A stretch of DNA of 64,000 nt from Dyella sp. BiH032 (GTDB lineage Bacteria > Pseudomonadota > Gammaproteobacteria > Xanthomonadales > Rhodanobacteraceae), in the NCBI RefSeq assembly GCF_031954525.1, contig NZ_CP134867.1, positions 1,426,001 to 1,490,000 on the forward strand, in the 5' to 3' direction. The position numbers and the translations under genes were made by a program. Below, piece by piece: positions 1 to 64,000 of the stretch (the first letter of the stretch is position 1; the number at the start of each line of letters is the position of its first letter). The notes under the pieces were generated by a model. The model saw nothing but the letters and a program-made list of their open reading frames with translations, did not search any database and had not been told where the DNA came from.

Positions 1-1254
1 GCCGGCGGCCAGGCCGAAGAAGGTGTCGTTGGCGCGCGCGATTACCTCGCCTTCGTCCGTCCAGGCCAGGATGCTCATCACCGGTCCGAAGATTTCCTCG
101 CGGACGATGGTCATGTCGTCGTTGCAGTCAGTGAATACGGTCGGTTGCACGTAGGCGCCATTGGCGAACGCGCCGTCCTGCGCGCGGCTTCCACCGATCA
201 GCAGCCGGGCGCCTTCGCGCTTGCCGCTTTCGATCAGCGACAGCACCTTCTCCATGTGCGGGAAGCTGGCGAGCGGGCCGAAGTTGGTGGAAGGGTCCGT
301 CGGATCGCCCATGCGGATGCGCCGGGCGCGCTCGAGAACGGCGGCTTCGAACGCGTCTTTGATGGACTGATGCACGAACACGCGCGTGCCGTTGGTACAC
401 ACCTGGCCGGAACTGAAGAAGTTCGCCATCACGGCGATGTCGGCGGCACGCGCGATGTCCGCGTCGGGGAACACGATCAGCGGTGACTTGCCGCCCAGCT
501 CCATCGTTACTTCCTTCAGAGAGGAGGCCGCCGCGCTCGCCATCACTTTCTTGCCGGTTTCCACGCCGCCGGTGAAGGAGATCTTCTCGATGCGCGGATG
601 CTCGGTAAGCCATTGGCCGACCTCTCGGCCGGCGCCCTGCAACACGTTGAAGACACCCGCGGGCACGCCAGCTTCGGTGTAGATCTCCGCCAGCTTCAGG
701 GCGCTCAGCGGGGTGACTTCGCTGGGCTTGAAGATCATCGCGTTGCCCGCGGCCAGGGCAGGGGCGGACTTCCACAGTGCGATCTGGATCGGATAGTTCC
801 AGGCGCCAATGCCGACGACCACGCCCAGCGGTTCGCGGCGGGTGTAGAAGAAGCTGGACTCGCGCAGCGGCACCTGTTCGCCTTCGATGGCGCAGGCCAG
901 GCCGGCGTAGTACTCCAGCACGTCGGCGCCGGTGACGATGTCCACGGTGGAGGTCTCGGTGTAGGGCTTGCCGGTGTCCTCGGTCTCCAGCCACGCCAGT
1001 TCGTCGTTGCGTTCGCGCAGGATGTCCACCGCGCGGCGCAGGATGCGCGAACGCTGCATGGCAGTCATGGCGGCCCATTCCCGCTGTCCCGCCTCGGCGC
1101 TTTCCACGGCGCGCTCCAGGTCCGCGCGGGTGGCGCGCTGCACCTGGGCCAGCACTTCGCCGTTGGCCGGATTGATGGTGTCGAAGGTCTCGTTGCCGCC
1201 AGCGTCCGCCAGGGCGCCGTGGATGTACTGCTTCTGGATTCCGTACTTGCTCAT
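1..1254 (-). CDS. betB: Betaine aldehyde dehydrogenase BetB, 3' part missing
   Basis: Oxidises betaine aldehyde to glycine betaine with NAD(P)+, the second step of osmoprotectant synthesis from choline. The frame runs from ATG at 1254 without a stop to the left edge, giving 418 residues; the family is about 490, so only the C-terminal end is missing. The aldehyde dehydrogenase signature MELGGKSP places the general-base Glu at residue 252, and GQVCTNGTR places the catalytic Cys at 286. These are, from memory, the same positions as in E. coli BetB. The start codon overlaps the betI stop (ATGA), so the two are translationally coupled. betA (choline dehydrogenase) is not in the window and may lie beyond the left edge. 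Confidence 0.95.
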
Positions 1255-1871
1255 GCATGTTTTCCATTCGGGGACGCCGCGTCGGTGCGTGCGGCGGAAA
1301 GGAGCTGGTCGATGTAGTCGTAGGCGAGCTCGCGAGCCTGACCCACGTCGAACTCGCCGCCAGCCAGGCTGCCGCGCAGCCAAAGGCCGTCGATCAGGGC
1401 GGCGAGGCCGCGTGCGGCCTGGCGTGCGCGTGCCGCGGGCAGCAGGCGGCGGAACTGGTGGCACAGATTGGAATAGAGGCGGCGATCGTTCGCGCGCTGC
1501 AAGCGACGCAATTCCGGCTGGTGCATGCTCGCCGCCCAGAACGTCAGCCAGACGCGCATGGCGGTGCCGTTGACCTGCGTTTCGTCGAAGTTGCCATCGA
1601 CGATCGCGCGTAGCTGGGCGAGGGCATCGTCCGCCCCTTCCATGCGGCGGGCGCCGACCGCGTCGCGCAGTTGCCGCAGGATGTGCCGCATCGCGGCGTT
1701 GATCAGCCCGTCCTTGTCGCCGAAGTAGTGGCTGACGATGCCTGTGGACAGGCCAGCGCTGCGCGCGACCTGCGCCATCGTGGTGTCGGCCAGGCCGATG
1801 CGGTCGATCGTCTCGAAGGTGGCGCGGATCAGTTGTTCGCGCCGGATCGGTTGCATGCCGAGTTTGGGCAT
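1251..1871 (-). CDS. betI: TetR-type choline-responsive repressor BetI
   Basis: Represses the choline/betaine genes and is relieved by choline. The protein is 206 aa with an N-terminal TetR helix-turn-helix (about residues 25-50, including [15 protein letters not shown]) and the BetI-specific segments [20 protein letters not shown] and [10 protein letters not shown]. These resemble E. coli BetI closely. It is the first gene of the leftward betI-betB unit and overlaps betB by ATGA. The intergenic region upstream holds a palindrome that is the likely autoregulatory operator and also faces the divergent transporter gene. Confidence 0.95.
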
Positions 1872-1950
1872 CGGATCTGTCCCAGTGGCCGTGGTGGGGA
1901 ATGAAGGAGAGCGCCGCCGGAAGGGCGGACGGTTCGAGAGCGTAGTTTAG

Positions 1951-1972
1951 TTTGATTGATCGTTCAATAAAA
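1951..1972. promoter_or_regulatory. Probable BetI operator between betI and betT
   Basis: Inverted repeat TTTgATTGA-tcgt-TCAATaAAA, with a perfect 5-bp core arm (1955-1959/1964-1968) and further matching A/T bases outside one mismatch. It lies in an AT-rich patch between the divergent betI and transporter genes. Bet operators in enterics are of the form ATTGAAC-type half sites, so assignment to BetI is by position and resemblance. It is well placed to control both directions. Confidence 0.7.
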
Positions 1973-2171
1973 AACACATAGGCTTGCGCGGCTGGACCCG
2001 CCGCATAGGCGACCCGGTCGCGAGAACAGGCCTATTTACCCGCCCCCAGGGCGCGGGGAGGCCGGACGCTCGCGCAGTCTGCCGCCCAGTCCGATGGGCG
2101 GCCGTCCGGACAATTTTCCCCCGCGCAACCAGGTGCTCGCCCTCCCGGAGGCGGGCTATGAGGGTCGATGA

Positions 2172-3710
2172 ATGGATCAGGCGGTAAATCGAGCGGCCGC
2201 GCACGCGCCGGCGCGAGTCAACAGAGCGGTGTTCTGCAGTTCGGCGGCGGTGATCCTGTGCCTGGGGGCGTTGACGGTGATCTATCCGCAGGCCAGCCAG
2301 GCCTGGCTGGTGCTGGCGCAGGCCTGGGTGTCCCAGGTGTTCGGCTGGTACTACATGCTGGTGATGGTGGCGTGCATGGCCTTCGTGCTGTGGCTGGGCA
2401 TGTCTCGTTATGGACGGATCCGACTAGGGCGCGAAGACGAGGAGCCTGCGTTCGGCTACGCCTCCTGGACCTCCATGCTGTTCTCGTCCGGTATCGGCAT
2501 CGCCTTGCTCTACTACGGTGCCTACGAACCCCTTGATCACTTTCTCTCTCCGCCTGCCGGCGGGGGCGGCAACGCGCATGCCGCACGCGAGGCCATGGCG
2601 ATCACCTTTCTGCACTGGGGATTGCACGGCTGGGCCCTGTACGCGCTGATCGCCGCCGCGCTGGGCTACTTCGCCTATCGCCGCGGGTTGCCGCTGGCCC
2701 TGCGCTCCGCGCTGTATCCCCTGTTCGGCGAGCGCATCCACGGCGGCATCGGACATCTCGTGGACGGCTTCGGCATCCTGGTGACGCTGGTATCGATGGT
2801 CACCAATCTCGGCATCGGCGCGCTGCTGCTCAATTCGGGTCTCCATTACCTGTTCGGCGTTCCGACCACGCCGCAGGTGCTGATTGGCTTGGTCGTCGCC
2901 ATGATGATCGTGGCGACATTGGCGACGGTCTCGGGGGTGGAAAAAGGCATCTCCGCCCTGTCGAATCTCAATACGCGCCTGCTGTGCCTGCTGCTGCTGT
3001 TCGTGCTGGCGTGTGGTCCGACGCTGCACCTGTTCGACGGGATGGTGCAGAACATGGGCGACTATCTCGTCTCGTTCCTTCCCAAGAGCTTCGATCTGTA
3101 TCTCTACGGCAGTTCCCGTGAATGGCTGGGCAACTGGACGCTGTTCTACTGGGCCTGGTGGATCGCCTGGGCGCCATTCGTGGGCATGTTCATTGCGCGC
3201 ATCTCGCGCGGACGTACGCTGCGTGAGCTGGTCTTCGGCGTGCTGCTGATTCCTCTCGGCTTCACGCTGGCGTGGCTGTCGATCTTCGGCAATACCGCCA
3301 TCGACTTGGTGCTCAACCACGGTGCCACCGAACTGGGACGCGTCGCGCAGGCGGATCCGCCGATGGCGCTGTTCCAGCTGTTCGAGTACCTGCCCTGGAC
3401 GAAAGTGGTCGCCGGCATCACGGTGATCATCGGCTTCGTGCTGTTCCTCACGCCAGTAGATTCCGGCACGCTGATGATCGCCAACCTTTCCATGCAGCCC
3501 GGCGCCGTTGAAGAAGATGCCCCCGTCTGGATGCGCGTGTTCTGGGCTGCGGCGACCACCGTGGTGAGCATCGGTCTGCTGCTGGGCGGCAGCTTCGATG
3601 CGATGCAGACGGCTGTCGTGCTGTGCGGACTGCCGTTCTCGGCGGTGCTGCTGCTGTATATGCACAGCCTGCGCAAGGCGCTGACTGCCGACGTGCAGGG
3701 TGGGGCGTGA
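2172..3710 (+). CDS. betT: BCCT-family choline/betaine transporter
   Basis: Inner-membrane sodium- or proton-coupled carrier of quaternary ammonium compounds, here most likely choline for BetB. The 512-aa protein has about 12 hydrophobic segments, the Trp-rich FLHWGLHGWALYALI segment and the BCCT signature WAWWIAWAPFVGMFIARISRG near residue 327. It lacks the long cytoplasmic C-terminal tail of E. coli BetT (about 670 aa), which carries osmosensing, so activity may not be osmotically gated. The start follows GAGGG seven bases upstream. It is divergent from betI and its stop overlaps the next gene's GTG. Choline rather than betaine or carnitine as substrate is inferred from context. Confidence 0.88.
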   Translation: MDQAVNRAAAHAPARVNRAVFCSSAAVILCLGALTVIYPQASQAWLVLAQAWVSQVFGWYYMLVMVACMAFVLWLGMSRYGRIRLGREDEEPAFGYASWTSMLFSSGIGIALLYYGAYEPLDHFLSPPAGGGGNAHAAREAMAITFLHWGLHGWALYALIAAALGYFAYRRGLPLALRSALYPLFGERIHGGIGHLVDGFGILVTLVSMVTNLGIGALLLNSGLHYLFGVPTTPQVLIGLVVAMMIVATLATVSGVEKGISALSNLNTRLLCLLLLFVLACGPTLHLFDGMVQNMGDYLVSFLPKSFDLYLYGSSREWLGNWTLFYWAWWIAWAPFVGMFIARISRGRTLRELVFGVLLIPLGFTLAWLSIFGNTAIDLVLNHGATELGRVAQADPPMALFQLFEYLPWTKVVAGITVIIGFVLFLTPVDSGTLMIANLSMQPGAVEEDAPVWMRVFWAAATTVVSIGLLLGGSFDAMQTAVVLCGLPFSAVLLLYMHSLRKALTADVQGGA

Positions 3711-4495
3711 GGCCCCGCGCGGTATTCGTCGGCGCAGCGATCTGCGGCTTCGCGATGCCGGCTTGTGCCGAAGAGGCCGCAGGCCCATGGAGCGGCAACG
3801 TGGCGGTCGTCTCCCAGTACGTTTCGCGCGGCTTCCAGCAGAGCTGGGGACAGCCGGCGCTGCAGGCGGGCATGGATTGCGTCGCGGCATCGGACTGGTT
3901 CGCCGGCACCTGGGCGTCTACGGTCAGTCCGTACTTCGTCGAAGGCGGACACTTGGAATGGGACATCTATGCAGGCTATGCCGGCAGCCACGGCGAGCTG
4001 AACTACAACGTGGGCCTTTATTACTACCGCTATCCAGGGGCCAGGATCAGCGCGACCGGCACGCCGCTGGATTACGGCGAGATCATCGCCGGGCTCGACT
4101 GGCGTGGCTGGTCCCTGTCATACGCCGTCACCGCGACCCGCGACTATTTCGGCTTCAACAGCCAGACGCTCGGCATCGGGCAGCGCTCGCATTCCCGGGG
4201 CTCGACCTATCTGGACCTGGGGCGCCGCGTCGCGCTGCCCGCCGGTTATACCCTCGCATTGCACTACGGCTGGCAGCGCGTGAATCACTTCGCCGATTAC
4301 AGCTGGCGCGATGCAAGCGTTGCCCTGTCGCGCAGCGTGGCAGGCTTCGACATCGAAGCCGGATACGCCCGGGCCTGGAACGGCGCAGGGGTATATCGGC
4401 GCTATAGCACCGGAGTGCCTGACGCGCAGGGTCTCATGCACGTCTCCAATCCGATCGACGGCGCCTGGTTTCTCAAAGTATCGCGCGGCTTCTGA
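3707..4495 (+). CDS. TorF-family putative outer-membrane porin
   Basis: The start is GTG at 3707, overlapping the transporter stop (GTGA). It gives a 262-aa protein beginning VRPRAVFVGAAICGFAMPACA, a signal peptide cleaved after ACA. The mature part is a beta-barrel-like run of alternating aromatic/polar strands (SQYVSRGFQQSWGQPALQAG, YNVGLYYYRYPG, FDIEAGYARAWNG) ending in the C-terminal Phe typical of outer-membrane proteins. The SQYVSRGFxQ opening fits the TorF putative porin family. Tight coupling to a BCCT carrier suggests it brings choline or betaine across the outer membrane, which is an inference; no substrate is known. Confidence 0.75.
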   Translation: MRPRAVFVGAAICGFAMPACAEEAAGPWSGNVAVVSQYVSRGFQQSWGQPALQAGMDCVAASDWFAGTWASTVSPYFVEGGHLEWDIYAGYAGSHGELNYNVGLYYYRYPGARISATGTPLDYGEIIAGLDWRGWSLSYAVTATRDYFGFNSQTLGIGQRSHSRGSTYLDLGRRVALPAGYTLALHYGWQRVNHFADYSWRDASVALSRSVAGFDIEAGYARAWNGAGVYRRYSTGVPDAQGLMHVSNPIDGAWFLKVSRGF

Positions 4496-4522
4496 GCAGG
4501 GCGGCCTGCGCACCTGGAAAAA

Positions 4523-4550
4523 AGAACGGCCCGCCTGTGCGGGCCGTTCT
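4523..4550 (-). terminator. Rho-independent terminator of the M28 peptidase gene
   Basis: Perfect 12-bp stem agaacggcccgc/gcgggccgttct with a 4-base loop. On the minus strand it is followed by a run of six T, so it ends the leftward peptidase transcript. It also sits just after the rightward porin gene and may serve both directions, although the T run on the plus strand is poor. Confidence 0.85.
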
Positions 4551-4567
4551 GTTTCGGCGGGTGTCGC

Positions 4568-6220
4568 TTACTTGCGGTCGGATGCGGTCTTGTCGCGCGC
4601 CGCGCGGAATTCCGAATCCTTGCTCCAGTCCGGCCACTGGTTCGAATTGGCCAATTCGCTGCCCAGCGTATAGAGGATCTGCAGGTCACGCGCCATGCCG
4701 GTGAACGACCAGCCGGCCTCCCACTCGTCCGATGGCTGGTGGTAGTGCTTGTCGGTGTATTCGTCCTCGGCCTTCTTGCCGGCCGCCAGCCCGCCATCCA
4801 CCCAGTCGTTGCCCGAGCCGAACGAGATCGCCGGCACGCCGCGCTTGGCGAACGAGAAATGGTCGGAGCGGAAGAAATGCCCCGCCTCCGGCTTGGGGTC
4901 TGCCGCATAAACCAGATTCCAGCGCTTGGCGGTAGCGATCAGGTCGTCCAGCAGGTCCAGCTTGGCGCTGCCGGAAATGGTGAAGTTGCGCGCCGGGCCG
5001 TGCGGGTCGAGCGCATCCAGATTGATCACGCCCACCGTCTTGCCCAGGGGGTAGAGCGGATTGGCGGCGTAGTACTCGGAGCCGAGCAGGCCCTTCTCTT
5101 CAGCCGTGACGTTGAGGAACACGATGGAGCGTTCCGGCTTCGGCGCGTTCTTGAAGGCGCGCGCCAGCTCGACCAGCGCCGCCGTTCCGGTCGCGTTGTC
5201 TACCGCGCCGTTGTAGATGCGGTCGCCCTTGGCGTCGGGCTCGCCCACGCCGAGATGGTCCCAATGCGCGCTATAGATGACGGTTTCGTCAGGACGCTTG
5301 CCGCCCTCGATGCGGCCCGCCACGTTGTGCGAGGTGATGACCTTGCTGTCCACCTTGTAGCTGGCGGAAAAGGTCTCGCCTTTCAGTGTCACGGGCTTGA
5401 AGTCGCGCGTCTGCGCCTGCTTCTTCAATGCATCGAAATCCAGGCCTGCCTGCTTGAACAGGTTCACCGCGAGATCGCGCTGGATCCACGCCTCTACCTG
5501 CGGATGGGTGGCGGAGGGCTTGTCGCGCACGATGTCGAACATCGCATTGGTGTTGGAGTTCTTCACCGTGTTCCAGCCATACGAGGCCGGCTCCGTCTCG
5601 TGCACGATCAGCACGCCCGCCGCACCTTGGCGCGCGGCTTCCTCGTACTTGTAGGTCCAGCGGCCGTAGTAAGTCATAGCCTTGCCGCCGAAGTCGCCTT
5701 GTCCGGTTTCGAAGTCGGGATCGTTCACCAGCACGACGGCGATCTTGCCGTGCAGGTCGACGCCCTTGAAATCGTCCCAGTGGCGCTCGGGCGCCTTGAC
5801 GCCGTAGCCGACGAAGACCAGCGGCGCGTCTTTGATCGATACGGCCTTGGAGCCGTCCATCGCGGCGCGGACGGCAATCTGCTCGCCCTGGGTCAGTTTC
5901 TCTTCCTTGCCGCCGACCTTCAGCGACAGCGCCGGCGTGCCGACGATCTCGGCGCGCAGCAGCGGCACCGCCTGGGTCCACTCGCGCTTGCCGTTCTTCA
6001 GGTCGCCGCCCGGCTGCAGGCCCGCGGCCTTGTACTGGGCGATCAGGTAATCGATGGTCTTGCTCTCACCAGCCGTGGCCGGGCCGCGGCCTTCGAAGGC
6101 GTCCGACGAAAGCGTCTTCACATCGGCCGACAGGCGCTGCGGGTCGAAGGTGGGCGTCTGGGCCGCCAGTACGGCGGAGGAGATGGACAGGGCGAGGAAC
6201 GAAAGGGCGAGTCGTTTCAC
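4568..6220 (-). CDS. Secreted M28-family zinc aminopeptidase
   Basis: Exported di-zinc exopeptidase. Start chosen at GTG 6220, just after an AAGG box and giving a clean signal peptide (VKRLALSFLALSISSAVLA); a longer reading to 6289 adds a non-signal extension. The protein is 550 aa: a protease-associated (PA) domain in the first half (VFVGYGV, GKIAVVLVNDPDF, GAAGVLIVHE), then the M28 catalytic domain. M28 metal-ligand motifs are all visible: AHWDHLG (His 319, Asp 321), GAVDNATG, TAEEKG, NLDALDP and the late KHYHQPSDE. The substrate is unknown; a role in peptide scavenging is likely. It is a single gene with its own terminator. Confidence 0.88.
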   Translation of the reverse strand: MKRLALSFLALSISSAVLAAQTPTFDPQRLSADVKTLSSDAFEGRGPATAGESKTIDYLIAQYKAAGLQPGGDLKNGKREWTQAVPLLRAEIVGTPALSLKVGGKEEKLTQGEQIAVRAAMDGSKAVSIKDAPLVFVGYGVKAPERHWDDFKGVDLHGKIAVVLVNDPDFETGQGDFGGKAMTYYGRWTYKYEEAARQGAAGVLIVHETEPASYGWNTVKNSNTNAMFDIVRDKPSATHPQVEAWIQRDLAVNLFKQAGLDFDALKKQAQTRDFKPVTLKGETFSASYKVDSKVITSHNVAGRIEGGKRPDETVIYSAHWDHLGVGEPDAKGDRIYNGAVDNATGTAALVELARAFKNAPKPERSIVFLNVTAEEKGLLGSEYYAANPLYPLGKTVGVINLDALDPHGPARNFTISGSAKLDLLDDLIATAKRWNLVYAADPKPEAGHFFRSDHFSFAKRGVPAISFGSGNDWVDGGLAAGKKAEDEYTDKHYHQPSDEWEAGWSFTGMARDLQILYTLGSELANSNQWPDWSKDSEFRAARDKTASDRK

Positions 6221-6465
6221 GGGCGATACCTTTGGGGGAACCGCGCCGATAGTAGATAGCCGGCGGCGGAACGGTCCACCCTCGGGCACATCCCGGCCGG
6301 CAGGCCGTCACCCGTGGCGGCCTGGTTCATAGGCAGGTATGTGCCGGGCGCCGCATCCATCCTCCCGTGCCGCGCGCAGCGCACGTTCCTTGCGTGCGCC
6401 TGGTCCCTGCCATGGCGGCCCTTGGCCCTCTCCGGCCCCTGGGCCACCATCCGCGCCGATTCGAC

Positions 6466-6882
6466 TCAGTCGGTGCCGATCACCTTGCCCGTGCGCGGAT
6501 CGATCTGCAGCCGTACGTCCGCTCCGGCCGGATTGTCCGCCTTGGCCCGCCAGACACCGTCCTTGAAGTCGACGTCGTGGACGTGCGTGTAGCCGGCGGT
6601 GGACAGCGATGCACGCACATCCGTTTCGCTGAGCCGCGATACCTGCTCATCCGGGTACGCCTCGCCGGTGCGGGGATCGATCTTCACCGTCACGCGCCGG
6701 CCGTCGGCACTTTTCGCATGCGCGCGCCATACACCGTCGCGGAACTTCAGATCGTGGATCTTGGTGTAGCCCTGCTGTTCGAGCTGGTTATGCACCTGCC
6801 GTTCGGTCAATGCGTCCTGCGCCATCGTCGCGGAGGCACCGAACGCCAGAGCGATGGCCAATGAAGCAAGACGGATCTTCAT
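6466..6882 (-). CDS. Small exported protein with two PepSY repeats
   Basis: 138 aa, starting at ATG 6882 after a good GAGGAGA box, with signal peptide MKIRLASLAIALAFGASATMA. The rest is two tandem copies of a PepSY-like unit: helix (VHNQLEQQGYTKIHDLKF / VRASLSTAGYTHVHDVDF), then DGVWRAHAKSADGRRVTVKIDP / DGVWRAKADNPAGADVRLQIDP and TGEAYPD / TGKVIGTD. PepSY repeats are found in periplasmic proteins, often thought to inhibit peptidases; the neighbouring secreted peptidase makes that tempting, but the genes are not clearly co-transcribed. Exact function unknown. Confidence 0.8.
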   Translation of the reverse strand: MKIRLASLAIALAFGASATMAQDALTERQVHNQLEQQGYTKIHDLKFRDGVWRAHAKSADGRRVTVKIDPRTGEAYPDEQVSRLSETDVRASLSTAGYTHVHDVDFKDGVWRAKADNPAGADVRLQIDPRTGKVIGTD

Positions 6883-7049
6883 GGACGTCTCCTCTTTGCG
6901 GTAGGGGCCGTCGAGTGTTCTCCGCCGGACGCAACCTGCGGTGAACGTTGACGCCGTCTCCACCAAACGAACGGCGTGCTGAACGCCCAAAAAAAGGCGG
7001 CGGATGACCGCCGCCCAAGCGAAACGATTGTTCTGCAACCGCCTGGTAT

Positions 7050-7517
7050 TCAGGCCGCCTGGCTTTCCAGCTGGCGGATCTGTTGCACGGCATCAGCAGC
7101 TTGGCCGATCTCGATGCGGCGCGGGCGCAATGCCTCCGGCACCTCGCGGCGCAGATCGATGATCAGCAAGCCATCTTTCAACTGCGCTCCACTGACCTGC
7201 ACATGCTCGGCCAATTCGAAGCGGCGACTGAAGGGGCGGTTGGCGATGCCGCGGTGAAGCACTTCGCCTTCCTGTTCGCCTTTGCGCTCGCCGCTGACGG
7301 TGAGCATGTTCGCTTGCAAGGAGATATCCAGTTCGTCACGCGCGAATCCAGCCACCGCCATGACGATGCGGTAGCGGTCTTCGCTGAGGCGAATGGAGTC
7401 GAAGGGCGGCCAGTTGTCGGCCGCCTGGGCGCGGGCCGTGGCCTCGAGCAGGTCGAACATGCGGTCGAAGCCGATGCCGACGCGATGGAGCGGAGCGATG
7501 TCGATTGCGGTACGCAT
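7050..7517 (-). CDS. Hsp20/IbpA-type small heat-shock protein
   Basis: ATP-independent holdase that keeps unfolding proteins soluble. 155 aa with an alpha-crystallin domain (about residues 35-130: FDSIRLSEDRYRIVMAVAGF, LTVSGERK, FSRRFELAEHVQVSGAQLKDGLLIIDL) and IbpA-like features such as the N-terminal GFDRMFDLL. The start at 7517 is preferred because GAGGA lies eight bases upstream; an in-frame ATG two codons earlier is too close to that box. A long leader with a strong hairpin lies upstream (see separate entry). Confidence 0.9.
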   Translation of the reverse strand: MRTAIDIAPLHRVGIGFDRMFDLLEATARAQAADNWPPFDSIRLSEDRYRIVMAVAGFARDELDISLQANMLTVSGERKGEQEGEVLHRGIANRPFSRRFELAEHVQVSGAQLKDGLLIIDLRREVPEALRPRRIEIGQAADAVQQIRQLESQAA

Positions 7518-7574
7518 AGCCATATCCTCGATAAGCAACATGGTCAGACGGATCGCCACGCCGCGGTTGGCGCG

Positions 7575-7605
7575 GCGATGCCGGGCCCGAAGCGCCCGGC
7601 ATCGC
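7575..7605 (-). promoter_or_regulatory. Hairpin in the hsp20 upstream region (possible 5' UTR structure)
   Basis: Perfect 11-bp stem gcgatgccggg/cccggcatcgc with a 9-base loop, ending 58 bases upstream of the hsp20 start on the minus strand. A weaker local stem CCAUGUU/GAUAUGG can enclose part of the ribosome-binding GAGGA just before the start. This layout recalls the RNA thermometers common ahead of hsp20 genes, but no ROSE or fourU consensus is clear. Confidence 0.35.
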
Positions 7606-7634
7606 GAAAATAGGGCGTGGCGCCGCGGTTTCAA

Positions 7635-8053
7635 GGCGGCGTTTTCAGCTTCGGTTTAGCCGTCCATACCGGACCGAGAAGGGATGTCGCAGCATGCGAC
7701 GCCGGGCGCCGGGATTCACGGAGGCCGTGGGAGAAGCAGGCGATGAAAAGATCCCGGCGGCGAGTCGCTCCGACGACCTCGCCGCCGCTGGCGTGCTCGC
7801 CAGTACTGGCCATCCCCGGCGCGTAGGAAAGGAGGCCCGCGACGAGGAGCGGCTGGCAAGGGGGCACGTGCATGTCGCCTCGCCGCGGGCACGGACGCAT
7901 GGTGCACTGGCATGCCGTGCGGGAGAATCAGAAAAGTCCGACGTGCGCAGGATGGGTCCGGGCTTTCCGAAGGACATCGTTTTAGGTGTTTCCAGCGTCG
8001 CCTGATCCTCGAGCGTCAGCCAACGATGAGCCGCGTTCGCCCATTGCCGTGCG
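7635..8053. other. Intergenic region without a supported gene
   Basis: About 420 bases between the hsp20 and DUF4180 genes. Open frames exist on both strands, but none has a convincing start, family resemblance or typical composition. No tRNA or terminator with a T run was seen. Confidence 0.5.
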
Positions 8054-8434
8054 TCATACGCGGGCAACGGTGGCGCTCAACTTTCGCTCGAAGGCCGCGA
8101 CATCATCCACCAACCAGAATGTGCCGCCCTGGTTGGTTTCGCGCACGAAATCGCGGAAAGCCTTGCTGCGTTCCAGCCAGGGCGAGACGTCGCCGATTAG
8201 AGCCAGTTTGATGCCGTAATTGACGAACTTCTGCAGTACAGCACCCGCCAGCCGCGTTTCCAGGCGGAAAAAGTCCTCGTGCACGCGGGGAACGGGCAGG
8301 GCGACCCACACCGCCTGCTGATTCCATGCGCTGCCGATCAGATCGTTTGCTTGGCTTTCCCGCGCGATGGGCTCGCCTAGTTCGGGCAGCCACAGCACGC
8401 GTTGGCCAGCGACGATGGAAATCCTTTCGTTCAT
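8054..8434 (-). CDS. DUF4180-type small protein
   Basis: 126 aa, starting at ATG 8434 with GGAGG seven to eight bases upstream. The sequence (MNERISIVAGQRVLWLPELG, IARESQANDLIGSAWNQQA, FFRLETRLAGAVLQKFVNYG, KLALIGDVSPWLERSKAFRDF, FWLVDD) matches my recollection of the DUF4180 family: a small alpha/beta fold of unknown role. A longer reading to 8581 only translates the neighbouring tRNA and is rejected. It lies downstream of tRNA-Phe on the same strand but behind that tRNA's terminator. Confidence 0.75.
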   Translation of the reverse strand: MNERISIVAGQRVLWLPELGEPIARESQANDLIGSAWNQQAVWVALPVPRVHEDFFRLETRLAGAVLQKFVNYGIKLALIGDVSPWLERSKAFRDFVRETNQGGTFWLVDDVAAFERKLSATVARV

Positions 8435-8507
8435 GAGCGGGCCTCCAGCTTCCTCGGCATGGTCGATCTGTCCCGACTCCATGGCCGTGGGCGGCGCCAA
8501 AAGAAAA

Positions 8508-8529
8508 GGCCCCGCATCGCTGCGGAGCC
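8508..8529 (-). terminator. Terminator of tRNA-Phe
   Basis: Stem ggccccgca/tgcggagcc (one G-U wobble) with loop tcgc. On the minus strand it is followed by TTTTCTTTT (8507 downward). It lies a few bases after the tRNA 3' end. Confidence 0.9.
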
Positions 8530-8536
8530 TTCGAAA

Positions 8537-8612
8537 TGGTGGCCGGGGACGGAATCGAACCGCCGACACGGGGATTTTCAATCCCCTGCTCTACCAACTG
8601 AGCTACCCGGCC
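8537..8612 (-). tRNA. tRNA-Phe (anticodon GAA)
   Basis: 76 bases on the minus strand, beginning GGCCGGGTAGCTCAGTTGG and ending with an encoded CCA. The acceptor stem GGCCGGG pairs with CCCGGCC. The anticodon stem GGGGA/TCCCC encloses loop TTGAAAA, giving anticodon GAA. The T arm has GGTTCGATTC. All four arms fold. A strong terminator follows. Confidence 0.98.
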
Positions 8613-8685
8613 GGAGTGTGGTTGGCCGTGTAGGCCATCCGATACTGCGTGGAGCCGCGCATTAAACCGGAGTTCGGAGCGGACG

Positions 8686-8964
8686 TCAAGAATCCGCGTC
8701 CGGTGCGACATAGCCTTCGGGCGGCCTGACTTCGCCGCCGAAGAGGAATTTTTCCATCTCTTCCGCCAGGAATTTGCGTGCTTTCGGGTCCAGCGGATTC
8801 AGCCGGTACTCGTTGATGAGCATGGTCTGGTGCGCCAGCCACTCCTGCCACGCGGGCTTGGAGATTTCCGCATAGATGCGCTGGCCGAGCGGGCCGGGCC
8901 AGGGCGCGAAGTCCAGGCCTTCGGCCTCGATGCCGAGCTTGGTGCAGCGAACGGTACGGCTCAT
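8686..8964 (-). CDS. yggX: YggX-type Fe(II)-trafficking protein
   Basis: 92-aa cytoplasmic protein of the YggX family, linked to protection of iron-sulfur clusters from oxidative damage. Family hallmarks are the N-terminal [18 protein letters not shown] with the conserved Cys, [39 protein letters not shown] and MEKFLFG. It sits 9 bases after mutY; the mutY-yggX pairing is also found in E. coli and fits with MutY being an Fe-S enzyme. Confidence 0.95.
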
Positions 8965-8973
8965 GGAGATTCC

Positions 8974-10020
8974 TTAAAGACTTTGCAGCAGTGCGCGCAC
9001 GGGAGCGGGCAGGCCCATGGCGGCGATGTCGCCGGTATCGCACCAGCGCAAGCTCGGATTATCGGCGATCGCGCGATGCGCTGTCGCGCCATCGAACAGC
9101 AGCGGCTCGACCTGCAGGCGGTAATGGCTGAAGACGTGGACGAACGGCGCGAGCGGCTCCGCGTCGTCGATGCGCGCCAGCCGCTGCGCCTTGCGCCAGG
9201 CCTCGTCCGTGCCTTCGGCTTCCGGCAGGCTCCACAGCCCGGCCCACACCCCCTGGGGCCCGCGCCGTTCGAGCAGCACGCGGCTCTGCGCATCGCGCAG
9301 CAGCAGCATCACGGTAGAGCGCGTCGGCACGGTCTTACCCGGCTTTGCGCTGGGTAGCTGAGCGGTCAACCCGTCGCGCCGGGCGATGCAGTCGTCGGCC
9401 ACAGGGCAGTCGGCGCAGCGGGGACGCGAGCGCACGCACACCGTGGCGCCCAGGTCCATGATCGCCTGGGTGTAATCCGCGACGCGTTCCGCCGGCGTGT
9501 GCGCATCCGCATGACGCCACAGTTCCTTCTCGACCGCGCTCTGGCCCGGGTGGCCATGGATGCCGTAGTAGCGGGTCAGCACGCGTTTGACGTTGCCGTC
9601 GAGGATGGGAAAACGCAGCCCATGCGCCTGCGCCAGGATCGCGCCCGCGGTGGAGCGCCCGATGCCCGGCAGCGCGGCGAGCGCGTCGAAATCCCGCGGC
9701 AGCTCGCCCCCATGACGTTCCACGCAAAGTTGCGCGGCCCGATGCAGAAAGCGTGCGCGACGGTAGTAGCCCAGCCCGGACCACAGGGCCAGCACGGTGT
9801 CCTCGTCCGCGGCGGCAAGATCGCGCAGCGTGGGCAAGGCGCCGACGAAGCGCTGGAAGTACGGAATCACCGTACTCACCTGCGTCTGCTGCAGCATCAC
9901 TTCGGACAGCCACACCCGGTAGGCGTCGCGCGGATGCTGCCACGGCAGGTCGTGGCGGCCATGGCGGTCGAACCACGCCAACAGCGCGTTGGCGAAGCGA
10001 GGCGGGGCGGGCTGGCTCAT
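8974..10020 (-). CDS. mutY: Adenine DNA glycosylase MutY
   Basis: Removes adenine mispaired with 8-oxoguanine. 348 aa starting at ATG 10020. The HhH-GPD domain includes WLSEVMLQQTQV with the catalytic Glu at residue 40, LPGIGRSTAGAIL (helix-hairpin-helix) and ILDGNVKRVLTR with the catalytic Asp. The [4Fe-4S] loop is CVRSRPRCADCPVADDC (C-x6-C-x2-C-x5-C). A C-terminal NUDIX-like MutT-type domain follows (VMLLLRDAQSRVLLERRGPQGVWAGLWSLPE), used for 8-oxoG recognition. Its ATG overlaps the stop of the upstream AsmA-like gene. Confidence 0.97.
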   Translation of the reverse strand: MSQPAPPRFANALLAWFDRHGRHDLPWQHPRDAYRVWLSEVMLQQTQVSTVIPYFQRFVGALPTLRDLAAADEDTVLALWSGLGYYRRARFLHRAAQLCVERHGGELPRDFDALAALPGIGRSTAGAILAQAHGLRFPILDGNVKRVLTRYYGIHGHPGQSAVEKELWRHADAHTPAERVADYTQAIMDLGATVCVRSRPRCADCPVADDCIARRDGLTAQLPSAKPGKTVPTRSTVMLLLRDAQSRVLLERRGPQGVWAGLWSLPEAEGTDEAWRKAQRLARIDDAEPLAPFVHVFSHYRLQVEPLLFDGATAHRAIADNPSLRWCDTGDIAAMGLPAPVRALLQSL

Positions 10021-11090
10021 GGTTTCCTGGCGGCGGGCTTGCCCGCGCCAGCGGCGGGCGCCGGCGCGGAGGACGCGCTTGCCGGCGCGACGCCGGCCTG
10101 GATGCTCAGCCCCTCGATGTGCACGCTGCCGACGTCGAGCGTCTCGATCTGCGCGGTGCCGACGCCGGGCGGCACGTTCAGGCGCGGGCTCTGCGGATGG
10201 TTGAGCTGCGCCCACCAGTCGGCCAGCGCGAGCGGCGGCAGGCGCAGATCGGCGTGGTTGCCGGGCCCGTCGAGCTTGATCGCCAGCAGCAGCGGATCGA
10301 CCTGGTTGGCGGGCGTCAGCAGCAGCGAGACGTCGTACGCGCCGGCCTCGGCGTGATCCAGCTTGCCGCCCAGGCGCAACGAGGCATCAGCCGCGCCGTG
10401 CCAGTGCGCGTCGCCGGAAAGCTGCAGCGCGAGCGTCGAGCCTTGCGAGAAATGCACGCCGATGTTGTCCAGCTGCAGCGTGTCGCCCCTGAGCCGCGGC
10501 GTGGCGGAGAGCCGCAATTGCAGCGGTTCGCCATGGGCGTCCTTGGCGGAAATGGAGAGCGGAAAGGGCTGGCCGGGGATCAGACTGCCCGCGTCCAGCG
10601 ACACGTCGCCCAGCAGCATCTCATTGCCGCGCACTAGGCTGCCTCGCGTGATGCGCACGCCGGCGTCGATCCGCGGAATTTCCGGCGGCGTGCTTTCAGG
10701 GCTCGGCGGCAGACTGGCCAGCCAGGCCTCCAGCGCGTCCAGATCCACGCGCGGCGAATCGATCTCCAGCCGCGTGATGACCGTTTCCTCGCCCAGCAAC
10801 GCGCGCCACGGCAACTGCAGGCGGCCGCGCGCGGCCAGCAGGATGGGCATGCCCGCGCCCTTGGCGTTGAGCGTGAGGCCTTGCAGTTCCAGGGCAGGGC
10901 GGGGGAACAGCGTGGGACTGGCCGGGCTGGCGAGATTGAGGTCGAGGCCGGCGTGGCTGGCCTGGCGCTGCAGCATCGCGGTGAAGCGGCTCGGCTGCAG
11001 CAGCAGGTACAGCGAAACCACGGTCGTGGCGAGCGCCAGCAGGACCAGGCCGGCCACGCTCCACAAGGTGATGCGCAGCCAGCGCGGCAT
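10017..11090 (-). CDS. AsmA-like inner-membrane-anchored protein
   Basis: About 357 aa beginning MPRWLRITLWSVAGLVLLALATTVVSLYLLL, an uncleaved N-terminal membrane anchor. The periplasmic part is a repetitive beta-rich chain (LELQGLTLNAKGAG, ITRLEIDSPRVDLDALEAWL, IRITRG-like steps) typical of the AsmA/TamB-like lipid-transfer family. The C-terminus is Ala/Pro-rich. ATG at 11090 has GGGAG five bases upstream; an in-frame ATG at 11102 is possible. It lies between ftsY and mutY and its stop overlaps the mutY start (ATGA). A role in outer-membrane lipid homeostasis is known only for relatives. Confidence 0.75.
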   Translation of the reverse strand: MPRWLRITLWSVAGLVLLALATTVVSLYLLLQPSRFTAMLQRQASHAGLDLNLASPASPTLFPRPALELQGLTLNAKGAGMPILLAARGRLQLPWRALLGEETVITRLEIDSPRVDLDALEAWLASLPPSPESTPPEIPRIDAGVRITRGSLVRGNEMLLGDVSLDAGSLIPGQPFPLSISAKDAHGEPLQLRLSATPRLRGDTLQLDNIGVHFSQGSTLALQLSGDAHWHGAADASLRLGGKLDHAEAGAYDVSLLLTPANQVDPLLLAIKLDGPGNHADLRLPPLALADWWAQLNHPQSPRLNVPPGVGTAQIETLDVGSVHIEGLSIQAGVAPASASSAPAPAAGAGKPAARKP

Positions 11091-11118
11091 GCTCACTCCC
11101 ATGGCTCCCGTCGCATGC

Positions 11119-12255
11119 TCAGCCTTGCCCCAGCGAGGCGGGCAGCAGGCCGTCGACGTAGGCCTCCGCGTCGAACACGCGCAGGTCGGTGGCGCTCTCG
11201 CCCAGGCCGACGTAGCGGATCGGCAGGCCGAATTCGCGGGCGAGGGCGAACACCACGCCGCCCTTCGCCGTACCGTCGAGCTTGGTCACCACCAGGCCGC
11301 TGACGCCGACGATCTGGCGGAACTGGCGCACCTGGCTCACCGCGTTCTGCCCGGTGGTACCGTCGATCACCATCAGCACCTCGTGCGGCGCCTCTGCGTC
11401 GATCTTCTTGAGCACACGCGCGATCTTGCCCAGCTCATCCATCAGCCCGCCCTGCGTGTGCAGGCGGCCGGCGGTATCGGCGATCAGCACGTCGGCGCCG
11501 CGCGAGCGCGCCGCCTGCAGCGCGTCGAAGATCACGCTGGCCGAGTCGGCATCCTGGCCTTGCGCGATCACCGGCACGCTGTTGCGCGCACCCCAGGTCT
11601 TGAGCTGCTCCACGGCGGCGGCGCGGAAGGTGTCGCCCGCGGCCAGCAGCACCGCGCGGCCTTCGTCGCGGTAGCGACGCGCCAGCTTGCCGATGGTGGT
11701 GGTCTTGCCGACGCCATTGATGCCCACGGTGAGCACCACGTACGGCTTGTGGCCGCTCACATCCAGCGGCCGCTGCACGGGTGTCAACAGCTGCACCAGC
11801 TCCATCCGCAGCGCGGCCAGCAGCGCGGAGGCGTCGGCGAACTCGCGCTTGTGCATGCGCCGGCGCAGGTTCTCCACCAGCGAGGTACTGGCCTCGATGC
11901 CGACGTCGGCAGTGATCAGCGTAGTTTCCAGTTCATCGAGCAGCGCATCGTCCAGCTTGGGATGGCGGCTGAACAGCGAGGTCAGTCCGCGTGCGAAGCC
12001 ACTACCTGAAAGGCGTTCGCGCCAGCTTCGCCGGGCCGGGGCGACGTCCGCGTCCGGCACTTCGAACGGCTGCTCCTCGGCCGGCTGCTCGGCCGGCGGG
12101 GGCGCTTCGGACAACACTTCGCCGAGGGCCGGGGTATCCAGTGAGGCGGCATCCGCGTCATGCGGCATGGCCGCGGCCGGCGCGTCCGCCGCGGGCGCAG
12201 GCGTGGCGTCCGGCGGGGGCGTCTCGGCGGGTTTCTTCTTCCAGAACTTGAGCAT
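11119..12255 (-). CDS. ftsY: Signal recognition particle receptor FtsY
   Basis: GTPase that docks SRP-bound ribosomes at the membrane for co-translational insertion. 378 aa: an acidic Ala/Pro/Glu-rich N-terminal A region (1-80), the helical N domain (RSWRERLSGSGFARGLTSLF, LDELETTLITADVG) and the G domain with GINGVGKTTT (P loop), DTFRAAA, DTAGRLHTQ, TKLDGTAKGG and GLGESATDLRVFD. First gene of the leftward ftsY-asmA-mutY-yggX group. rsmD starts divergently 90 bp away, the common ftsY/rsmD neighbourhood. Confidence 0.97.
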   Translation of the reverse strand: MLKFWKKKPAETPPPDATPAPAADAPAAAMPHDADAASLDTPALGEVLSEAPPPAEQPAEEQPFEVPDADVAPARRSWRERLSGSGFARGLTSLFSRHPKLDDALLDELETTLITADVGIEASTSLVENLRRRMHKREFADASALLAALRMELVQLLTPVQRPLDVSGHKPYVVLTVGINGVGKTTTIGKLARRYRDEGRAVLLAAGDTFRAAAVEQLKTWGARNSVPVIAQGQDADSASVIFDALQAARSRGADVLIADTAGRLHTQGGLMDELGKIARVLKKIDAEAPHEVLMVIDGTTGQNAVSQVRQFRQIVGVSGLVVTKLDGTAKGGVVFALAREFGLPIRYVGLGESATDLRVFDAEAYVDGLLPASLGQG

Positions 12256-12344
12256 TGCGGCGGGGATTCGAAGACAATGCCGCGCATGCTACCACCCCTG
12301 CCTTCCACGCCCCGTCAGCGGGCTGCCGCGCAGTGCCTGCCCGC

Positions 12345-12905
12345 ATGAGTGGGGCGAGCGGGCGCATCCGCATCATCGGCGGACATCTGCGCAATTCACG
12401 CCTGGACGTGCCGGCGCTGCCCGGACTGCGCCCCACGGCTGAACGGGTGCGCGAGACACTGTTCAACTGGCTGGCTCCGGTCATCGCCGGCGCCCGGTGC
12501 CTGGATCTGTGCGCGGGCACCGGCGCGCTGGGTATCGAGGCGCTGTCGCGCGGCGCGGCGCGAACCCAGTTCGTCGAGCGCGAGCCGCGCGCCGCCCAGG
12601 CGCTGCGCGACAATCTGGCGCGGCTCAAGGTCCAGGGCGGCGACGTGGCGACGGCGGACGCGGCCGCCTACCTGCACGGCGCGGCGCAAACCTACGATGT
12701 CGTCTTCCTCGATCCGCCGTTCGTGCTCGACCTGTGGGCCGCCTTGGCGCGGCAACTGGAAGAGGGCGGCTGGCTCGCTCCCGCTGCCTGGATTTATGTG
12801 GAATCTCCGCGCAGCGCGGTGCCCGCGTTGCCGGCCACGTGGCGGCCGCATCGCGAAGGGCAGGCCGGCGAAGTGCGCTACGCGTTGTATCGCCGCGCGC
12901 CCTGA
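12345..12905 (+). CDS. rsmD: 16S rRNA (guanine966-N2)-methyltransferase RsmD
   Basis: 186 aa, starting MSGASGRIRIIGGHLRNSRLDV; an upstream in-frame extension lacks similarity and is not used. The Rossmann methyltransferase has the SAM-binding loop CLDLCAGTGALGIEALSRGA and the N-methylation motif VFLDPPF, which marks the RsmD family. The late segment WIYVESP is also typical. It is followed after 97 bases by coaD, a pairing seen in many bacteria (rsmD-coaD). Confidence 0.95.
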   Translation: MSGASGRIRIIGGHLRNSRLDVPALPGLRPTAERVRETLFNWLAPVIAGARCLDLCAGTGALGIEALSRGAARTQFVEREPRAAQALRDNLARLKVQGGDVATADAAAYLHGAAQTYDVVFLDPPFVLDLWAALARQLEEGGWLAPAAWIYVESPRSAVPALPATWRPHREGQAGEVRYALYRRAP

Positions 12906-12966
12906 TACGCCCAGCCTGCCGGTCGATGCCACGCGGGGCTACGCAAACGGGGGGAACAGGCCCTAA

Positions 12967-13503
<537 letters not shown>

Positions 13504-13616
13504 GGCTGCTTTCCGGCGCGCTGTGCGCTGTGGTTGCACCGGGGCCGCTCGTGTATGCTCGCGGCCATCCTGCGGACAGGACAGGCAAGCCATCGCGCCG
13601 GGCGTCGCACCGACGG

Positions 13617-13637
13617 CCCGTCGGCGGCGCCGACGGG
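13617..13637. other. GC-rich hairpin after coaD
   Basis: Inverted repeat cccgtcggcg/cgccgacggg with a minimal loop between coaD and the lipoprotein gene. No T run follows, so it is not a standard terminator. It could be an RNA stem in the lipoprotein leader. Confidence 0.4.
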
Positions 13638-13689
13638 TCCCGTCTTCCGGGGGATCCACGTCCAGACTCCACGACTCAGGGTGACCACC

Positions 13690-16362
<2,673 letters not shown>

Positions 16363-16428
16363 CGCGAGGCCGGCGCGGGGAAGGGGGCCTCGCGCCGGGA
16401 CACACGATACGTTGGCAGGGGAAGTTTC

Positions 16429-17283
16429 ATGCAGTTGTGGTCCATCACCGGCAACTCCCAACGGCTCGACGGCGGCGCCATGTTCGGCAATGCGCCCAGG
16501 GCCCTCTGGTCCCGCTGGATCGCGCCCGATGCGCAGAACCGCATTCCGTTGGCCTGCCGCTGCCTGCTGGTGAAAGACCTGGACGGCCGCAACGTGCTGT
16601 TCGAGGCCGGCATCGGCGCCTTCTTCGAACCGGCCCTGCGCGAGCGTTATGGCGTGGTGGAAGACCGCCACGTGCTGCTGGATTCGCTCGCCGCCGCCGG
16701 CCTGTCGCATGAAGATATCGACGCGGTAGTGCTCTCGCATCTGCACTTCGATCATGCCGGCGGCCTGCTCGCTGCGTGGGAGGAAGGCCAGCCGCCGCGC
16801 CTGTTGTTCCCCAACGCTACCTACGTGGTCGGCGCCGAGCACTGGCGCCGCGCACAGCAGCCGCATCCGCGCGACCGCGCCTCTTTCATTCCCGAGCTGC
16901 AGGCACTGCTTGCCGACAGCGGACGGCTGGAGCTGGTCGAGGGCGCGTATGCGAAGACGCTCGGCGACGCCGTGCGCTTCAGCTATTCGGACGGCCATAC
17001 GCCCGGGCTCATGCTGGCGGAAGTGGCTGGCGTGGTGTTCTGCGCCGACCTGATCCCGGGGCGCTTCTGGGTGCACCTGCCCATCACCATGGGCTACGAC
17101 CGCTATCCGGAAGCACTCATCGACGAGAAGCGCGCGTTCCTGGACGACAAGCTCGCGCGCGGCATCGAGCTGTTCTTCACCCACGACCACGATTGCGCGC
17201 TGGCGCGCGTCGCCCGCGACGACAAGGGCCGCTACGGCACGGCGGACGAGCTGCGCGAGCTCGCCGGCATGGTGCGCGCATGA
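16429..17283 (+). CDS. MBL-fold metallo-hydrolase
   Basis: 284-aa cytoplasmic metallo-beta-lactamase-fold enzyme. The zinc motif [11 protein letters not shown] (HxHxDH, around residue 104-109) is complete, with later ligands likely in SDGHTPG and CADLIPG. The C-terminal [13 protein letters not shown] matches a group of uncharacterised MBL hydrolases related to lactonases and to glyoxalase II. No signal peptide. It overlaps the next gene by ATGA, so the two proteins are made together. Substrate not predictable. Confidence 0.85.
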
Positions 17284-18320
17284 GCGCCGCCGGTATGGGC
17301 GCGCGCCAATGGATCGCCGGCATCGTCGGCGCCTTGCTCGTACTGGCCGGGCTCGGCCTGGTGGCGACCACCGAGCAGGCCTCCATCGAACACCGCGTGG
17401 CCGCCGAACGGCATGGCGGGCAGGTGCTGGAAGTGCAGGGCGACACCCGTCCGGATATCGGCAAGAACCACTACATGGTCCGTGTCAGCGGCCGGCTCAA
17501 CGTGGTGGACGCGCCGGCCGATCCCGAGTTCGGCCAGCAGGTGGCCACGCCGGTGCTGCTGCGCCACGTGGAAATGTTCCAGTGGCGCGAAGTACGCGTC
17601 GCCGGCGACACGCACTACGAGCAGGACTGGGTGGACCGCCCGGTCGATTCCAGCCGGTTCGAGCGTTCCGCCGGACACGCCAACCCCGGTGCGTTCCCCG
17701 TCCAGGGCAAGCAGTTCGATGCGGGCCTGGTGAAGATCGGCGGCTACGCGCTCGCACCGGCCTTGTTGCATGCGCTGCCCGGCGGCGAGCGCGTGTCGCC
17801 GGACATGAAGACGCTTCCCGCCAACCTCGCCGCAAGCTTCTCCCGTAACGGCGATTACCTGGTCACGAGTGCGAATCCCGCGCATCCGCGCCTGGGCGAC
17901 CTGCGCGTCAGCTGGGAAGCCGTGCCGGTGCAGGTGCTCACCATCTTCGCGCGCCCGCAGGGCGACCTGCTGGTTCCCGCCACCGACGCGCCCGACGGCA
18001 AGGGCTACGACGTGCAGGTCGGCGACCGCCGGCTGGTCGACGTGCTCCCCGACGTCCCCGAGCCGCCCGTCTTCGCCGTGGCCCGCCGGCTGCTGGCGAT
18101 GCTCCTGGCCGGCATCGGCGTTTTGTTGCTGTTGAGCACTCGCATGAGCGCGCACGATGCCCTGCCGATCGCCCTCGGTGCCGGCGTGCTGCTCGCCGCC
18201 GCGGTGGCGGGTGTCATGTGGCTGGGCAAGGATCTGCAATCGAGCGCGTACTGGTTCGTGCTGGCGGTCGCCGGGCTGGGCGTGGTGGTGTGGCGCCTGC
18301 ACGCGAGGGCGGCTCATTAA
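17280..18320 (+). CDS. TMEM43-family membrane protein
   Basis: 346 aa. One N-terminal membrane segment ([20 protein letters not shown]), a long extracytoplasmic domain, then three C-terminal segments ([52 protein letters not shown]). This is the TMEM43/LUMA arrangement; family-like segments are [15 protein letters not shown] and GHANPGAFP. It is translationally coupled to the MBL hydrolase gene. Bacterial members have no settled function. Confidence 0.78.
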
Positions 18321-18379
18321 GGCGATACTTGATCGGTGTTGTCTTAAACGTTGATCCGCAGCGCAGACAGGAACGAGGC

Positions 18380-19882
18380 ATGGCGGAGCAAGTCGATGTG
18401 CTGGTGGTCGGCGGAGGCATCAACGGCGCGGGCATCGCGCGCGACGCGGCAGGACGAGGCCTGAGTGTCTGGCTGTGCGAGCAGGACGACCTGGCCTCGC
18501 ATACGTCCAGCGCCAGCACCAAGCTGATCCACGGCGGCCTGCGCTATCTGGAGCAATTCGAATTCGCCCTGGTCGGCAAGGCGCTGGCAGAACGTGAGGT
18601 CCTGCTGCGAATCGCGCCCCACATCATCTGGCCGTTGCGTTTCGTGTTGCCGCACCAGTCCCACCTGCGGCCGGCGTGGATGATCCGCCTCGGCTTGTTT
18701 CTCTACGACCATCTGCAGCGTGGCCGCCGCAGCCTGCCGGGTTCGCGGCGCGTGCGCCTCAGCCGGCATGCCGTGGGGGCGTCGCTGCGCGACGAGTTCC
18801 TGATCGGCTTCGTCTATTCGGATGCCTGGGTGCAGGATGCGCGCCTGGTCGTGCTCAATGCGATGGACGCCGCGCAGCGCGGCGCCCGCGTGACCACGCA
18901 CACCCGCTGCGTCAGCGCGCGCCGCAGCGGCGATCGATGGCTGGCCCGGCTGCAGGGCGCGAACGGCCGGATCACCGAAGTGGCGGCGCGCGCCCTGGTC
19001 AATGCCACCGGGCCGTGGGCCGTCGATTTCCTCGACGACATCGTCGCCGAGGGACACGACCGCAACCTGCGCCTGGTCAAGGGCAGCCACATCGTCGTGC
19101 CCAGGCTGTACGACCACCGCTACGCGTACATATTCCAGCAACCTGACCGGCGCATCGTCTTCGCCATTCCCTACGAGCGCGAGTTCACCCTGATCGGCAC
19201 CACCGACGTCGACTACCGCGCCGACCCGGCGCATCCGCGCATCGATGCGGACGAGATCGCGTATCTGTGCGCCGCGGTCAATCGCTACTTCAAGCGCGCC
19301 ATCGCGCCCCAGGACGTGGTGTGGAGCTACAGCGGCGTGCGCCCGCTGCTCGACGACGAGAGCGGCAATGCGTCGGAAGTGACGCGCGATTACCTGCTCG
19401 ATATCGCGCCGGCCAAGGGGGCGCCACTGCTCAACGTCTTCGGCGGCAAGCTGACCACCTACCGCAAGCTGGCTGAAGAAGCGGTGGACCGGCTCGCGCC
19501 GCTGCTGGGCAATCGCGAAGCAGCGTGGACGGGCAAAGGCCATCCTCTGCCGGGCGGCGATATCCAGAACGCCGACCGCCTCGCGCAACAGCTGCGGGCG
19601 ACGCGCCCGTGGCTGGGCGAGACGATGGCCTGGCGGCTCGCGCACACCTACGGCAGCCAGGCGGTCCGCGTGATCGGCGATGCGGACTCGCTGGCCGAAC
19701 TCGGCGAGCATTTCGGCGCGGATCTCTATGCCAGCGAAGTGGACTACCTGCGCCGTTACGAATGGGCGAGCAGCGCGGAGGACGTGCTCTGGCGCCGCAC
19801 CAAGCTGGGCCTGCACGTCGGCGCAGAAGGCGCGGCGCGCCTGGCCGCTTATTTTGCGCGGAGCACCGCAAGCGCAATGTGA
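18380..19882 (+). CDS. glpD: Aerobic glycerol-3-phosphate dehydrogenase GlpD
   Basis: Membrane-associated flavoenzyme oxidising glycerol-3-phosphate to dihydroxyacetone phosphate with electrons to quinone. 500 aa, starting MAEQVDVLVVGGGINGAGIARDAAGRG, the FAD-binding GxGxxG region. Further motifs: SSASTKLIHGGLRYLE, LVKGSHIVVP, TLIGTTDVDY, YSGVRPL, NVFGGKLTTYRKLAE. First gene of glpD-glpF-glpK; a GAACGAGGC box precedes the start. No glpR repressor gene is adjacent. Confidence 0.97.
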   Translation: MAEQVDVLVVGGGINGAGIARDAAGRGLSVWLCEQDDLASHTSSASTKLIHGGLRYLEQFEFALVGKALAEREVLLRIAPHIIWPLRFVLPHQSHLRPAWMIRLGLFLYDHLQRGRRSLPGSRRVRLSRHAVGASLRDEFLIGFVYSDAWVQDARLVVLNAMDAAQRGARVTTHTRCVSARRSGDRWLARLQGANGRITEVAARALVNATGPWAVDFLDDIVAEGHDRNLRLVKGSHIVVPRLYDHRYAYIFQQPDRRIVFAIPYEREFTLIGTTDVDYRADPAHPRIDADEIAYLCAAVNRYFKRAIAPQDVVWSYSGVRPLLDDESGNASEVTRDYLLDIAPAKGAPLLNVFGGKLTTYRKLAEEAVDRLAPLLGNREAAWTGKGHPLPGGDIQNADRLAQQLRATRPWLGETMAWRLAHTYGSQAVRVIGDADSLAELGEHFGADLYASEVDYLRRYEWASSAEDVLWRRTKLGLHVGAEGAARLAAYFARSTASAM

Positions 19883-19936
19883 TGTTCCGACTCACGCACC
19901 GGAAGGACATTCCGGCGTATCCAAGGAGAGCGGTGA

Positions 19937-22301
<2,365 letters not shown>

Positions 22302-22360
22302 TCGGCTGGGTGTCTGCTGTCCGCTCGAATTGATGCGGCGCTCGATCTAGCAGCGTTTTC

Positions 22361-22770
22361 GCAAGCACCCGCCCCTCATCCCGCCTTCTCCCCGGAGGGG
22401 AGAAGGAGAAGTGAATACCGAGGCAAGCACAGCTAGCGCGAGCTTTTGCTCTTTGCTTTTGCTCTCCCGGGTTCCCTTCGCGGCGGTGAGGGCTGGACGA
22501 TCAGGCCGTCAAAGGCGGGCGGGGACAGGACGTCCCCGCCTTTTCGATTCGGGCAGGGATGCCCGATCGAAAAGCCCGGCCAGCCCTCAACGCACCCGGA
22601 GCAGCGAAGGCTGCGGAGGGCGCCGCGCAGAGGGCCCTTTCTTCTTGGTTACTTCTTCTCGAGGTCCCCCTTGAGGGGATTGGGCAAGCAAAGAAGAAGT
22701 AACTCGCTCTCCGGCAGGAGAGCGAAACCCTCGCCCCGCACGGGGCGAGACATGGCTGGCCATGAGCCGA
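22361..22770. repeat. Mosaic hairpin repeat, copy A
   Basis: Intergenic element after glpK and before the converging EAL/HDOD gene, in the opposite orientation to copies B, C and E. A run of hairpins is visible: cttctcccc/ggggagaag near 22385, ggcggggac/gtccccgcc near 22515-22540, TTTCGAT/ATCGAAA around the gggcaggg core, and the signature stem GTTACTTCTTCT (22648-22659)/AGAAGAAGTAAC (22692-22703) with inner stem CCCCTTGAGGGG. Then follow cgctctcc/ggagagcg and ctcgcccc/ggggcgag. Short reading frames inside are not genes. Confidence 0.85.
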
Positions 22771-22844
22771 CATGAAGAGGACGAGGCGACCTTTAGCACC
22801 CGTTGGGGTTCGCAAGCACACCCCAACCTACGACACGCCCGCGC

Positions 22845-24113
22845 TCAATGCGGCTTCTGCTCCGCAAACGAATGCACATGATCCGCCCACCGGATCGCCT
22901 CCAGATAAGCCGCCGCCATCCGCCGGATATGCTGCGGCGACGCCTCGCCCCCGCGCAGCTCGCCCGCCTCCCAGCGCTGCACCTGCTCGAGCAGCGCGGC
23001 GAACGGACCCTGCTGGTCCAGCAGCGCCGCGCGGATATCCGGTGCAAGCGGCAAATGCTGAAGCAGCAATTCCATCGGCGCGCACATCAGGCTTTCCAGC
23101 AAGGAGAACAGGCCGGTGGTGAACGCCATCTCCCGCTGCTCGCGCGACATGTGCTGGGCCAGCTGCTCGCACATGTGCGCGCGGATCAGCGCTGCGCGCA
23201 GCAGCTCCGGCGGACGGTCGTCCATGCCGCTGAGCGCCATCGTGCTGATCCAGTTGCGCATGCGCGTGAGGCCGAAGAAGATCGCCGCCTGCTCCACCGA
23301 CTTCAGCTGCCGCGGCAGCGCGAAATAAGCCGAGTTCACGCAGCCCAGCAGCTTGTAGCTGAGGATCACATCGTTGCGGATGATCTGGCCGAGCTCCACC
23401 GGGCCGTTGCCTTCCTCCTCCAGCGCGCGCAGCAGGCGCAGCACGCTGAGGCGGTTGGCGGTCAGCACCGGCATGTCCACCTTCTCCGGCCGCAGCAGAT
23501 AGGGACCCTGGATGCCGGCGAACGGCAGGCCCATGCAGCGGTTGCAGGTGTCGTGATCGTTCACGTGGCCGGCGACCACGTGCAGGCCGCGCGCATGCAG
23601 CGCCTCGCAGCGCTCGCGCAACGCGGCTTCGTCCAGGCGGCTGGCGTCCAGGCGCACGTAGCGCGCCAGGTCCAGCAGCAGGCGCAGATCTTCGTCGGCC
23701 GGCGCGTCGCTCGAAACGCCTTCCAGATCCAGCAGCAGCGCGCAGCCGCGCGCCGACAGCTGGCGCAGGCGCTCGAGCAGCAGCACGTCGTGGATTGCCG
23801 CCGGCGACACTACCAGGCCGATGCGCGGATGGCGCAGCACCTGGTCGGCCTGCTCCAGGACCAGCTCGCGGGGCAGGCGCAGGAACACGCGGTTGCCGCG
23901 CGCCCATTGCGTGACCGAGCCGTCGATGATGGTCGAGAGCAGGCGATGACCGTGCGCGTGCTCGTCTTCGCCGTCCTCCTGCAGCAACAGCTCGTACGCC
24001 ATCAGCTGGCGGTCGCGGTCGAGCATGGGAATACGCACGACCGGCAGCGGGGAGCTGGCGGCGGTGCCGGCGAGGGCAGCGGCTTGGGCGGCTTCTACAG
24101 CGGTATCGGTCAT
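22845..24113 (-). CDS. EAL/HDOD domain signalling protein
   Basis: 422 aa starting MTDTAVEAAQ. An N-terminal degenerate EAL domain (about 25-225: MLDRDRQLMAYELLLQ, LLLDLEGVS, VAGHVND, GIQGPYLLRPEK) is followed by an HDOD domain (about 225-415: LGQIIRNDVILSYKLLGCVN, FFGLTRMRNWISTMAL, FTTGLFSLLESLM). The EAL signature itself reads YELLLQ, and metal ligands are mostly replaced, so it likely does not cleave cyclic-di-GMP and acts by binding. It lies 91 bases downstream of flgN on the same strand and may share the flgM sigma-28 promoter, linking it to late flagellar expression. Confidence 0.82.
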   Translation of the reverse strand: MTDTAVEAAQAAALAGTAASSPLPVVRIPMLDRDRQLMAYELLLQEDGEDEHAHGHRLLSTIIDGSVTQWARGNRVFLRLPRELVLEQADQVLRHPRIGLVVSPAAIHDVLLLERLRQLSARGCALLLDLEGVSSDAPADEDLRLLLDLARYVRLDASRLDEAALRERCEALHARGLHVVAGHVNDHDTCNRCMGLPFAGIQGPYLLRPEKVDMPVLTANRLSVLRLLRALEEEGNGPVELGQIIRNDVILSYKLLGCVNSAYFALPRQLKSVEQAAIFFGLTRMRNWISTMALSGMDDRPPELLRAALIRAHMCEQLAQHMSREQREMAFTTGLFSLLESLMCAPMELLLQHLPLAPDIRAALLDQQGPFAALLEQVQRWEAGELRGGEASPQHIRRMAAAYLEAIRWADHVHSFAEQKPH

Positions 24114-24204
24114 GGACACGTCGGCCAGCGATGGACCCGCACGGCGCGGATCCGGTGAATTCGCCCGCCGCGCGCGGCGGGTCCTCAGTTCGACACGATC
24201 AGGC

Positions 24205-24648
24205 TCACGCTTCCGCCAGGGACAGCGAGCGGTGATCGATGCGCAGCGTTCCGCCCGGGCCGTACACGCCCGCATCGGTGCCGCCGGTCAGCACCGCGAG
24301 GGCCTGCCGTACCTGGCGCAGGCGCTGCCCGACGATCTGTCCGTTGGATTGGTTGGCGCGCTGGCATTCGGCCAGCGCCGCCACGACGCCTTCCCAGGCC
24401 GCGCGCTGCGCGGGCGTGGTAGCGGCGAGTTCTCGCGACAGCTGCTGGCGTTCCGCGTCCAGCTGTTCCAGGCGCTCCAGGTGGGTCTGCTTGGCTCCGC
24501 CGGCGAGATGCAGGGCGTCGGGGTCGGCTCGTTCGAGCGCGCCGCGTTCGGCGGCGAGCGCGTCGGCCAGCCGCGACACCTCCTCGCGCATGTCGCCGAT
24601 CACGGCGTCCAGCGCGTCGGCCATCTCGTGGCGGAGGTCCTTGCTCAT
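24205..24648 (-). CDS. flgN: Flagellar export chaperone FlgN
   Basis: 147-aa, almost entirely helical cytoplasmic chaperone for the hook-filament junction proteins FlgK and FlgL. The N-terminal coiled region (MSKDLRHEMADALDAVIGDM, SRLADALAAERGALERADPDALH) and ANQSNGQIVGQRLRQVRQAL match FlgN proteins; the C-terminus has the late GPGGTLRI tail. Its ATG overlaps the flgM stop (ATGA). Confidence 0.88.
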   Translation of the reverse strand: MSKDLRHEMADALDAVIGDMREEVSRLADALAAERGALERADPDALHLAGGAKQTHLERLEQLDAERQQLSRELAATTPAQRAAWEGVVAALAECQRANQSNGQIVGQRLRQVRQALAVLTGGTDAGVYGPGGTLRIDHRSLSLAEA

Positions 24649-24956
24649 GGCTTGCCGCTGATCTGGCCTTCCAGGGAGAGCAGGCGGTCGGCGATCTTGC
24701 CGGCGTCGACGCGGTAGCTGCCATCGGCCAGCGCCTGGCGGATCTGCTCCACGCGCTTGGTGTCGATGGCCGGAGCCTGGTCGCCCTGCGCGGCGGCGGC
24801 CAGGGCGCGTGCCGAATCGGTGAGCTTCACGCTGTCGTCCGCTTTGGCCGCCGGGGCGGTCTCGGTCGCCGGCTGGTTCTGCTGGGCCGGGGCGCTCTGG
24901 TTGCCCTTGGCCTGGGGAAGCACCGGCAAGCCGTTGGAGGTGATCGTCGTGTTCAT
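24645..24956 (-). CDS. flgM: Anti-sigma-28 factor FlgM
   Basis: 103 aa. Binds FliA until the hook is complete, then is exported. The N-terminal half is low-complexity and Gln/Ala/Pro-rich; the C-terminal FliA-binding region shows DSVKLTDSARALAAA and the conserved IDTKRVEQIRQALADGSYRVDAGKIADRLLSLE. It is read from a consensus sigma-28 promoter at 24993-25019, giving the usual negative feedback loop. First gene of flgM-flgN. Confidence 0.95.
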   Translation of the reverse strand: MNTTITSNGLPVLPQAKGNQSAPAQQNQPATETAPAAKADDSVKLTDSARALAAAAQGDQAPAIDTKRVEQIRQALADGSYRVDAGKIADRLLSLEGQISGKP

Positions 24957-24992
24957 GGCGTGTCCTAGGGGTTTGTCGACCCTTCAGGCCGT

Positions 24993-25019
24993 TTATCGGC
25001 GGCGGGCGGGTGAACTTTA
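24993..25019 (-). promoter_or_regulatory. Consensus sigma-28 (FliA) promoter of flgM
   Basis: On the minus strand: TAAAGTTC (25019-25012), an 11-base spacer, GCCGATAA (25000-24993), identical to the enterobacterial sigma-28 consensus. The flgM ATG is 37 bases further on. It lies in the short gap between flgA and flgM. Confidence 0.95.
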
Positions 25020-25035
25020 GCGGCGTCGGTGCGGG

Positions 25036-25728
25036 TCATGGCAGGGCTTCCACCACGCCGGGGTCCAGCACCACGGCATCGACGGCGCGGCCGGAACTGT
25101 CATTGCGCACGCGCAGGCGGGCGCCGGTATCGCCGCCCCCGAGCGCGACGCCGGAGGCGCGCACCTCGATGCCGTCCAGGCGGGCGATCAGCTGCACGCG
25201 GTCGCCCGCACGCACGGTCTGGCGCCCGCCGAACGCGGCCGGCGCCAGCACCGCGCCCGCGCCGAGCGGGCGCGACAGCAGGCGTCCGGCGACCTGGTCC
25301 AGGCCGTCGACATAGCCGTAGCCCAGCCGCGTCACGTCGCGCTCCTCGCCGCGCACGTCGGCGGCGGTCACGCCGTCGCCGCGCTGCAGGGGCTTGTTCG
25401 CCACCAGCACGGTACGGAATAGCTGGAGCCGCACCGGCACCTGCATCCGCCAGCCGGTGGCCGGACAGCGCACTTCCACGCTCATGCGCGGCGCGGCGCG
25501 TGCGCCATCGGGCAGGGCCGCCTGCCAGGCCTGCGGACAGGCCGGTGGCTGGGTCCGTCCGCCCGCGGGATCCGCCGCGGCGACCACCCGGTTGCCCGGC
25601 TGGCTGAAATGCTGGAGCAGCCATTGTTCGGCGACGCGCCGCGGCCCGTCCGCCGGCTCGGCAGGCGCTGCCGCCGCCGCGAGCAGCGGCAGCAGCATCA
25701 GCAGCCATGGTGGCCGGCGTCGGCTCAC
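25036..25728 (-). CDS. flgA: Flagellar P-ring assembly chaperone FlgA
   Basis: Periplasmic chaperone for FlgI. 230 aa with signal peptide [21 protein letters not shown]. The C-terminal SAF-type domain has [51 protein letters not shown] and a final beta region. It overlaps the upstream chemoreceptor gene (ATGA), so mcp-flgA form one leftward unit divergent from flgB. Confidence 0.93.
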
Positions 25729-27035
25729 GCGTCGGCCTGGGCCAGCAGCTGGCCGAGCTGCTGGTGGATGGATTCGCGCTCGCGCTCGACCCGGTCGGGC
25801 AGCTGCGCGGCCTGGTCGGTCTGCCCCTCGCCGAGCAGCCGCACGAAGCTGTCGGCGTGCTCGGACAGGCGCTGCCCCGCTTCGAGCAGCGCGCCGGTGG
25901 CCGGATGCCCCGCGTGCTGCTCGCCCAGCCGGGCGAGGGCGTGGTTGAGCGCGGCGGTGTCGAACCAGCGGCGGTCCAGCGCGGCGGGTTCATGCAGGGC
26001 CAGCTCCATGGCCTGGCGCAGGCCCTGGATGGACTCGCGCAGGCTCAGGCTGAGACTGGCGACGGACGGGGTATCGGCATGATCCAGCCAGGCCAGGCAC
26101 AGCCGATGAGAGAGCACTGCGGCGCGGTCCAGCGATTCGGATTGGCGGATCGCCTCGCTGCTGCGGCGTTGCAGCGCGCCCAGTGTGGCTTGCGCGGCGG
26201 CGATGCGCGCGTTCTGCGCGTCGCAACCCTGTTGTACGGCGCGCACGCGCGCGGCGATAGCCTGCAGCGATTCGCCCTCGATGCCCAGGGTCCGCGTGGT
26301 GAGATCGATGCGGTCCTGGGCCCGCTCCAGGCGCTGCACGCCCTGGCGCACGTCGCCGTCCAACTGCTGCGAGAACTCGCCGATGGTGGCGGTCACCGCC
26401 TCGATCTCGTCGGTGGCCTGCGTGGTCTTCTCGGCCAGCTGCTTCACTTCGTCGGCCACGATGGCGAAACCGCGGCCGGCCTCGCCGGCGCGGGCTGCCT
26501 CGATGGCGGCATTGAGCGCGACCAGGTTGGTCTGGTGCGCGATCTCCTGCACGGTCGAGGTGAGCTTGCGGATCTGCGCGACTTGTTCGGCGAGCTTGCT
26601 CTGGTTGCGGTTCATGGCCGACAGCGCGCTGCGCAGCAGGCGCAGCTGGCCGTCCAGCTCGGTCACAGTATCGGCGCCGTGGCGGTTGTGGGCGCAGGCC
26701 TGCGTCACGTCGCCGGCGGCCTGCTGCAGCGCCGTCGAGATCCCGGCACCTTGCTCCGTCAAGCGGCCGACGCTGTCGCGCGCCTCGCCCGTGGCCTTGT
26801 GCAGGGCGTCCTGAGCACGCAGCAGGGTCTGGGCGCTGCCCATCACCAGGCTTTGCTGTTCCACTGCCTGCAACGCGACGGCGGCCGGCTCGCGCGGCGC
26901 GAGGCGCGCCAGCAGCGGTGCGAGGGCCTGCGCCAGGCGCGGGTGGCGGCGCGAGATTTGCTCGACCTGACGAGCGTCGCCGTCGGCGGCGGCCTGCGCG
27001 AGTGCGGCGAGGGGTTTGCTCGGGATCAGGGGCAT
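25725..27035 (-). CDS. Soluble methyl-accepting chemotaxis-type protein
   Basis: 436 aa, no membrane segment and no signal peptide. The signalling hairpin tip is intact (about 163-205: [40 protein letters not shown]), flanked by short coiled-coil arms. The about 60-residue N-terminus and the helical C-terminus ([36 protein letters not shown]) match no sensor I recognise; His-rich helices there weakly recall a zinc-binding CZB domain. It is coupled to flgA by ATGA overlap and occupies the position where Xanthomonas-type loci usually carry cheV. Probably a cytoplasmic chemoreceptor; possibly read from a sigma-28-like promoter. Confidence 0.88.
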
Positions 27036-27072
27036 GGGTGGGGTGGTCCTTGGGTTTACGGGTGTTGCGTTG

Positions 27073-27100
27073 TCATCGGTCGGGATGGCGCGGAACTTGA
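27073..27100 (-). promoter_or_regulatory. Possible sigma-28-like promoter of mcp-flgA
   Basis: On the minus strand TCAAGTTC (27100-27093), a 12-base spacer and ACCGATGA (27080-27073). The -35 matches the pseudomonad form seen before fliC in this window; the -10 has six of eight matches and the spacer is one base long. Confidence 0.4.
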
Positions 27101-27168
27101 GGAAGCAAGGGGTGTGCCACCTGGGAGTGGCGGTGTCGTCGGGGCTCGCGCCCTACGGTCGCCTTGTG

Positions 27169-27568
27169 GCCAGCCTTGTCTCGCCCCTCGCGGGGCGAGG
27201 GTTTCGCTCTCCTGCCGGAGAGCGAGTTACTTCTTCTTGCTTGCCCATCCCCTCAAGGGGGACCACGAGAAGAAGTAACCAAGAAGAAGGGCCCCCTGCG
27301 CGGCGCCCTCCGCAGCCTTCGCTGCTGCGGGTGCGTTGAGGGCTGGCCGGGCTTTTCGATCGGGCATCCCTGCCCTGATCGAAAAGGCGGGGACATCCCT
27401 GTCCCCGCCCGCCTGCGGCGGCCTGATCGTCCAGCCCTCACCGCCGCGAAGGGAACCCGGCAGATCAAAAGCGAAGAGCAAAAGCTCGCACTAGCTGTGC
27501 CTGCCGCGGTACCGCACTTCTCCTTCTCCCCTCCGGGGAGAAGGCGGGATGAGGGGCGGGTGCTCGCC
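27169..27568. repeat. Mosaic hairpin repeat, copy B
   Basis: Full-length copy between mcp and flgB. In order: tcgcccc/ggggcga, tcgctctc/gagagcga, signature stem GTTACTTCTTCT (27226-27237)/AGAAGAAGTAAC (27268-27279) around CCCCTCAAGGGG, a gctgcgg-type stem, TTTTCGATC/GATCGAAAA, ggcggggaca/tgtccccgcc, the common gccctcaccgccgcgaaggg segment, then cttctcccc/ggggagaag. Nearly identical over long stretches to copies E and A (inverted). Confidence 0.88.
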
Positions 27569-27709
27569 CATACATCTCTAATGCTGCTCGCGGCCTTAAG
27601 AACCGCGCGACGCCAGCCATAAAAACCGCGTCAGAATTCCGACTCCCCTTCCGGAAGCGCTCCGCGCCGCGCACCGCAAACCCAAGCCCCACAACGCTTC
27701 GCCCCACCC

Positions 27710-27725
27710 TGGCACGCGTTTTGCC
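27710..27725 (+). promoter_or_regulatory. Sigma-54 promoter of the flgB operon
   Basis: TGGCACG-cgtt-TTGCC, matching the -24/-12 consensus (TGGCACG-N4-TTGCW) except the last base, with the required GG-to-GC spacing. Transcription would start near 27736, about 30 bases before the flgB ATG at 27767. This excludes the earlier ATG at 27728. FleQ is the expected activator. Confidence 0.9.
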
Positions 27726-27766
27726 ACATGACCCCCGCGGACTTCCCGCGTGGAGTTTCGAGGGTC

Positions 27767-28165
27767 ATGAGCCAGATCAACGACAAGCTGTTCGGCATGC
27801 ATGCGCAGGCGCTGGGTCTGTGGCAGCGGCGTGCGGAGGTGATCGCCGGAAATCTGGCGAACGCGGATACGCCGGACTACCTCGCGCGCGACGTGGATTT
27901 CCGCAAGGCGCTGGCCGAGGCCGGTGGGGACGGGAAGTTGCCGATGGCGGCGACGGCGGCGGGGCATATCGATCCTGCCGTGCAGGCGAACGACACGCTC
28001 GCCTATCGCGTGCCGCTGCAACCCACGATGGATGGCAACACGGTCGACACGCAGGTCGAGCAGGCGAACTTCGCCGCCAACAGCGTGCACTACCAGGCCA
28101 GCCTTTCCTTCATCACCGCGCAGATCCGCATGCTGCGCACCGCCATCACCGGAGGCCAGGGCTGA
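27767..28165 (+). CDS. flgB: Flagellar proximal rod protein FlgB
   Basis: 132 aa. Start MSQINDKLFGMHAQALGLWQ is chosen because the sigma-54 promoter starts transcription downstream of the alternative ATG. The rod/hook N-terminal motif is RRAEVIAGNLANADTPDYLARDVDF; the C-terminal amphipathic helix is SVHYQASLSFITAQIRMLRTAI. First gene of flgBCDEFGHIJKL. Its stop overlaps the flgC start by one base (TGATG). Confidence 0.95.
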   Translation: MSQINDKLFGMHAQALGLWQRRAEVIAGNLANADTPDYLARDVDFRKALAEAGGDGKLPMAATAAGHIDPAVQANDTLAYRVPLQPTMDGNTVDTQVEQANFAANSVHYQASLSFITAQIRMLRTAITGGQG

Positions 28166-28584
28166 TGTCGCTCTTCAAGATTTTCGACGTCGCCGGCTCC
28201 GGCATGGCCGCGCAGTCACTGCGGCTCAACACCGTGGCCAGCAACCTCGCCAACGCCGATAGCGTGGCCAGTTCGCCGGACGCCGCCTACCGCGCCAAGG
28301 AACCGCTCTTCGCCACCGTGCAGCGCAACCTCGCGGCCAAGGGCGAGGAAGGCACGCAAGGCGTGCAGGTGCTCGGCGTCACCGAGAGCCAGGCCGCCAT
28401 CGAGAGCCGCTACGAGCCGGGCAATCCGCTCGCCGACGGCGACGGCTACGTCTACGCCAGCAACGTCAATCCGGTGGACGAGCTGGTCAACATGATTTCC
28501 GCCTCGCGTTCGTACCAGAACAACGTCGAGGTAATGAACAGCACACGCCAGCTCATGCAGAAGACGCTGGACCTCGGCAAGTAA
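28165..28584 (+). CDS. flgC: Flagellar proximal rod protein FlgC
   Basis: 139 aa, MSLFKIFDVAGSGMAAQSLR, with the rod motif LNTVASNLANADSVASSPDAAYRAKEP and the C-terminal VNPVDELVNMISASRSYQNN, VEVMNSTRQLMQKTLDLGK. It has a GGAGG box inside the end of flgB. Typical length for the family. Confidence 0.96.
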   Translation: MSLFKIFDVAGSGMAAQSLRLNTVASNLANADSVASSPDAAYRAKEPLFATVQRNLAAKGEEGTQGVQVLGVTESQAAIESRYEPGNPLADGDGYVYASNVNPVDELVNMISASRSYQNNVEVMNSTRQLMQKTLDLGK

Positions 28585-28599
28585 ACCATCGAGCGGAAC

Positions 28600-29250
28600 A
28601 TGGCCGACATCGCGATCAACAACACGAATTCCGCCGCCTCGCAGGCGGTGCAGGGCAGCAAGAGCAGCACGCTGAGCCAGGCGGATTTCCTCAGCCTGCT
28701 CACGCAGCAGATGCGCAACCAGGACCCGACCCAGCCGATGGACTCGTCGCAGATGGTCAGCCAGCTGGCGCAGATCGCGCAGGTATCGGCGACGCAATCG
28801 CTGCAGACCTCGTTCGACAGCCTCAGCACCGCGCTGCAGGGCAACCAGCTGCTGCAGGCCAGCGACCTGGTGGGGCGCGACGTCACCGTGCCGTCCAATG
28901 CGGTCAAGCTCGAAGGCACCGCCGGCATCGATGGCGCGATCAATGTCACCACCGGCGGGCAGACCGCGGCGGTGCAGATCGTCGATAGCGCCGGCAACGT
29001 GGTGCGCACGATCAGCCTGGGTACGCCGGACGCGGGGCTCGCCGACTTCCATTGGGACGGCAAGGACGAGCACGGCCAGGCGTTGCCGGAAGGCGCCTAC
29101 GGCATCAAGGCGCAAGTAGGCACGACCGCCGTGCAGACCTACGTCACCGGCAAGGTGGCCAGCGTGGGCATGGCCGGCGAGCAGGGCGCGTATCTGCAGG
29201 TCAACGGTTTCGGCGGCGTCCTGCTTGCGCAGGTCGCGCGCATCGACTGA
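28600..29250 (+). CDS. flgD: Flagellar hook cap FlgD
   Basis: Scaffold for hook polymerisation. 216 aa. N-terminal LSQADFLSLLTQQMRNQDPTQPMD is the FlgD signature, then the DLVGRDVTVPSNAV beta region and a FlgD Ig-like/tudor part (VVRTISLGTPDAGLADFHWD, LPEGAYGIKAQV). Fifteen bases after flgC. Confidence 0.96.
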   Translation: MADIAINNTNSAASQAVQGSKSSTLSQADFLSLLTQQMRNQDPTQPMDSSQMVSQLAQIAQVSATQSLQTSFDSLSTALQGNQLLQASDLVGRDVTVPSNAVKLEGTAGIDGAINVTTGGQTAAVQIVDSAGNVVRTISLGTPDAGLADFHWDGKDEHGQALPEGAYGIKAQVGTTAVQTYVTGKVASVGMAGEQGAYLQVNGFGGVLLAQVARID

Positions 29251-29301
29251 GTCATCGCGGGCCGGGGCCCGCTCATCTAGCCTCCACAGGGGAGCAGCAG
29301 C

Positions 29302-30522
29302 ATGGCATTCAACATCGCACTGAGCGGGCTGAAGGCGGCGTCGTCGGATCTCGAAGTCACCGCCAACAACATCGCCAACACTTCCACTACCGGCTTCAAG
29401 GGCTCGCGCGCCGAATTCGCCGAGCTCTACAGCGTGGCCGGCAAGAACCTCAGCTCCACCCAGGTCGGCAGCGGCGTGCGCCTCACCAATGTGGCGCAGC
29501 AGTTCACCGCCGGCAATATCGAGAACACCAACAACAGCCTGGACTTCGCCATCAGCGGCGACGGCTTCTTCACCGTGAAGGACGGCAAGGGCCTGTCGTA
29601 TACACGCGCCGGCGCCTTCCGCCAGGACCCCAACGGCTACGTCACCAACGCCGCGGGCCAGAACCTGCAGGTCTTCCCGCCGAACAACGCCGGCGGCTTC
29701 GACACCAGCACCATGACGGACCTGCGGCTGATCACTTCGCAGAATGCGGCCAAGGCCACCAGTAATGTGCAGCTCGCGCTGAACCTGCCGTCCGATGCCA
29801 CGCCGCCGACCAATGCCTTCGATCCGAAGGACGCCACCAGTTACAACCAGGCCACGCCGTTCACTGCATACGACTCGCTGGGCGCCACCCACAATGGCAC
29901 GGTGTACTTCGTACGCAACGCCGCGGCCAACACCTGGGACGCGCATCTGTTCGTCGACGGCCAGGACACCGGCGCCGTGCAGCAGCTGAGCTTCACCAGC
30001 ACCGGTGCGCTGGCGACGCCGGCGGGAGGCAAGCTGACCTTCCCCGCGATCAGTGCGAGTCCGGGCGCAGACCCGATGCAGCTCACCCTGGACGTGACCA
30101 AGGCCACCCAGTTCGGCAACAACTATGCGGTCACCTCGATCAGCCAGGACGGTTACCCGACCGGCACGCTGGCGAGTATCGATGTGTCCAGCGACGGCGT
30201 GGTGCAGGCCAAGTACTCCAACGGCCAGTCGCAGGCGCTGGGCCAGCTGGCGCTGGCGAACTTCGCCAACCCGCAGGGGCTGCGCCAGCTCGACAACACC
30301 AACTGGGCGGCCTCGTACGACTCCGGCACGCCCGTGATGGGTGCGGCGGGTAACGGCACCTTCGGCAACGTGCAGTCCGGCGCGCTGGAAGCGTCCAACA
30401 CCGCCGACCTCACCGCACAGCTGGTGAACATGATCAAGGCGCAGCGCAACTACCAGGCGAACGCGCAGGTGATCTCCACCGACGACAAGCTCACCCAGAC
30501 CATCATCAACATCCGCAACTGA
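29302..30522 (+). CDS. flgE: Flagellar hook protein FlgE
   Basis: 406 aa, the usual size of a short hook subunit. N-terminal MAFNIALSGLKAASSDLEVTA, NNIANTSTTGFKGSRAEFAE; central FlgE domain with TPFTAYDSLGATHNGTVYF; C-terminal VQSGALEASNTADLTAQLVN, MIKAQRNYQANAQVISTDDK. Preceded by a GGAG box. The gap to flgF carries two hairpins. Confidence 0.97.
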   Translation: MAFNIALSGLKAASSDLEVTANNIANTSTTGFKGSRAEFAELYSVAGKNLSSTQVGSGVRLTNVAQQFTAGNIENTNNSLDFAISGDGFFTVKDGKGLSYTRAGAFRQDPNGYVTNAAGQNLQVFPPNNAGGFDTSTMTDLRLITSQNAAKATSNVQLALNLPSDATPPTNAFDPKDATSYNQATPFTAYDSLGATHNGTVYFVRNAAANTWDAHLFVDGQDTGAVQQLSFTSTGALATPAGGKLTFPAISASPGADPMQLTLDVTKATQFGNNYAVTSISQDGYPTGTLASIDVSSDGVVQAKYSNGQSQALGQLALANFANPQGLRQLDNTNWAASYDSGTPVMGAAGNGTFGNVQSGALEASNTADLTAQLVNMIKAQRNYQANAQVISTDDKLTQTIINIRN

Positions 30523-30537
30523 CGCGCATAACGCGTC

Positions 30538-30617
30538 ATCCCGGCGAACCCCAAGGGGGCAAGTGTCGGGATCCAGTGAGCAATGTCGTGCCGTTGCGGC
30601 GACAGCCGTAACGGCAC
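30538..30617. repeat. Pair of hairpins (REP-like) between flgE and flgF
   Basis: First, a REP-like unit cgtcatcccggcgaa...tcgggatccagtg: outer stem atcccg (30538-30543)/cgggat (30567-30572) with inner cccc/gggg. Second, a 13-bp stem with one mismatch, gtgccgttgcggc (30588-30600)/gccgtaacggcac (30605-30617), loop gaca. No T run. A fragment resembling the first unit occurs upstream of repeat copy E (near 57024). Confidence 0.65.
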
Positions 30618-30650
30618 GCAAAGCCGGCTTTCCATCCAGCGAGACTTCCC

Positions 30651-31391
30651 ATGGACCGCTCGATCTACGTAGCCATGACCGGCGCCACGCAAATGATGCG
30701 GGCGCAGACCGAAGTGGCGCACAACCTGGCGAACGCCGACACGGTCGGCTTCAAGGCGCAGATGTCCGCGTTCCAGCCGCTGCCGGTGCAGGGGCAGGGA
30801 CTGGGCTCGCGCATCAACGGCGTGGCGCAGGGCACCGGCTGGGACCTGCGCAGCGGTGCGCAGACCGATACCGGGCGCGCGCTCGACGTGGCGGTGCAAG
30901 GCGACGGCTGGCTGGCGGTGCAGACCGCCGATGGCGGCGAAGGCTATACGCGTGCCGGCCAGCTGCAGCTCGACGCCGACGGCGTGCTCACCGACATGCG
31001 CGGCAACCCGGTGATGGGCGACGGCGGGCCGATCACGGTACCGGATGCCACGCAGATCAGCATTGGCGCCGACGGCACCGTCTCGGTGGTGCCGAAGGGG
31101 CAGGGGCCGGATACGTCGTCGGTGATCGGCAAGCTGAAGCTGGTCAATCCCGCGCCAGACCAGCTGCAGCTGGGCGAGGACGGCCTGATGCATCTGGCGG
31201 GCGGCGGCGTGGCGCAGGCCGATCCGGCGGTGACGGTGAAATCCGGCGCGCTCGAATCGAGCAACGTCAATCCATCGCAGACGCTGGTGCAGATGATCCA
31301 GCTGTCGCGCCAGTACGAGCTGCAGGTGCGCGCCATCCGCACCGCTGACGACAACGCGCAGTCGGCCACGCGCCTGCTGCAGGTCACCTGA
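30651..31391 (+). CDS. flgF: Flagellar distal-rod-region protein FlgF
   Basis: 246 aa, [20 protein letters not shown] with the rod motif [20 protein letters not shown]; FlgF/FlgG-type body ([20 protein letters not shown]) and C-terminus [36 protein letters not shown]. Separated from flgE by 128 bases, the longest gap in the early part of the operon. Confidence 0.96.
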
Positions 31392-31438
31392 TTCCAACTT
31401 TCTTGAGCAGCGCCCCGGCGCTGCGCGGAGTGCCAAGC

Positions 31439-32224
31439 ATGTTCTCTTCCCTGTGGGTCGCCAAGACCGGTCTGGATGCGCAGCAGACGCGCATGGACGT
31501 AGTTTCCAACAATCTGGCCAACGCCAACACCACTGGCTTCAAGAGCTCGCGCGCCTCGTTCCAGGACCTGATGTACCAGAACGTGCGCCAGCCCGGCGGC
31601 CAGACCACCGAGCAGACGCAGGCGCCGTCCGGCCTGATGCTGGGCACCGGCGTGCGCGTGGTCGGCAGCGAGAAGCTGTTCACCCAGGGCAACCTGCAAC
31701 AGACCGGCAATTCGCTGGACCTGGCCATCGAGGGTCGCGGCTTCCTGCAGGTGACCATGCCCGACGGCACCGTGGCCTACACCCGCGACGGTTCGATGCA
31801 CCTGGACCAGAACGGCCAGATCGTCACCGCCTCCGGCTACGCGCTGGACCCGGCCATCGTGATCCCGCAGAACGCGCAGAGCGTGACCATCGGCACCGAC
31901 GGCACGGTGAGCGCGAAGCTGCCGGGGCAGGCCGCGCCGCAGCAGATCGGCACCCTCCAGCTGGCCGACTTCATCAACCCCGCCGGCCTGCAGCCGAGCG
32001 GCGACAACCTCTATCTGGAAACCGCCTCCAGCGGCGCGCCGCAGATCGGCCAGCCCGGCCTCAACGGCCTGGGCACGGTGGCGCAGGGTTCGCTGGAAAG
32101 CTCGAACGTCAACGTGGTCGAGCAGATGGTGGACATGATCGAAACGCAGCGCACCTACGAGATGAATTCCAAGGCGATCTCCGCCGCGGACTCGATGCTG
32201 CAGTTCCTCACCAACAAGACCTGA
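31439..32224 (+). CDS. flgG: Flagellar distal rod protein FlgG
   Basis: 261 aa. Start [20 protein letters not shown] is the conserved FlgG opening; an upstream in-frame start adds 12 unrelated residues and is not used. Motifs [34 protein letters not shown], and C-terminal [38 protein letters not shown]. This is the most conserved rod protein. Confidence 0.97.
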
Positions 32225-32232
32225 GCACGGCC

Positions 32233-32919
32233 ATGTCGACACTCCGTTTCCTGCGCCTGTGTGCCGTGCCGTTCCTGCTGGTGCAGCTGGCCGGCTGCGC
32301 GATGCCGATGCCGCGCAACGACGAGGCCGCCTGGGCGGCCACGCCGCCGCAGGAGCCGGTGGCCGCGCCGCCCGCCGACGGCGCGATCTACCACGAAGAC
32401 CGGAACATGGAGCTGTTCAACGACCCGCGCGCGCACCGCGTGGGCGACATCCTCACCATCGCGCTGGTGGAGAGCACGCAGGCAAGCAAGAAAGCCTCGA
32501 CCAGCACCAGCAAGAAGGACAAGAGCGACCTTGCCGCTCCGACCATCCTGGGCCGCCCGGTCAGCATCGGCGGCACGGACGTGAGCTTCGGCACCAGCGG
32601 CGACCGCAGCTTCGACGGCAGCGGCAACAGCAGCCAGAGCAATCAGCTGACCGGTTCGATCACGGTGACCGTGGCGCAGCGGCTTTCCAACGGCAACCTG
32701 CTGGTGCGCGGCGAGAAGTGGCTGACCATCAACCAGGGCCAGGAGCTGGTGCGCATCTCAGGCATCGTGCGGCCGCAGGACATCGGGCAGGACAACAGCG
32801 TGCCTTCGACGCGGGTGGCGGATGCGCGTATTGCGTATACGGGGCGGGGGACGTTGGCGGATGCGAATACGCAGGGGTGGCTGTCGCGGTTCTTCAGTTC
32901 GAAGTGGATGCCGTTCTGA
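32233..32919 (+). CDS. flgH: Flagellar L-ring lipoprotein FlgH
   Basis: 228 aa, outer-membrane ring of the flagellum. Signal MSTLRFLRLCAVPFLLVQLAGC with lipobox LAGC (Cys 22). Body: LFNDPRAHRVGDILTIALVE, KKASTSTSKKDKSD, SNQLTGSITVTVAQRLSNGN, LLVRGEKWLTINQGQELVRI, SGIVRPQDI. The last about 100 bases use visibly different codons (cgg/ggg/tgg-rich), just before repeat copy C. Confidence 0.96.
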   Translation: MSTLRFLRLCAVPFLLVQLAGCAMPMPRNDEAAWAATPPQEPVAAPPADGAIYHEDRNMELFNDPRAHRVGDILTIALVESTQASKKASTSTSKKDKSDLAAPTILGRPVSIGGTDVSFGTSGDRSFDGSGNSSQSNQLTGSITVTVAQRLSNGNLLVRGEKWLTINQGQELVRISGIVRPQDIGQDNSVPSTRVADARIAYTGRGTLADANTQGWLSRFFSSKWMPF

Positions 32920-32940
32920 TGGTTGCGGGTTCGCTCTCGC

Positions 32941-33354
32941 GTGTCTCGCCCCTGGGGGGCGAGGGTTTCGCTCTCCTGCCGGAGAGCGAGTTACTTCTCT
33001 TTGCTTGCCCAAACAGAAGTAACCAAGAGAAAGGGCATCCTGCCCTGATCGAAAAGGCGGGGACATCCCTGTCCCCGCCCGCCTTCGGCGGCCTGATCGT
33101 CCAGCCCTCACCGCCGCGAAGGGAACCCGGGAAGAGCAAAAGCTCGCACGTTGAGCGTTGCGGTTGTTCTTTCTCGCCGCAGTACTTCACTTCTCCTTCT
33201 CCCCTCCGGGGAGAAGGCGGGATGAGGGGTGGGTGCTCGCGAAGGCGCTTGTTCGCGCGCGCTGTTCACGGGCGGCCTCTTGGCAAGCCTTCAATCTCTC
33301 GCTCCGCCCGGCCCCTCACCCCGACCCTCTCCCCGGAGGGGAGAGGGAGTGCTC
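32941..33354. repeat. Mosaic hairpin repeat, copy C, inside the flg operon
   Basis: Lies between flgH and flgI, normally adjacent genes. Shorter internal form: the signature stem is only GTTACTTCT (32990-32998)/AGAAGTAAC (33015-33023) and the CCCCTCAAGGGG inner stem is lost. Then follow TCGAAAA, ggcggggaca/tgtccccgcc, the gccctcaccgccgcgaaggg segment and cttctcccc/ggggagaag (33190-33212). A tail shared with copy E (33290-33354) ends in cctctcccc/ggggagagg. Confidence 0.85.
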
Positions 33355-33385
33355 CTCGCGTTTCCAGACGTCACGGGTAACTCAT

Positions 33386-34492
33386 ATGCGCTCTCGCGTC
33401 TTGATCTTCCTTCTCTTATGGCTGTTCGCCAGCGCCCCCGCCCATGCCGACAAGATCCGCGACCTCGCGCAGGTCGCCGGCGTGCGAACGAATCAGCTGA
33501 TCGGCTATGGCCTGGTCGTGGGCCTGGATGGCAGCGGCGACCAGACCACGCAGGCGCCGTTCACCACGCAGAGTCTGGAGAACATGCTGCAGCAGTTCGG
33601 CATCACCGTGCCGGCCAATGTGCGGCCGCAGTTGAAGAACGCGGCGGCGGTGACGATCACCGCCGAGCTGCCGCCGTTCGCCAAGCCGGGCCAGACCATC
33701 GATGTGACGGTCGCTTCGATCGGCAACGCCAAGAGCATCCGCGGCGGCGAGCTGCTGATGACGCCGTTGCGCGGCGCGGACGGCAACGTCTACGCGATGG
33801 CGCAGGGCAGCGTGGTGGTGGGTGGCATCAGCGCGCAGGGCAAGAGCGGTTCCAGCGTGCAGGTGAACATCTCCGCCAGCGGCCGCGTGCCGAACGGCGC
33901 GACGGTGGAGCGCAGTGTCGCGTCCTCGTTCGCGCAGGGCGGCGATCTGATGCTCAACCTCAACACACCGGACTTCACCACCGCCGCGCGCATCGCCGAA
34001 GCGGTCAACCGCGCGTACGGTGCCGGTACCGCGCAGGCGGTGGATGGCGGTTCGGTGGCGGTGCGCGGGCCGGCCGACCCGGCGCAGCGCGTGTCCTGGC
34101 TGGGGATGATCCAGTCGCTGGACGTGCAGCCCGGCGATGCGCCGGCGCGCGTGGTGGTCAACTCGCGCACGGGCACGGTAGTGATCGGCTCGGAAGTGAA
34201 AGTCAGTGCCGCGGCGGTAGCGCACGGTTCCATCCAGGTGACCATCAGCGAGCAGCCGCAGGTGAGCCAGCCGGCGCCCTTCAGCCGCGGCGGCCAGACC
34301 GCCGTGGTGCCGAGCAGCACCGTGCAGGTCAGCGAGGACGGTGCGCACATGTTCAAGTTCGGCCCCGGCGTGAGCCTGGACGCGATCGTGCGCGCGGTGA
34401 ACCAGGTCGGCGCCACACCGACCGATCTCATTTCGATCCTGCAGGCGCTCAAGCAGGCGGGCGCGCTGCACGCGGAACTGGTGGTGATCTGA
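33386..34492 (+). CDS. flgI: Flagellar P-ring protein FlgI
   Basis: 368 aa periplasmic ring protein. Signal peptide [21 protein letters not shown], then [68 protein letters not shown] and the C-terminal [22 protein letters not shown], all classic FlgI. The ribosome-binding site is weak (gggtaa). Because copy C separates it from flgH, expression must either read through the repeat or use a promoter within it. Confidence 0.97.
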
Positions 34493-34493
34493 C

Positions 34494-35459
34494 ATGGCGG
34501 CGGGCGACGGCATCGTGGGCGCGGCGACGGGCGCACTGAATACCTGGACCGAACTCTCGGGCTTCCAGCAACTGCGCTCGCAGGCGCAGGGCGACGCCAA
34601 ATCCGCGTTGCCGGCGGTTGCCAAGCAGTTCGAGTCGATCTTCACCCAGATGATGCTCAAGTCCATGCGCGAAGCCGGCTTCGGCGGCGGCGTGGGCGAC
34701 AGCGAGGCAGGCGACGCCTATCGCGACCTGCTCGATCACCAGCTGTCGCTGAGCCTGTCCAATGGCGGCCACGGCCTGGGCATCGCGCAGATGCTGATGC
34801 GGCAGCTCGGCGGCAAGGACGCCTCGTCCGCGCCCGATGCCGCGACGGATGCCTCCTCCTCCTGGCAGAGCACGCTGGACAAGCTTGCGCATGGCGCGGC
34901 CACGGCGGCCGGCAAGGTGGCCGAGTGGATGCCTGGTACGGGCGATGCGGTGAACTTCGTGCAGGCGTTGGCACCGCACGCGCAGGCGGCGGCGCAGAAG
35001 CTCGGCGTGTCCGTGCGCGCCCTGCTGGCCCAGGCTGCGCTGGAGACCGGCTGGGGCAAGCATCTGCCCGCGCACCACGACGGCAGCACCAGCAACAACC
35101 TGTTCGGCATGAAGGCCGGCGGAAGCTGGGGCGGTGACAAGGTCAGCGTGCCCACGCTCGAATACGAAGGCGGCGTCGCCGTGCGGCGGCGCGACCAGTT
35201 CCGCGCCTACGGTTCGCCGGGCGATTCCTTCGCCGACTACGCCGACGTGCTGGCGAACAACCCGCGCTACGCCGGTGCGATCGGCAAGGGCGAAGACATC
35301 CGCGGCTTCGCCAAGGCCCTGGCCCACGGCGGCTACGCCACGGACCCGGCCTATGCGGCCAAGCTCGAAGCCATCGCCAACAGCCCGGAGATGCGCAAGG
35401 GTCTGGAGGCGCTGGCCGCGCTCAAGTCGGACGACGGCTTGCCGTCACAGTTGCCATGA
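34494..35459 (+). CDS. flgJ: Rod-capping peptidoglycan hydrolase FlgJ
   Basis: 321 aa with both canonical domains. N-terminal rod-binding domain (VAKQFESIFTQMMLKSMREA, YRDLLDHQLSLSLSNGGHGL). C-terminal GH73 N-acetylglucosaminidase-type domain: LLAQAALETGWGKHLP with the catalytic Glu near residue 184, NNLFGMKAGGSWGG and FRAYGSPGDSFADYADVL. One base after the flgI stop. Confidence 0.96.
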   Translation: MAAGDGIVGAATGALNTWTELSGFQQLRSQAQGDAKSALPAVAKQFESIFTQMMLKSMREAGFGGGVGDSEAGDAYRDLLDHQLSLSLSNGGHGLGIAQMLMRQLGGKDASSAPDAATDASSSWQSTLDKLAHGAATAAGKVAEWMPGTGDAVNFVQALAPHAQAAAQKLGVSVRALLAQAALETGWGKHLPAHHDGSTSNNLFGMKAGGSWGGDKVSVPTLEYEGGVAVRRRDQFRAYGSPGDSFADYADVLANNPRYAGAIGKGEDIRGFAKALAHGGYATDPAYAAKLEAIANSPEMRKGLEALAALKSDDGLPSQLP

Positions 35460-35521
35460 CGTGCCCCCCGCTCTGCATGAACCGCATCCCATGAACCGCA
35501 CCGACACGAGGACCGCCATCC

Positions 35522-37399
35522 ATGGCTGACCTGCTTTCCACCGGCGTCTCGGGCCTGCTGGCCTCGCAGATCGGCCTCAGCACCGTCAGCCACAACGTGG
35601 CCAACGTCAACACCGACGGCTATAGCCGGCAGACCGTGCAGTTCGTCGCGCGCCCGGCGCAGCAACTGGCGAACTTCTACGTGGGCACCGGCGTGAACAC
35701 GGTCGCAGTGCAGCGTGCCTATAGCCAGTACCTCAACACGGCACTGTGGACCGCCTCGTCGGACCAGAGCCGCGCGGCGACGTACCAGAGCCTCACTTCG
35801 CAGATCAACAACCAGCTTTCCGGCAGCACCAACCTGCAGACCTCGCTGGATGCGTTCTACGGTGCGCTCGGCGACGTCGCCAATGCGCCGGCCGATTCCT
35901 CCGCGCGCGGCGTGCTGCTGGCCCGTGCCGGCGCGCTGAGCAGCACCTTCCAGGCGCTGTCCAGCCAGTTCAATCAGCTTAGCGGTCAGGTGCAGCGGCA
36001 GATCAGCGACACGGTCGATTCGATCAACAGCGACAGCGCGTCCATCGCCAAGCTCAACGAGCAGATCCGCACGGCATATGCCAGTGGCAAGAGCGAACCG
36101 TCCGACCTGCTGGACCAGCGCGACGCGCTGATCAAGAAGCTCTCCGGTGAAGTGGGCGCCACCGTGGTGCAGCAGGACGACCACACGGTGAGCATCTTCG
36201 TCGGCAACGGCCAGGCCCTGGTCAACGGCGCCAACAGCTACCAGCTCGCCACGGCGCCCAATGCCTACGACCCGACCCGGATGGAGATCACCGGCAAGGA
36301 CAGCGGCATCGTGCTGACCGGCCAGGTCGGCGGCGGCTCGCTCGGCGCGCTGCTGGACTTCCGCAGCAACGTGCTCGATCCGGCACAGAACCAGCTCGGC
36401 CGTGCCGCGGTGGCGATGGCCAGCGCCTTCAATGCCCAGCATGCGCAGGGCATGGACCTCAACGGCGCGATGGGCGGCACCTTCTTCAACGTCGGCGCGC
36501 CGCGCGTACTGACCAGCTCCGCCAACCAGGGCAGCGGCACGGTGAGTGCCGGCATCTCCGACGTCGGCGCGTTGACCACCAAGGACTACGTGCTGCGCTA
36601 CGACGGCAGCGCCTGGAGCCTGCGCGATACGGCCGGCAACGCCGTGCCGATGAGCGGTACCGGCACCGCGGCCGATCCGTTCAAGGCCGACGGCCTGAGC
36701 CTGGTCGTCGGCGGTACGGCGAGCGCGGGCGACAGCTTCCAGATCCAGCCGACCGCGCAGGCCGCGGCCGGCTTCGGCGTAGCCATCACCGACCCGAACA
36801 AGATCGCGGCGGCCGCGCCGCTGGTCGCCTCGGCCGGCTCGGCCAACAAAGGCACCGCCAGCGTCGGCGGCATCGCGGTCGCCGATCCGTCGAACGCGGC
36901 TCTGCTCGGCACGGCCAGCATCGTGTTCACCTCGCCGACTACCTACACGATCAATGGCGGCGCGGCGCAGACCTACACGCCGGGCCAGCCGATCAGCGCC
37001 AATGGCTGGAGCCTGACGCTCAACGGCACGCCGGCGGCGAACGACAGTTTCACGCTGAAGGCCAACGCCAATGCGCGCGGCGACAATGCCAACGCGCTGG
37101 CCCTGGGCAAGGTCGCCAACCTCGGCGTGCTCGACAACGGCGCCACTAGCGTGGGTCGCGCCTATGGCCTGCTGACCAGCCAGGTCGGCAGCGCCGGTTC
37201 GCTGGCGAAGGACGCGCTGAGCACGCAGAACGCCGTGTACCAGCAGGCGCTGCAGTCCCAGCAGGGCGTGTCGGGCGTGAACATCGACGAGGAGGCGGCC
37301 AGCCTGGTGCGTTACCAGCAGGCCTATCAGGCCTCCGCGCAGGTGATTTCCACCGCCAGCCAGATCTTCAACGCGCTGCTCAGCGCCGTGCAGAATTGA
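35522..37399 (+). CDS. flgK: Hook-filament junction protein FlgK (HAP1)
   Basis: 625 aa, longer than the enteric form (about 550). N-terminal LLSTGVSGLLASQIGLSTVS, HNVANVNTDGYSRQTVQF; C-terminal VSGVNIDEEAASLVRYQQAY, QASAQVISTASQIFNALL. The extra length lies in the exposed middle, where two similar beta modules are seen (about 353-405, YVLRYDGSAW...GDSFQI, and about 462-508, IVFTSPTTYTI...NDSFTL). A relative of the module is in FlgL. Confidence 0.96.
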   Translation: MADLLSTGVSGLLASQIGLSTVSHNVANVNTDGYSRQTVQFVARPAQQLANFYVGTGVNTVAVQRAYSQYLNTALWTASSDQSRAATYQSLTSQINNQLSGSTNLQTSLDAFYGALGDVANAPADSSARGVLLARAGALSSTFQALSSQFNQLSGQVQRQISDTVDSINSDSASIAKLNEQIRTAYASGKSEPSDLLDQRDALIKKLSGEVGATVVQQDDHTVSIFVGNGQALVNGANSYQLATAPNAYDPTRMEITGKDSGIVLTGQVGGGSLGALLDFRSNVLDPAQNQLGRAAVAMASAFNAQHAQGMDLNGAMGGTFFNVGAPRVLTSSANQGSGTVSAGISDVGALTTKDYVLRYDGSAWSLRDTAGNAVPMSGTGTAADPFKADGLSLVVGGTASAGDSFQIQPTAQAAAGFGVAITDPNKIAAAAPLVASAGSANKGTASVGGIAVADPSNAALLGTASIVFTSPTTYTINGGAAQTYTPGQPISANGWSLTLNGTPAANDSFTLKANANARGDNANALALGKVANLGVLDNGATSVGRAYGLLTSQVGSAGSLAKDALSTQNAVYQQALQSQQGVSGVNIDEEAASLVRYQQAYQASAQVISTASQIFNALLSAVQN

Positions 37400-37410
37400 G
37401 GGTTCGAACG

Positions 37411-38601
37411 ATGAGAATCTCCACCAGCTGGATGGCACAGCAGTCGGTCAACAGCATGCTCGACGGGCAGGCCAATCTGTCGGACCTGCAGAACCGCATC
37501 AATAGCGGCAAGCGCATCAACCAGCCTTCGGACGATCCGGTCGGCGCGGCGCGCGCGCTCGAGTTGTCGCACATGACCGCGGACGTGGCGCAGTACCAGC
37601 GCAACATCACTGCGGCCAATGCGCGCCTCGGCCTGGAGGACCAGGCCCTGTCGACGTCCTCGGACGCGTTGACCCGCGTGCGCACCCTGACGCTGCAGGC
37701 CATCAACGGCAGCCAGACCGACGAGACCCGCGCCGACATCGCCGCCGAGCTGACCCAGATCCGCACCCAGCTGATGGGCCTGGCCAACGGCAAGGACGGC
37801 AACGGCGACTTCCTGTTCGCCGGCAACCAGGTCGGCGCGCAGCCGTTCGCGATGCAGGGCGGCACTGTGGTCTACGCCGGCGACGACGGCCAGCGCATGG
37901 TCGCCGCGGGCCCCGGCATGCAGGTGGCCACCGGCGACCCGGGTTCGGCCGTGTTCATGAACATCCCCGCCGGCAACGGCACCTTCCAGGTGTCCGCCGG
38001 CGCGGGCAATACCGGCACCGCGGTGGCCGGCACCCTCAGCGTCACCGATCGCACCCAATGGGACAACGGCAGCTACACCATCGCCTTCACCTCGCCCACG
38101 GCCTACGAAGTGGGCGATGCCGGCAACAATGTGGTAAGCAGCGGCTCCTACGCCAACGACGGCAATGCCGTGGTGGCTTTCCGCGGCGTGCAGATCGCGG
38201 TCAGCGGCACGCCCGCGGCGGGCGACAGCTTCAGCGTCGGGCCTTCGGGCAAGCAGGACATCTTCACCACGCTGGGCAACATCATCGATGCGCTGCACAC
38301 CGTGGGCGGCGGCACCGCGATGCGCAACACGCTCAACCAGCAGTTCTCCAATCTCGACCAGGCGATCGGCACGCTGACGCAGACGCGCGCGGCCATCGGC
38401 GGGCGCATGAATGCGCTGGACCAGCAGCAATCGCTCAACGGCGACCTCTCGCTGCAGTACCAGACCTCGCTGTCGGACGTGCAGGACCTCGATTACTACG
38501 ACGCCATCAGCAAGCTCAATCTGCAGAACACCGCGCTGCAGGCAGCTCAGATGACGTATACCAAGGTGCAGGGCTCGACTCTGTTCGATTATCTGAGGTG
38601 A
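37411..38601 (+). CDS. flgL: Hook-filament junction protein FlgL (HAP3)
   Basis: 396 aa, longer than the enteric form (about 317). Start ATG 37411, MRISTSWMAQQSVNSMLDGQ; flagellin-like N-terminus (LQNRINSGKRINQPSDDPVG) and C-terminus (ALDQQQSLNGDLSLQYQTSL, YYDAISKLNLQNTALQAAQM). The insertion at about 215-272 contains GSYTIAFTSPTAYEV and ends TPAAGDSFSV, resembling the modules in FlgK. Last gene of the flg operon. Confidence 0.95.
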   Translation: MRISTSWMAQQSVNSMLDGQANLSDLQNRINSGKRINQPSDDPVGAARALELSHMTADVAQYQRNITAANARLGLEDQALSTSSDALTRVRTLTLQAINGSQTDETRADIAAELTQIRTQLMGLANGKDGNGDFLFAGNQVGAQPFAMQGGTVVYAGDDGQRMVAAGPGMQVATGDPGSAVFMNIPAGNGTFQVSAGAGNTGTAVAGTLSVTDRTQWDNGSYTIAFTSPTAYEVGDAGNNVVSSGSYANDGNAVVAFRGVQIAVSGTPAAGDSFSVGPSGKQDIFTTLGNIIDALHTVGGGTAMRNTLNQQFSNLDQAIGTLTQTRAAIGGRMNALDQQQSLNGDLSLQYQTSLSDVQDLDYYDAISKLNLQNTALQAAQMTYTKVQGSTLFDYLR

Positions 38602-38699
38602 ATGGGGCGAAGGGCTTGACCGGCCCGTCGCCCGGAGAAGGCGCGGAGCGGCCTTTCGCGAGCGCCGTCACAGGAAAACCCCTTACTACTCATGAGCTC

Positions 38700-38726
38700 T
38701 CAAGTTCTTCCAGCCCGGGCCGAAAC
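38700..38726 (+). promoter_or_regulatory. Sigma-28 (FliA) promoter of fliC
   Basis: TCAAGTTC (38700-38707), an 11-base spacer, GCCGAAAC (38719-38726). This matches the sigma-28 form common in pseudomonads and xanthomonads. The start site would be near 38733, leaving a leader of about 90 bases before fliC. Confidence 0.88.
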
Positions 38727-38821
38727 AGTGACTGAGGCGGCGATGTTCCAGCAGGAATCCCGCTGAGACCACAATCGCCGGCCCATCGTCGGCTTGAAGA
38801 CCCGATACGGAGTGAATTCCC

Positions 38822-39958
38822 ATGGTCATGAGCGTCACCACCAACATCAGCTCGCTGAATGCCCAGAACAACCTGGCCAAGACGCAGAGCAAGCTGAGCA
38901 CGGCGATCGAGCGTCTGTCGTCTGGCATGCGTATCAACAGCGCGAAGGACGATGCTGCCGGCCTCGCCATCTCCACCCGCTTCACCACGCAGATCAACGG
39001 CCTGAACCAGGCGGTCCGCAACGCCAACGACGGTATCTCGATGGCGCAGACCACCGAGTCCGCCCTGGACGAAGTGACCAACAACCTGCAGCGCATCCGC
39101 GAGCTGGCCGTGCAGTCGGCCACCGGCTCCAACTCGACCACCGACCGCGCCGCGCTCGACAAGGAAGTGCAGCAGCGTCTGGCCGAAGTGACCCGTATCG
39201 CGCAGCAGACCAACTTCAACGGCACCAAGGTGCTGGACGGCAGCGCCGGCACGGTGTCCTTCCAGGTCGGCGCCAACGTCGGCGAGACCATCAGCGTCGA
39301 CTTCAGCGTCGGCATGAAGACCAACCAGGTCGGCCAGGTCGACACCGCCGCGGTGACCGCCAGCGGCACGGCTCCGACCTATCCGCTGACCCTTGCCGCC
39401 GACCAGACGGTGAAGATCGGTACCTCGAACATCACGCTGAAGAGCGGCACCGTGTTCAACAGCGCGACGGACGTGACCAACGCCCTTAACGCCGGCTTCA
39501 AGGACGCGGGCGTGGACGCGCAGGCCTCGGCCGATGCCACCGGCACGATTTCGGTCGCCGCGTTCGGCGCCGACGTCGACGCCTCCGGCGCCACCGCCCT
39601 GGGCTTCGCCGCGGCCGACAAGGCCACGCATGCCCTCGACGCCAAGCACCTGTCGGACGCCTCGGTGTCCACGGTGTCCGGCGCCAACGACGCCATCCGC
39701 CGCGTCGACTCCGCCCTGCAGGCGGTGAGCGACCTGCGTTCCAACCTCGGCGCGGTGCAGAACCGCTTCGAGTCCACCATCTCCAACCTGCAGACCATTT
39801 CGCAGAACCTGTCGTCGTCGCGCAGCCAGATCCAGGATGCCGACTTCGCCTCGGAGACCGCGAACATGTCCAGCGCGAACATCCTGCAGCAGGCCGGCGT
39901 GTCGGTGCTGGCCCAGGCCAACTCCAGCCAGCAGAGCGTGCTCAAGCTGCTGCAGTAA
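38822..39958 (+). CDS. fliC: Flagellin FliC
   Basis: 378-aa filament subunit; the only flagellin gene in the window. D0/D1 regions are strongly conserved: SVTTNISSLNAQNNLAKTQS, ERLSSGMRINSAKDDAAGLA, ISTRFTTQINGLNQAVRNAN; C-terminal SQIQDADFASETANMSSANI, LQQAGVSVLAQANSSQQSVL. The central variable domain (about 175-280) is short and rich in Ala/Thr/Asp. Start at the first ATG (38822), nine bases after GGAG; a second ATG two codons on is possible. Followed by a strong terminator. Confidence 0.97.
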   Translation: MVMSVTTNISSLNAQNNLAKTQSKLSTAIERLSSGMRINSAKDDAAGLAISTRFTTQINGLNQAVRNANDGISMAQTTESALDEVTNNLQRIRELAVQSATGSNSTTDRAALDKEVQQRLAEVTRIAQQTNFNGTKVLDGSAGTVSFQVGANVGETISVDFSVGMKTNQVGQVDTAAVTASGTAPTYPLTLAADQTVKIGTSNITLKSGTVFNSATDVTNALNAGFKDAGVDAQASADATGTISVAAFGADVDASGATALGFAAADKATHALDAKHLSDASVSTVSGANDAIRRVDSALQAVSDLRSNLGAVQNRFESTISNLQTISQNLSSSRSQIQDADFASETANMSSANILQQAGVSVLAQANSSQQSVLKLLQ

Positions 39959-39968
39959 CCGTGACCAC

Positions 39969-39997
39969 GGACGGCCGCGCCACCAGCGCGGCCGTCC
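39969..39997 (+). terminator. Terminator after fliC
   Basis: Perfect 12-bp stem ggacggccgcgc/gcgcggccgtcc with a 5-base loop, followed by ttcttccc. It separates the highly expressed fliC from fliD; the T run is interrupted, so some read-through is possible. Confidence 0.8.
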
Positions 39998-40023
39998 TTC
40001 TTCCCTAAGGACTGCGAAACACC

Positions 40024-41418
40024 ATGGCGATCACGACCTCTTCCACCACCTCTTCCACGGGCGGCACCCTCACCGCCGCCGGCATCGGTTCGGGATTGGA
40101 CGTGAACGGCCTGGTCAGCCAGCTGGTGGCGGCCCGCAAGAAACCGCAGCAGGACCAGATCGACTCCCAGACCAGCACGGCGAAGACGCAGATCTCCGCG
40201 CTGGGGCAGGTCAGCTCGGCGCTTTCCGCGCTGCAGACCGCCTTGAAGAGCCTGAGCGACGGCACCGCTTTCCAGACCCGCAAGGCCGCGACCAGCGATG
40301 CCAGCGTGTTCAGCGTGACCTCGACCACGGCGGCGGTGAACGGCAGTTACAACCTCAACGTCACCCAGCTCGCCACGGCATTGAAGGTGCAGTCCGGCGC
40401 AGTCGCCAGCAGCGACGCTGCCGTCGGCACCGGCACGCTCACCATCGCGGTGGGCGGCAAGTCGATGAGCATCGACGTCGGCAGCGACGGTTCGTCGCTG
40501 GCGCAGATCCGCGATGCGATCAACAAGAACAGCAACAACCCCGGCTTCACCGCCACCATCGTGACCGGCACGGACGGCGCGCATCTGGTGCTCAGCAGCA
40601 CCGCGACCGGCCAGGCCAACGCGTTCACGGTGAGCAGCAGCGGCGGCGACGGCGGCCTGGCCAAGCTCAACTACGACCCGGCTTCCAGCAGCAATGGCAT
40701 GACGGTGGTCAATGCCGCGCAGGACGCCAAATTCACCATCGACGGCATGGCCGCGACCAGCGCCAGCAATACGGTGACCGGCGCCATCGACGGCATCACG
40801 CTGAACCTGTGGAAGCAGGGCACGGCCACGCTGACGGTGAGCAGCGACAACACCGCGGCGTCGACCGCCGTCAGCAACCTGGTCACGGCCTATAACAACT
40901 TCGTGGGCGTCTATCAGTCGCTCACCGCCTACGACCCGAGCGGCACCAATACCGGTGCGCTGATCGGCGACGCCACGCTCAATACGATCAAGAGCACGCT
41001 GTCGACCATCATGAGCGGCCCGGGCGGCAACGGCGCGATGCTCAACTCGATTGGCATCACGCTGCAGGTGGACGGCACCCTGAAGCTCGACAGCGGTGCG
41101 CTCAGCACGGCGTTGAGCAGCGGCAGCGCCAACGTGAGCGGCATCTTCGCCGGCGACAACGGGCTGGCCACCAAGCTCAACAGCCCGCTTTCCGACTGGA
41201 CCGCGTCCAGCGGCGTGCTGACCACGCGCACCAACAATCTCAACCAGCAGCTGAAAGACCTCAGTGCCCGGCAGGACAGCCTCAACGCCAGCATGGATGC
41301 GCTCACCACGCGCTACACCAAGCAGTTCACCGCGCTGGACACGATGCTGACCAAGCTCAACAACACCAGCAGCTACTTGACGCAGCAGTTCGACGCGCTC
41401 AACAACAGCAAGAAATAA
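40024..41418 (+). CDS. fliD: Filament cap protein FliD (HAP2)
   Basis: 464 aa. N-terminal AAGIGSGLDVNGLVSQLVAA (FliD_N signature), the TAFQTRKAATSDASVFSVTS region, FliD_C with AVSNLVTAYNNFVGVYQSLT, ALIGDATLNTIKSTLSTIM and the helical end SLNASMDALTTRYTKQFTAL, DTMLTKLNNTSSYLTQQFDA. Followed by fliS 15 bases later. Confidence 0.96.
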   Translation: MAITTSSTTSSTGGTLTAAGIGSGLDVNGLVSQLVAARKKPQQDQIDSQTSTAKTQISALGQVSSALSALQTALKSLSDGTAFQTRKAATSDASVFSVTSTTAAVNGSYNLNVTQLATALKVQSGAVASSDAAVGTGTLTIAVGGKSMSIDVGSDGSSLAQIRDAINKNSNNPGFTATIVTGTDGAHLVLSSTATGQANAFTVSSSGGDGGLAKLNYDPASSSNGMTVVNAAQDAKFTIDGMAATSASNTVTGAIDGITLNLWKQGTATLTVSSDNTAASTAVSNLVTAYNNFVGVYQSLTAYDPSGTNTGALIGDATLNTIKSTLSTIMSGPGGNGAMLNSIGITLQVDGTLKLDSGALSTALSSGSANVSGIFAGDNGLATKLNSPLSDWTASSGVLTTRTNNLNQQLKDLSARQDSLNASMDALTTRYTKQFTALDTMLTKLNNTSSYLTQQFDALNNSKK

Positions 41419-41433
41419 GCGAGGAGCCAGACG

Positions 41434-41850
41434 ATGGGTTTCGGATACGGCGCTGGCGCCTACCAGCAGGTCCGCTCGCACGGCGCGGTGGAAACCGCCG
41501 ATGCGCACGGGCTGATCACCATGCTGATGGACGGCGCGATCGAACGCCTCACCAAAGCGCGCGGACACATGCTGCGCGGCGAGACGGCCGCCAAGGGCGA
41601 GCTGATCTCTCGCTGCATGGACATTGTCAGCGAACTGCGCGGCAGCCTCGACCCCAAGGTGGAATCGCCGCTGGTCGGCCAGCTCGGCGCGCTCTACGAC
41701 TACATGGGGCATCGCCTGCTGCACGCCAATCTGCATAACGATCCGCGCGCGCTGGACGAAGTCGCGGATCTGCTCCAGACCTTGCGCGACGCCTGGGTAC
41801 GCATCCCGCTCGATGCGCGCCAGCCTGCGCGCCCGGCGGCCGCGCCATGA
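41434..41850 (+). CDS. fliS: Flagellin export chaperone FliS
   Basis: 138 aa, helical. Y-QQ-V start (YGAGAYQQVRSHGAVETADA), LITMLMDGAIERLTKARGHM, ISRCMDIVSELRGSLDPKVE, LYDYMGHRLLHANLHNDPRA, LDEVADLLQTLRDAWVRIP: all FliS positions. Keeps flagellin monomers unpolymerised until export. Its stop overlaps the next gene by ATGA. Confidence 0.95.
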   Translation: MGFGYGAGAYQQVRSHGAVETADAHGLITMLMDGAIERLTKARGHMLRGETAAKGELISRCMDIVSELRGSLDPKVESPLVGQLGALYDYMGHRLLHANLHNDPRALDEVADLLQTLRDAWVRIPLDARQPARPAAAP

Positions 41851-42128
41851 ACCTCCGCCTGGAACAGGCAGTGGGACTGAGCCGCGCCATGCTGGCCGCG
41901 GCCGGGGAGGGCGATTGGGAAGCGCTCGCGCGCCTGCAGGACGAACGCGAGCGGCTGCTCGAACTGGCACCGCCCGCCGGGCCCGGCGACGAAGCCGTGC
42001 TCGGCACGCTGATCGATTGCAACCGCCAGCTCTGCGAAGTCGTCGCGCGCGAACGCGACAAGGCGGCGCAGGAATGGCAGGCAGCGCAGGGGCGGTCGCA
42101 CGCCATCGCCGCCTATCTGCGCGGCTGA
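41847..42128 (+). CDS. fliT: Small FliT-like flagellar protein
   Basis: 93 aa, all-helical, with no strong motif: LRLEQAVGLSRAMLAAAGEG, WEALARLQDERERLLEL, LGTLIDCNRQLCEVVARERD. Size, helicity and the position directly after fliS (ATGA overlap) fit FliT, the chaperone of FliD. Sequence alone is too diverged to be certain. Confidence 0.65.
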   Translation: MNLRLEQAVGLSRAMLAAAGEGDWEALARLQDERERLLELAPPAGPGDEAVLGTLIDCNRQLCEVVARERDKAAQEWQAAQGRSHAIAAYLRG

Positions 42129-42254
42129 TCCCGCACTGCAGAAGGCGGCGACGCCGATCGCCGGCGTCCAGGCCGGCGTCCGCGCGCTCAGCGCCCGCCA
42201 GTCCTCGCGTCCGATTCGCTATGCTCCGTCCCGCCCGCCCCTCAGGAGACCGCC

Positions 42255-42818
42255 ATGAATGCCAGCGCCTGGGATGAATTTCAGCAACGGCTCGCCTGCG
42301 ACGGCGACTGGCTGGTCGAGTCCGAACCCCTGGTCCTTCCGCTGGACGGACGCGTGGCCGCCGGCTACATCGAGCGGAATCTGTCGGCGCTGGGCATGCT
42401 GGATGCGCTGGAGGAGCGGGCGGCCGACCTGCCCGATGATGACGATCCCATCGTGCTGGAAATGGCGCGGCTGGATGCCAAGCTCACGGCCCTGGTCCAC
42501 ATCATCAACCGCGTGCTGATTCCCGACGCACTGACGCGCCCCCGCCATCCCCTGCGCTTCAACGCCGTCGGCGCGCTGCTGCCGCCCGAGCTGGCGCCGG
42601 CCGGTGCGGCCTTGCTGCTGCGCATCCGTCTGGACGGCTGTCCCAGCCTGCCGCTGGAGCTGCCCGCCAGCGTGGAGCGGCGATTGCCCAATGGCCGCGT
42701 ATTTGTCACGTTTGAAACCATCTCCGAGGCGCTCCGTGAAGACCTGGAGCGTCTGGTTTTTCGTCATCACCGACGCAGAGTGGCAGTCACGCGTCAGGGT
42801 CACGTGCCAACAACGTGA
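42255..42818 (+). CDS. PilZ-type protein between fliT and fleQ
   Basis: 187 aa. The N-terminal helical part (ALGMLDALEERAADLPDDDD, LARLDAKLTALVHIINRVL-like) precedes a beta region (HPLRFNAVGALLPPELAPAG, ALLLRIRLDGCPSLPLELPA, RVFVTFETISEALREDLERL). Xanthomonads carry PilZ-family genes at this place, and the strand pattern fits, but the classic RxxxR and DxSxxG cyclic-di-GMP motifs are not clear. The C-terminal VFRHHRRR tail is basic. Likely an atypical, possibly non-binding PilZ protein linked to motility control. Confidence 0.65.
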   Translation: MNASAWDEFQQRLACDGDWLVESEPLVLPLDGRVAAGYIERNLSALGMLDALEERAADLPDDDDPIVLEMARLDAKLTALVHIINRVLIPDALTRPRHPLRFNAVGALLPPELAPAGAALLLRIRLDGCPSLPLELPASVERRLPNGRVFVTFETISEALREDLERLVFRHHRRRVAVTRQGHVPTT

Positions 42819-42836
42819 ATGGGCTCGGTTTGTCAG

Positions 42837-42852
42837 TGTGATGCATCTCACA
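42837..42852. promoter_or_regulatory. CRP/Clp-type binding site upstream of fleQ
   Basis: TGTGA-tgcatc-TCACA, a perfect 5-bp-arm CRP-family palindrome with the canonical 6-base spacer. It lies 300 bases upstream of fleQ in the gap after the PilZ gene. In xanthomonads the CRP homologue Clp, controlled by cyclic-di-GMP, binds this kind of site. The remaining gap (42853-43152) has a TTGACG candidate -35 near 42880 but no clear -10. Confidence 0.75.
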
Positions 42853-43152
42853 AAACTGCGAAGTTCCGAGTTCAGTTTTTGACGCGTCTGACACTTGGCA
42901 TGTGCGCCAGCCCGCGCCACGGAATGCGTCAGCTTCCGTTCACTTAGCGCCGGCCTCTCAACGGTTTAAGTCACCTCGTCGACGTCGCCAGGCCGCCCCG
43001 CGGATACGCCCGGAGTCGGAAAACCGACCTCGTCCATGGCACGCGTCATGGACCTGCCACGGCGTTGGCCCCGATCTTGCGTATGGCCATGAGGCGTCAG
43101 CGACGGACCGTTGACGCTCCGGCGAAGCAGCAGAACGAGTGAGGGGGTTTGC

Positions 43153-44610
<1,458 letters not shown>

Positions 44611-44690
44611 GTGGGATTCCGCTGCGCGGGGATTTTGGCCCTTTTCTCCGCGCAGATTTTTGTTTGTGGTGGGGTTTGGTGTGGTGTTGG

Positions 44691-44821
44691 CACTAAGCCG
44701 TGGTTCGGTGATCTGGCCGCTTATGCGGCGGGTGTATTGATGCCTTCCGGCTGTGGGGTTGGTTCTTTGTGGTTTGCACTAAGCCGTGGTTCGGCGACCT
44801 GGCCGCTTATGCAGCGGGCAT
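44691..44821 (+). repeat. 40-bp direct repeat at the left end of repeat D
   Basis: cactaagccgtggttcggyg and the following bases to gcttatgcrgcggg occur at 44691-44735 and again at 44777-44821, about 90% alike. A third, inverted copy ends repeat D on the right (about 45605-45646). Confidence 0.8.
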
Positions 44822-45646
44822 GTCGGACGCCTGCCGGCGCCCGAGTTACTTTCTCTTTGCTGGCCCAACCCCCTCAAGGGGGGGCTCGAGAGAAAGTAAC
44901 CAAAGAGAAATGGCCTGAAGTCAAAGGCTCGCGGCGGGGGTTGGCAGAGCACGGTGTGTTTATTTACTTTGCTGGACCGCGCGACTCGAAGGGGTACTGA
45001 GGTACGTGGAGGGGACGTCGAGGCGCCGTGGCGGAGAGGACGGGGAGCGTAGCGTCGGCTCTTGGTGTTCTAGCGATAGCAGCGCACTTCTCCCTCTCCC
45101 CTCCGGGGAGAGGGCGGGGTGAGGGGACCTACGGAGCGGGGATTTTGTTCGTTCTTCATGCCTACTGTCCGCTGCTCAGAGAACCCAGCTTCTGCCACGC
45201 CTTCGCACTTCCTCTCGCAGCAAGCCGCGCGTACATAGTTTTTGCTTCGACTTTTAAAGCCACTTCCGCTCTAGCCACGCTCCCGCGAGCACCCGCCCCT
45301 CATCCCGCCTTCTCCCCGGCGGGGAGAAGGAGAAGTGGGGTGCTATCGCGAGAAGCAAAAAGCACACGTACCGCTCCCCCTCCTCTCCGCTTCGGCGCCT
45401 CGAAGTCCCCTCCACGCCCCTCAGTCCCCCTTCGAGTCGCGCGGTCCAGCAAAGTAAGAAAACACACCGTGCTCTGCCAACCCCCGCCGCGAGCCTTTGA
45501 CCTTAGGCCATTTCTCTTTGGTTACTTTCTCTCGAGGCCCCCCTTGAGGGGGTTGGGCCAGCAAAGAGAAAGTAACTCGGGCGCCGGCAGGCGTCCGACA
45601 TGCCCGCTGCATAAGCGGCCAGATCACCGAACCACGACTTAGTGCC
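44777..45646. repeat. Mosaic hairpin repeat, copy D: long inverted repeat between fleQ and fliE
   Basis: Left arm about 44777-45125 and right arm about 45296-45646 are inverted, imperfect copies around a unique centre of about 170 bases. Each arm carries the signature stem in a second form: GTTACTTTCTCT (44845-44856)/AGAGAAAGTAAC (44889-44900) on the left and GTTACTTTCTCT (45521-45532)/AGAGAAAGTAAC (45565-45576) on the right, enclosing CCCCCTCAAGGGGG-type stems. The cctctcccc/ggggagagg unit (left) faces the cttctcccc/ggggagaag unit (right). No coding gene is supported in this 1.2-kb gap. Confidence 0.88.
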
Positions 45647-45769
45647 ACCGCCACACCTTCAGCGCCAACCACGAACAATCTATCTCGCCCGCCAACAGGT
45701 CAAAAAAAAACCCACGGCACAGGCGACCGCAAGGCGCGCAGCGCAACCACCCATCCTGAAAGAGAGGGA

Positions 45770-45785
45770 TGGCACGCCTCGTGCA
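45770..45785 (+). promoter_or_regulatory. Sigma-54 promoter of the fliE operon
   Basis: TGGCACG-cctc-GTGCA: -24 element perfect, -12 with one mismatch, correct GG-GC spacing. It lies 42 bases before the fliE ATG. The -24 heptamer is the same as in the flgB promoter, consistent with joint FleQ control. Confidence 0.88.
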
Positions 45786-45826
45786 TCTACCCCTCTCGTC
45801 ATCACTCCACGCGTTGGAAATCCGTC

Positions 45827-46153
45827 ATGAGCCAGATCGACGTCAACAGTCTGCTGTCCCAGATGCGGCAGATGTCCACCAAGATGCCGATGCCCGAAAT
45901 CGCGCCGCGCAGCGTAGTGCCGTCGCAAGGCGGGGATTTCGGGGCGCTGCTCAAGCAGTCCATTGCGGCGGTGGGGCAGAACCAGATGGAAGCCGGGAAA
46001 TTGGCGGCAGGGTTCGAGCGCGGGGACGCGGGGGCGGATCTGGGGCGGACGATGGTCGCGGTGCAGAAGGCGGATCTCTCGCTGCGCGCGATGACCGAAG
46101 TGCGCAACAAGCTCGTCGATGCCTACAAAGACATCATGAACATGCCGGTCTGA
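45827..46153 (+). CDS. fliE: Flagellar hook-basal body complex protein FliE
   Basis: 108 aa linking the MS ring to the rod. MSQIDVNSLLSQMRQMSTKM, FGALLKQSIAAVGQNQMEAG and the conserved C-terminus DLGRTMVAVQKADLSLRAMT, EVRNKLVDAYKDIMNMPV. First gene of fliEFGHIJK, directly behind a sigma-54 promoter. Confidence 0.96.
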   Translation: MSQIDVNSLLSQMRQMSTKMPMPEIAPRSVVPSQGGDFGALLKQSIAAVGQNQMEAGKLAAGFERGDAGADLGRTMVAVQKADLSLRAMTEVRNKLVDAYKDIMNMPV

Positions 46154-46209
46154 CGGTACGGATCGAACGCCGCAGTTTCCCCCTTACTCACCGATAACGA
46201 GCAGTTTTC

Positions 46210-47913
46210 ATGGCAGAAAACGCCATCGCGCCCTCCGACCAAGCCGGTTCGCGCCTGGACCCGCTGAAGCAACTCGCGCAGAGCCCGGCAACGCGGCAGC
46301 TGATGCTGCTCGTGGCCGTCGCCGCGGCGGTGGCGTTCGGCGTCGCCGTGGTGATGTGGTCGCGCGGTCCCAACTACGGACTGCTTTACGCGGGGCTGGA
46401 TTCCAAGGACGCCGCCGCCGTCACGCAAGCGTTGCAGGCGTCGAATACGCCGTATCAGCTCGGCCCGGATGGCGCATCGATCTCCGTGCCTGCCGCCGAC
46501 CTGGCCGCAGTGCGCCTGCGCCTTGCCGCGCAAGGCCTGCCGCAGGGCAGCGCCGGCACCAGCGCCACCGTGCCGGGAGCCGACTCGCCGTTCGGCATGA
46601 GCGACCTGGCCGAGCGCACGCGCTACCAGCAGATGCTGGAGACGGACCTGGGCAACACCATCGCTGGGCTGCAATCGGTGCGCGCCGCACGCGTGCACCT
46701 CGCACTGCCCAAGCCTTCCGCATTCATCCGCGACAACCGCCAGGCCAGCGCCTCGGTGCTGGTGACGCTGTTCCCTGGGCGCCAGCTCGACGCCTCGCAG
46801 GTGGCGGCGATCGTGCACCTGGTTGCCTCCAGCGTGCCGGAACTGGACGCGCGCCAGGTTTCCGTCGTGGACCAGCAGGGCCAGCTCCTCACCGTCAGCG
46901 ATCCGGACTCCCCCGGCGCCGTCGGCGACAGCCGCCTGCGCCTGGCCACGCGCATGGAGAACACCTACGCGCAGCGCATCGAGGAACTGCTTACGCCGCT
47001 GGTCGGGCCGGGCAAGGTGCGCGCGCAGGTCTATGCCGATCTGGACTTCAGCCAGACGGAGAAGGCCACCGAAACCTTCAATCATGAAAATCCGGCGCTG
47101 CGCAGCGAGCAGGTCAGCAGCGAGCAGCGCCGCGACGGTTCGACGGCGGGCGCGGTGCCGGGCGCGCTGAGCAATCAGCCGCCCAACACCGTCGCGCAGC
47201 CGACCGCGGCCAAGCCGAATGCGGGCGCTCCTGGCGCGGCGAATGCCGGCGCGACCGCGGCAACGGCGAACGCGGCTTCCGGCGGCGAGAGTTCCAGTAG
47301 CGCGACGCGCAACTACGAACTGGACCGCACCGTCAGCCACGTCAGCGATCCGGCCGGTCGCCTGGCCCGCCTCACCGTTGCGGTAGCGGTGGACAACAAG
47401 GCGGTGACCGACGACAAGGGCAACAGCAAGAGCGTGCCGTTCACGGCGCAGGAGCTGGAGCATCTCACCGACCTGGCCAAGAACGCGGTGGGCTTCAACC
47501 AGCAGCGCGGCGACAGCGTCTCGGTGATCAATCAGCCCTTCCACAAGACGCCGGGCAACGAGCCGGTGCCGGAGACGCCGTTCTGGCAGCGTCCCGGCGT
47601 GATGGACCTGATCAAGCAGGGCGGTGGCGTGCTGGTCGCCCTGATCATCGCCTTCGGCTTGCTGCGGCCGCTGCTGCGCGGTGTCTTCAGGTCGCCTGGC
47701 ACTGCGTTGCAGGCGCTGCCGGCGGGCGGCGCGATACCGACGGTGTCGGTGCGCATCGACGATCCCGAAGACGACATCGATGCGCCGGGACGGCTGGCCG
47801 CCCCGGGCATGAACTACGAGGCGCGCGTGGCGATGGCCAAGCGCATGGTCACCGAGAACCCCAAGCAGGTGGCGCAGGTGGTTCGCAGTTGGGTGAATGA
47901 AGATGGCGGCTAA
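46210..47913 (+). CDS. fliF: Flagellar MS-ring protein FliF
   Basis: 567 aa. Two membrane segments (QLMLLVAVAAAVAFGVAVVM near 40 and GGGVLVALIIAFGLLRPLL near 480) flank the periplasmic ring-building domains (LYAGLDSKDAAAVTQALQAS, YQQMLETDLGNTIAGLQSVR, ASVLVTLFPGRQLDASQVAA). A long Ala/Asn/Pro linker sits in the middle. The C-terminal FliG-binding tail is AKRMVTENPKQVAQVVRSWV. Overlaps fliG. Confidence 0.97.
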   Translation: MAENAIAPSDQAGSRLDPLKQLAQSPATRQLMLLVAVAAAVAFGVAVVMWSRGPNYGLLYAGLDSKDAAAVTQALQASNTPYQLGPDGASISVPAADLAAVRLRLAAQGLPQGSAGTSATVPGADSPFGMSDLAERTRYQQMLETDLGNTIAGLQSVRAARVHLALPKPSAFIRDNRQASASVLVTLFPGRQLDASQVAAIVHLVASSVPELDARQVSVVDQQGQLLTVSDPDSPGAVGDSRLRLATRMENTYAQRIEELLTPLVGPGKVRAQVYADLDFSQTEKATETFNHENPALRSEQVSSEQRRDGSTAGAVPGALSNQPPNTVAQPTAAKPNAGAPGAANAGATAATANAASGGESSSSATRNYELDRTVSHVSDPAGRLARLTVAVAVDNKAVTDDKGNSKSVPFTAQELEHLTDLAKNAVGFNQQRGDSVSVINQPFHKTPGNEPVPETPFWQRPGVMDLIKQGGGVLVALIIAFGLLRPLLRGVFRSPGTALQALPAGGAIPTVSVRIDDPEDDIDAPGRLAAPGMNYEARVAMAKRMVTENPKQVAQVVRSWVNEDGG

Positions 47914-48910
47914 TATCGAAATCACCGGCGCTCAGCGCGCTGCGATCCTCCTGCTCACCCTCGGCGAGCAGGACGCGGCCGAAGTGCTCAAGCATCTCAA
48001 CGCGCGCGACGTGCAGGCCGTAGGCCAGGCGATGGCGGGTCTCAGCAACGTCTCGCGCGAACAGGTCGAGCACGTGCTCGGCCGGCTCACCGAGGACATG
48101 GGGCGCCACACCTCGCTGGGCGTGGGCACCGAGGAATACATCCGCAAGATCCTGGTCAACGCGCTGGGCGAGAGCAAGGCGGGCGGCCTGATCGACCGCA
48201 TCCTGCTCGGCCGCAGCAGCAAGGGCCTGGAATCGCTCAAGTGGATGGAGAGCCGCGCGATCGCCGAGATGATCGGCCAGGAGCATCCGCAGATCATCGC
48301 GCTGGTGCTGGCGCATCTCGAACCGGATCAGGCCGCCGAAGTCATCGGCTACCTGCCGCCGCGCACGCGCAGCGACGCGGTGATGCGTATCGCGACGCTG
48401 GACGGCGTGCAGCCCCATGCGCTGAACGAGCTGGACGAGATCATGGAACGCCAGTTCTCCGGCAATACCAACAAGCTGAAGTCCGCCACCGTCGGCGGCC
48501 TGAAAGCTGCGGCGGACATCCTCAACGCGATGGAATCCAGCCGCGAGGCCGAGCTGATCACGGCCATCCGCGGCCATGACGCCTCGCTGAGCGGTCGCAT
48601 CGAAGAGCTGATGTTCGTGTTCGAAGACCTGGCGGACCTGGACGACCGCAGCATGCAGATGCTGTTGCGCGAGGTGCCATCGGCAAGGCTGGTCACGGCG
48701 CTCAAGGGCGCGGAACCGGCGGTACGCGAGCGCATCTTCGCCAATATGTCCAAGCGCGCTTCCGACATGCTCCGCGACGATCTGGAAGTGAAGGGTCCGG
48801 TGCGCCTCAGCGAAGTCGATTCGGCGCAGAAAGAAGTGCTGCAGATCGCCCGCCGGCTTGCCGATTCCGGGCAGATCAGCCTCACCGGCGGCGGTGACGA
48901 CTTCGTCTGA
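47897..48910 (+). CDS. fliG: Flagellar motor switch protein FliG
   Basis: 337 aa. Torque-generating rotor protein. Motifs: TGAQRAAILLLTLGEQDAAE, EQVEHVLGRLTEDMGRH, YIRKILVNALGESKAGGLID, EHPQIIALVLAHLEPDQAAE, the EHPQ region, and the C-terminal charged helix FVFEDLADLDDRSMQMLLRE with the stator-facing charges. The start overlaps fliF by 17 bases; a second ATG at 47903 is equally possible. Confidence 0.97.
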   Translation: MKMAANIEITGAQRAAILLLTLGEQDAAEVLKHLNARDVQAVGQAMAGLSNVSREQVEHVLGRLTEDMGRHTSLGVGTEEYIRKILVNALGESKAGGLIDRILLGRSSKGLESLKWMESRAIAEMIGQEHPQIIALVLAHLEPDQAAEVIGYLPPRTRSDAVMRIATLDGVQPHALNELDEIMERQFSGNTNKLKSATVGGLKAAADILNAMESSREAELITAIRGHDASLSGRIEELMFVFEDLADLDDRSMQMLLREVPSARLVTALKGAEPAVRERIFANMSKRASDMLRDDLEVKGPVRLSEVDSAQKEVLQIARRLADSGQISLTGGGDDFV

Positions 48911-49557
48911 TGGCCGGTGCCTTCTTCTCGCGCGACGAATTGAAAGGCTTCCGCCGCTGGGAGCTGCCCGACGTGGGCGAACCCAAGGCATCGGAACCGA
49001 CACCGGAGCCGCAGGTGCCGCTGCCGACCGTGGCCGACCTCGAAGGGCTTGAGCGCGAAGCGCGCGAGGCCGGTTATGCCGCCGGCCTGGCCGAAGGTCG
49101 CGCCGCCGCACGCGAGGCGCTGCGCGAACAAGTCGACCTCCTCGAAGGCATTCTTCGCGCCGCCGCGCGTCCGCTGGACGCGCTGGACGACGCCACCGAG
49201 CAGGAACTGGCCCGTCTGGCGCTGGTGATCGCGCGGCAGGTGATCGGACATGAACTCAGGACGTCGCCCGAGCTGGTGGTGAGTACGGTGCGGCAAGCCG
49301 TGCTCGCGCTCCCGTCGGCGGCACGCACGGTGCGCGTGTATCTGCACCCGGAGGACCTTGCGCTGCTGCGCGAGCTGGACGCGGCCGAGTCCGACTGGCA
49401 GTTGATCGCCGACCTCGCCCTGCAGCGCGGCGACTGCCGTGTGGAAAGCGAAACCTCGCGCCTGGACGCGCGCGTGGAGACGCGTCTGGCCGCCGTCGCC
49501 GACGCGGTGTTCGGCGACGAAGCCGGCAGCGACGATCCCGAACTGGAGATGGCATGA
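48910..49557 (+). CDS. fliH: Flagellar export ATPase regulator FliH
   Basis: 215 aa. N-terminal [18 protein letters not shown], a coiled-coil [20 protein letters not shown] with GxxxG-type repeats, and a C-terminal domain like V-ATPase subunit E ([57 protein letters not shown]). Forms the FliH2-FliI complex. Start overlaps the fliG stop by one base; stop overlaps fliI. Confidence 0.94.
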
Positions 49558-50912
49558 GCGCCGACCGCGCCACCGCCGAACGTTGGCGTCACCGCCTGGC
49601 CCGCCGCGCGCGCCGCGCCGAAGCCGCCGCTCCGTTGGTGGTGGAAGGACGCCTGCGCCGCGTGGTAGGACTCACGCTGGAGGCCGAGGGTTGCGAAGCG
49701 CCGCTGGGCGCGCGCTGCCTGGTCGCCACGGCCGGCGGCGATCAACTCGATACCGAGGTGGTCGGTTTCGCCGACGATCGGCTGCTGTTGATGCCCGTCA
49801 CCGAAATGCACGGCGTGCTGCCCAACGCGCGCGTGCGCCCCTGCGCCCACGCCGGTGGCCTGCCGGTGGGCGCGGCGCTGCTCGGCCGCGTGATCGGCGC
49901 CGATGGCCTGCCGCTGGATGGCCTGGGTCCGCTCGACGTGGACGAACACGCTTCGCTCAAGCGCGAGCCGATCAACCCCATGGCGCGCAAGCCGATCGAC
50001 GCACCGCTGGACACCGGCGTGCGCGCGATCAACGCGCTGCTCACCGTCGGTCGCGGCCAGCGCCTGGGCCTGTTCGCCGGCTCCGGCGTCGGCAAATCGA
50101 CGCTGCTGGGCATGATGACGCGGTACACCGACGCGGATGTCGTGGTGGTCGGCCTGATCGGCGAGCGCGGCCGCGAGGTGAAGGAATTCGTCGAGCACAC
50201 GCTGGGCGAAGAAGGGCGCGCCCGCGCGGTGATCGTCGCCGCGCCGGCCGACGCGCCGCCGCTCAAGCGCCTGCGCGGCGCGCAGTACGCCACGGCCATT
50301 GCCGAATGGTTCCGCGACCGCGGCCAGCGCGTGCTGCTGCTGATGGACTCGATCACCCGCTACGCCCAGGCCCAGCGCGAGATCGCGCTGGCCATCGGCG
50401 AACCGCCGGCGACCAAGGGTTATCCGCCATCGGTATTCGCACTGCTGCCCGCGCTGGTCGAGCGCGCCGGCAACGACGCGGAAGGACGCGGTTCGATCAC
50501 CGCGTTCTACACCGTGCTTACCGAGGGCGATGACTATCGGCACGACCCGATCGCCGACGCCGCGCGCGCGATCCTGGACGGCCATATCGTGCTCTCGCGC
50601 GACCTGGCGGAGTCCGGCCATTACCCGGCGATCGACATCGAAGCCTCGATCAGCCGCGTGATGCCGGCCGTGGTCGAGCGCTCGCACCTGCGGGCGGCGC
50701 AACAGTTCCGCCAGGTCTATTCGGCTTATCGCCAGCAGCGCGACCTGATCGCCGTGGGCGCCTACCAGAAGGGTTCCGATCCGCAGGTGGACCGGGCCAT
50801 TGCCATGTGGCCGCGCCTGCGCGCGTTCCTGCAGCAAGAAGTGGACGACCCGACCGCGCTGGCCGCGGCGATCGCCGCGCTCGAAGAGATCGCCGCCGAG
50901 GCTGCCGCATGA
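49554..50912 (+). CDS. fliI: Flagellum-specific export ATPase FliI
   Basis: 452 aa. F1-beta-like ATPase of the type III export gate. Walker [18 protein letters not shown] (near 172-188), [15 protein letters not shown], Walker [39 protein letters not shown] and the C-terminal [29 protein letters not shown]. Coupled to fliH and fliJ by ATGA overlaps. Confidence 0.98.
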
Positions 50913-51343
50913 AGCCGCGTTCCGCCCGTCTCGCCCCCGCCGCCGATCATGCGCGCGAGAAGCGCGAGGCTGCCGCGCAGCGCCTGGCCGAGCAGCAGAA
51001 CCGGCTGCAGGCGGCGGAGCATCAATTGTCCGAGCTGCGCCGCTACCGCGCCGAGTACGCGCTGGACGGAGCGGCCGCGGTGTCGGTGAGCGCGCTGCTC
51101 AACCGCCAGCAATTCGTGGAACGCATCGACCGCGCCATCGCCCAGCAGCTGCTGGAAGTGGAACGCCAGCGCCGGCTGCTGGAGCAGGCCGGCGCTTCCT
51201 GGCGCGATGCCCATGCGCGCGAGCGCGCGCTGGAGAGCGTGATTGGCCATGCCCGCGAGCAGGAGCGCAAGAGCGAAGAGCGCCGCGAACAGAACGACAT
51301 CGACGAACGCATGCAGCACCGCAACCCGCGGCGCCGCGGCTAA
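50909..51343 (+). CDS. fliJ: Flagellar export protein FliJ
   Basis: 144-aa antiparallel coiled coil: [80 protein letters not shown]. Position after fliI and the charged helical pattern identify it as the FliJ stalk of the export ATPase. Start ATG 50909 overlaps the fliI stop. Confidence 0.93.
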
Positions 51344-51354
51344 GGCTATCCATC

Positions 51355-52410
51355 ATGACCGCCAACGTATCCATGCCCATGTCCACGCCCAAGACTGCCG
51401 CTCCGTCCGCCGCCCGCGCCGCGCCCCGCCACGCCGCCGCGCAGCCGGGCAGCGCGGACGACAAAGCGCAGAGCGGCTTCGACCGCCAGCTCGACCAGCT
51501 GCTGCGCCAGCCGGGCGCTGCCGCGCTCGCGACCGGGGCCACGCCACCGGCACTGCCTGGCCACGTCACGGTGCCCGCCGCCGAGGCCGATGCCCTGTTG
51601 GCCGGCAAGGATGGCGATGGCGCGAGCGATCCCGCCGAACGCAACGGCAACGCCCTGGCCGCCGCCGTGCTGGCCCTGCTGGGGCAGGGCGCATCGATCG
51701 CCCATCCCGCGGCGGGCTCAGCTCACGGACAAACGCTTTCGCCCGATGCGGGCAAGGGCGGCGCGCAGCGCGGCCTGCCCGGTTTCCTTGTTGCCGACGG
51801 CGCGAAGGATGCCCTTGCATCCGCCGCGCCCATGGCCGCCGGCGGTGCGGATGCCGGTGCGCTGATCTCGACCGTCATCGAAGCCGCCGCACCCGCGGTG
51901 CACAAGACCTCTGAGCCCGGCAGCAACATCGAGGCGCTCGCCGCCACGATGACGCCGCAGGCGCCCGCCGCCAACGTCGCGCACGGCGTCCACACGCTGA
52001 AGATGGACGCGCCCGTCGGCAACTCCGCCTTCGCCCAGGAGCTGGGCCAGCAGGTCGCCTGGCTAGGCGGCCAGGAGATCAAGGAAGCACGCATCCGCCT
52101 GCGTCCGGAAGAACTCGGCCAGCTCGACGTAAAAGTGAGCGTGGCCGAGCACGGCCGCGTGGACGTCAGCTTCACCGCGCAGCATCCCGCCGCGGTAACC
52201 GCCGTGCAGCAGACCCTGGGCCAGCTGGATCTGATGCTTGCGGGCCACGGGCTGTCGCTCGGACAGGCGCAGGTGGGGCAGCAGGGGGCGGGGGAGCGTG
52301 GGCAGGGGCAGGGAGAAAAGGCGCGAGATGCCGTTGCTTCCAACGAGTCCGAGCCCATGAAATCCGCCCCCCTTCCCTTGGTCGTCGGGTTACTCGACAC
52401 CTTCGCCTAA
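51355..52410 (+). CDS. fliK: Flagellar hook-length control protein FliK
   Basis: 351 aa. Long Ala/Pro-rich, low-complexity N-terminal ruler (about 1-230), then the folded C-terminal switch domain: SAFAQELGQQVAWLGGQEIK, EARIRLRPEELGQLDVKVSV, VDVSFTAQHPAAVTAVQQTL, GQLDLMLAGHGLSLGQAQV. Ends the fliE-K unit. A 7-bp hairpin (52470-52486) lies 60 bases downstream without a T run. Confidence 0.94.
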   Translation: MTANVSMPMSTPKTAAPSAARAAPRHAAAQPGSADDKAQSGFDRQLDQLLRQPGAAALATGATPPALPGHVTVPAAEADALLAGKDGDGASDPAERNGNALAAAVLALLGQGASIAHPAAGSAHGQTLSPDAGKGGAQRGLPGFLVADGAKDALASAAPMAAGGADAGALISTVIEAAAPAVHKTSEPGSNIEALAATMTPQAPAANVAHGVHTLKMDAPVGNSAFAQELGQQVAWLGGQEIKEARIRLRPEELGQLDVKVSVAEHGRVDVSFTAQHPAAVTAVQQTLGQLDLMLAGHGLSLGQAQVGQQGAGERGQGQGEKARDAVASNESEPMKSAPLPLVVGLLDTFA

Positions 52411-52569
52411 TCCGGCGTAGATAGGCGATCGAATCCTCTCTGCAGATTTCGTAGCGATCCGATGGTCGCGGCGGCGGAGCGCCGCCTATGGTCAAGCGGC
52501 CAGGTGCAACGCCTGGTCCGCGGTATTCGCCTTGCGCGAATGCTCGATCCATTCAAGGGAGAGTAGTTA

Positions 52570-53241
52570 ATGGGAATAAGGAGTAGTGCACGCTGGTGTT
52601 CGGCCGTCGCCCTCTTTTCTTTCATGGCTCCAGTCGCTGCCATGGAGCCATTGGCGTCTATATGCACCAGCCAATGGAGCAGCCCGCCACCGGTTGCGGA
52701 AACCGGGTACGGGAGTGGAGTGGATCAGATCGTGAACGAACCCGTCAGGTTGCATGGGTTGCTGAAGGACCTGAAAGCCCCGGACGCAGATGGAAGGTTT
52801 TGGCAATTCAAGTACGACAAGTGGGCAAGGGCCGATCGGGATAAGAAAATTATCTATATCGAGCCCGAGAAAGCAGATACGTCATCTTCGTCGCAGCTTT
52901 CGCATGAGGTGGGTCATGCGGTTCTTGCTTGGAAGCCGGATTGGTCATCGCGAGACGCCTACATCAGATCTGCTTGCCGTGACGAAGGGGCCGCCTTGGC
53001 CGAGAACATCCGCACCAGGGAAGTCGTCAAGGAGTGCTTGGGTATAGATATCCATCTCACTTCGGCCGAAGAGGACGCCATGATGGAGAAGTACTACGAG
53101 TTGCTGTCGCATCCACCGTTGAATCTCGCGGAGCTCGGATATTTCTTTTGTGAGCGCAATACCGTGTCAGGGGGCGAGAAGAGTTACCTCGACTACTACG
53201 GGGAGCACTACGACAGCGTTATCGGGGAGGTATCACCATGA
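52570..53241 (+). CDS. Exported HEXXH-motif protein, unknown family
   Basis: 223 aa with signal peptide (SARWCSAVALFSFMAPVAAM). The mature protein contains QLSHEVGHAVLAWKPDW, a zincin-type HEXXH at about residues 112-116, and 22-26 residues later CRDEGAALAENIRTR, which could give the third zinc-ligand Glu of a gluzincin. Cys residues (31, and in the second half) suggest disulfides. It has a good ribosome-binding site (aagggagag) and is visibly lower in GC than its neighbours. It interrupts fliK-fliL and overlaps the next gene. Not a known flagellar part; a secreted protease or toxin-like enzyme is an inference. Confidence 0.65.
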   Translation: MGIRSSARWCSAVALFSFMAPVAAMEPLASICTSQWSSPPPVAETGYGSGVDQIVNEPVRLHGLLKDLKAPDADGRFWQFKYDKWARADRDKKIIYIEPEKADTSSSSQLSHEVGHAVLAWKPDWSSRDAYIRSACRDEGAALAENIRTREVVKECLGIDIHLTSAEEDAMMEKYYELLSHPPLNLAELGYFFCERNTVSGGEKSYLDYYGEHYDSVIGEVSP

Positions 53242-53762
53242 GGAATGTATTGCGCGTGTGTCTGCCAGCGCTCTTGTTCATCCTTCATCCTAACTTGTCA
53301 CAGGCCGAGATTTCGGGATCTCAGTGGAACGAGGAGATATGGCAGAAGATCAGGCTGATTGAAATGAAAGCCGCACAGGGGCGGGAATCCCTGTCCGAGG
53401 TTTGGCCCGTACCAGCACACCTTCAAAAGATTCAGCGATCCGGACAGTTGTCCTCCGTAGAAGGAGGGATGGTTGCAGTGACGTCAGACGTCATCATTAC
53501 CAGCTCCGAAATCCGTCTGAACAAAGACATCCCGGTCCTTGCATTTTTTGAGATCGATGGTCGATGCATCACAGTGAAGGAACTCAAGCGGCACTATCCC
53601 GACGTATCGATAACTGACGTCCCCCACTCGATGTCGCCCGAAGATAAAACGTACTGGTCCACCGAAGGCGGTCACGGAAAAATCGCATTTGGTTTTGCCC
53701 AGAAGCGGCCAGCCTGTCTCTCGGCTGTCGTATTTACGCCGAGGACCACCCGGGGCCCCTAA
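53238..53762 (+). CDS. Exported partner of the HEXXH protein, unknown family
   Basis: 174 aa; the ATG overlaps the previous stop (ATGA). Signal peptide MRNVLRVCLPALLFILHPNLSQA, then a mixed alpha/beta chain (WNEEIWQKIRLIEMKAAQGR, VTSDVIITSSEIRLNKDIPV, RCITVKELKRHYPDVSITDV, HGKIAFGFAQKRPACLSAVV) with two Cys that could pair. No recognised family. Lower GC than its neighbours, like the gene before it. Coupling and shared export suggest it acts on or with the HEXXH protein, for example as inhibitor or immunity protein; this is inference. Confidence 0.6.
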   Translation: MRNVLRVCLPALLFILHPNLSQAEISGSQWNEEIWQKIRLIEMKAAQGRESLSEVWPVPAHLQKIQRSGQLSSVEGGMVAVTSDVIITSSEIRLNKDIPVLAFFEIDGRCITVKELKRHYPDVSITDVPHSMSPEDKTYWSTEGGHGKIAFGFAQKRPACLSAVVFTPRTTRGP

Positions 53763-53784
53763 GGGTTTGCGTGGAAATCCGCTA

Positions 53785-53807
53785 CCGGGCGGCCCGCGGC
53801 CGCCCGG
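53785..53807 (+). terminator. Hairpin after the HEXXH gene pair
   Basis: Perfect 10-bp stem ccgggcggcc/ggccgcccgg with a 3-base loop, followed by tttcctcc. Likely a terminator separating the pair from fliL. Confidence 0.65.
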
Positions 53808-54006
53808 TTTCCTCCGCCCCATCCACTGTCATGACGGCGACGCGACGCCTCTCCGCCACGCGTCAAGAAAACGCCGCGCCCGCCTCCGGGCAGCCCGCAA
53901 CCCGCGCCGCTGAGCTGTTTCTCACGATGGCATGCCGATTGCATTCAGACCTTGGCCTCGCGCGGGAAAGCGCGGGGCACGAATCCGTTGCATATCGAGG
54001 TCATGC

Positions 54007-54516
54007 ATGTCGAACGCTGAGCAAAGTCCGGTCGAGCAGCCCGCCAAGAAAGGCGGGGCCGGGCGCGGCACCATCCTGGTCCTGGTCTTCGCGCTGCTGG
54101 TGGTGTCGGCGGTGTGCGGCTACGCGCTGTTCACCCTGCGCGGCCACGCGGCCGACGGCGGGAGTCGGACGGCCGAGGCCAAGCCCGAGAAGAAGGGGCC
54201 GGAAGTCTTCCTCGCGATGGATCCGGCTTTCGTGGTGAATTTCCAGAAGGCCGAGGGCCTCAGCTATCTGCAGGTCGGCGTCACGCTGATGTCGCACGAC
54301 CCGGCCGCCATCCAGGCCGCCAAGGACGCCGATCCGGTGATCCGCAACGCGCTGGTGATGCTGTTCTCCAGCCAGGACTACACCGAGCTCGCGGATATCC
54401 AGGGCAAGCAAAAGCTGCAGGCCAAGGCGCTGGCGGCGGTGCAGAAGATCCTCCAGGAGCGTACCGGCCACGCAGGGGTCGAGGCGCTGTACTTCACCAG
54501 CTTCGTGATGCAGTGA
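54007..54516 (+). CDS. fliL: Flagellar basal body-associated protein FliL
   Basis: 169 aa, one N-terminal membrane segment (GTILVLVFALLVVSAVCGYA), linker, then the periplasmic stomatin-like domain FLAMDPAFVVNFQKAEGLSY, LQVGVTLMSHDPAAIQAAKD, DPVIRNALVMLFSSQDYTEL. The C-terminal YFTSFVMQ is typical. First gene of fliLMNOPQR; the 240-base gap upstream holds no clear sigma-54 site. Confidence 0.95.
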   Translation: MSNAEQSPVEQPAKKGGAGRGTILVLVFALLVVSAVCGYALFTLRGHAADGGSRTAEAKPEKKGPEVFLAMDPAFVVNFQKAEGLSYLQVGVTLMSHDPAAIQAAKDADPVIRNALVMLFSSQDYTELADIQGKQKLQAKALAAVQKILQERTGHAGVEALYFTSFVMQ

Positions 54517-54523
54517 GGCGGCC

Positions 54524-55540
54524 GTGAGCGACTTGCTCTCCCAGGAAGAAATCGACGCGCTGCTCAATGGCGTCAATGGCGGCGACGTGCCCACCGGTGG
54601 CGACGAACCGCCGCCGGCCGACGCGGTGCTGTCCTATGACTTCACCCAGCAGGACCGCATCGTCCGCGGCCGTCTGCCGACGCTGGAAATGGTCAACGAC
54701 CGTTTCGCGCGCTATTTCCGCGCCGGCATCTTCAGCGTGCTGCGCAAGACCTGCGAGGTCTCGGTGCTGGGCGTGAAGATGTCCAAGTTCAACGAATACG
54801 TGCACGGCCTGGCGGTGCCCAGCAACCTTAATCTGGTGCGCGTGAAGCCGCTGCGCGGCACCGCGCTGATCGTGATGGAACCGCGCCTGGTCTTCAGCGT
54901 GATCGACAACTTCTTCGGCGGCGACGGCCGCTATCACGCGCGCATCGAGGGCCGCGACTTCACGCCCACCGAGTCGCGCGTGATCCAGATCATGCTGGCG
55001 GAAGTCTTCACCGCGATGGTCGAAGCCTGGGCGCCGGTGCTGCCGCTGAACTTCGAGTTCCTCAACTCGGAGATCAATCCGCAGTTCGCCAACATCGTCA
55101 GCCCCACCGAGACGGTGGTGGTATCGCGCTTCCACGTGGAGGTGGACGGCGGTGGCGGCGAAATCCACCTCACCTTGCCGTACTCGATGGTCGAGCCGAT
55201 CCGCGTGCTGCTCGATGCGGGCGTGCAGAGCGACCGCGTCGAGCGCGACGAACGCTGGCTGCAGAGCCTGCACCAGGAGGTGCTGGACGCCGAAGTCGAA
55301 CTCAGCTCGCTGATGCTCGAAGTGGACATGAACATCGGCGACTTCCTGCAGCTGCGGCCCGGCGACGTGATTCCGGTGAACCTGCCGGAGCTGTGCACGA
55401 TGTTCGCCGAGGACGTGCCCATTTTCCGCGGCCAGGTCGGCCGCGCCGGCGGCCACAAGGCCGTGCGCTTCCAGTCCCCCGCCGGCCGCCGCGAAAGCCG
55501 GCACATCAATGAATTCTCCACCGGGAATACCCAAGCATGA
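54524..55540 (+). CDS. fliM: Flagellar motor switch protein FliM
   Basis: 338 aa from GTG 54524. N-terminal CheY-P-binding peptide LLSQEEIDALLNGV, then YDFTQQDRIVRGRLPTLEMV, FARYFRAGIFSVLRKTCEVS, the GGDGRYHARIEGRDFTPTE middle domain and the FliN-like C-terminus DFLQLRPGDVIPVNLPEL. Stop overlaps fliN (ATGA). Confidence 0.97.
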   Translation: MSDLLSQEEIDALLNGVNGGDVPTGGDEPPPADAVLSYDFTQQDRIVRGRLPTLEMVNDRFARYFRAGIFSVLRKTCEVSVLGVKMSKFNEYVHGLAVPSNLNLVRVKPLRGTALIVMEPRLVFSVIDNFFGGDGRYHARIEGRDFTPTESRVIQIMLAEVFTAMVEAWAPVLPLNFEFLNSEINPQFANIVSPTETVVVSRFHVEVDGGGGEIHLTLPYSMVEPIRVLLDAGVQSDRVERDERWLQSLHQEVLDAEVELSSLMLEVDMNIGDFLQLRPGDVIPVNLPELCTMFAEDVPIFRGQVGRAGGHKAVRFQSPAGRRESRHINEFSTGNTQA

Positions 55541-55890
55541 GCACCACCACCAACGATTCGGCCACCTTGCTCGATCCCACCGGCCGCCCCGAATACGAAA
55601 CCATGCTCGGCGTGGCGGGCGAAAGCGGGGACGTCAACCTCGACCTGATCCTGGACGTGCCGGTCACGCTGGCGATGGAAGTCGGCCGCACGCGCATCAG
55701 CATCCGCAACCTGCTGCAGCTCAACCAGGGCTCGGTGGTGGAGCTGGACCGCGCCGCGGGCGAGCCGCTCGACGTCTTCGTCAACGGCACCCTGGTCGCC
55801 CATGGCGAAGTGGTGGTGATCAACGAGAAGTTCGGCATCCGCCTGACCGACGTGATCAGCCCCGCCGAGCGCGTGCGGAAGCTGCGCTGA
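55537..55890 (+). CDS. fliN: Flagellar motor switch protein FliN
   Basis: 117 aa. SpoA domain: LILDVPVTLAMEVGRTRISI, RNLLQLNQGSVVELDRAAGE, PLDVFVNGTLVAHGEVVVIN, EKFGIRLTDVISPAERVRKL. Very conserved C-ring component. Overlaps fliM; one base before fliO. Confidence 0.97.
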   Translation: MSTTTNDSATLLDPTGRPEYETMLGVAGESGDVNLDLILDVPVTLAMEVGRTRISIRNLLQLNQGSVVELDRAAGEPLDVFVNGTLVAHGEVVVINEKFGIRLTDVISPAERVRKLR

Positions 55891-55891
55891 C

Positions 55892-56266
55892 ATGAGCCTG
55901 CTGCTCGCCTTCGCCGCCACCCCGGCGGCCGATCCCGGCGTGGGCGCGGAATTGCTGCGCGTCTGCCTGAGCCTGATCGGCATCGTCGCGCTGATCTTCG
56001 CCGCGGGCTGGCTGGGCCGCCGCGCGCAGGGCCGCGCGCAATCGGGCGGGCGGCGCATCCGCTGCGTCGAGTCGTTCGCCGTGGGCACGCGCGAACGCGT
56101 GCTGCTGCTGGAGGCCGACGGCAAGCGGCTGCTGGTCGGCGTGGGGCAGGGCGGCCTGCGCACGCTGCACGTGTACGAGGGCGAAGCCCCCGCCGTCGAT
56201 ACGCCGTCATTGCCGACGCCACCCGCTTTCGCGGATCTGCTCGGCCTCTGGAAACGCAAGTCATGA
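55892..56266 (+). CDS. fliO: Flagellar export-gate assembly protein FliO
   Basis: 124 aa with a single membrane segment ([20 protein letters not shown]) and a cytoplasmic beta part ([40 protein letters not shown]) typical of FliO. It helps FliP assembly. Stop overlaps fliP by ATGA. Confidence 0.92.
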
Positions 56267-57012
56267 AGAAGTGCTTCCTCCTCGCGCTGCTCGCTCTGCT
56301 GGCGCTGGCGCCGTCGCCGCTGCTGGCCGATCCCGTCGCGGGCATTCCGGCACTGACCGTGCAGAACGCCGGGGGCGGCCAGAGCTGGACGCTGTCGCTG
56401 CAACTGCTGGGCCTGATGACGGTTCTCACGCTGCTGCCGGCGGTCCTGCTGATGATGAGCTCGTTCACGCGAGTGATCATCGTGCTGGGTTTCCTGCGCC
56501 AGGCGCTGGGCACGCAATCCACGCCGCCGAACCAGGTACTGCTGGGGCTGGCGCTGTTCATCACGCTGTTCGTGATGTCGCCGGTGCTGGAGCGGGCCTA
56601 CGCCGATGGCGTGAAGCCCTATATGGACGGCCAGCTGTCGGCGGAGCTGGCCATTCCCGCGGCGGCGGCGCCGTTCAAGCGCTTCATGCTGGACCAGACG
56701 CGCGATCCGGACCTGCAGCTCTTCACCCGCCTGGCGAAGGAGCAGCCCTATGCGAGCAAGGACGACGTGCCGTTTCGCGTGGCGATGCCGGCGTTCGTGA
56801 CGAGCGAGCTGAAGACGGCGTTCCAGATGGGCTTCCTGCTGTTCATTCCGTTCCTGATCATCGATCTGGTGGTGGCGAGTGTGTTGATGTCGATGGGCAT
56901 GATGATGGTGTCGCCGATGATCATCTCGTTGCCGTTCAAGATCATGTTGTTTGTGTTGGTGGATGGGTGGTCGTTGTTGCTGGGGACATTGGCGGGGAGT
57001 TTTTACTCGTGA
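56263..57012 (+). CDS. fliP: Flagellar export gate protein FliP
   Basis: 249 aa. Cleavable signal peptide ([19 protein letters not shown]), then FliP blocks: [80 protein letters not shown]. The last about 60 bases use g/t-rich codons, as at the ends of flgH and fleQ, again just before a mosaic repeat. Confidence 0.97.
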
Positions 57013-57141
57013 GCGCCTCTACACGTCATGCCGGCGCAGGCCGGACGGAGCGCGTCGCGCAGAGAACGCTCGGAGGGCGGCCCCGAAGGGGCGAGCGTAG
57101 CGAGTCATCCAGTGGCGACATCGCTCGGTTGTCGCCTCACG

Positions 57142-57646
57142 GCCAGCCTTGTCTCGCCCCTCGCGGGGCGAGGGTTTCGCTCTCCTGCCGGAGAGCGAGT
57201 TACTTCTTCTTGCTTGCCCAAGAAGAAGTAACCAAGAAGAAGGGCCCCCTGCGCGGCGCCCTCCGCAGCCTACGCTGCTGCGGGTGCGTTGAGGGCTGGC
57301 CGGGCTTTTCGATCGGGCATCCCTGCCCGAATCGAAAAGGCGGGGACGTCCTGTCCCCGCCCGCCTGCGGCGGCCTGATCGTCCAGCCCTCACCGCCGCG
57401 AAGGGAACCCGGCAGATCAAGAGCAACTCGGAGCGTCGCTTCGCTCGCTCTTGTTTGGTCGTTGCTGCTTACCGCGGTACCGCACTTCCCCTTCTCCCCT
57501 TCGGGGAGAAGGCGGGATGAGGGGCGGATGCTCGAGAAGGTGCTGGTTCGTGCGAGCCGTTTGCGCATGGGGTTTGCTCGAGTTTTCGAGCTTTCGCTCC
57601 GGCCGGCCCCTTACCCCAACCCTCTCCCCGAAGGGGAGAGGGAGAT
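57142..57646. repeat. Mosaic hairpin repeat, copy E, between fliP and fliQ
   Basis: Separates two normally adjacent export-gate genes. Signature stem GTTACTTCTTCT (57199-57210)/AGAAGAAGTAAC (57221-57232) with a 10-base loop; the inner CCCCTCAAGGGG stem is missing, as in copy C. Then come the gctgcgg stem, TTTTCGAT/ATCGAAAA, ggcggggac/gtccccgcc, the gccctcaccgccgcgaaggg segment, cttctcccc/ggggagaag (57491-57511) and a C-like tail ending cctctcccc/ggggagagg. A REP-like fragment lies upstream (57024-57060). Confidence 0.88.
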
Positions 57647-57658
57647 GGAGGCTTTGGC

Positions 57659-57928
57659 ATGACCCCCGAATCCGTCATCGAATTCGGCCAGCACGCGCTC
57701 TACGTGGCGATGCTGGTCGCCGCGCCGCTGCTGCTCACCGCGCTGGCGGTGGGTGTGCTCATCGGTGTGATCCAGGCGGCGACGCAGATCAATGAAATGA
57801 CGTTGAGCTTCATCCCGAAGCTGATCGCGATGGCGCTGGTCGCGCTGATCGCAGGTCCCTGGATGCTGCGTACGCTGGTGCAGTTCACGCGGCAGCTGAT
57901 CGAAAGCCTGCCGGGAGCGGTCAGGTGA
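57659..57928 (+). CDS. fliQ: Flagellar export gate protein FliQ
   Basis: 89 aa, two membrane segments (HALYVAMLVAAPLLLTALAV, LIAMALVALIAGPWMLRTLV) with IGVIQAATQINEMTLSFIPK between, the FliQ signature. Its GGAGG box is in the last bases of repeat copy E, eight bases before the ATG. Stop overlaps fliR (GTGA). Confidence 0.97.
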   Translation: MTPESVIEFGQHALYVAMLVAAPLLLTALAVGVLIGVIQAATQINEMTLSFIPKLIAMALVALIAGPWMLRTLVQFTRQLIESLPGAVR

Positions 57929-58695
57929 CTACCGTCGACCTCGCCCAGTTGCCGGTCTGGCTCGGCGGCCTGCTGTGGGCGATGGGACGCGTGGCGGGGC
58001 TGTTTCTCGTCGCGCCGGTATATGGCGCCAGCGTGCTGCCGGCGCGTACTCGCGTGGGGCTGATCGTAATGCTGACCATGGTGCTCGCGCCGATGGCGCC
58101 GGCACGCATCGATCCGCTCACGGCGGAAGGCATCGCGACGATGGCGGGGCAGGTGCTGATCGGCGCGGCCGTGGGTTTCGTGCTGCGCCTGACTTTCGAG
58201 GCTGTAGCCTTTGGCGGGCAGCTGGTGGCGCAGAGCATGAGCTTGGGGTTCGCCGAGGTGGTCAATCCGCAGGGCGGCGGCAGTTCGCCGGTGCTCAATC
58301 AGTTTTATCTGCTGCTGGTCACCTTGCTGTTCCTGGCGATGGACGGGCACCTGCGCCTGGTGGCCCTGCTGGCCGAGAGCTTCCGTACGTTGCCGCCGGG
58401 TACGGATGCGATTTCGCCTAACGGCCTGCATGCGGTCGCCGCGTTCGGCGGGCAGCTGTTCTCCGGCGCGGTACGCGTGGCGCTGCCGGCGATGACCTCG
58501 CTGCTGGTGGTGAACATGGGCTTTGCGGCGATCAGCCGCGCGGCACCGGCGATGAACCTGTTCGCGGTGGGCTTCCCGATCACGATCTGCCTGGGCTTCA
58601 TCGCCCTGTGGCTGGCGCTGCGCAGCCTGCCCGGCGCCTTCGGCGCGCTGGAGGAAAGCGCGTGGTCGCTGATGCGCGAACTCCTGGGAGCCTGA
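57925..58695 (+). CDS. fliR: Flagellar export gate protein FliR
   Basis: 256 aa from GTG 57925 overlapping the fliQ stop. About six hydrophobic segments; FliR features: VYGASVLPARTRVGLIVMLT, EAVAFGGQLVAQSMSLGFAE, VVNPQGGGSSPVLNQFYLLL, NMGFAAISRAAPAMNLFAVG, FPITICLGFIALWLAL. Confidence 0.96.
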   Translation: MTTVDLAQLPVWLGGLLWAMGRVAGLFLVAPVYGASVLPARTRVGLIVMLTMVLAPMAPARIDPLTAEGIATMAGQVLIGAAVGFVLRLTFEAVAFGGQLVAQSMSLGFAEVVNPQGGGSSPVLNQFYLLLVTLLFLAMDGHLRLVALLAESFRTLPPGTDAISPNGLHAVAAFGGQLFSGAVRVALPAMTSLLVVNMGFAAISRAAPAMNLFAVGFPITICLGFIALWLALRSLPGAFGALEESAWSLMRELLGA

Positions 58696-58708
58696 GGGGG
58701 CCGGCGCC

Positions 58709-59842
58709 ATGTCCGAACACGACGACCAGGAACGCACCGAAAAACCATCAGAAAAACGCCTGCGCGAAGCGCGCGAGAAGGGCGACGTCCCACGCTCGCG
58801 CGACCTCTCCGGCGCCCTGGTGGTGCTGGCCGGCATCGCCGCGCTGATGAGCGGCAGCGAGCGCGCGTTCGTGCATGCGCGGCGTATCTACGAGCTGGGG
58901 TTCGGCTACAGCCGTGAGGCGCTGTTCTCCGGCGAACTCCATGGGCGCGTGCTCGGCGCCGCGCTGCGGGAAGCGATGGCGCTGCTGACGCCGGTGGCGG
59001 TGGCGACGCTGCTCGCCACGCTGGCCGCTCCCGTACTGCTCGGTGGCTTGAGCTTCAGCGCGCAAGCCTTGCAGCCGAAGTTCGACCGGCTCGATCCCAT
59101 CGCCGGCCTGGCGCGCCTGGTCTCGCTGCGCGGCCTGGTGGAACTGGCCAAGTCGCTGCTGAAGCTGGTCTTCATCGGCGCGGCGCTCGCCTGGTTCCTG
59201 TGGCACGGACAGGAGGCCATGCAGGCCAGCGGCCGCGGCACGGTGTTCGCCGGCATCGCGCTGTCGCTTTCCCAGCTCGGCCGCGCGGCCTTGCTGTTCG
59301 GCACCATGCTCGCGCTGATCGGCGGCATCGACGCGGCCTACCAGCGCTACGACTATGGCCGCCGCCTGCGCATGACCAAGCAGGAACTGCGCGACGAAGC
59401 CAAGGAAAGCGACGGCAACCCCGAGCTCAAGGGCCGCATCCGCCAGGTGCAGCATCAGCTCGCGCGCCGCCGCATGATGCAGGAGCTGCCGAAGGCCGAC
59501 GTGGTGGTGACCAACCCCACCCACTTCGCCGTGGCGCTGAAATACGACGACGGCCGCATGCGCGCCCCGCGCGTGGTGGCCAAGGGCGTGGACGTGATCG
59601 CCATGCAGATCCGCCAGGTCGCCGCCGGCCATCGTATCCCCATGGTGGAAGCGCCGCCGCTGGCGCGCGCGCTGTATGCCACCACCGAACTGGGACGGGA
59701 AATCCCGGCTTCGCTGTACGTCGCCGTGGCGCAGGTGCTGGCCTACGTGTTCCAGCTGCGCCAGGCCGTCGCCATGGGCGAAGTCCCGCCCACGCCTCCG
59801 TCGCCGCAGGTCGATCCGGACCTGCTCGGCCCCTATCGCTGA
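58709..59842 (+). CDS. flhB: Flagellar export switch protein FlhB
   Basis: 377 aa. N-terminal DDQERTEKPSEKRLREAREK, four membrane segments, and a cytoplasmic C-domain with the autocleavage site VTNPTHFAVAL (Asn 269-Pro 270, the usual position). Also YRRYDYGRRLRMTKQELRDE-like and EAPPLARALYATTELGREIP. The C-terminal tail is Pro-rich. Interacts with FliK for the hook-to-filament switch. Confidence 0.97.
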   Translation: MSEHDDQERTEKPSEKRLREAREKGDVPRSRDLSGALVVLAGIAALMSGSERAFVHARRIYELGFGYSREALFSGELHGRVLGAALREAMALLTPVAVATLLATLAAPVLLGGLSFSAQALQPKFDRLDPIAGLARLVSLRGLVELAKSLLKLVFIGAALAWFLWHGQEAMQASGRGTVFAGIALSLSQLGRAALLFGTMLALIGGIDAAYQRYDYGRRLRMTKQELRDEAKESDGNPELKGRIRQVQHQLARRRMMQELPKADVVVTNPTHFAVALKYDDGRMRAPRVVAKGVDVIAMQIRQVAAGHRIPMVEAPPLARALYATTELGREIPASLYVAVAQVLAYVFQLRQAVAMGEVPPTPPSPQVDPDLLGPYR

Positions 59843-59863
59843 TTCATTCCAGGACACCGCTCC

Positions 59864-61963
59864 ATGGCAGCCGCAAGCGCAAGCGCGTTCGATACTTTCA
59901 AGCAGATCAGCCGCCGCGGCGCGGGGGCGCCGATCGTCATGCTGGCCGCGCTGGCGATGGTCATGCTGCCGCTGCCGCCGTTCCTGCTGGATATCCTCTT
60001 CAGCTTCAACATCGCGCTGTCGCTGGTGATCCTGCTGGCGGTGATCTACGTGATGCGGCCGCTGGAGTTCGCCGCGTTCCCCACCGTGGTACTGATGGCC
60101 ACCTTGCTGCGCCTGGCGCTGAACATCGCCTCCACCCGCGTGGTGCTGCTGCACGGCCACAACGGTCCGGGAGCCGCGGGCAAGGTGATCGAGGCCTTCG
60201 GTGAGTTCGTGATCGGCGGCAACTTCGCGGTGGGCCTGGTGGTGTTCGCCATCCTCACCATCATCAACTTTGTGGTGGTGACCAAGGGCGCCACGCGCGT
60301 GTCGGAAGTGACCGCGCGCTTCACCCTGGACGCGATGCCCGGCAAGCAGATGGCGATCGATGCCGACCTCAACGCCGGCCTGCTCACGCAGGAACAGGCG
60401 CGCGAACGCCGCCAGGAAGTGCGCGAGGAAGCGGATTTCTACGGCTCGATGGACGGCGCTTCCAAATTCGTCCGCGGCGATGCCACGGCGGGCATCCTGA
60501 TCCTGCTGATCAACATCGTCGGCGGCTTCTTCGTCGGCGTGATGCAGCACGGCCTGTCCGCCGGCGACGCAGCCAAGACCTACACCTTGCTGACCATTGG
60601 CGACGGCCTGGTGGCGCAGGTGCCGGCGCTGATGTTGTCGATCGCCACGGCGGTGATCGTGACGCGCGTGTCGCGCGCGCAGGACATGGGCAAGCAGGTG
60701 CTTGGCCAGGTATTCGGCCAGCCGCGCGCGCTGGCGGTGGCTGGCGTGGTGCTGGGCGTGATGGGCCTGATCCCCGGCATGCCGAACATCGCCTTCCTGC
60801 TGCTGGGCGCGATCTGCGGCGGCGCGGCTTGGATGATGCTCAAGCGCGAGCGCGAGACCCGCGCGAAGCTGGCCGAGGAAGCCGCCGTCGAAGCCGCACC
60901 CGCCGCCGCGCCCGCCGAACGCCTGGAGCTGGGCTGGGAGGACGTCGCCGGCGTCGATCCGGTCGGCCTGGAAGTCGGTTACCGGCTGATCCCGCTGGTG
61001 GACAAGAACCAGGGCGGCGAGCTGATGGGACGCATCAAGTCGGTGCGCCGCAAGCTGTCGCAGGAGCTGGGTTTCCTGGTGCCGCCGGTGCATATCCGCG
61101 ACAACCTGGACCTGGGGCCCAACACCTACCGCATCACCTTGATGGGCGTGCCGATGGGCGAGGCCGAGGTGCACAACGAGCGCCTGCTGGCGATCAACCC
61201 AGGCCGTGTGCATGGCCCGCTGCAGGGCATCGCCACGCAGGACCCGGCCTTCGGCCTGGAAGCGGTGTGGATCGAGACCGGGCAGCGCGACAACGCGCAG
61301 GCGCTGGGCTACACCGTGGTCGATCCGGCCACCGTGGTGGCGACGCATCTGTCGCACATCCTGCAGGGCCACGCGCACGAACTGCTCAGCCACCAGGACG
61401 TGCAGCAGCTGCTGGACCGCCTGGCCGCGGCCGCGCCGAAGCTGGTGGAAGACCTGGTGCCCAAGCGCATGTCGCTGGGCGTGGTGGTGAAGGTGCTGCA
61501 GAACCTGCTGGCTGAGCGGGTGCCGATCCGCAACATGCGTTCCATCGTCGAATCCTTGGCGGAACACGCGGGCCAGAGTCAGGATCCCGGCGCGCTCACC
61601 GCCGCCGTGCGCGTCGCGCTGGGCCGGCAGATCGTGCAGGAGATCGCTGGCCTCGGCACCGAGATCCCCGTCATCACGCTGGCGCCGGAGCTGGAGCAGA
61701 TCCTGCTCTCGTCGCTCGGAAACGGCGGCGTAGCGGGCGCCGCGGTGGAGCCGGGCCTCGCCGACCGCTTGCAGACCGGTGTTGCGGACGCCGCGCGTCG
61801 CCAGGAAATGAGCGGCGAACCGGCCGTGCTGCTGGTCGCGCCGCAGCTTCGTCCGTGGCTCGCACGCTTCACGCGTCACGTGGCACAGAACCTGCACGTA
61901 CTGGCCTACAACGAGGTTCCCGACAACCGTCGGGTGCGTTTGGTGCAGGCGCTGGGCCGGTAA
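59864..61963 (+). CDS. flhA: Flagellar export gate protein FlhA
   Basis: 699 aa. N-terminal half with about eight membrane segments and the FHIPEP blocks (RPLEFAAFPTVVLMATLLRL, ALNIASTRVVLLHG, FVVVTKGATRVSEVTARFTL, DAMPGKQMAIDADLNAGLLT, REEADFYGSMDGASKFVRGD). C-terminal cytoplasmic ring (about 340-699) with RRKLSQELGFLVPPVHIRDN. Family-normal length. Confidence 0.98.
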   Translation: MAAASASAFDTFKQISRRGAGAPIVMLAALAMVMLPLPPFLLDILFSFNIALSLVILLAVIYVMRPLEFAAFPTVVLMATLLRLALNIASTRVVLLHGHNGPGAAGKVIEAFGEFVIGGNFAVGLVVFAILTIINFVVVTKGATRVSEVTARFTLDAMPGKQMAIDADLNAGLLTQEQARERRQEVREEADFYGSMDGASKFVRGDATAGILILLINIVGGFFVGVMQHGLSAGDAAKTYTLLTIGDGLVAQVPALMLSIATAVIVTRVSRAQDMGKQVLGQVFGQPRALAVAGVVLGVMGLIPGMPNIAFLLLGAICGGAAWMMLKRERETRAKLAEEAAVEAAPAAAPAERLELGWEDVAGVDPVGLEVGYRLIPLVDKNQGGELMGRIKSVRRKLSQELGFLVPPVHIRDNLDLGPNTYRITLMGVPMGEAEVHNERLLAINPGRVHGPLQGIATQDPAFGLEAVWIETGQRDNAQALGYTVVDPATVVATHLSHILQGHAHELLSHQDVQQLLDRLAAAAPKLVEDLVPKRMSLGVVVKVLQNLLAERVPIRNMRSIVESLAEHAGQSQDPGALTAAVRVALGRQIVQEIAGLGTEIPVITLAPELEQILLSSLGNGGVAGAAVEPGLADRLQTGVADAARRQEMSGEPAVLLVAPQLRPWLARFTRHVAQNLHVLAYNEVPDNRRVRLVQALGR

Positions 61964-61996
61964 TCCGGCGCGCCGGGACAGGGGTTGAACGGAACG

Positions 61997-63328
61997 ATGA
62001 AGATCAAGCGATTCGTAGCCGCGGACATGCGCCAGGCCATGCGCGAAGTGCGCGAGGAGCAGGGGCCGGATGCGGTGATTCTTTCCACGCGCCGCCTCGA
62101 CGAGGGCGTGGAGATCATTGCGGCGGTCGATTACGACGAGTCGCTGGTGCGCGAAGCCGCACGCACCGGCGAGCCGCTGCCGGAACAGGTCCGCGCAAAG
62201 CTGATCGACACACCGGCACCGCCGCCGCTGCTGCCGGTGCGGTCGCGGCGCGCGCCGGCGGAGGAGCCAGCCGCCAAGCCGGTGACACCCCTCCTGAAGG
62301 CCGCACCGGTCGCCGCCGCAGCGCCCGCGCCCGTAGCCGCTCCCGCGGTTGCCGCGCCGGTCGAGGCGCCGCCGCTGCACCCGATGATGGAACAGGCCGC
62401 GCTCGACACCGCGCGCATGCGTGCCGAACTGGGCAGCCTGCGCGAACTGCTGGAAGCGCAGATGGCCTCGCTGGCGTGGAACGACCTGCAGCGCCGCCAT
62501 CCGCTGCGCGGCCGCGTGCTGCGCGACATGGCGCGGCTTGGCATCGACGCGGACATCGCCCGCCAGCTTGCCGACGAACTGCCCGACCAGCTCAGCGCCG
62601 ACCAGGCGCGCTACCTGCCGCTGGGCGTGCTGAGCCGCAACCTGCGCATCACCGGTTATGACATCGCCGCCAGCGGCGGCGTGATGGCCCTGGTGGGCCC
62701 CACCGGCGTGGGCAAGACCACCACCATCGCCAAGCTCGCCGCGCGCGCCGTGCTGCGCCACGGCGCTGCGCAGGTGGCGCTGGTGAGCACGGACCATTAC
62801 CGCATCGGTGCCGCCGCACAGCTCGAACACTACGGCCGCCTGCTCGGCACGCGCGTCTTCCCGGCGCACGACGCCGAAAGCCTGCGCGAAGTGCTCGACG
62901 TGTTGCGCGGCCGCCGCGTCGTGTTGGTGGATACCGCCGGCGTGGCCGGCAGCGATCCGCGCCTGCAGCAGCAGATGGAGCTGTTGCGCGCGGCCGGCGA
63001 CGTGCGCACCTGCCTGGTGCTGGCCGCCAACGCGCAGGCGCAGGCGCTGGACACGATGGTGCGCGCCTTCCTGCCGCAGCAGCCGCAGGCCTGCATCCTC
63101 ACCAAGCTGGACGAGGCTCCGAGTCTCGGCGGCGCGCTGTCGGCGCTGATCCGCCACCGCCTGCCGCTGGACTACACCGCCGACGGCCAGCGCGTGCCCG
63201 AGGACCTCACCGCCGCCGACGCGCGCGTGCTGGTCTGCCGCGCCGCGCAGGCGCTCAAAGGCCAGGCCCCGGCCATCGACGAGGGCGACATGGCCGAGCG
63301 TTTCGGCCTTGCCGTGGCGAACGCATGA
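61997..63328 (+). CDS. flhF: Polar flagellum placement GTPase FlhF
   Basis: 443 aa from ATG 61997 (MKIKRFVAADMRQAMREVRE). Basic N-domain, a long Ala/Pro-rich linker (about 60-130), then the SRP-type NG domain: MALVGPTGVGKTTTIAKLAA (near 233), STDHYRIGAAAQLEHYGRLL, VLVDTAGVAGSDPRLQQQME and ILTKLDEAPSLGGALSALIR. Marks the flagellum as polar. Stop overlaps fleN (ATGA). Confidence 0.96.
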   Translation: MKIKRFVAADMRQAMREVREEQGPDAVILSTRRLDEGVEIIAAVDYDESLVREAARTGEPLPEQVRAKLIDTPAPPPLLPVRSRRAPAEEPAAKPVTPLLKAAPVAAAAPAPVAAPAVAAPVEAPPLHPMMEQAALDTARMRAELGSLRELLEAQMASLAWNDLQRRHPLRGRVLRDMARLGIDADIARQLADELPDQLSADQARYLPLGVLSRNLRITGYDIAASGGVMALVGPTGVGKTTTIAKLAARAVLRHGAAQVALVSTDHYRIGAAAQLEHYGRLLGTRVFPAHDAESLREVLDVLRGRRVVLVDTAGVAGSDPRLQQQMELLRAAGDVRTCLVLAANAQAQALDTMVRAFLPQQPQACILTKLDEAPSLGGALSALIRHRLPLDYTADGQRVPEDLTAADARVLVCRAAQALKGQAPAIDEGDMAERFGLAVANA

Positions 63329-64000
63329 TGACGACGCTGGCGATCAACCAGGCCTGGGGCCTGAAAAATCTCTTCTCGGCCTTCCATCCGATGGGCGGCG
63401 GCGACGCTCGCGAGACGGGCGCCGTACCGCAGGGCGCATCGGCGCCGGTGCCCCGCCGCTGCCGCGCGATCGCGGTGGCCGGCGGCAAAGGCGGCGTCGG
63501 CAAGTCCACCGTGGCGGTGAACCTCGGCATGTCGCTGGCGATGGCCGGCCGCGAGGTCGCGCTGCTGGATGCCGACATGGGCATGGCCAACCTCGACGTG
63601 CTGCTGGGCCTGCAGCCGGCGCGCCACATCGGCCATCTGCTGGACGGCAGCTGCACGCTGAGCGAACTGATGCTGCCGGCGCCGCACGGGCTGAAGGTGA
63701 TCCCGGCCGGCTCCGGCGCGCGGCGCCTGGCCCAGCTGGATACGCGCGAGCACGCCGCGGTGATCCGCGCCTTCGACGAGCTGCCCGATCCGCCGGAATT
63801 CCTGGTGGTCGACACCGCCGCGGGCGTCTCCGACAACGTGGTGATGTTCGCCGCCGCGGCTGACGACGTGGTGCTGGTGGTCTGCGACGAACCGGCCTCG
63901 CTCACCGACGCCTACGCGCTGACCAAGGTGCTCAGCCGCGACTTCCGCGTGCGGCGCTTCCACGTGGTGGCCAACATGGTGCGCCACGCCGGCGAGGCGC
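63325..64000 (+). CDS. fleN: Flagellar number regulator FleN/FlhG, 3' part missing
   Basis: ParA/MinD-type ATPase; the first 225 residues are in the window. AIAVAGGKGGVGKSTVAVNL is the deviant Walker A (near 54-66), with LLDADMGMANLDVLLGLQP, LLDGSCTLSELMLPAPHGLK and VVDTAAGVSDNVVMFAAAAD. The N-terminal segment AINQAWGLKNLF resembles the FlhG activator helix (DQAxxLR) that stimulates FlhF. In polar flagellates FleN restrains FleQ and limits flagellum number. Confidence 0.95.
   Translation, partial: MMTTLAINQAWGLKNLFSAFHPMGGGDARETGAVPQGASAPVPRRCRAIAVAGGKGGVGKSTVAVNLGMSLAMAGREVALLDADMGMANLDVLLGLQPARHIGHLLDGSCTLSELMLPAPHGLKVIPAGSGARRLAQLDTREHAAVIRAFDELPDPPEFLVVDTAAGVSDNVVMFAAAADDVVLVVCDEPASLTDAYALTKVLSRDFRVRRFHVVANMVRHAGEA

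Follow-up and report, generated by a model that had tools for sequence, protein, structure and literature searches.

Five loci in the window, a 64,000-nucleotide stretch of Dyella sp. BiH032 contig NZ_CP134867.1, carry units of a repeat family that we interpret, with a probability of about one half, as dispersed copies of a TwoAYGGAY-like structured RNA that would bind RsmA/CsrA and carry a triplex pseudoknot on its 3' side. Sequence comparison establishes the pairings, the third-strand rule, the loops, the copy number and the fork polarity. The fold is kept through sequence changes and the units are mostly oriented with the replication fork, which suggests a working structure and not debris. 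New here are the predicted pseudoknot between the hairpin loop and downstream sequence, and a purine tract that mirrors the stem and covaries with it as a putative third strand.

Anatomy and distribution of the units

The units are ~0.3-0.41 kb long; one end is formed by a pyrimidine/purine hairpin, the other in most cases by a G/C-rich triplex motif (TM). All five loci lie where a preliminary description of this DNA had placed them:

22361..22771, minus strand: copy A, full unit of the common (A) type, inverted; 93% identical to copy B over query positions 59-468
22648-22703: copy A signature hairpin, arms GTTACTTCTTCT/AGAAGAAGTAAC, located by the six-arm pattern
22488..22588, plus strand: copy A TwoAYGGAY-like body, loops AGGAC and AGGGAT read from the sequence
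27158..27567, plus strand: copy B, full A-type unit
27226..27292, plus strand: copy B triplex/pseudoknot end, read from the sequence, its mirror and loop pairing tested on the family; Y arm 27226-27237 (GTTACTTCTTCT), R arm 27268-27279 (AGAAGAAGTAAC), loop GCCC 27243-27246, GGGC 27289-27292 able to pair with it, mirrored purine tract 27280-27290
27249..27260, no strand assigned: copy B optional inner CCCCTCAAGGGG hairpin, within the pseudoknot loop
27338..27439, minus strand: copy B TwoAYGGAY-like body, closed by the outer stem 27338-27346/27431-27439 around hairpins at 27352-27386 and 27387-27408, each with the loop AGGGAT when read on the minus strand; RsmW match at 27347-27444, minus strand
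27522..27556, plus strand: copy B G/C-rich triplex motif (BoxC/PIT/TM type) with Y arm, R arm and third tract GGGATGAGGGG; the third strand covaries
32922..33239, plus strand: copy C, truncated A-type unit before flgI; pseudoknot 32990-33036, half body, TM 33199-33229
32990-33023: copy C 9-bp form of the signature stem
44845..45126, plus strand: copy D left unit, D type; pseudoknot 44845-44900, other body, TM 45096-45126
45296..45576, minus strand: copy D right unit, tail to tail with the left; TM 45296-45326, pseudoknot 45521-45576
44845-44900 and 45521-45576: copy D stems, GTTACTTTCTCT/AGAGAAAGTAAC in both
57131..57534, plus strand: copy E, full A-type unit after fliP, inner hairpin absent; pseudoknot 57199-57232 (GTTACTTCTTCT/AGAAGAAGTAAC) plus purine tract, body 57291-57391, TM 57494-57524

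A pattern for GTTACTTCTTCT/AGAAGAAGTAAC finds exactly six arms, in A, B and E, and 0 in shuffled sequences; the D and C forms of the stem were also found as first described. A, B and E are full A-type units, while C is truncated, the left half of its branched body being lost. D, taken at first as one more copy, proved to be two units of a second type that have only the end motifs in common with the A type. The inner stem is indeed all-or-none among genomic copies.

The whole-genome search that had been recommended revealed a dispersed family, with 110 signature hairpins (59 forward, 51 reverse) when the variable stem letters were left free and 0 and 0 in the control. Decayed genes, considered as an alternative in the preliminary description, are not supported: of the 105 copies analysed, 103 are intergenic with respect to the called genes, and between the commonest stem forms each arm differs by a single base (34 vs 36 letters in total), a change that a reading frame would not survive. 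Of ten scanned proteins flanking copies, nine match other families (kinase, HDOD, chemotaxis, sigma-54 activator, flagellar) and one matches none. Among genus relatives the numbers are very uneven, from 0 core matches (G005) up to at least 40. The site of copy C holds a unit of another type in G002 and no unit in G003, G004 and G005, G003 keeping the TM motif. The pseudoknot motif is present in several phyla.

These differences in site and copy number partly support the earlier idea of a structure-dependent mobile element, but the REP-type transposase suggested with it had no match in the own genome, G001 or G003. Mobilization of a REP/BIME-like family by a RAYT (Y1, HUH) transposase would account for intergenic, palindromic, high-copy, mosaic units with BIME-like inverted pairs, and Y1 genes occur in some relatives (G002 above cut-off, G004 and G007 weak, G005 broken). 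However, Y1_Tnp has no match in the own genome with its 110 copies, nor in G001 or G003; repeats of a different family, GTAGGTTGGGGTGAGC..GCGAACCCCAAC (GTAGGTTGGGG), flank the RAYT-like genes in G004 and G007; and the Y1 genes of G002, G004, G005 and G007 have no unit in their surrounding 5.0-5.5 kb by the patterns used. A RAYT/Y1 transposase is not supported as the mover, and we consider this origin very unlikely. REP/BIME and RAYT systems (Nunvar et al. 2010, PMC2817692) also form dispersed, intergenic hairpin mosaics with inverted pairs, whereas the present units are several times longer, have no cognate RAYT among the genes found, and have ends that by eye are not GTAG-headed.

Covariation, pseudoknot and third strand

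The alignment comprises 33 copies and 51 pairs, leaving out the copies of L259, L262 and L286, in which the pseudoknot is present and the body unmatched. In it, 94.0% of the cells are paired compared with 77.3% after shuffling, two-sided changes occur in 36 of the 51 pairs, and the covariation is 0.491, against 0.177 (sd 0.009) for shuffled and at most 0.122 for slid alignments. The pairing had been described as conserved in the manner of a functional fold, a view to be given up if many copies revealed no excess of compensatory change; the excess is large, and the view is now strongly supported.

The pseudoknot helix (helix 4) has 93.9% of its cells paired and two-sided changes in four of five pairs. 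Over 139 cases, the pairing run between the hairpin loop and downstream sequence is 4.11, compared to 2.81 (sd 0.07) for shuffled sequences. The purine tract follows the stem by a mirror rule at 535 of 565 positions (343.9 shuffled, sd 10.7), and among 47 asymmetric stems the mirror fits better in 39 and a direct copy in 2, with 6 ties. The tract thus mirrors the stem and covaries with it, the pattern that base triples require. A predicted H-type pseudoknot is supported, the loop pairing outside its hairpin with compensatory changes and the putative third strand obeying the mirror rule. Telomerase RNA and SAM-II are H-type pseudoknots with major-groove base triples. On the minus strand the units have the same order of strands and obey the same triple rule, but their putative triple run is longer, and they are bacterial repeats known from their sequence.

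Template switching is a known mutational process, and in imperfect palindromes it could make arms covary with no function involved, with one arm being rewritten from its partner. Few wobbles are seen on either strand (22 of 1896 cells in common pairs), as expected if arms were corrected at once; this rarity would fit selection on DNA too. However, template switching gives inverted complementary copies and leaves unexplained both a third strand that is mirrored, not inverted, and A(N)GGA loops that stay constant, on a single strand, amid changing stems, so that we judge it unlikely. The wobble pairs give no decision on the folding strand: there are 57 G.U on the minus strand vs 22 G.T on the plus strand, and, with one strongly skewed pair excluded, 35 vs 22 (P=0.11).

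At the other end of the unit, the TM third strand likewise matches the stem as predicted for base triples. Among 100 listed of the 131 own motifs, the variable triad is A/A in 63, G/G in 37 and mixed in 0, and some of the 100 have GGGAGAGGG, three bases (CTG, CCG or TTG) and GGGTGAGGG. The pattern used here omits the 5' C run of the TM_ECO/BoxC/PIT definition, CCCTCNCCCN3-6GGGNGAGGGN3GGGNGAGGG. TM_ECO forms a triplex in DNA in vitro (Holder et al. 2015, PMC4666352, which cites Hoyne and Maher for the BoxC/PIT triplex motif). It has the Y-R-R order and nearly identical letters of the motif at the unit 3' end, and is also intergenic, at times in inverted pairs (PMC4666352); the commonest unit-borne form differs in having AGAAGG with GGGAT and a shorter spacer. 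The sections of Holder et al. 2015 drawn on here describe no A/G-type end motif with a pseudoknotted loop.

A(N)GGA hairpins and the minus-strand RNA

With no loop prefilter, exactly two A(N)GGA-loop hairpins (a pattern slightly wider than AYGGAY) were found in 81 of 89 own A-type copies, on the strand opposite to the element's plus strand; in copy A this is the plus strand because the copy is inverted. Own and related copies together have exactly two in 93 of 124, after prior removal of 21 of 145 that have no TCC-type string in the expected stretch. In the same 124 copies, at least one such hairpin occurs on the opposite strand in 1 and in the reversed sequence in 11. None of the 16 D-type bodies has an A(N)GGA hairpin, and by the criterion used it is absent from 41 of 50 named pseudoknots outside Xanthomonadales and 6 of 19 within.

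The TwoAYGGAY model (RF01731, threshold 43) is reached by the element copy in L157 (43.9), and its matches in L281 (54.4) and L289 (45.1) immediately adjoin a same-strand pseudoknot on the 5' side; other matches, in L261 (47.4) and L289 (46.2), have no adjoining pseudoknot visible to the pattern used. No gathering-level Rfam match occurs in window positions 20000-60000. The best match of copy B is RsmW (RF02809, clan CL00106) at 30.5 bits, below the gathering score of 52; overlapping same-clan matches are suppressed, so that the score of TwoAYGGAY itself is not displayed there. As the window copies fall under the RF01731 threshold, they are called TwoAYGGAY-like and not filed as members. Like TwoAYGGAY RNA, they have an outer stem around two hairpins with AYGGAY-type loops. 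They differ in that their loops follow A(N)GGA(Y), with AGGAC and AAGGAT among them, that the triplex pseudoknot follows outside the Rfam match, and that they form a ~100-copy repeat. Weinberg et al. 2010 list TwoAYGGAY among probable RNAs with function unassigned (PMC2864571), and no later assignment appears among the entries listed in a search.

The loops, the Rfam matches and the pseudoknot topology all agree on the minus strand. CsrB and RsmX/Y/Z are CsrA/RsmA-binding sRNAs. The units resemble such sRNAs of clan CL00106 in carrying GGA motifs in hairpin loops; unlike RsmW and its clan, they are dispersed and multi-copy, not one or a few sRNA genes, and their binding is putative. RsmU of Xanthomonas, a related bacterium, is an RsmA-sequestering RNA from a 3' UTR, but comes from one locus and, as reported, lacks an Rfam homologue and is confined to Xanthomonas (PMC7694677).

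From this combination we infer transcription, a fold in RNA rather than DNA, CsrA/RsmA binding and a route of spread. The loci would be copies of a non-autonomous modular repeat, most likely acting as RNA from the strand opposite the element's plus strand. In its 5' domain an outer stem would enclose the two A(N)GGA hairpins, the form of site that CsrA/RsmA dimers bind. The hairpin that follows would pair its loop with upstream sequence in an H-type pseudoknot, and the connecting pyrimidine tract may lie as third strand in the major groove of the stem (U.A-U, C+.G-C). Read-through or own transcription would expose the two loops to RsmA/CsrA while the triplex pseudoknot protects the 3' side, so that the copies may jointly offer scattered binding sites, in the manner of a sponge or of processed 3' RNAs.

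Replication-fork orientation and implications

Among single units, 63 of 83 follow the replication fork, with the plus strand on the lagging-strand template. Their orientation is indifferent to the direction of the neighbouring gene (15 of 33 in tandem contexts), which is not what a read-through 3' UTR sponge predicts. On the contigs of relatives, units cluster on the same strand (73 of 95 pairs vs 47.6 expected, P=3e-4).

Both the gene-independent polarity and the clustering would also fit a fold of single-stranded DNA, in which the plus strand forms purine-motif (R.R.Y) intrastrand triplexes at both unit ends on the lagging-strand template. Spread and persistence would then come from fork-coupled DNA steps (ssDNA transposition, slippage, template switching), the A(N)GGA loops being secondary. 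The triplex formation of TM_ECO in DNA and the unmixed A/A or G/G triad of the listed motifs favour such a fold, as does the T at an A-T pair in the TM third strand, which is permitted in R motifs (PMC4666352). However, polarity is absent from standalone TM motifs (18 co-fork, 16 anti) and from single TM_ECO motifs of E. coli (8 of 13, at the positions given in Table 1 of PMC4666352, whose sections drawn on here report no strand bias). The A(N)GGA loops, moreover, are strand-specific and conserved. An H-type pseudoknot on the plus strand would also place the purine tract in the minor groove, where the mirror rule is not expected. We regard a DNA fold as possible but rather doubtful.

Fork polarity occurs in some group II introns, and a retroelement-like repeat moved by a reverse transcriptase would combine it with a structured body and a repetitive A/G-rich tail; two G001 copies do have long repetitive tails. 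RVT_1, however, has no match in the copy-rich G003, G004 and G007, and one weak match, in a 1259-aa frame, in the own genome. A reverse transcriptase is not supported as the mover, and this origin appears extremely improbable.

For the TwoAYGGAY-like RNA preferred here, spread between genes would take a route coupled to, or filtered by, replication-fork direction. Tentatively, and with some doubt, the units may belong to an undescribed structural class found in several phyla, a CsrA/RsmA-type hairpin pair followed by a telomerase-like triple-helix pseudoknot, which one lineage would have made into a ~100-copy selfish or regulatory repeat with fork-set orientation, each copy being both an RsmA/CsrA site and a fork-polar DNA element.

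Base triples can rarely be proved from sequence; here dozens of natural variants show the third strand covarying with the duplex, and they make up a large collection on which triplex pseudoknots could be tested in cells. The gene-direction-independent fork polarity makes the spread of such repeats directly testable. If the A(N)GGA link is true, TwoAYGGAY RNAs would gain a testable role, and intergenic repeats usually dismissed as REP-like debris would be candidate titrators of a global regulator.

Repeat units and their genomic setting

All five loci of the preliminary description (copies A, B, C, D, the last with two arms, and E) are present in the window, as confirmed by sequence reading and pattern search. 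In the complete genome, G000, a pattern with the variable stem letters left free matches 110 signature hairpins (59 and 51 on the two strands), while the reversed control pattern matches none. A genome search with copy B, in which the best 40 of 220 initial candidates were scored, gave at least 40 places including B itself, the others being 85-93% identical over ~400 bp, together with 5 fragments.

Short hairpins and the signature motif (pyrimidine or Y arm, loop, purine or R arm, purine tract) open each unit, and the body follows. The plus strand of a unit is the one on which the pyrimidine arm comes first. A TM motif, the G/C-rich intrastrand triplex motif of BoxC/PIT/TM type, lies on the same strand 209-321 bp past the signature motif in 64 of the 89 A-type and 14 of the 16 D-type units of G000. 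Between the two ends, two types of body are found. The A body is branched and contains two A(N)GGA hairpins; in the D body, which differs from it, A(N)GGA hairpins are seen in 0 of 16. Copy C is a truncated A unit. Window copy D and eight further loci consist of two units tail to tail (D+D or D+A), always facing and 662-737 bp apart. Long tandem tails of AAAAGCCAAGAGC or AAAGGC type end two units of the relative G001 (L170, L178). The following features of the window accompany the units:

22800-22837, repeats CGTAGGTTGGGGTGAGC..GCGAACCCCAAC and CGTCATTCCGGCG..GCCGGAATCCAGTGGCG, recurring upstream of units and in many genomic flanks
31400-58700, flagellar cluster (FlgE/F/G type, FlgI, FleQ-like, FliF, FliP, Bac_export_1), with units intervening between co-directional genes
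33312-33343, a further TM-type triplex motif, inverted, on the downstream side of C (pattern match)
57608-57645, similar inverted TM-type motif after E (by eye; outside the TM pattern)

Within the flagellar cluster, C immediately precedes flgI, D follows a FleQ-like gene and is upstream of fliF, and E follows fliP. Based on gene calls from our own codon model, 103 of the 105 copies in fetched stretches (of the 110 in G000) are located between called genes, and 48 of those 103 between convergent genes, compared to a baseline of 15 convergent gaps among 76 gaps >30 bp in sampled stretches of G000.

Conserved pairing, third strand and hairpin loops

The preliminary description proposed conserved pairing with compensatory changes, and this holds in many copies. 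In an alignment of 33 minus-strand sequences from 19 genomes by our count (own, relatives, named or MAG Xanthomonadales records), a 51-pair structure including a pseudoknot has 94.0% of its cells paired and two-sided changes in 36 pairs. Its covariation score of 0.491 compares with 0.177 (sd 0.009) for shuffled alignments, a test that relatedness inflates according to the tool's warning, and with at most 0.122 for slid structures, a control that retains relatedness and in which anchoring of the structure on one aligned sequence, L157, somewhat favours the unslid version. RNAalifold on a larger set of 46 sequences gave -63.5 (minus) and -58.2 (plus) kcal/mol, versus a mean of -0.6 when the columns of the minus alignment were shuffled 20 times; of the 42 pairs shared by the two strand folds, 29 show at least 2 Watson-Crick types. 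Of 45 non-own copies, 11 are omitted from the larger set (7 of D type and 4 from L259, L262 and L286); the smaller one was obtained from it by removal of 13 sequences (nine own copies, one more copy of the relative G003, L267, L309 and L318). The pairing of the unit is under constraint.

The R arm is followed by CC and then by a purine tract whose letters mirror those of the R arm, for example stem CAGAGAAAAAG with tract AAAAAGAGAG and stem CAAGAGAAAG with tract AAAGAGAAG. Over 113 distinct cases, mostly supplied by scans that left the tested tract positions unconstrained, the five positions that follow CCAA agree with the mirror at 535 of 565 sites, versus 343.9 (sd 10.7) with tracts shuffled among stems and 387 in direct reading. 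Base triples require such a mirror rule, in the form R.R.Y if the plus strand folds and Y.R.Y if the minus strand does. An attenuator-like switch, in which the 5' arm would alternatively form Watson-Crick pairs with the third tract, is rejected because that tract mirrors the purine arm instead of repeating it; in 47 asymmetric stems, the mirror fits better in 39, the direct copy in 2, with 6 ties.

The hairpin loop is paired by the sequence just past the tract (TGCCC/GGGCA, TGGCC/GGCCA, TGCTC/GAGCA, TCGCC/GGCGA, CTTGAT/ATCAAG and others). The mean pairing run is 4.11 versus 2.81 (sd 0.07), with two or fewer in 17 of 139 cases; this test covered loops of 2 to 10 letters and tracts with at least 3 mirror matches. 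Both tests used stems of at least 4 bp, and the mirror test stems of at least 6 letters. Read on the minus strand, the arrangement is presumably an H-type pseudoknot whose pyrimidine tract falls in the major groove of the hairpin. In telomerase RNA, a pyrimidine tract likewise occupies the major groove of a hairpin in an H-type pseudoknot. In the known TM motif, one triad has stem/third-strand purines A/A in 63 and G/G in 37 cases, never mixed, among 100 listed of 131 G000 motifs, which amounts to clean natural base-triple covariation.

The minus-strand loops of the A-body hairpins read AGGAC, ATGGAT, AGGGAT, AGGAT, AAGGAT and similar, in a survey of own and related copies from which 21 of 145 without a TCC-type string were left out. 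Of the 89 A copies of G000, 81 have exactly two A(N)GGA hairpins, 7 have one and 1 has three. A(N)GGA loops serve CsrA/RsmA as binding sites, and the Rfam clan of TwoAYGGAY and RsmW gathers such RNAs. TwoAYGGAY scores 43.9 bits in the L157 element (threshold 43) and, below threshold, 41.2 in L178 and 36.9 in L170; copy B has RsmW of the same clan as its best match, at 30.5 bits versus a threshold of 52. In L281 and L289, TwoAYGGAY is over threshold directly 5' of the pseudoknot. The surroundings of pseudoknots were examined for A(N)GGA hairpins with stems of at least 5 bp, by side and strand (Table).

Table. A(N)GGA hairpins beside the pseudoknot
Records: expected side and strand; other strand; other side
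Named, outside Xanthomonadales: 9/50; 2/50; 0/50
Xanthomonadales: 13/19; 1; up to 3
Remaining untitled and viral: 10/44; 2; up to 1

Among the matches listed, copies with a matching tract occur in Xanthomonadales, Burkholderiales, Pseudomonas, Desulfobacterales, Selenomonadales and Clostridia, a list that is a sample of the taxa; shorter copies occur in Bacteroidota, and some copies in viral contigs. Part of the scan matches are chance matches without the tract, such as those in a coding region of one phage group. The Rfam sRNA candidate Bp1_684 (RF02421, Burkholderia) begins within the purine arm of a pseudoknot copy at L246 6713-6820, on the strand equivalent to the A(N)GGA-loop strand of the window's family.

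Mobility and replication polarity

Comparison with relatives shows site A without a unit in G003 and G004, and site C without one in G003 (where a TM motif is kept), G004 and G005; in G002, site C has a unit of another type. At site B, G003 and G004 have 3.7-3.9 kb in place of the unit. The G003 segment (L361, G003:C3:421900-426500) holds, on visual inspection, one haemagglutinin-like gene and one transporter-like gene, with a two-partner-secretion look. Exact insertion ends and target duplications are not fixed because the intergenic sequence is too diverged between relatives. BLAST core matches number at least 40 in G000 and in G001, and 27, 22, 18 and 0 in G002 to G005, whereas the strict own-type pattern gives 110, 0, 6, 4, 19 and 0 for G000 to G005; the many copies of G001 thus have other stem letters.

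The REP-type (Y1/RAYT) mover suggested earlier lacks support, with Y1 unmatched in G000, G001 and G003; a reverse transcriptase also fails as candidate mover, with RVT_1 unmatched in G003, G004 and G007. RAYT-like genes of 185-191 aa in G004 (L381) and G007 (L382) were rejected as the mover, both sitting among a different repeat, GTAGGTTGGGGTGAGC..GCGAACCCCAAC, which resembles the cognate REPs of these genes. The same repeat often adjoins units in G000, although the Y1 search there gave no match. BLAST clustering of 857 ORFs around 157 loci showed no shared mover or cargo gene beside the pseudoknot in other genomes among the clusters listed (at most 25), which comprise genes of one phage group (with the pattern within the coding gene), common enzymes and transporters, and translated repeats. 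The unit ends do not fit the consensus of integron attC sites, which were likewise rejected.

In G000, dnaA (251.8 kb) and a dif-like site (2750.8 kb) are opposite each other. Of 96 loci, 9 are inverted pairs and 4 are lone D units; among the remaining 83, all single A units, the plus strand runs in fork direction in 63 (P = 2.4e-6). Co-fork units make up 27/37 in convergent and 11/13 in divergent contexts, 12/17 in tandem with co-fork genes and 13/16 in tandem with anti-fork genes. Called genes in the sampled stretches are co-fork in 223 of 420, and in tandem contexts unit and gene direction agree in 15 of 33. The polarity is weaker toward the terminus (8/14 in the last fifth). A genus search gave six genomes, those other than G000 being drafts, so polarity in the relatives was tested as same-strand clustering on contigs. 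With gene direction uncontrolled, 63 copies on 20 contigs (from 92 matches) gave 73 of 95 same-contig pairs sharing a strand versus 47.6 expected (P = 3e-4), most of the signal coming from G001 (P = 0.005) and G002 (0.016), compared to 0.20 in G003 and 0.19 in G004. Standalone TM motifs of G000 (18 vs 16) have no polarity and single TM_ECO motifs of E. coli (8/13) no clear polarity, which speaks against a general triplex effect. KOPS, the chromosome signal GGGNAGGG, was considered and rejected: a KOPS-like GGGCAGGG occurs in some copies, but visual inspection shows it in the opposite direction and without conservation.

RNA and DNA readings of the unit

Such polarity would suit the main rival explanation, a purely DNA-level, fork-coupled element, which we consider rather unlikely. 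The loops, Rfam matches and topology favour the minus strand as predicted folding strand and hence RNA. Wobble pairs (57 minus versus 22 plus; 35 versus 22, P = 0.11, without one pair) lean toward the minus strand without deciding the strand. Our best reading, at even odds (about 0.5), is that the units specify, from dispersed positions, an RNA with RsmA/CsrA sites and a triplex pseudoknot.

The components are known in kind: the body resembles TwoAYGGAY, the triplex BoxC/PIT/TM, and the mosaic habit REP elements. A literature search that included few subscription papers found no prior description of an A/G triplex with a pseudoknotted loop, of its A(N)GGA-hairpin link or of fork-polar repeats of such kind. 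Such triplexes may well be included, unnamed, in the ITxF database of Holder et al. (PMC4666352). The RNA reading and the DNA-level reading can be compatible in one element.
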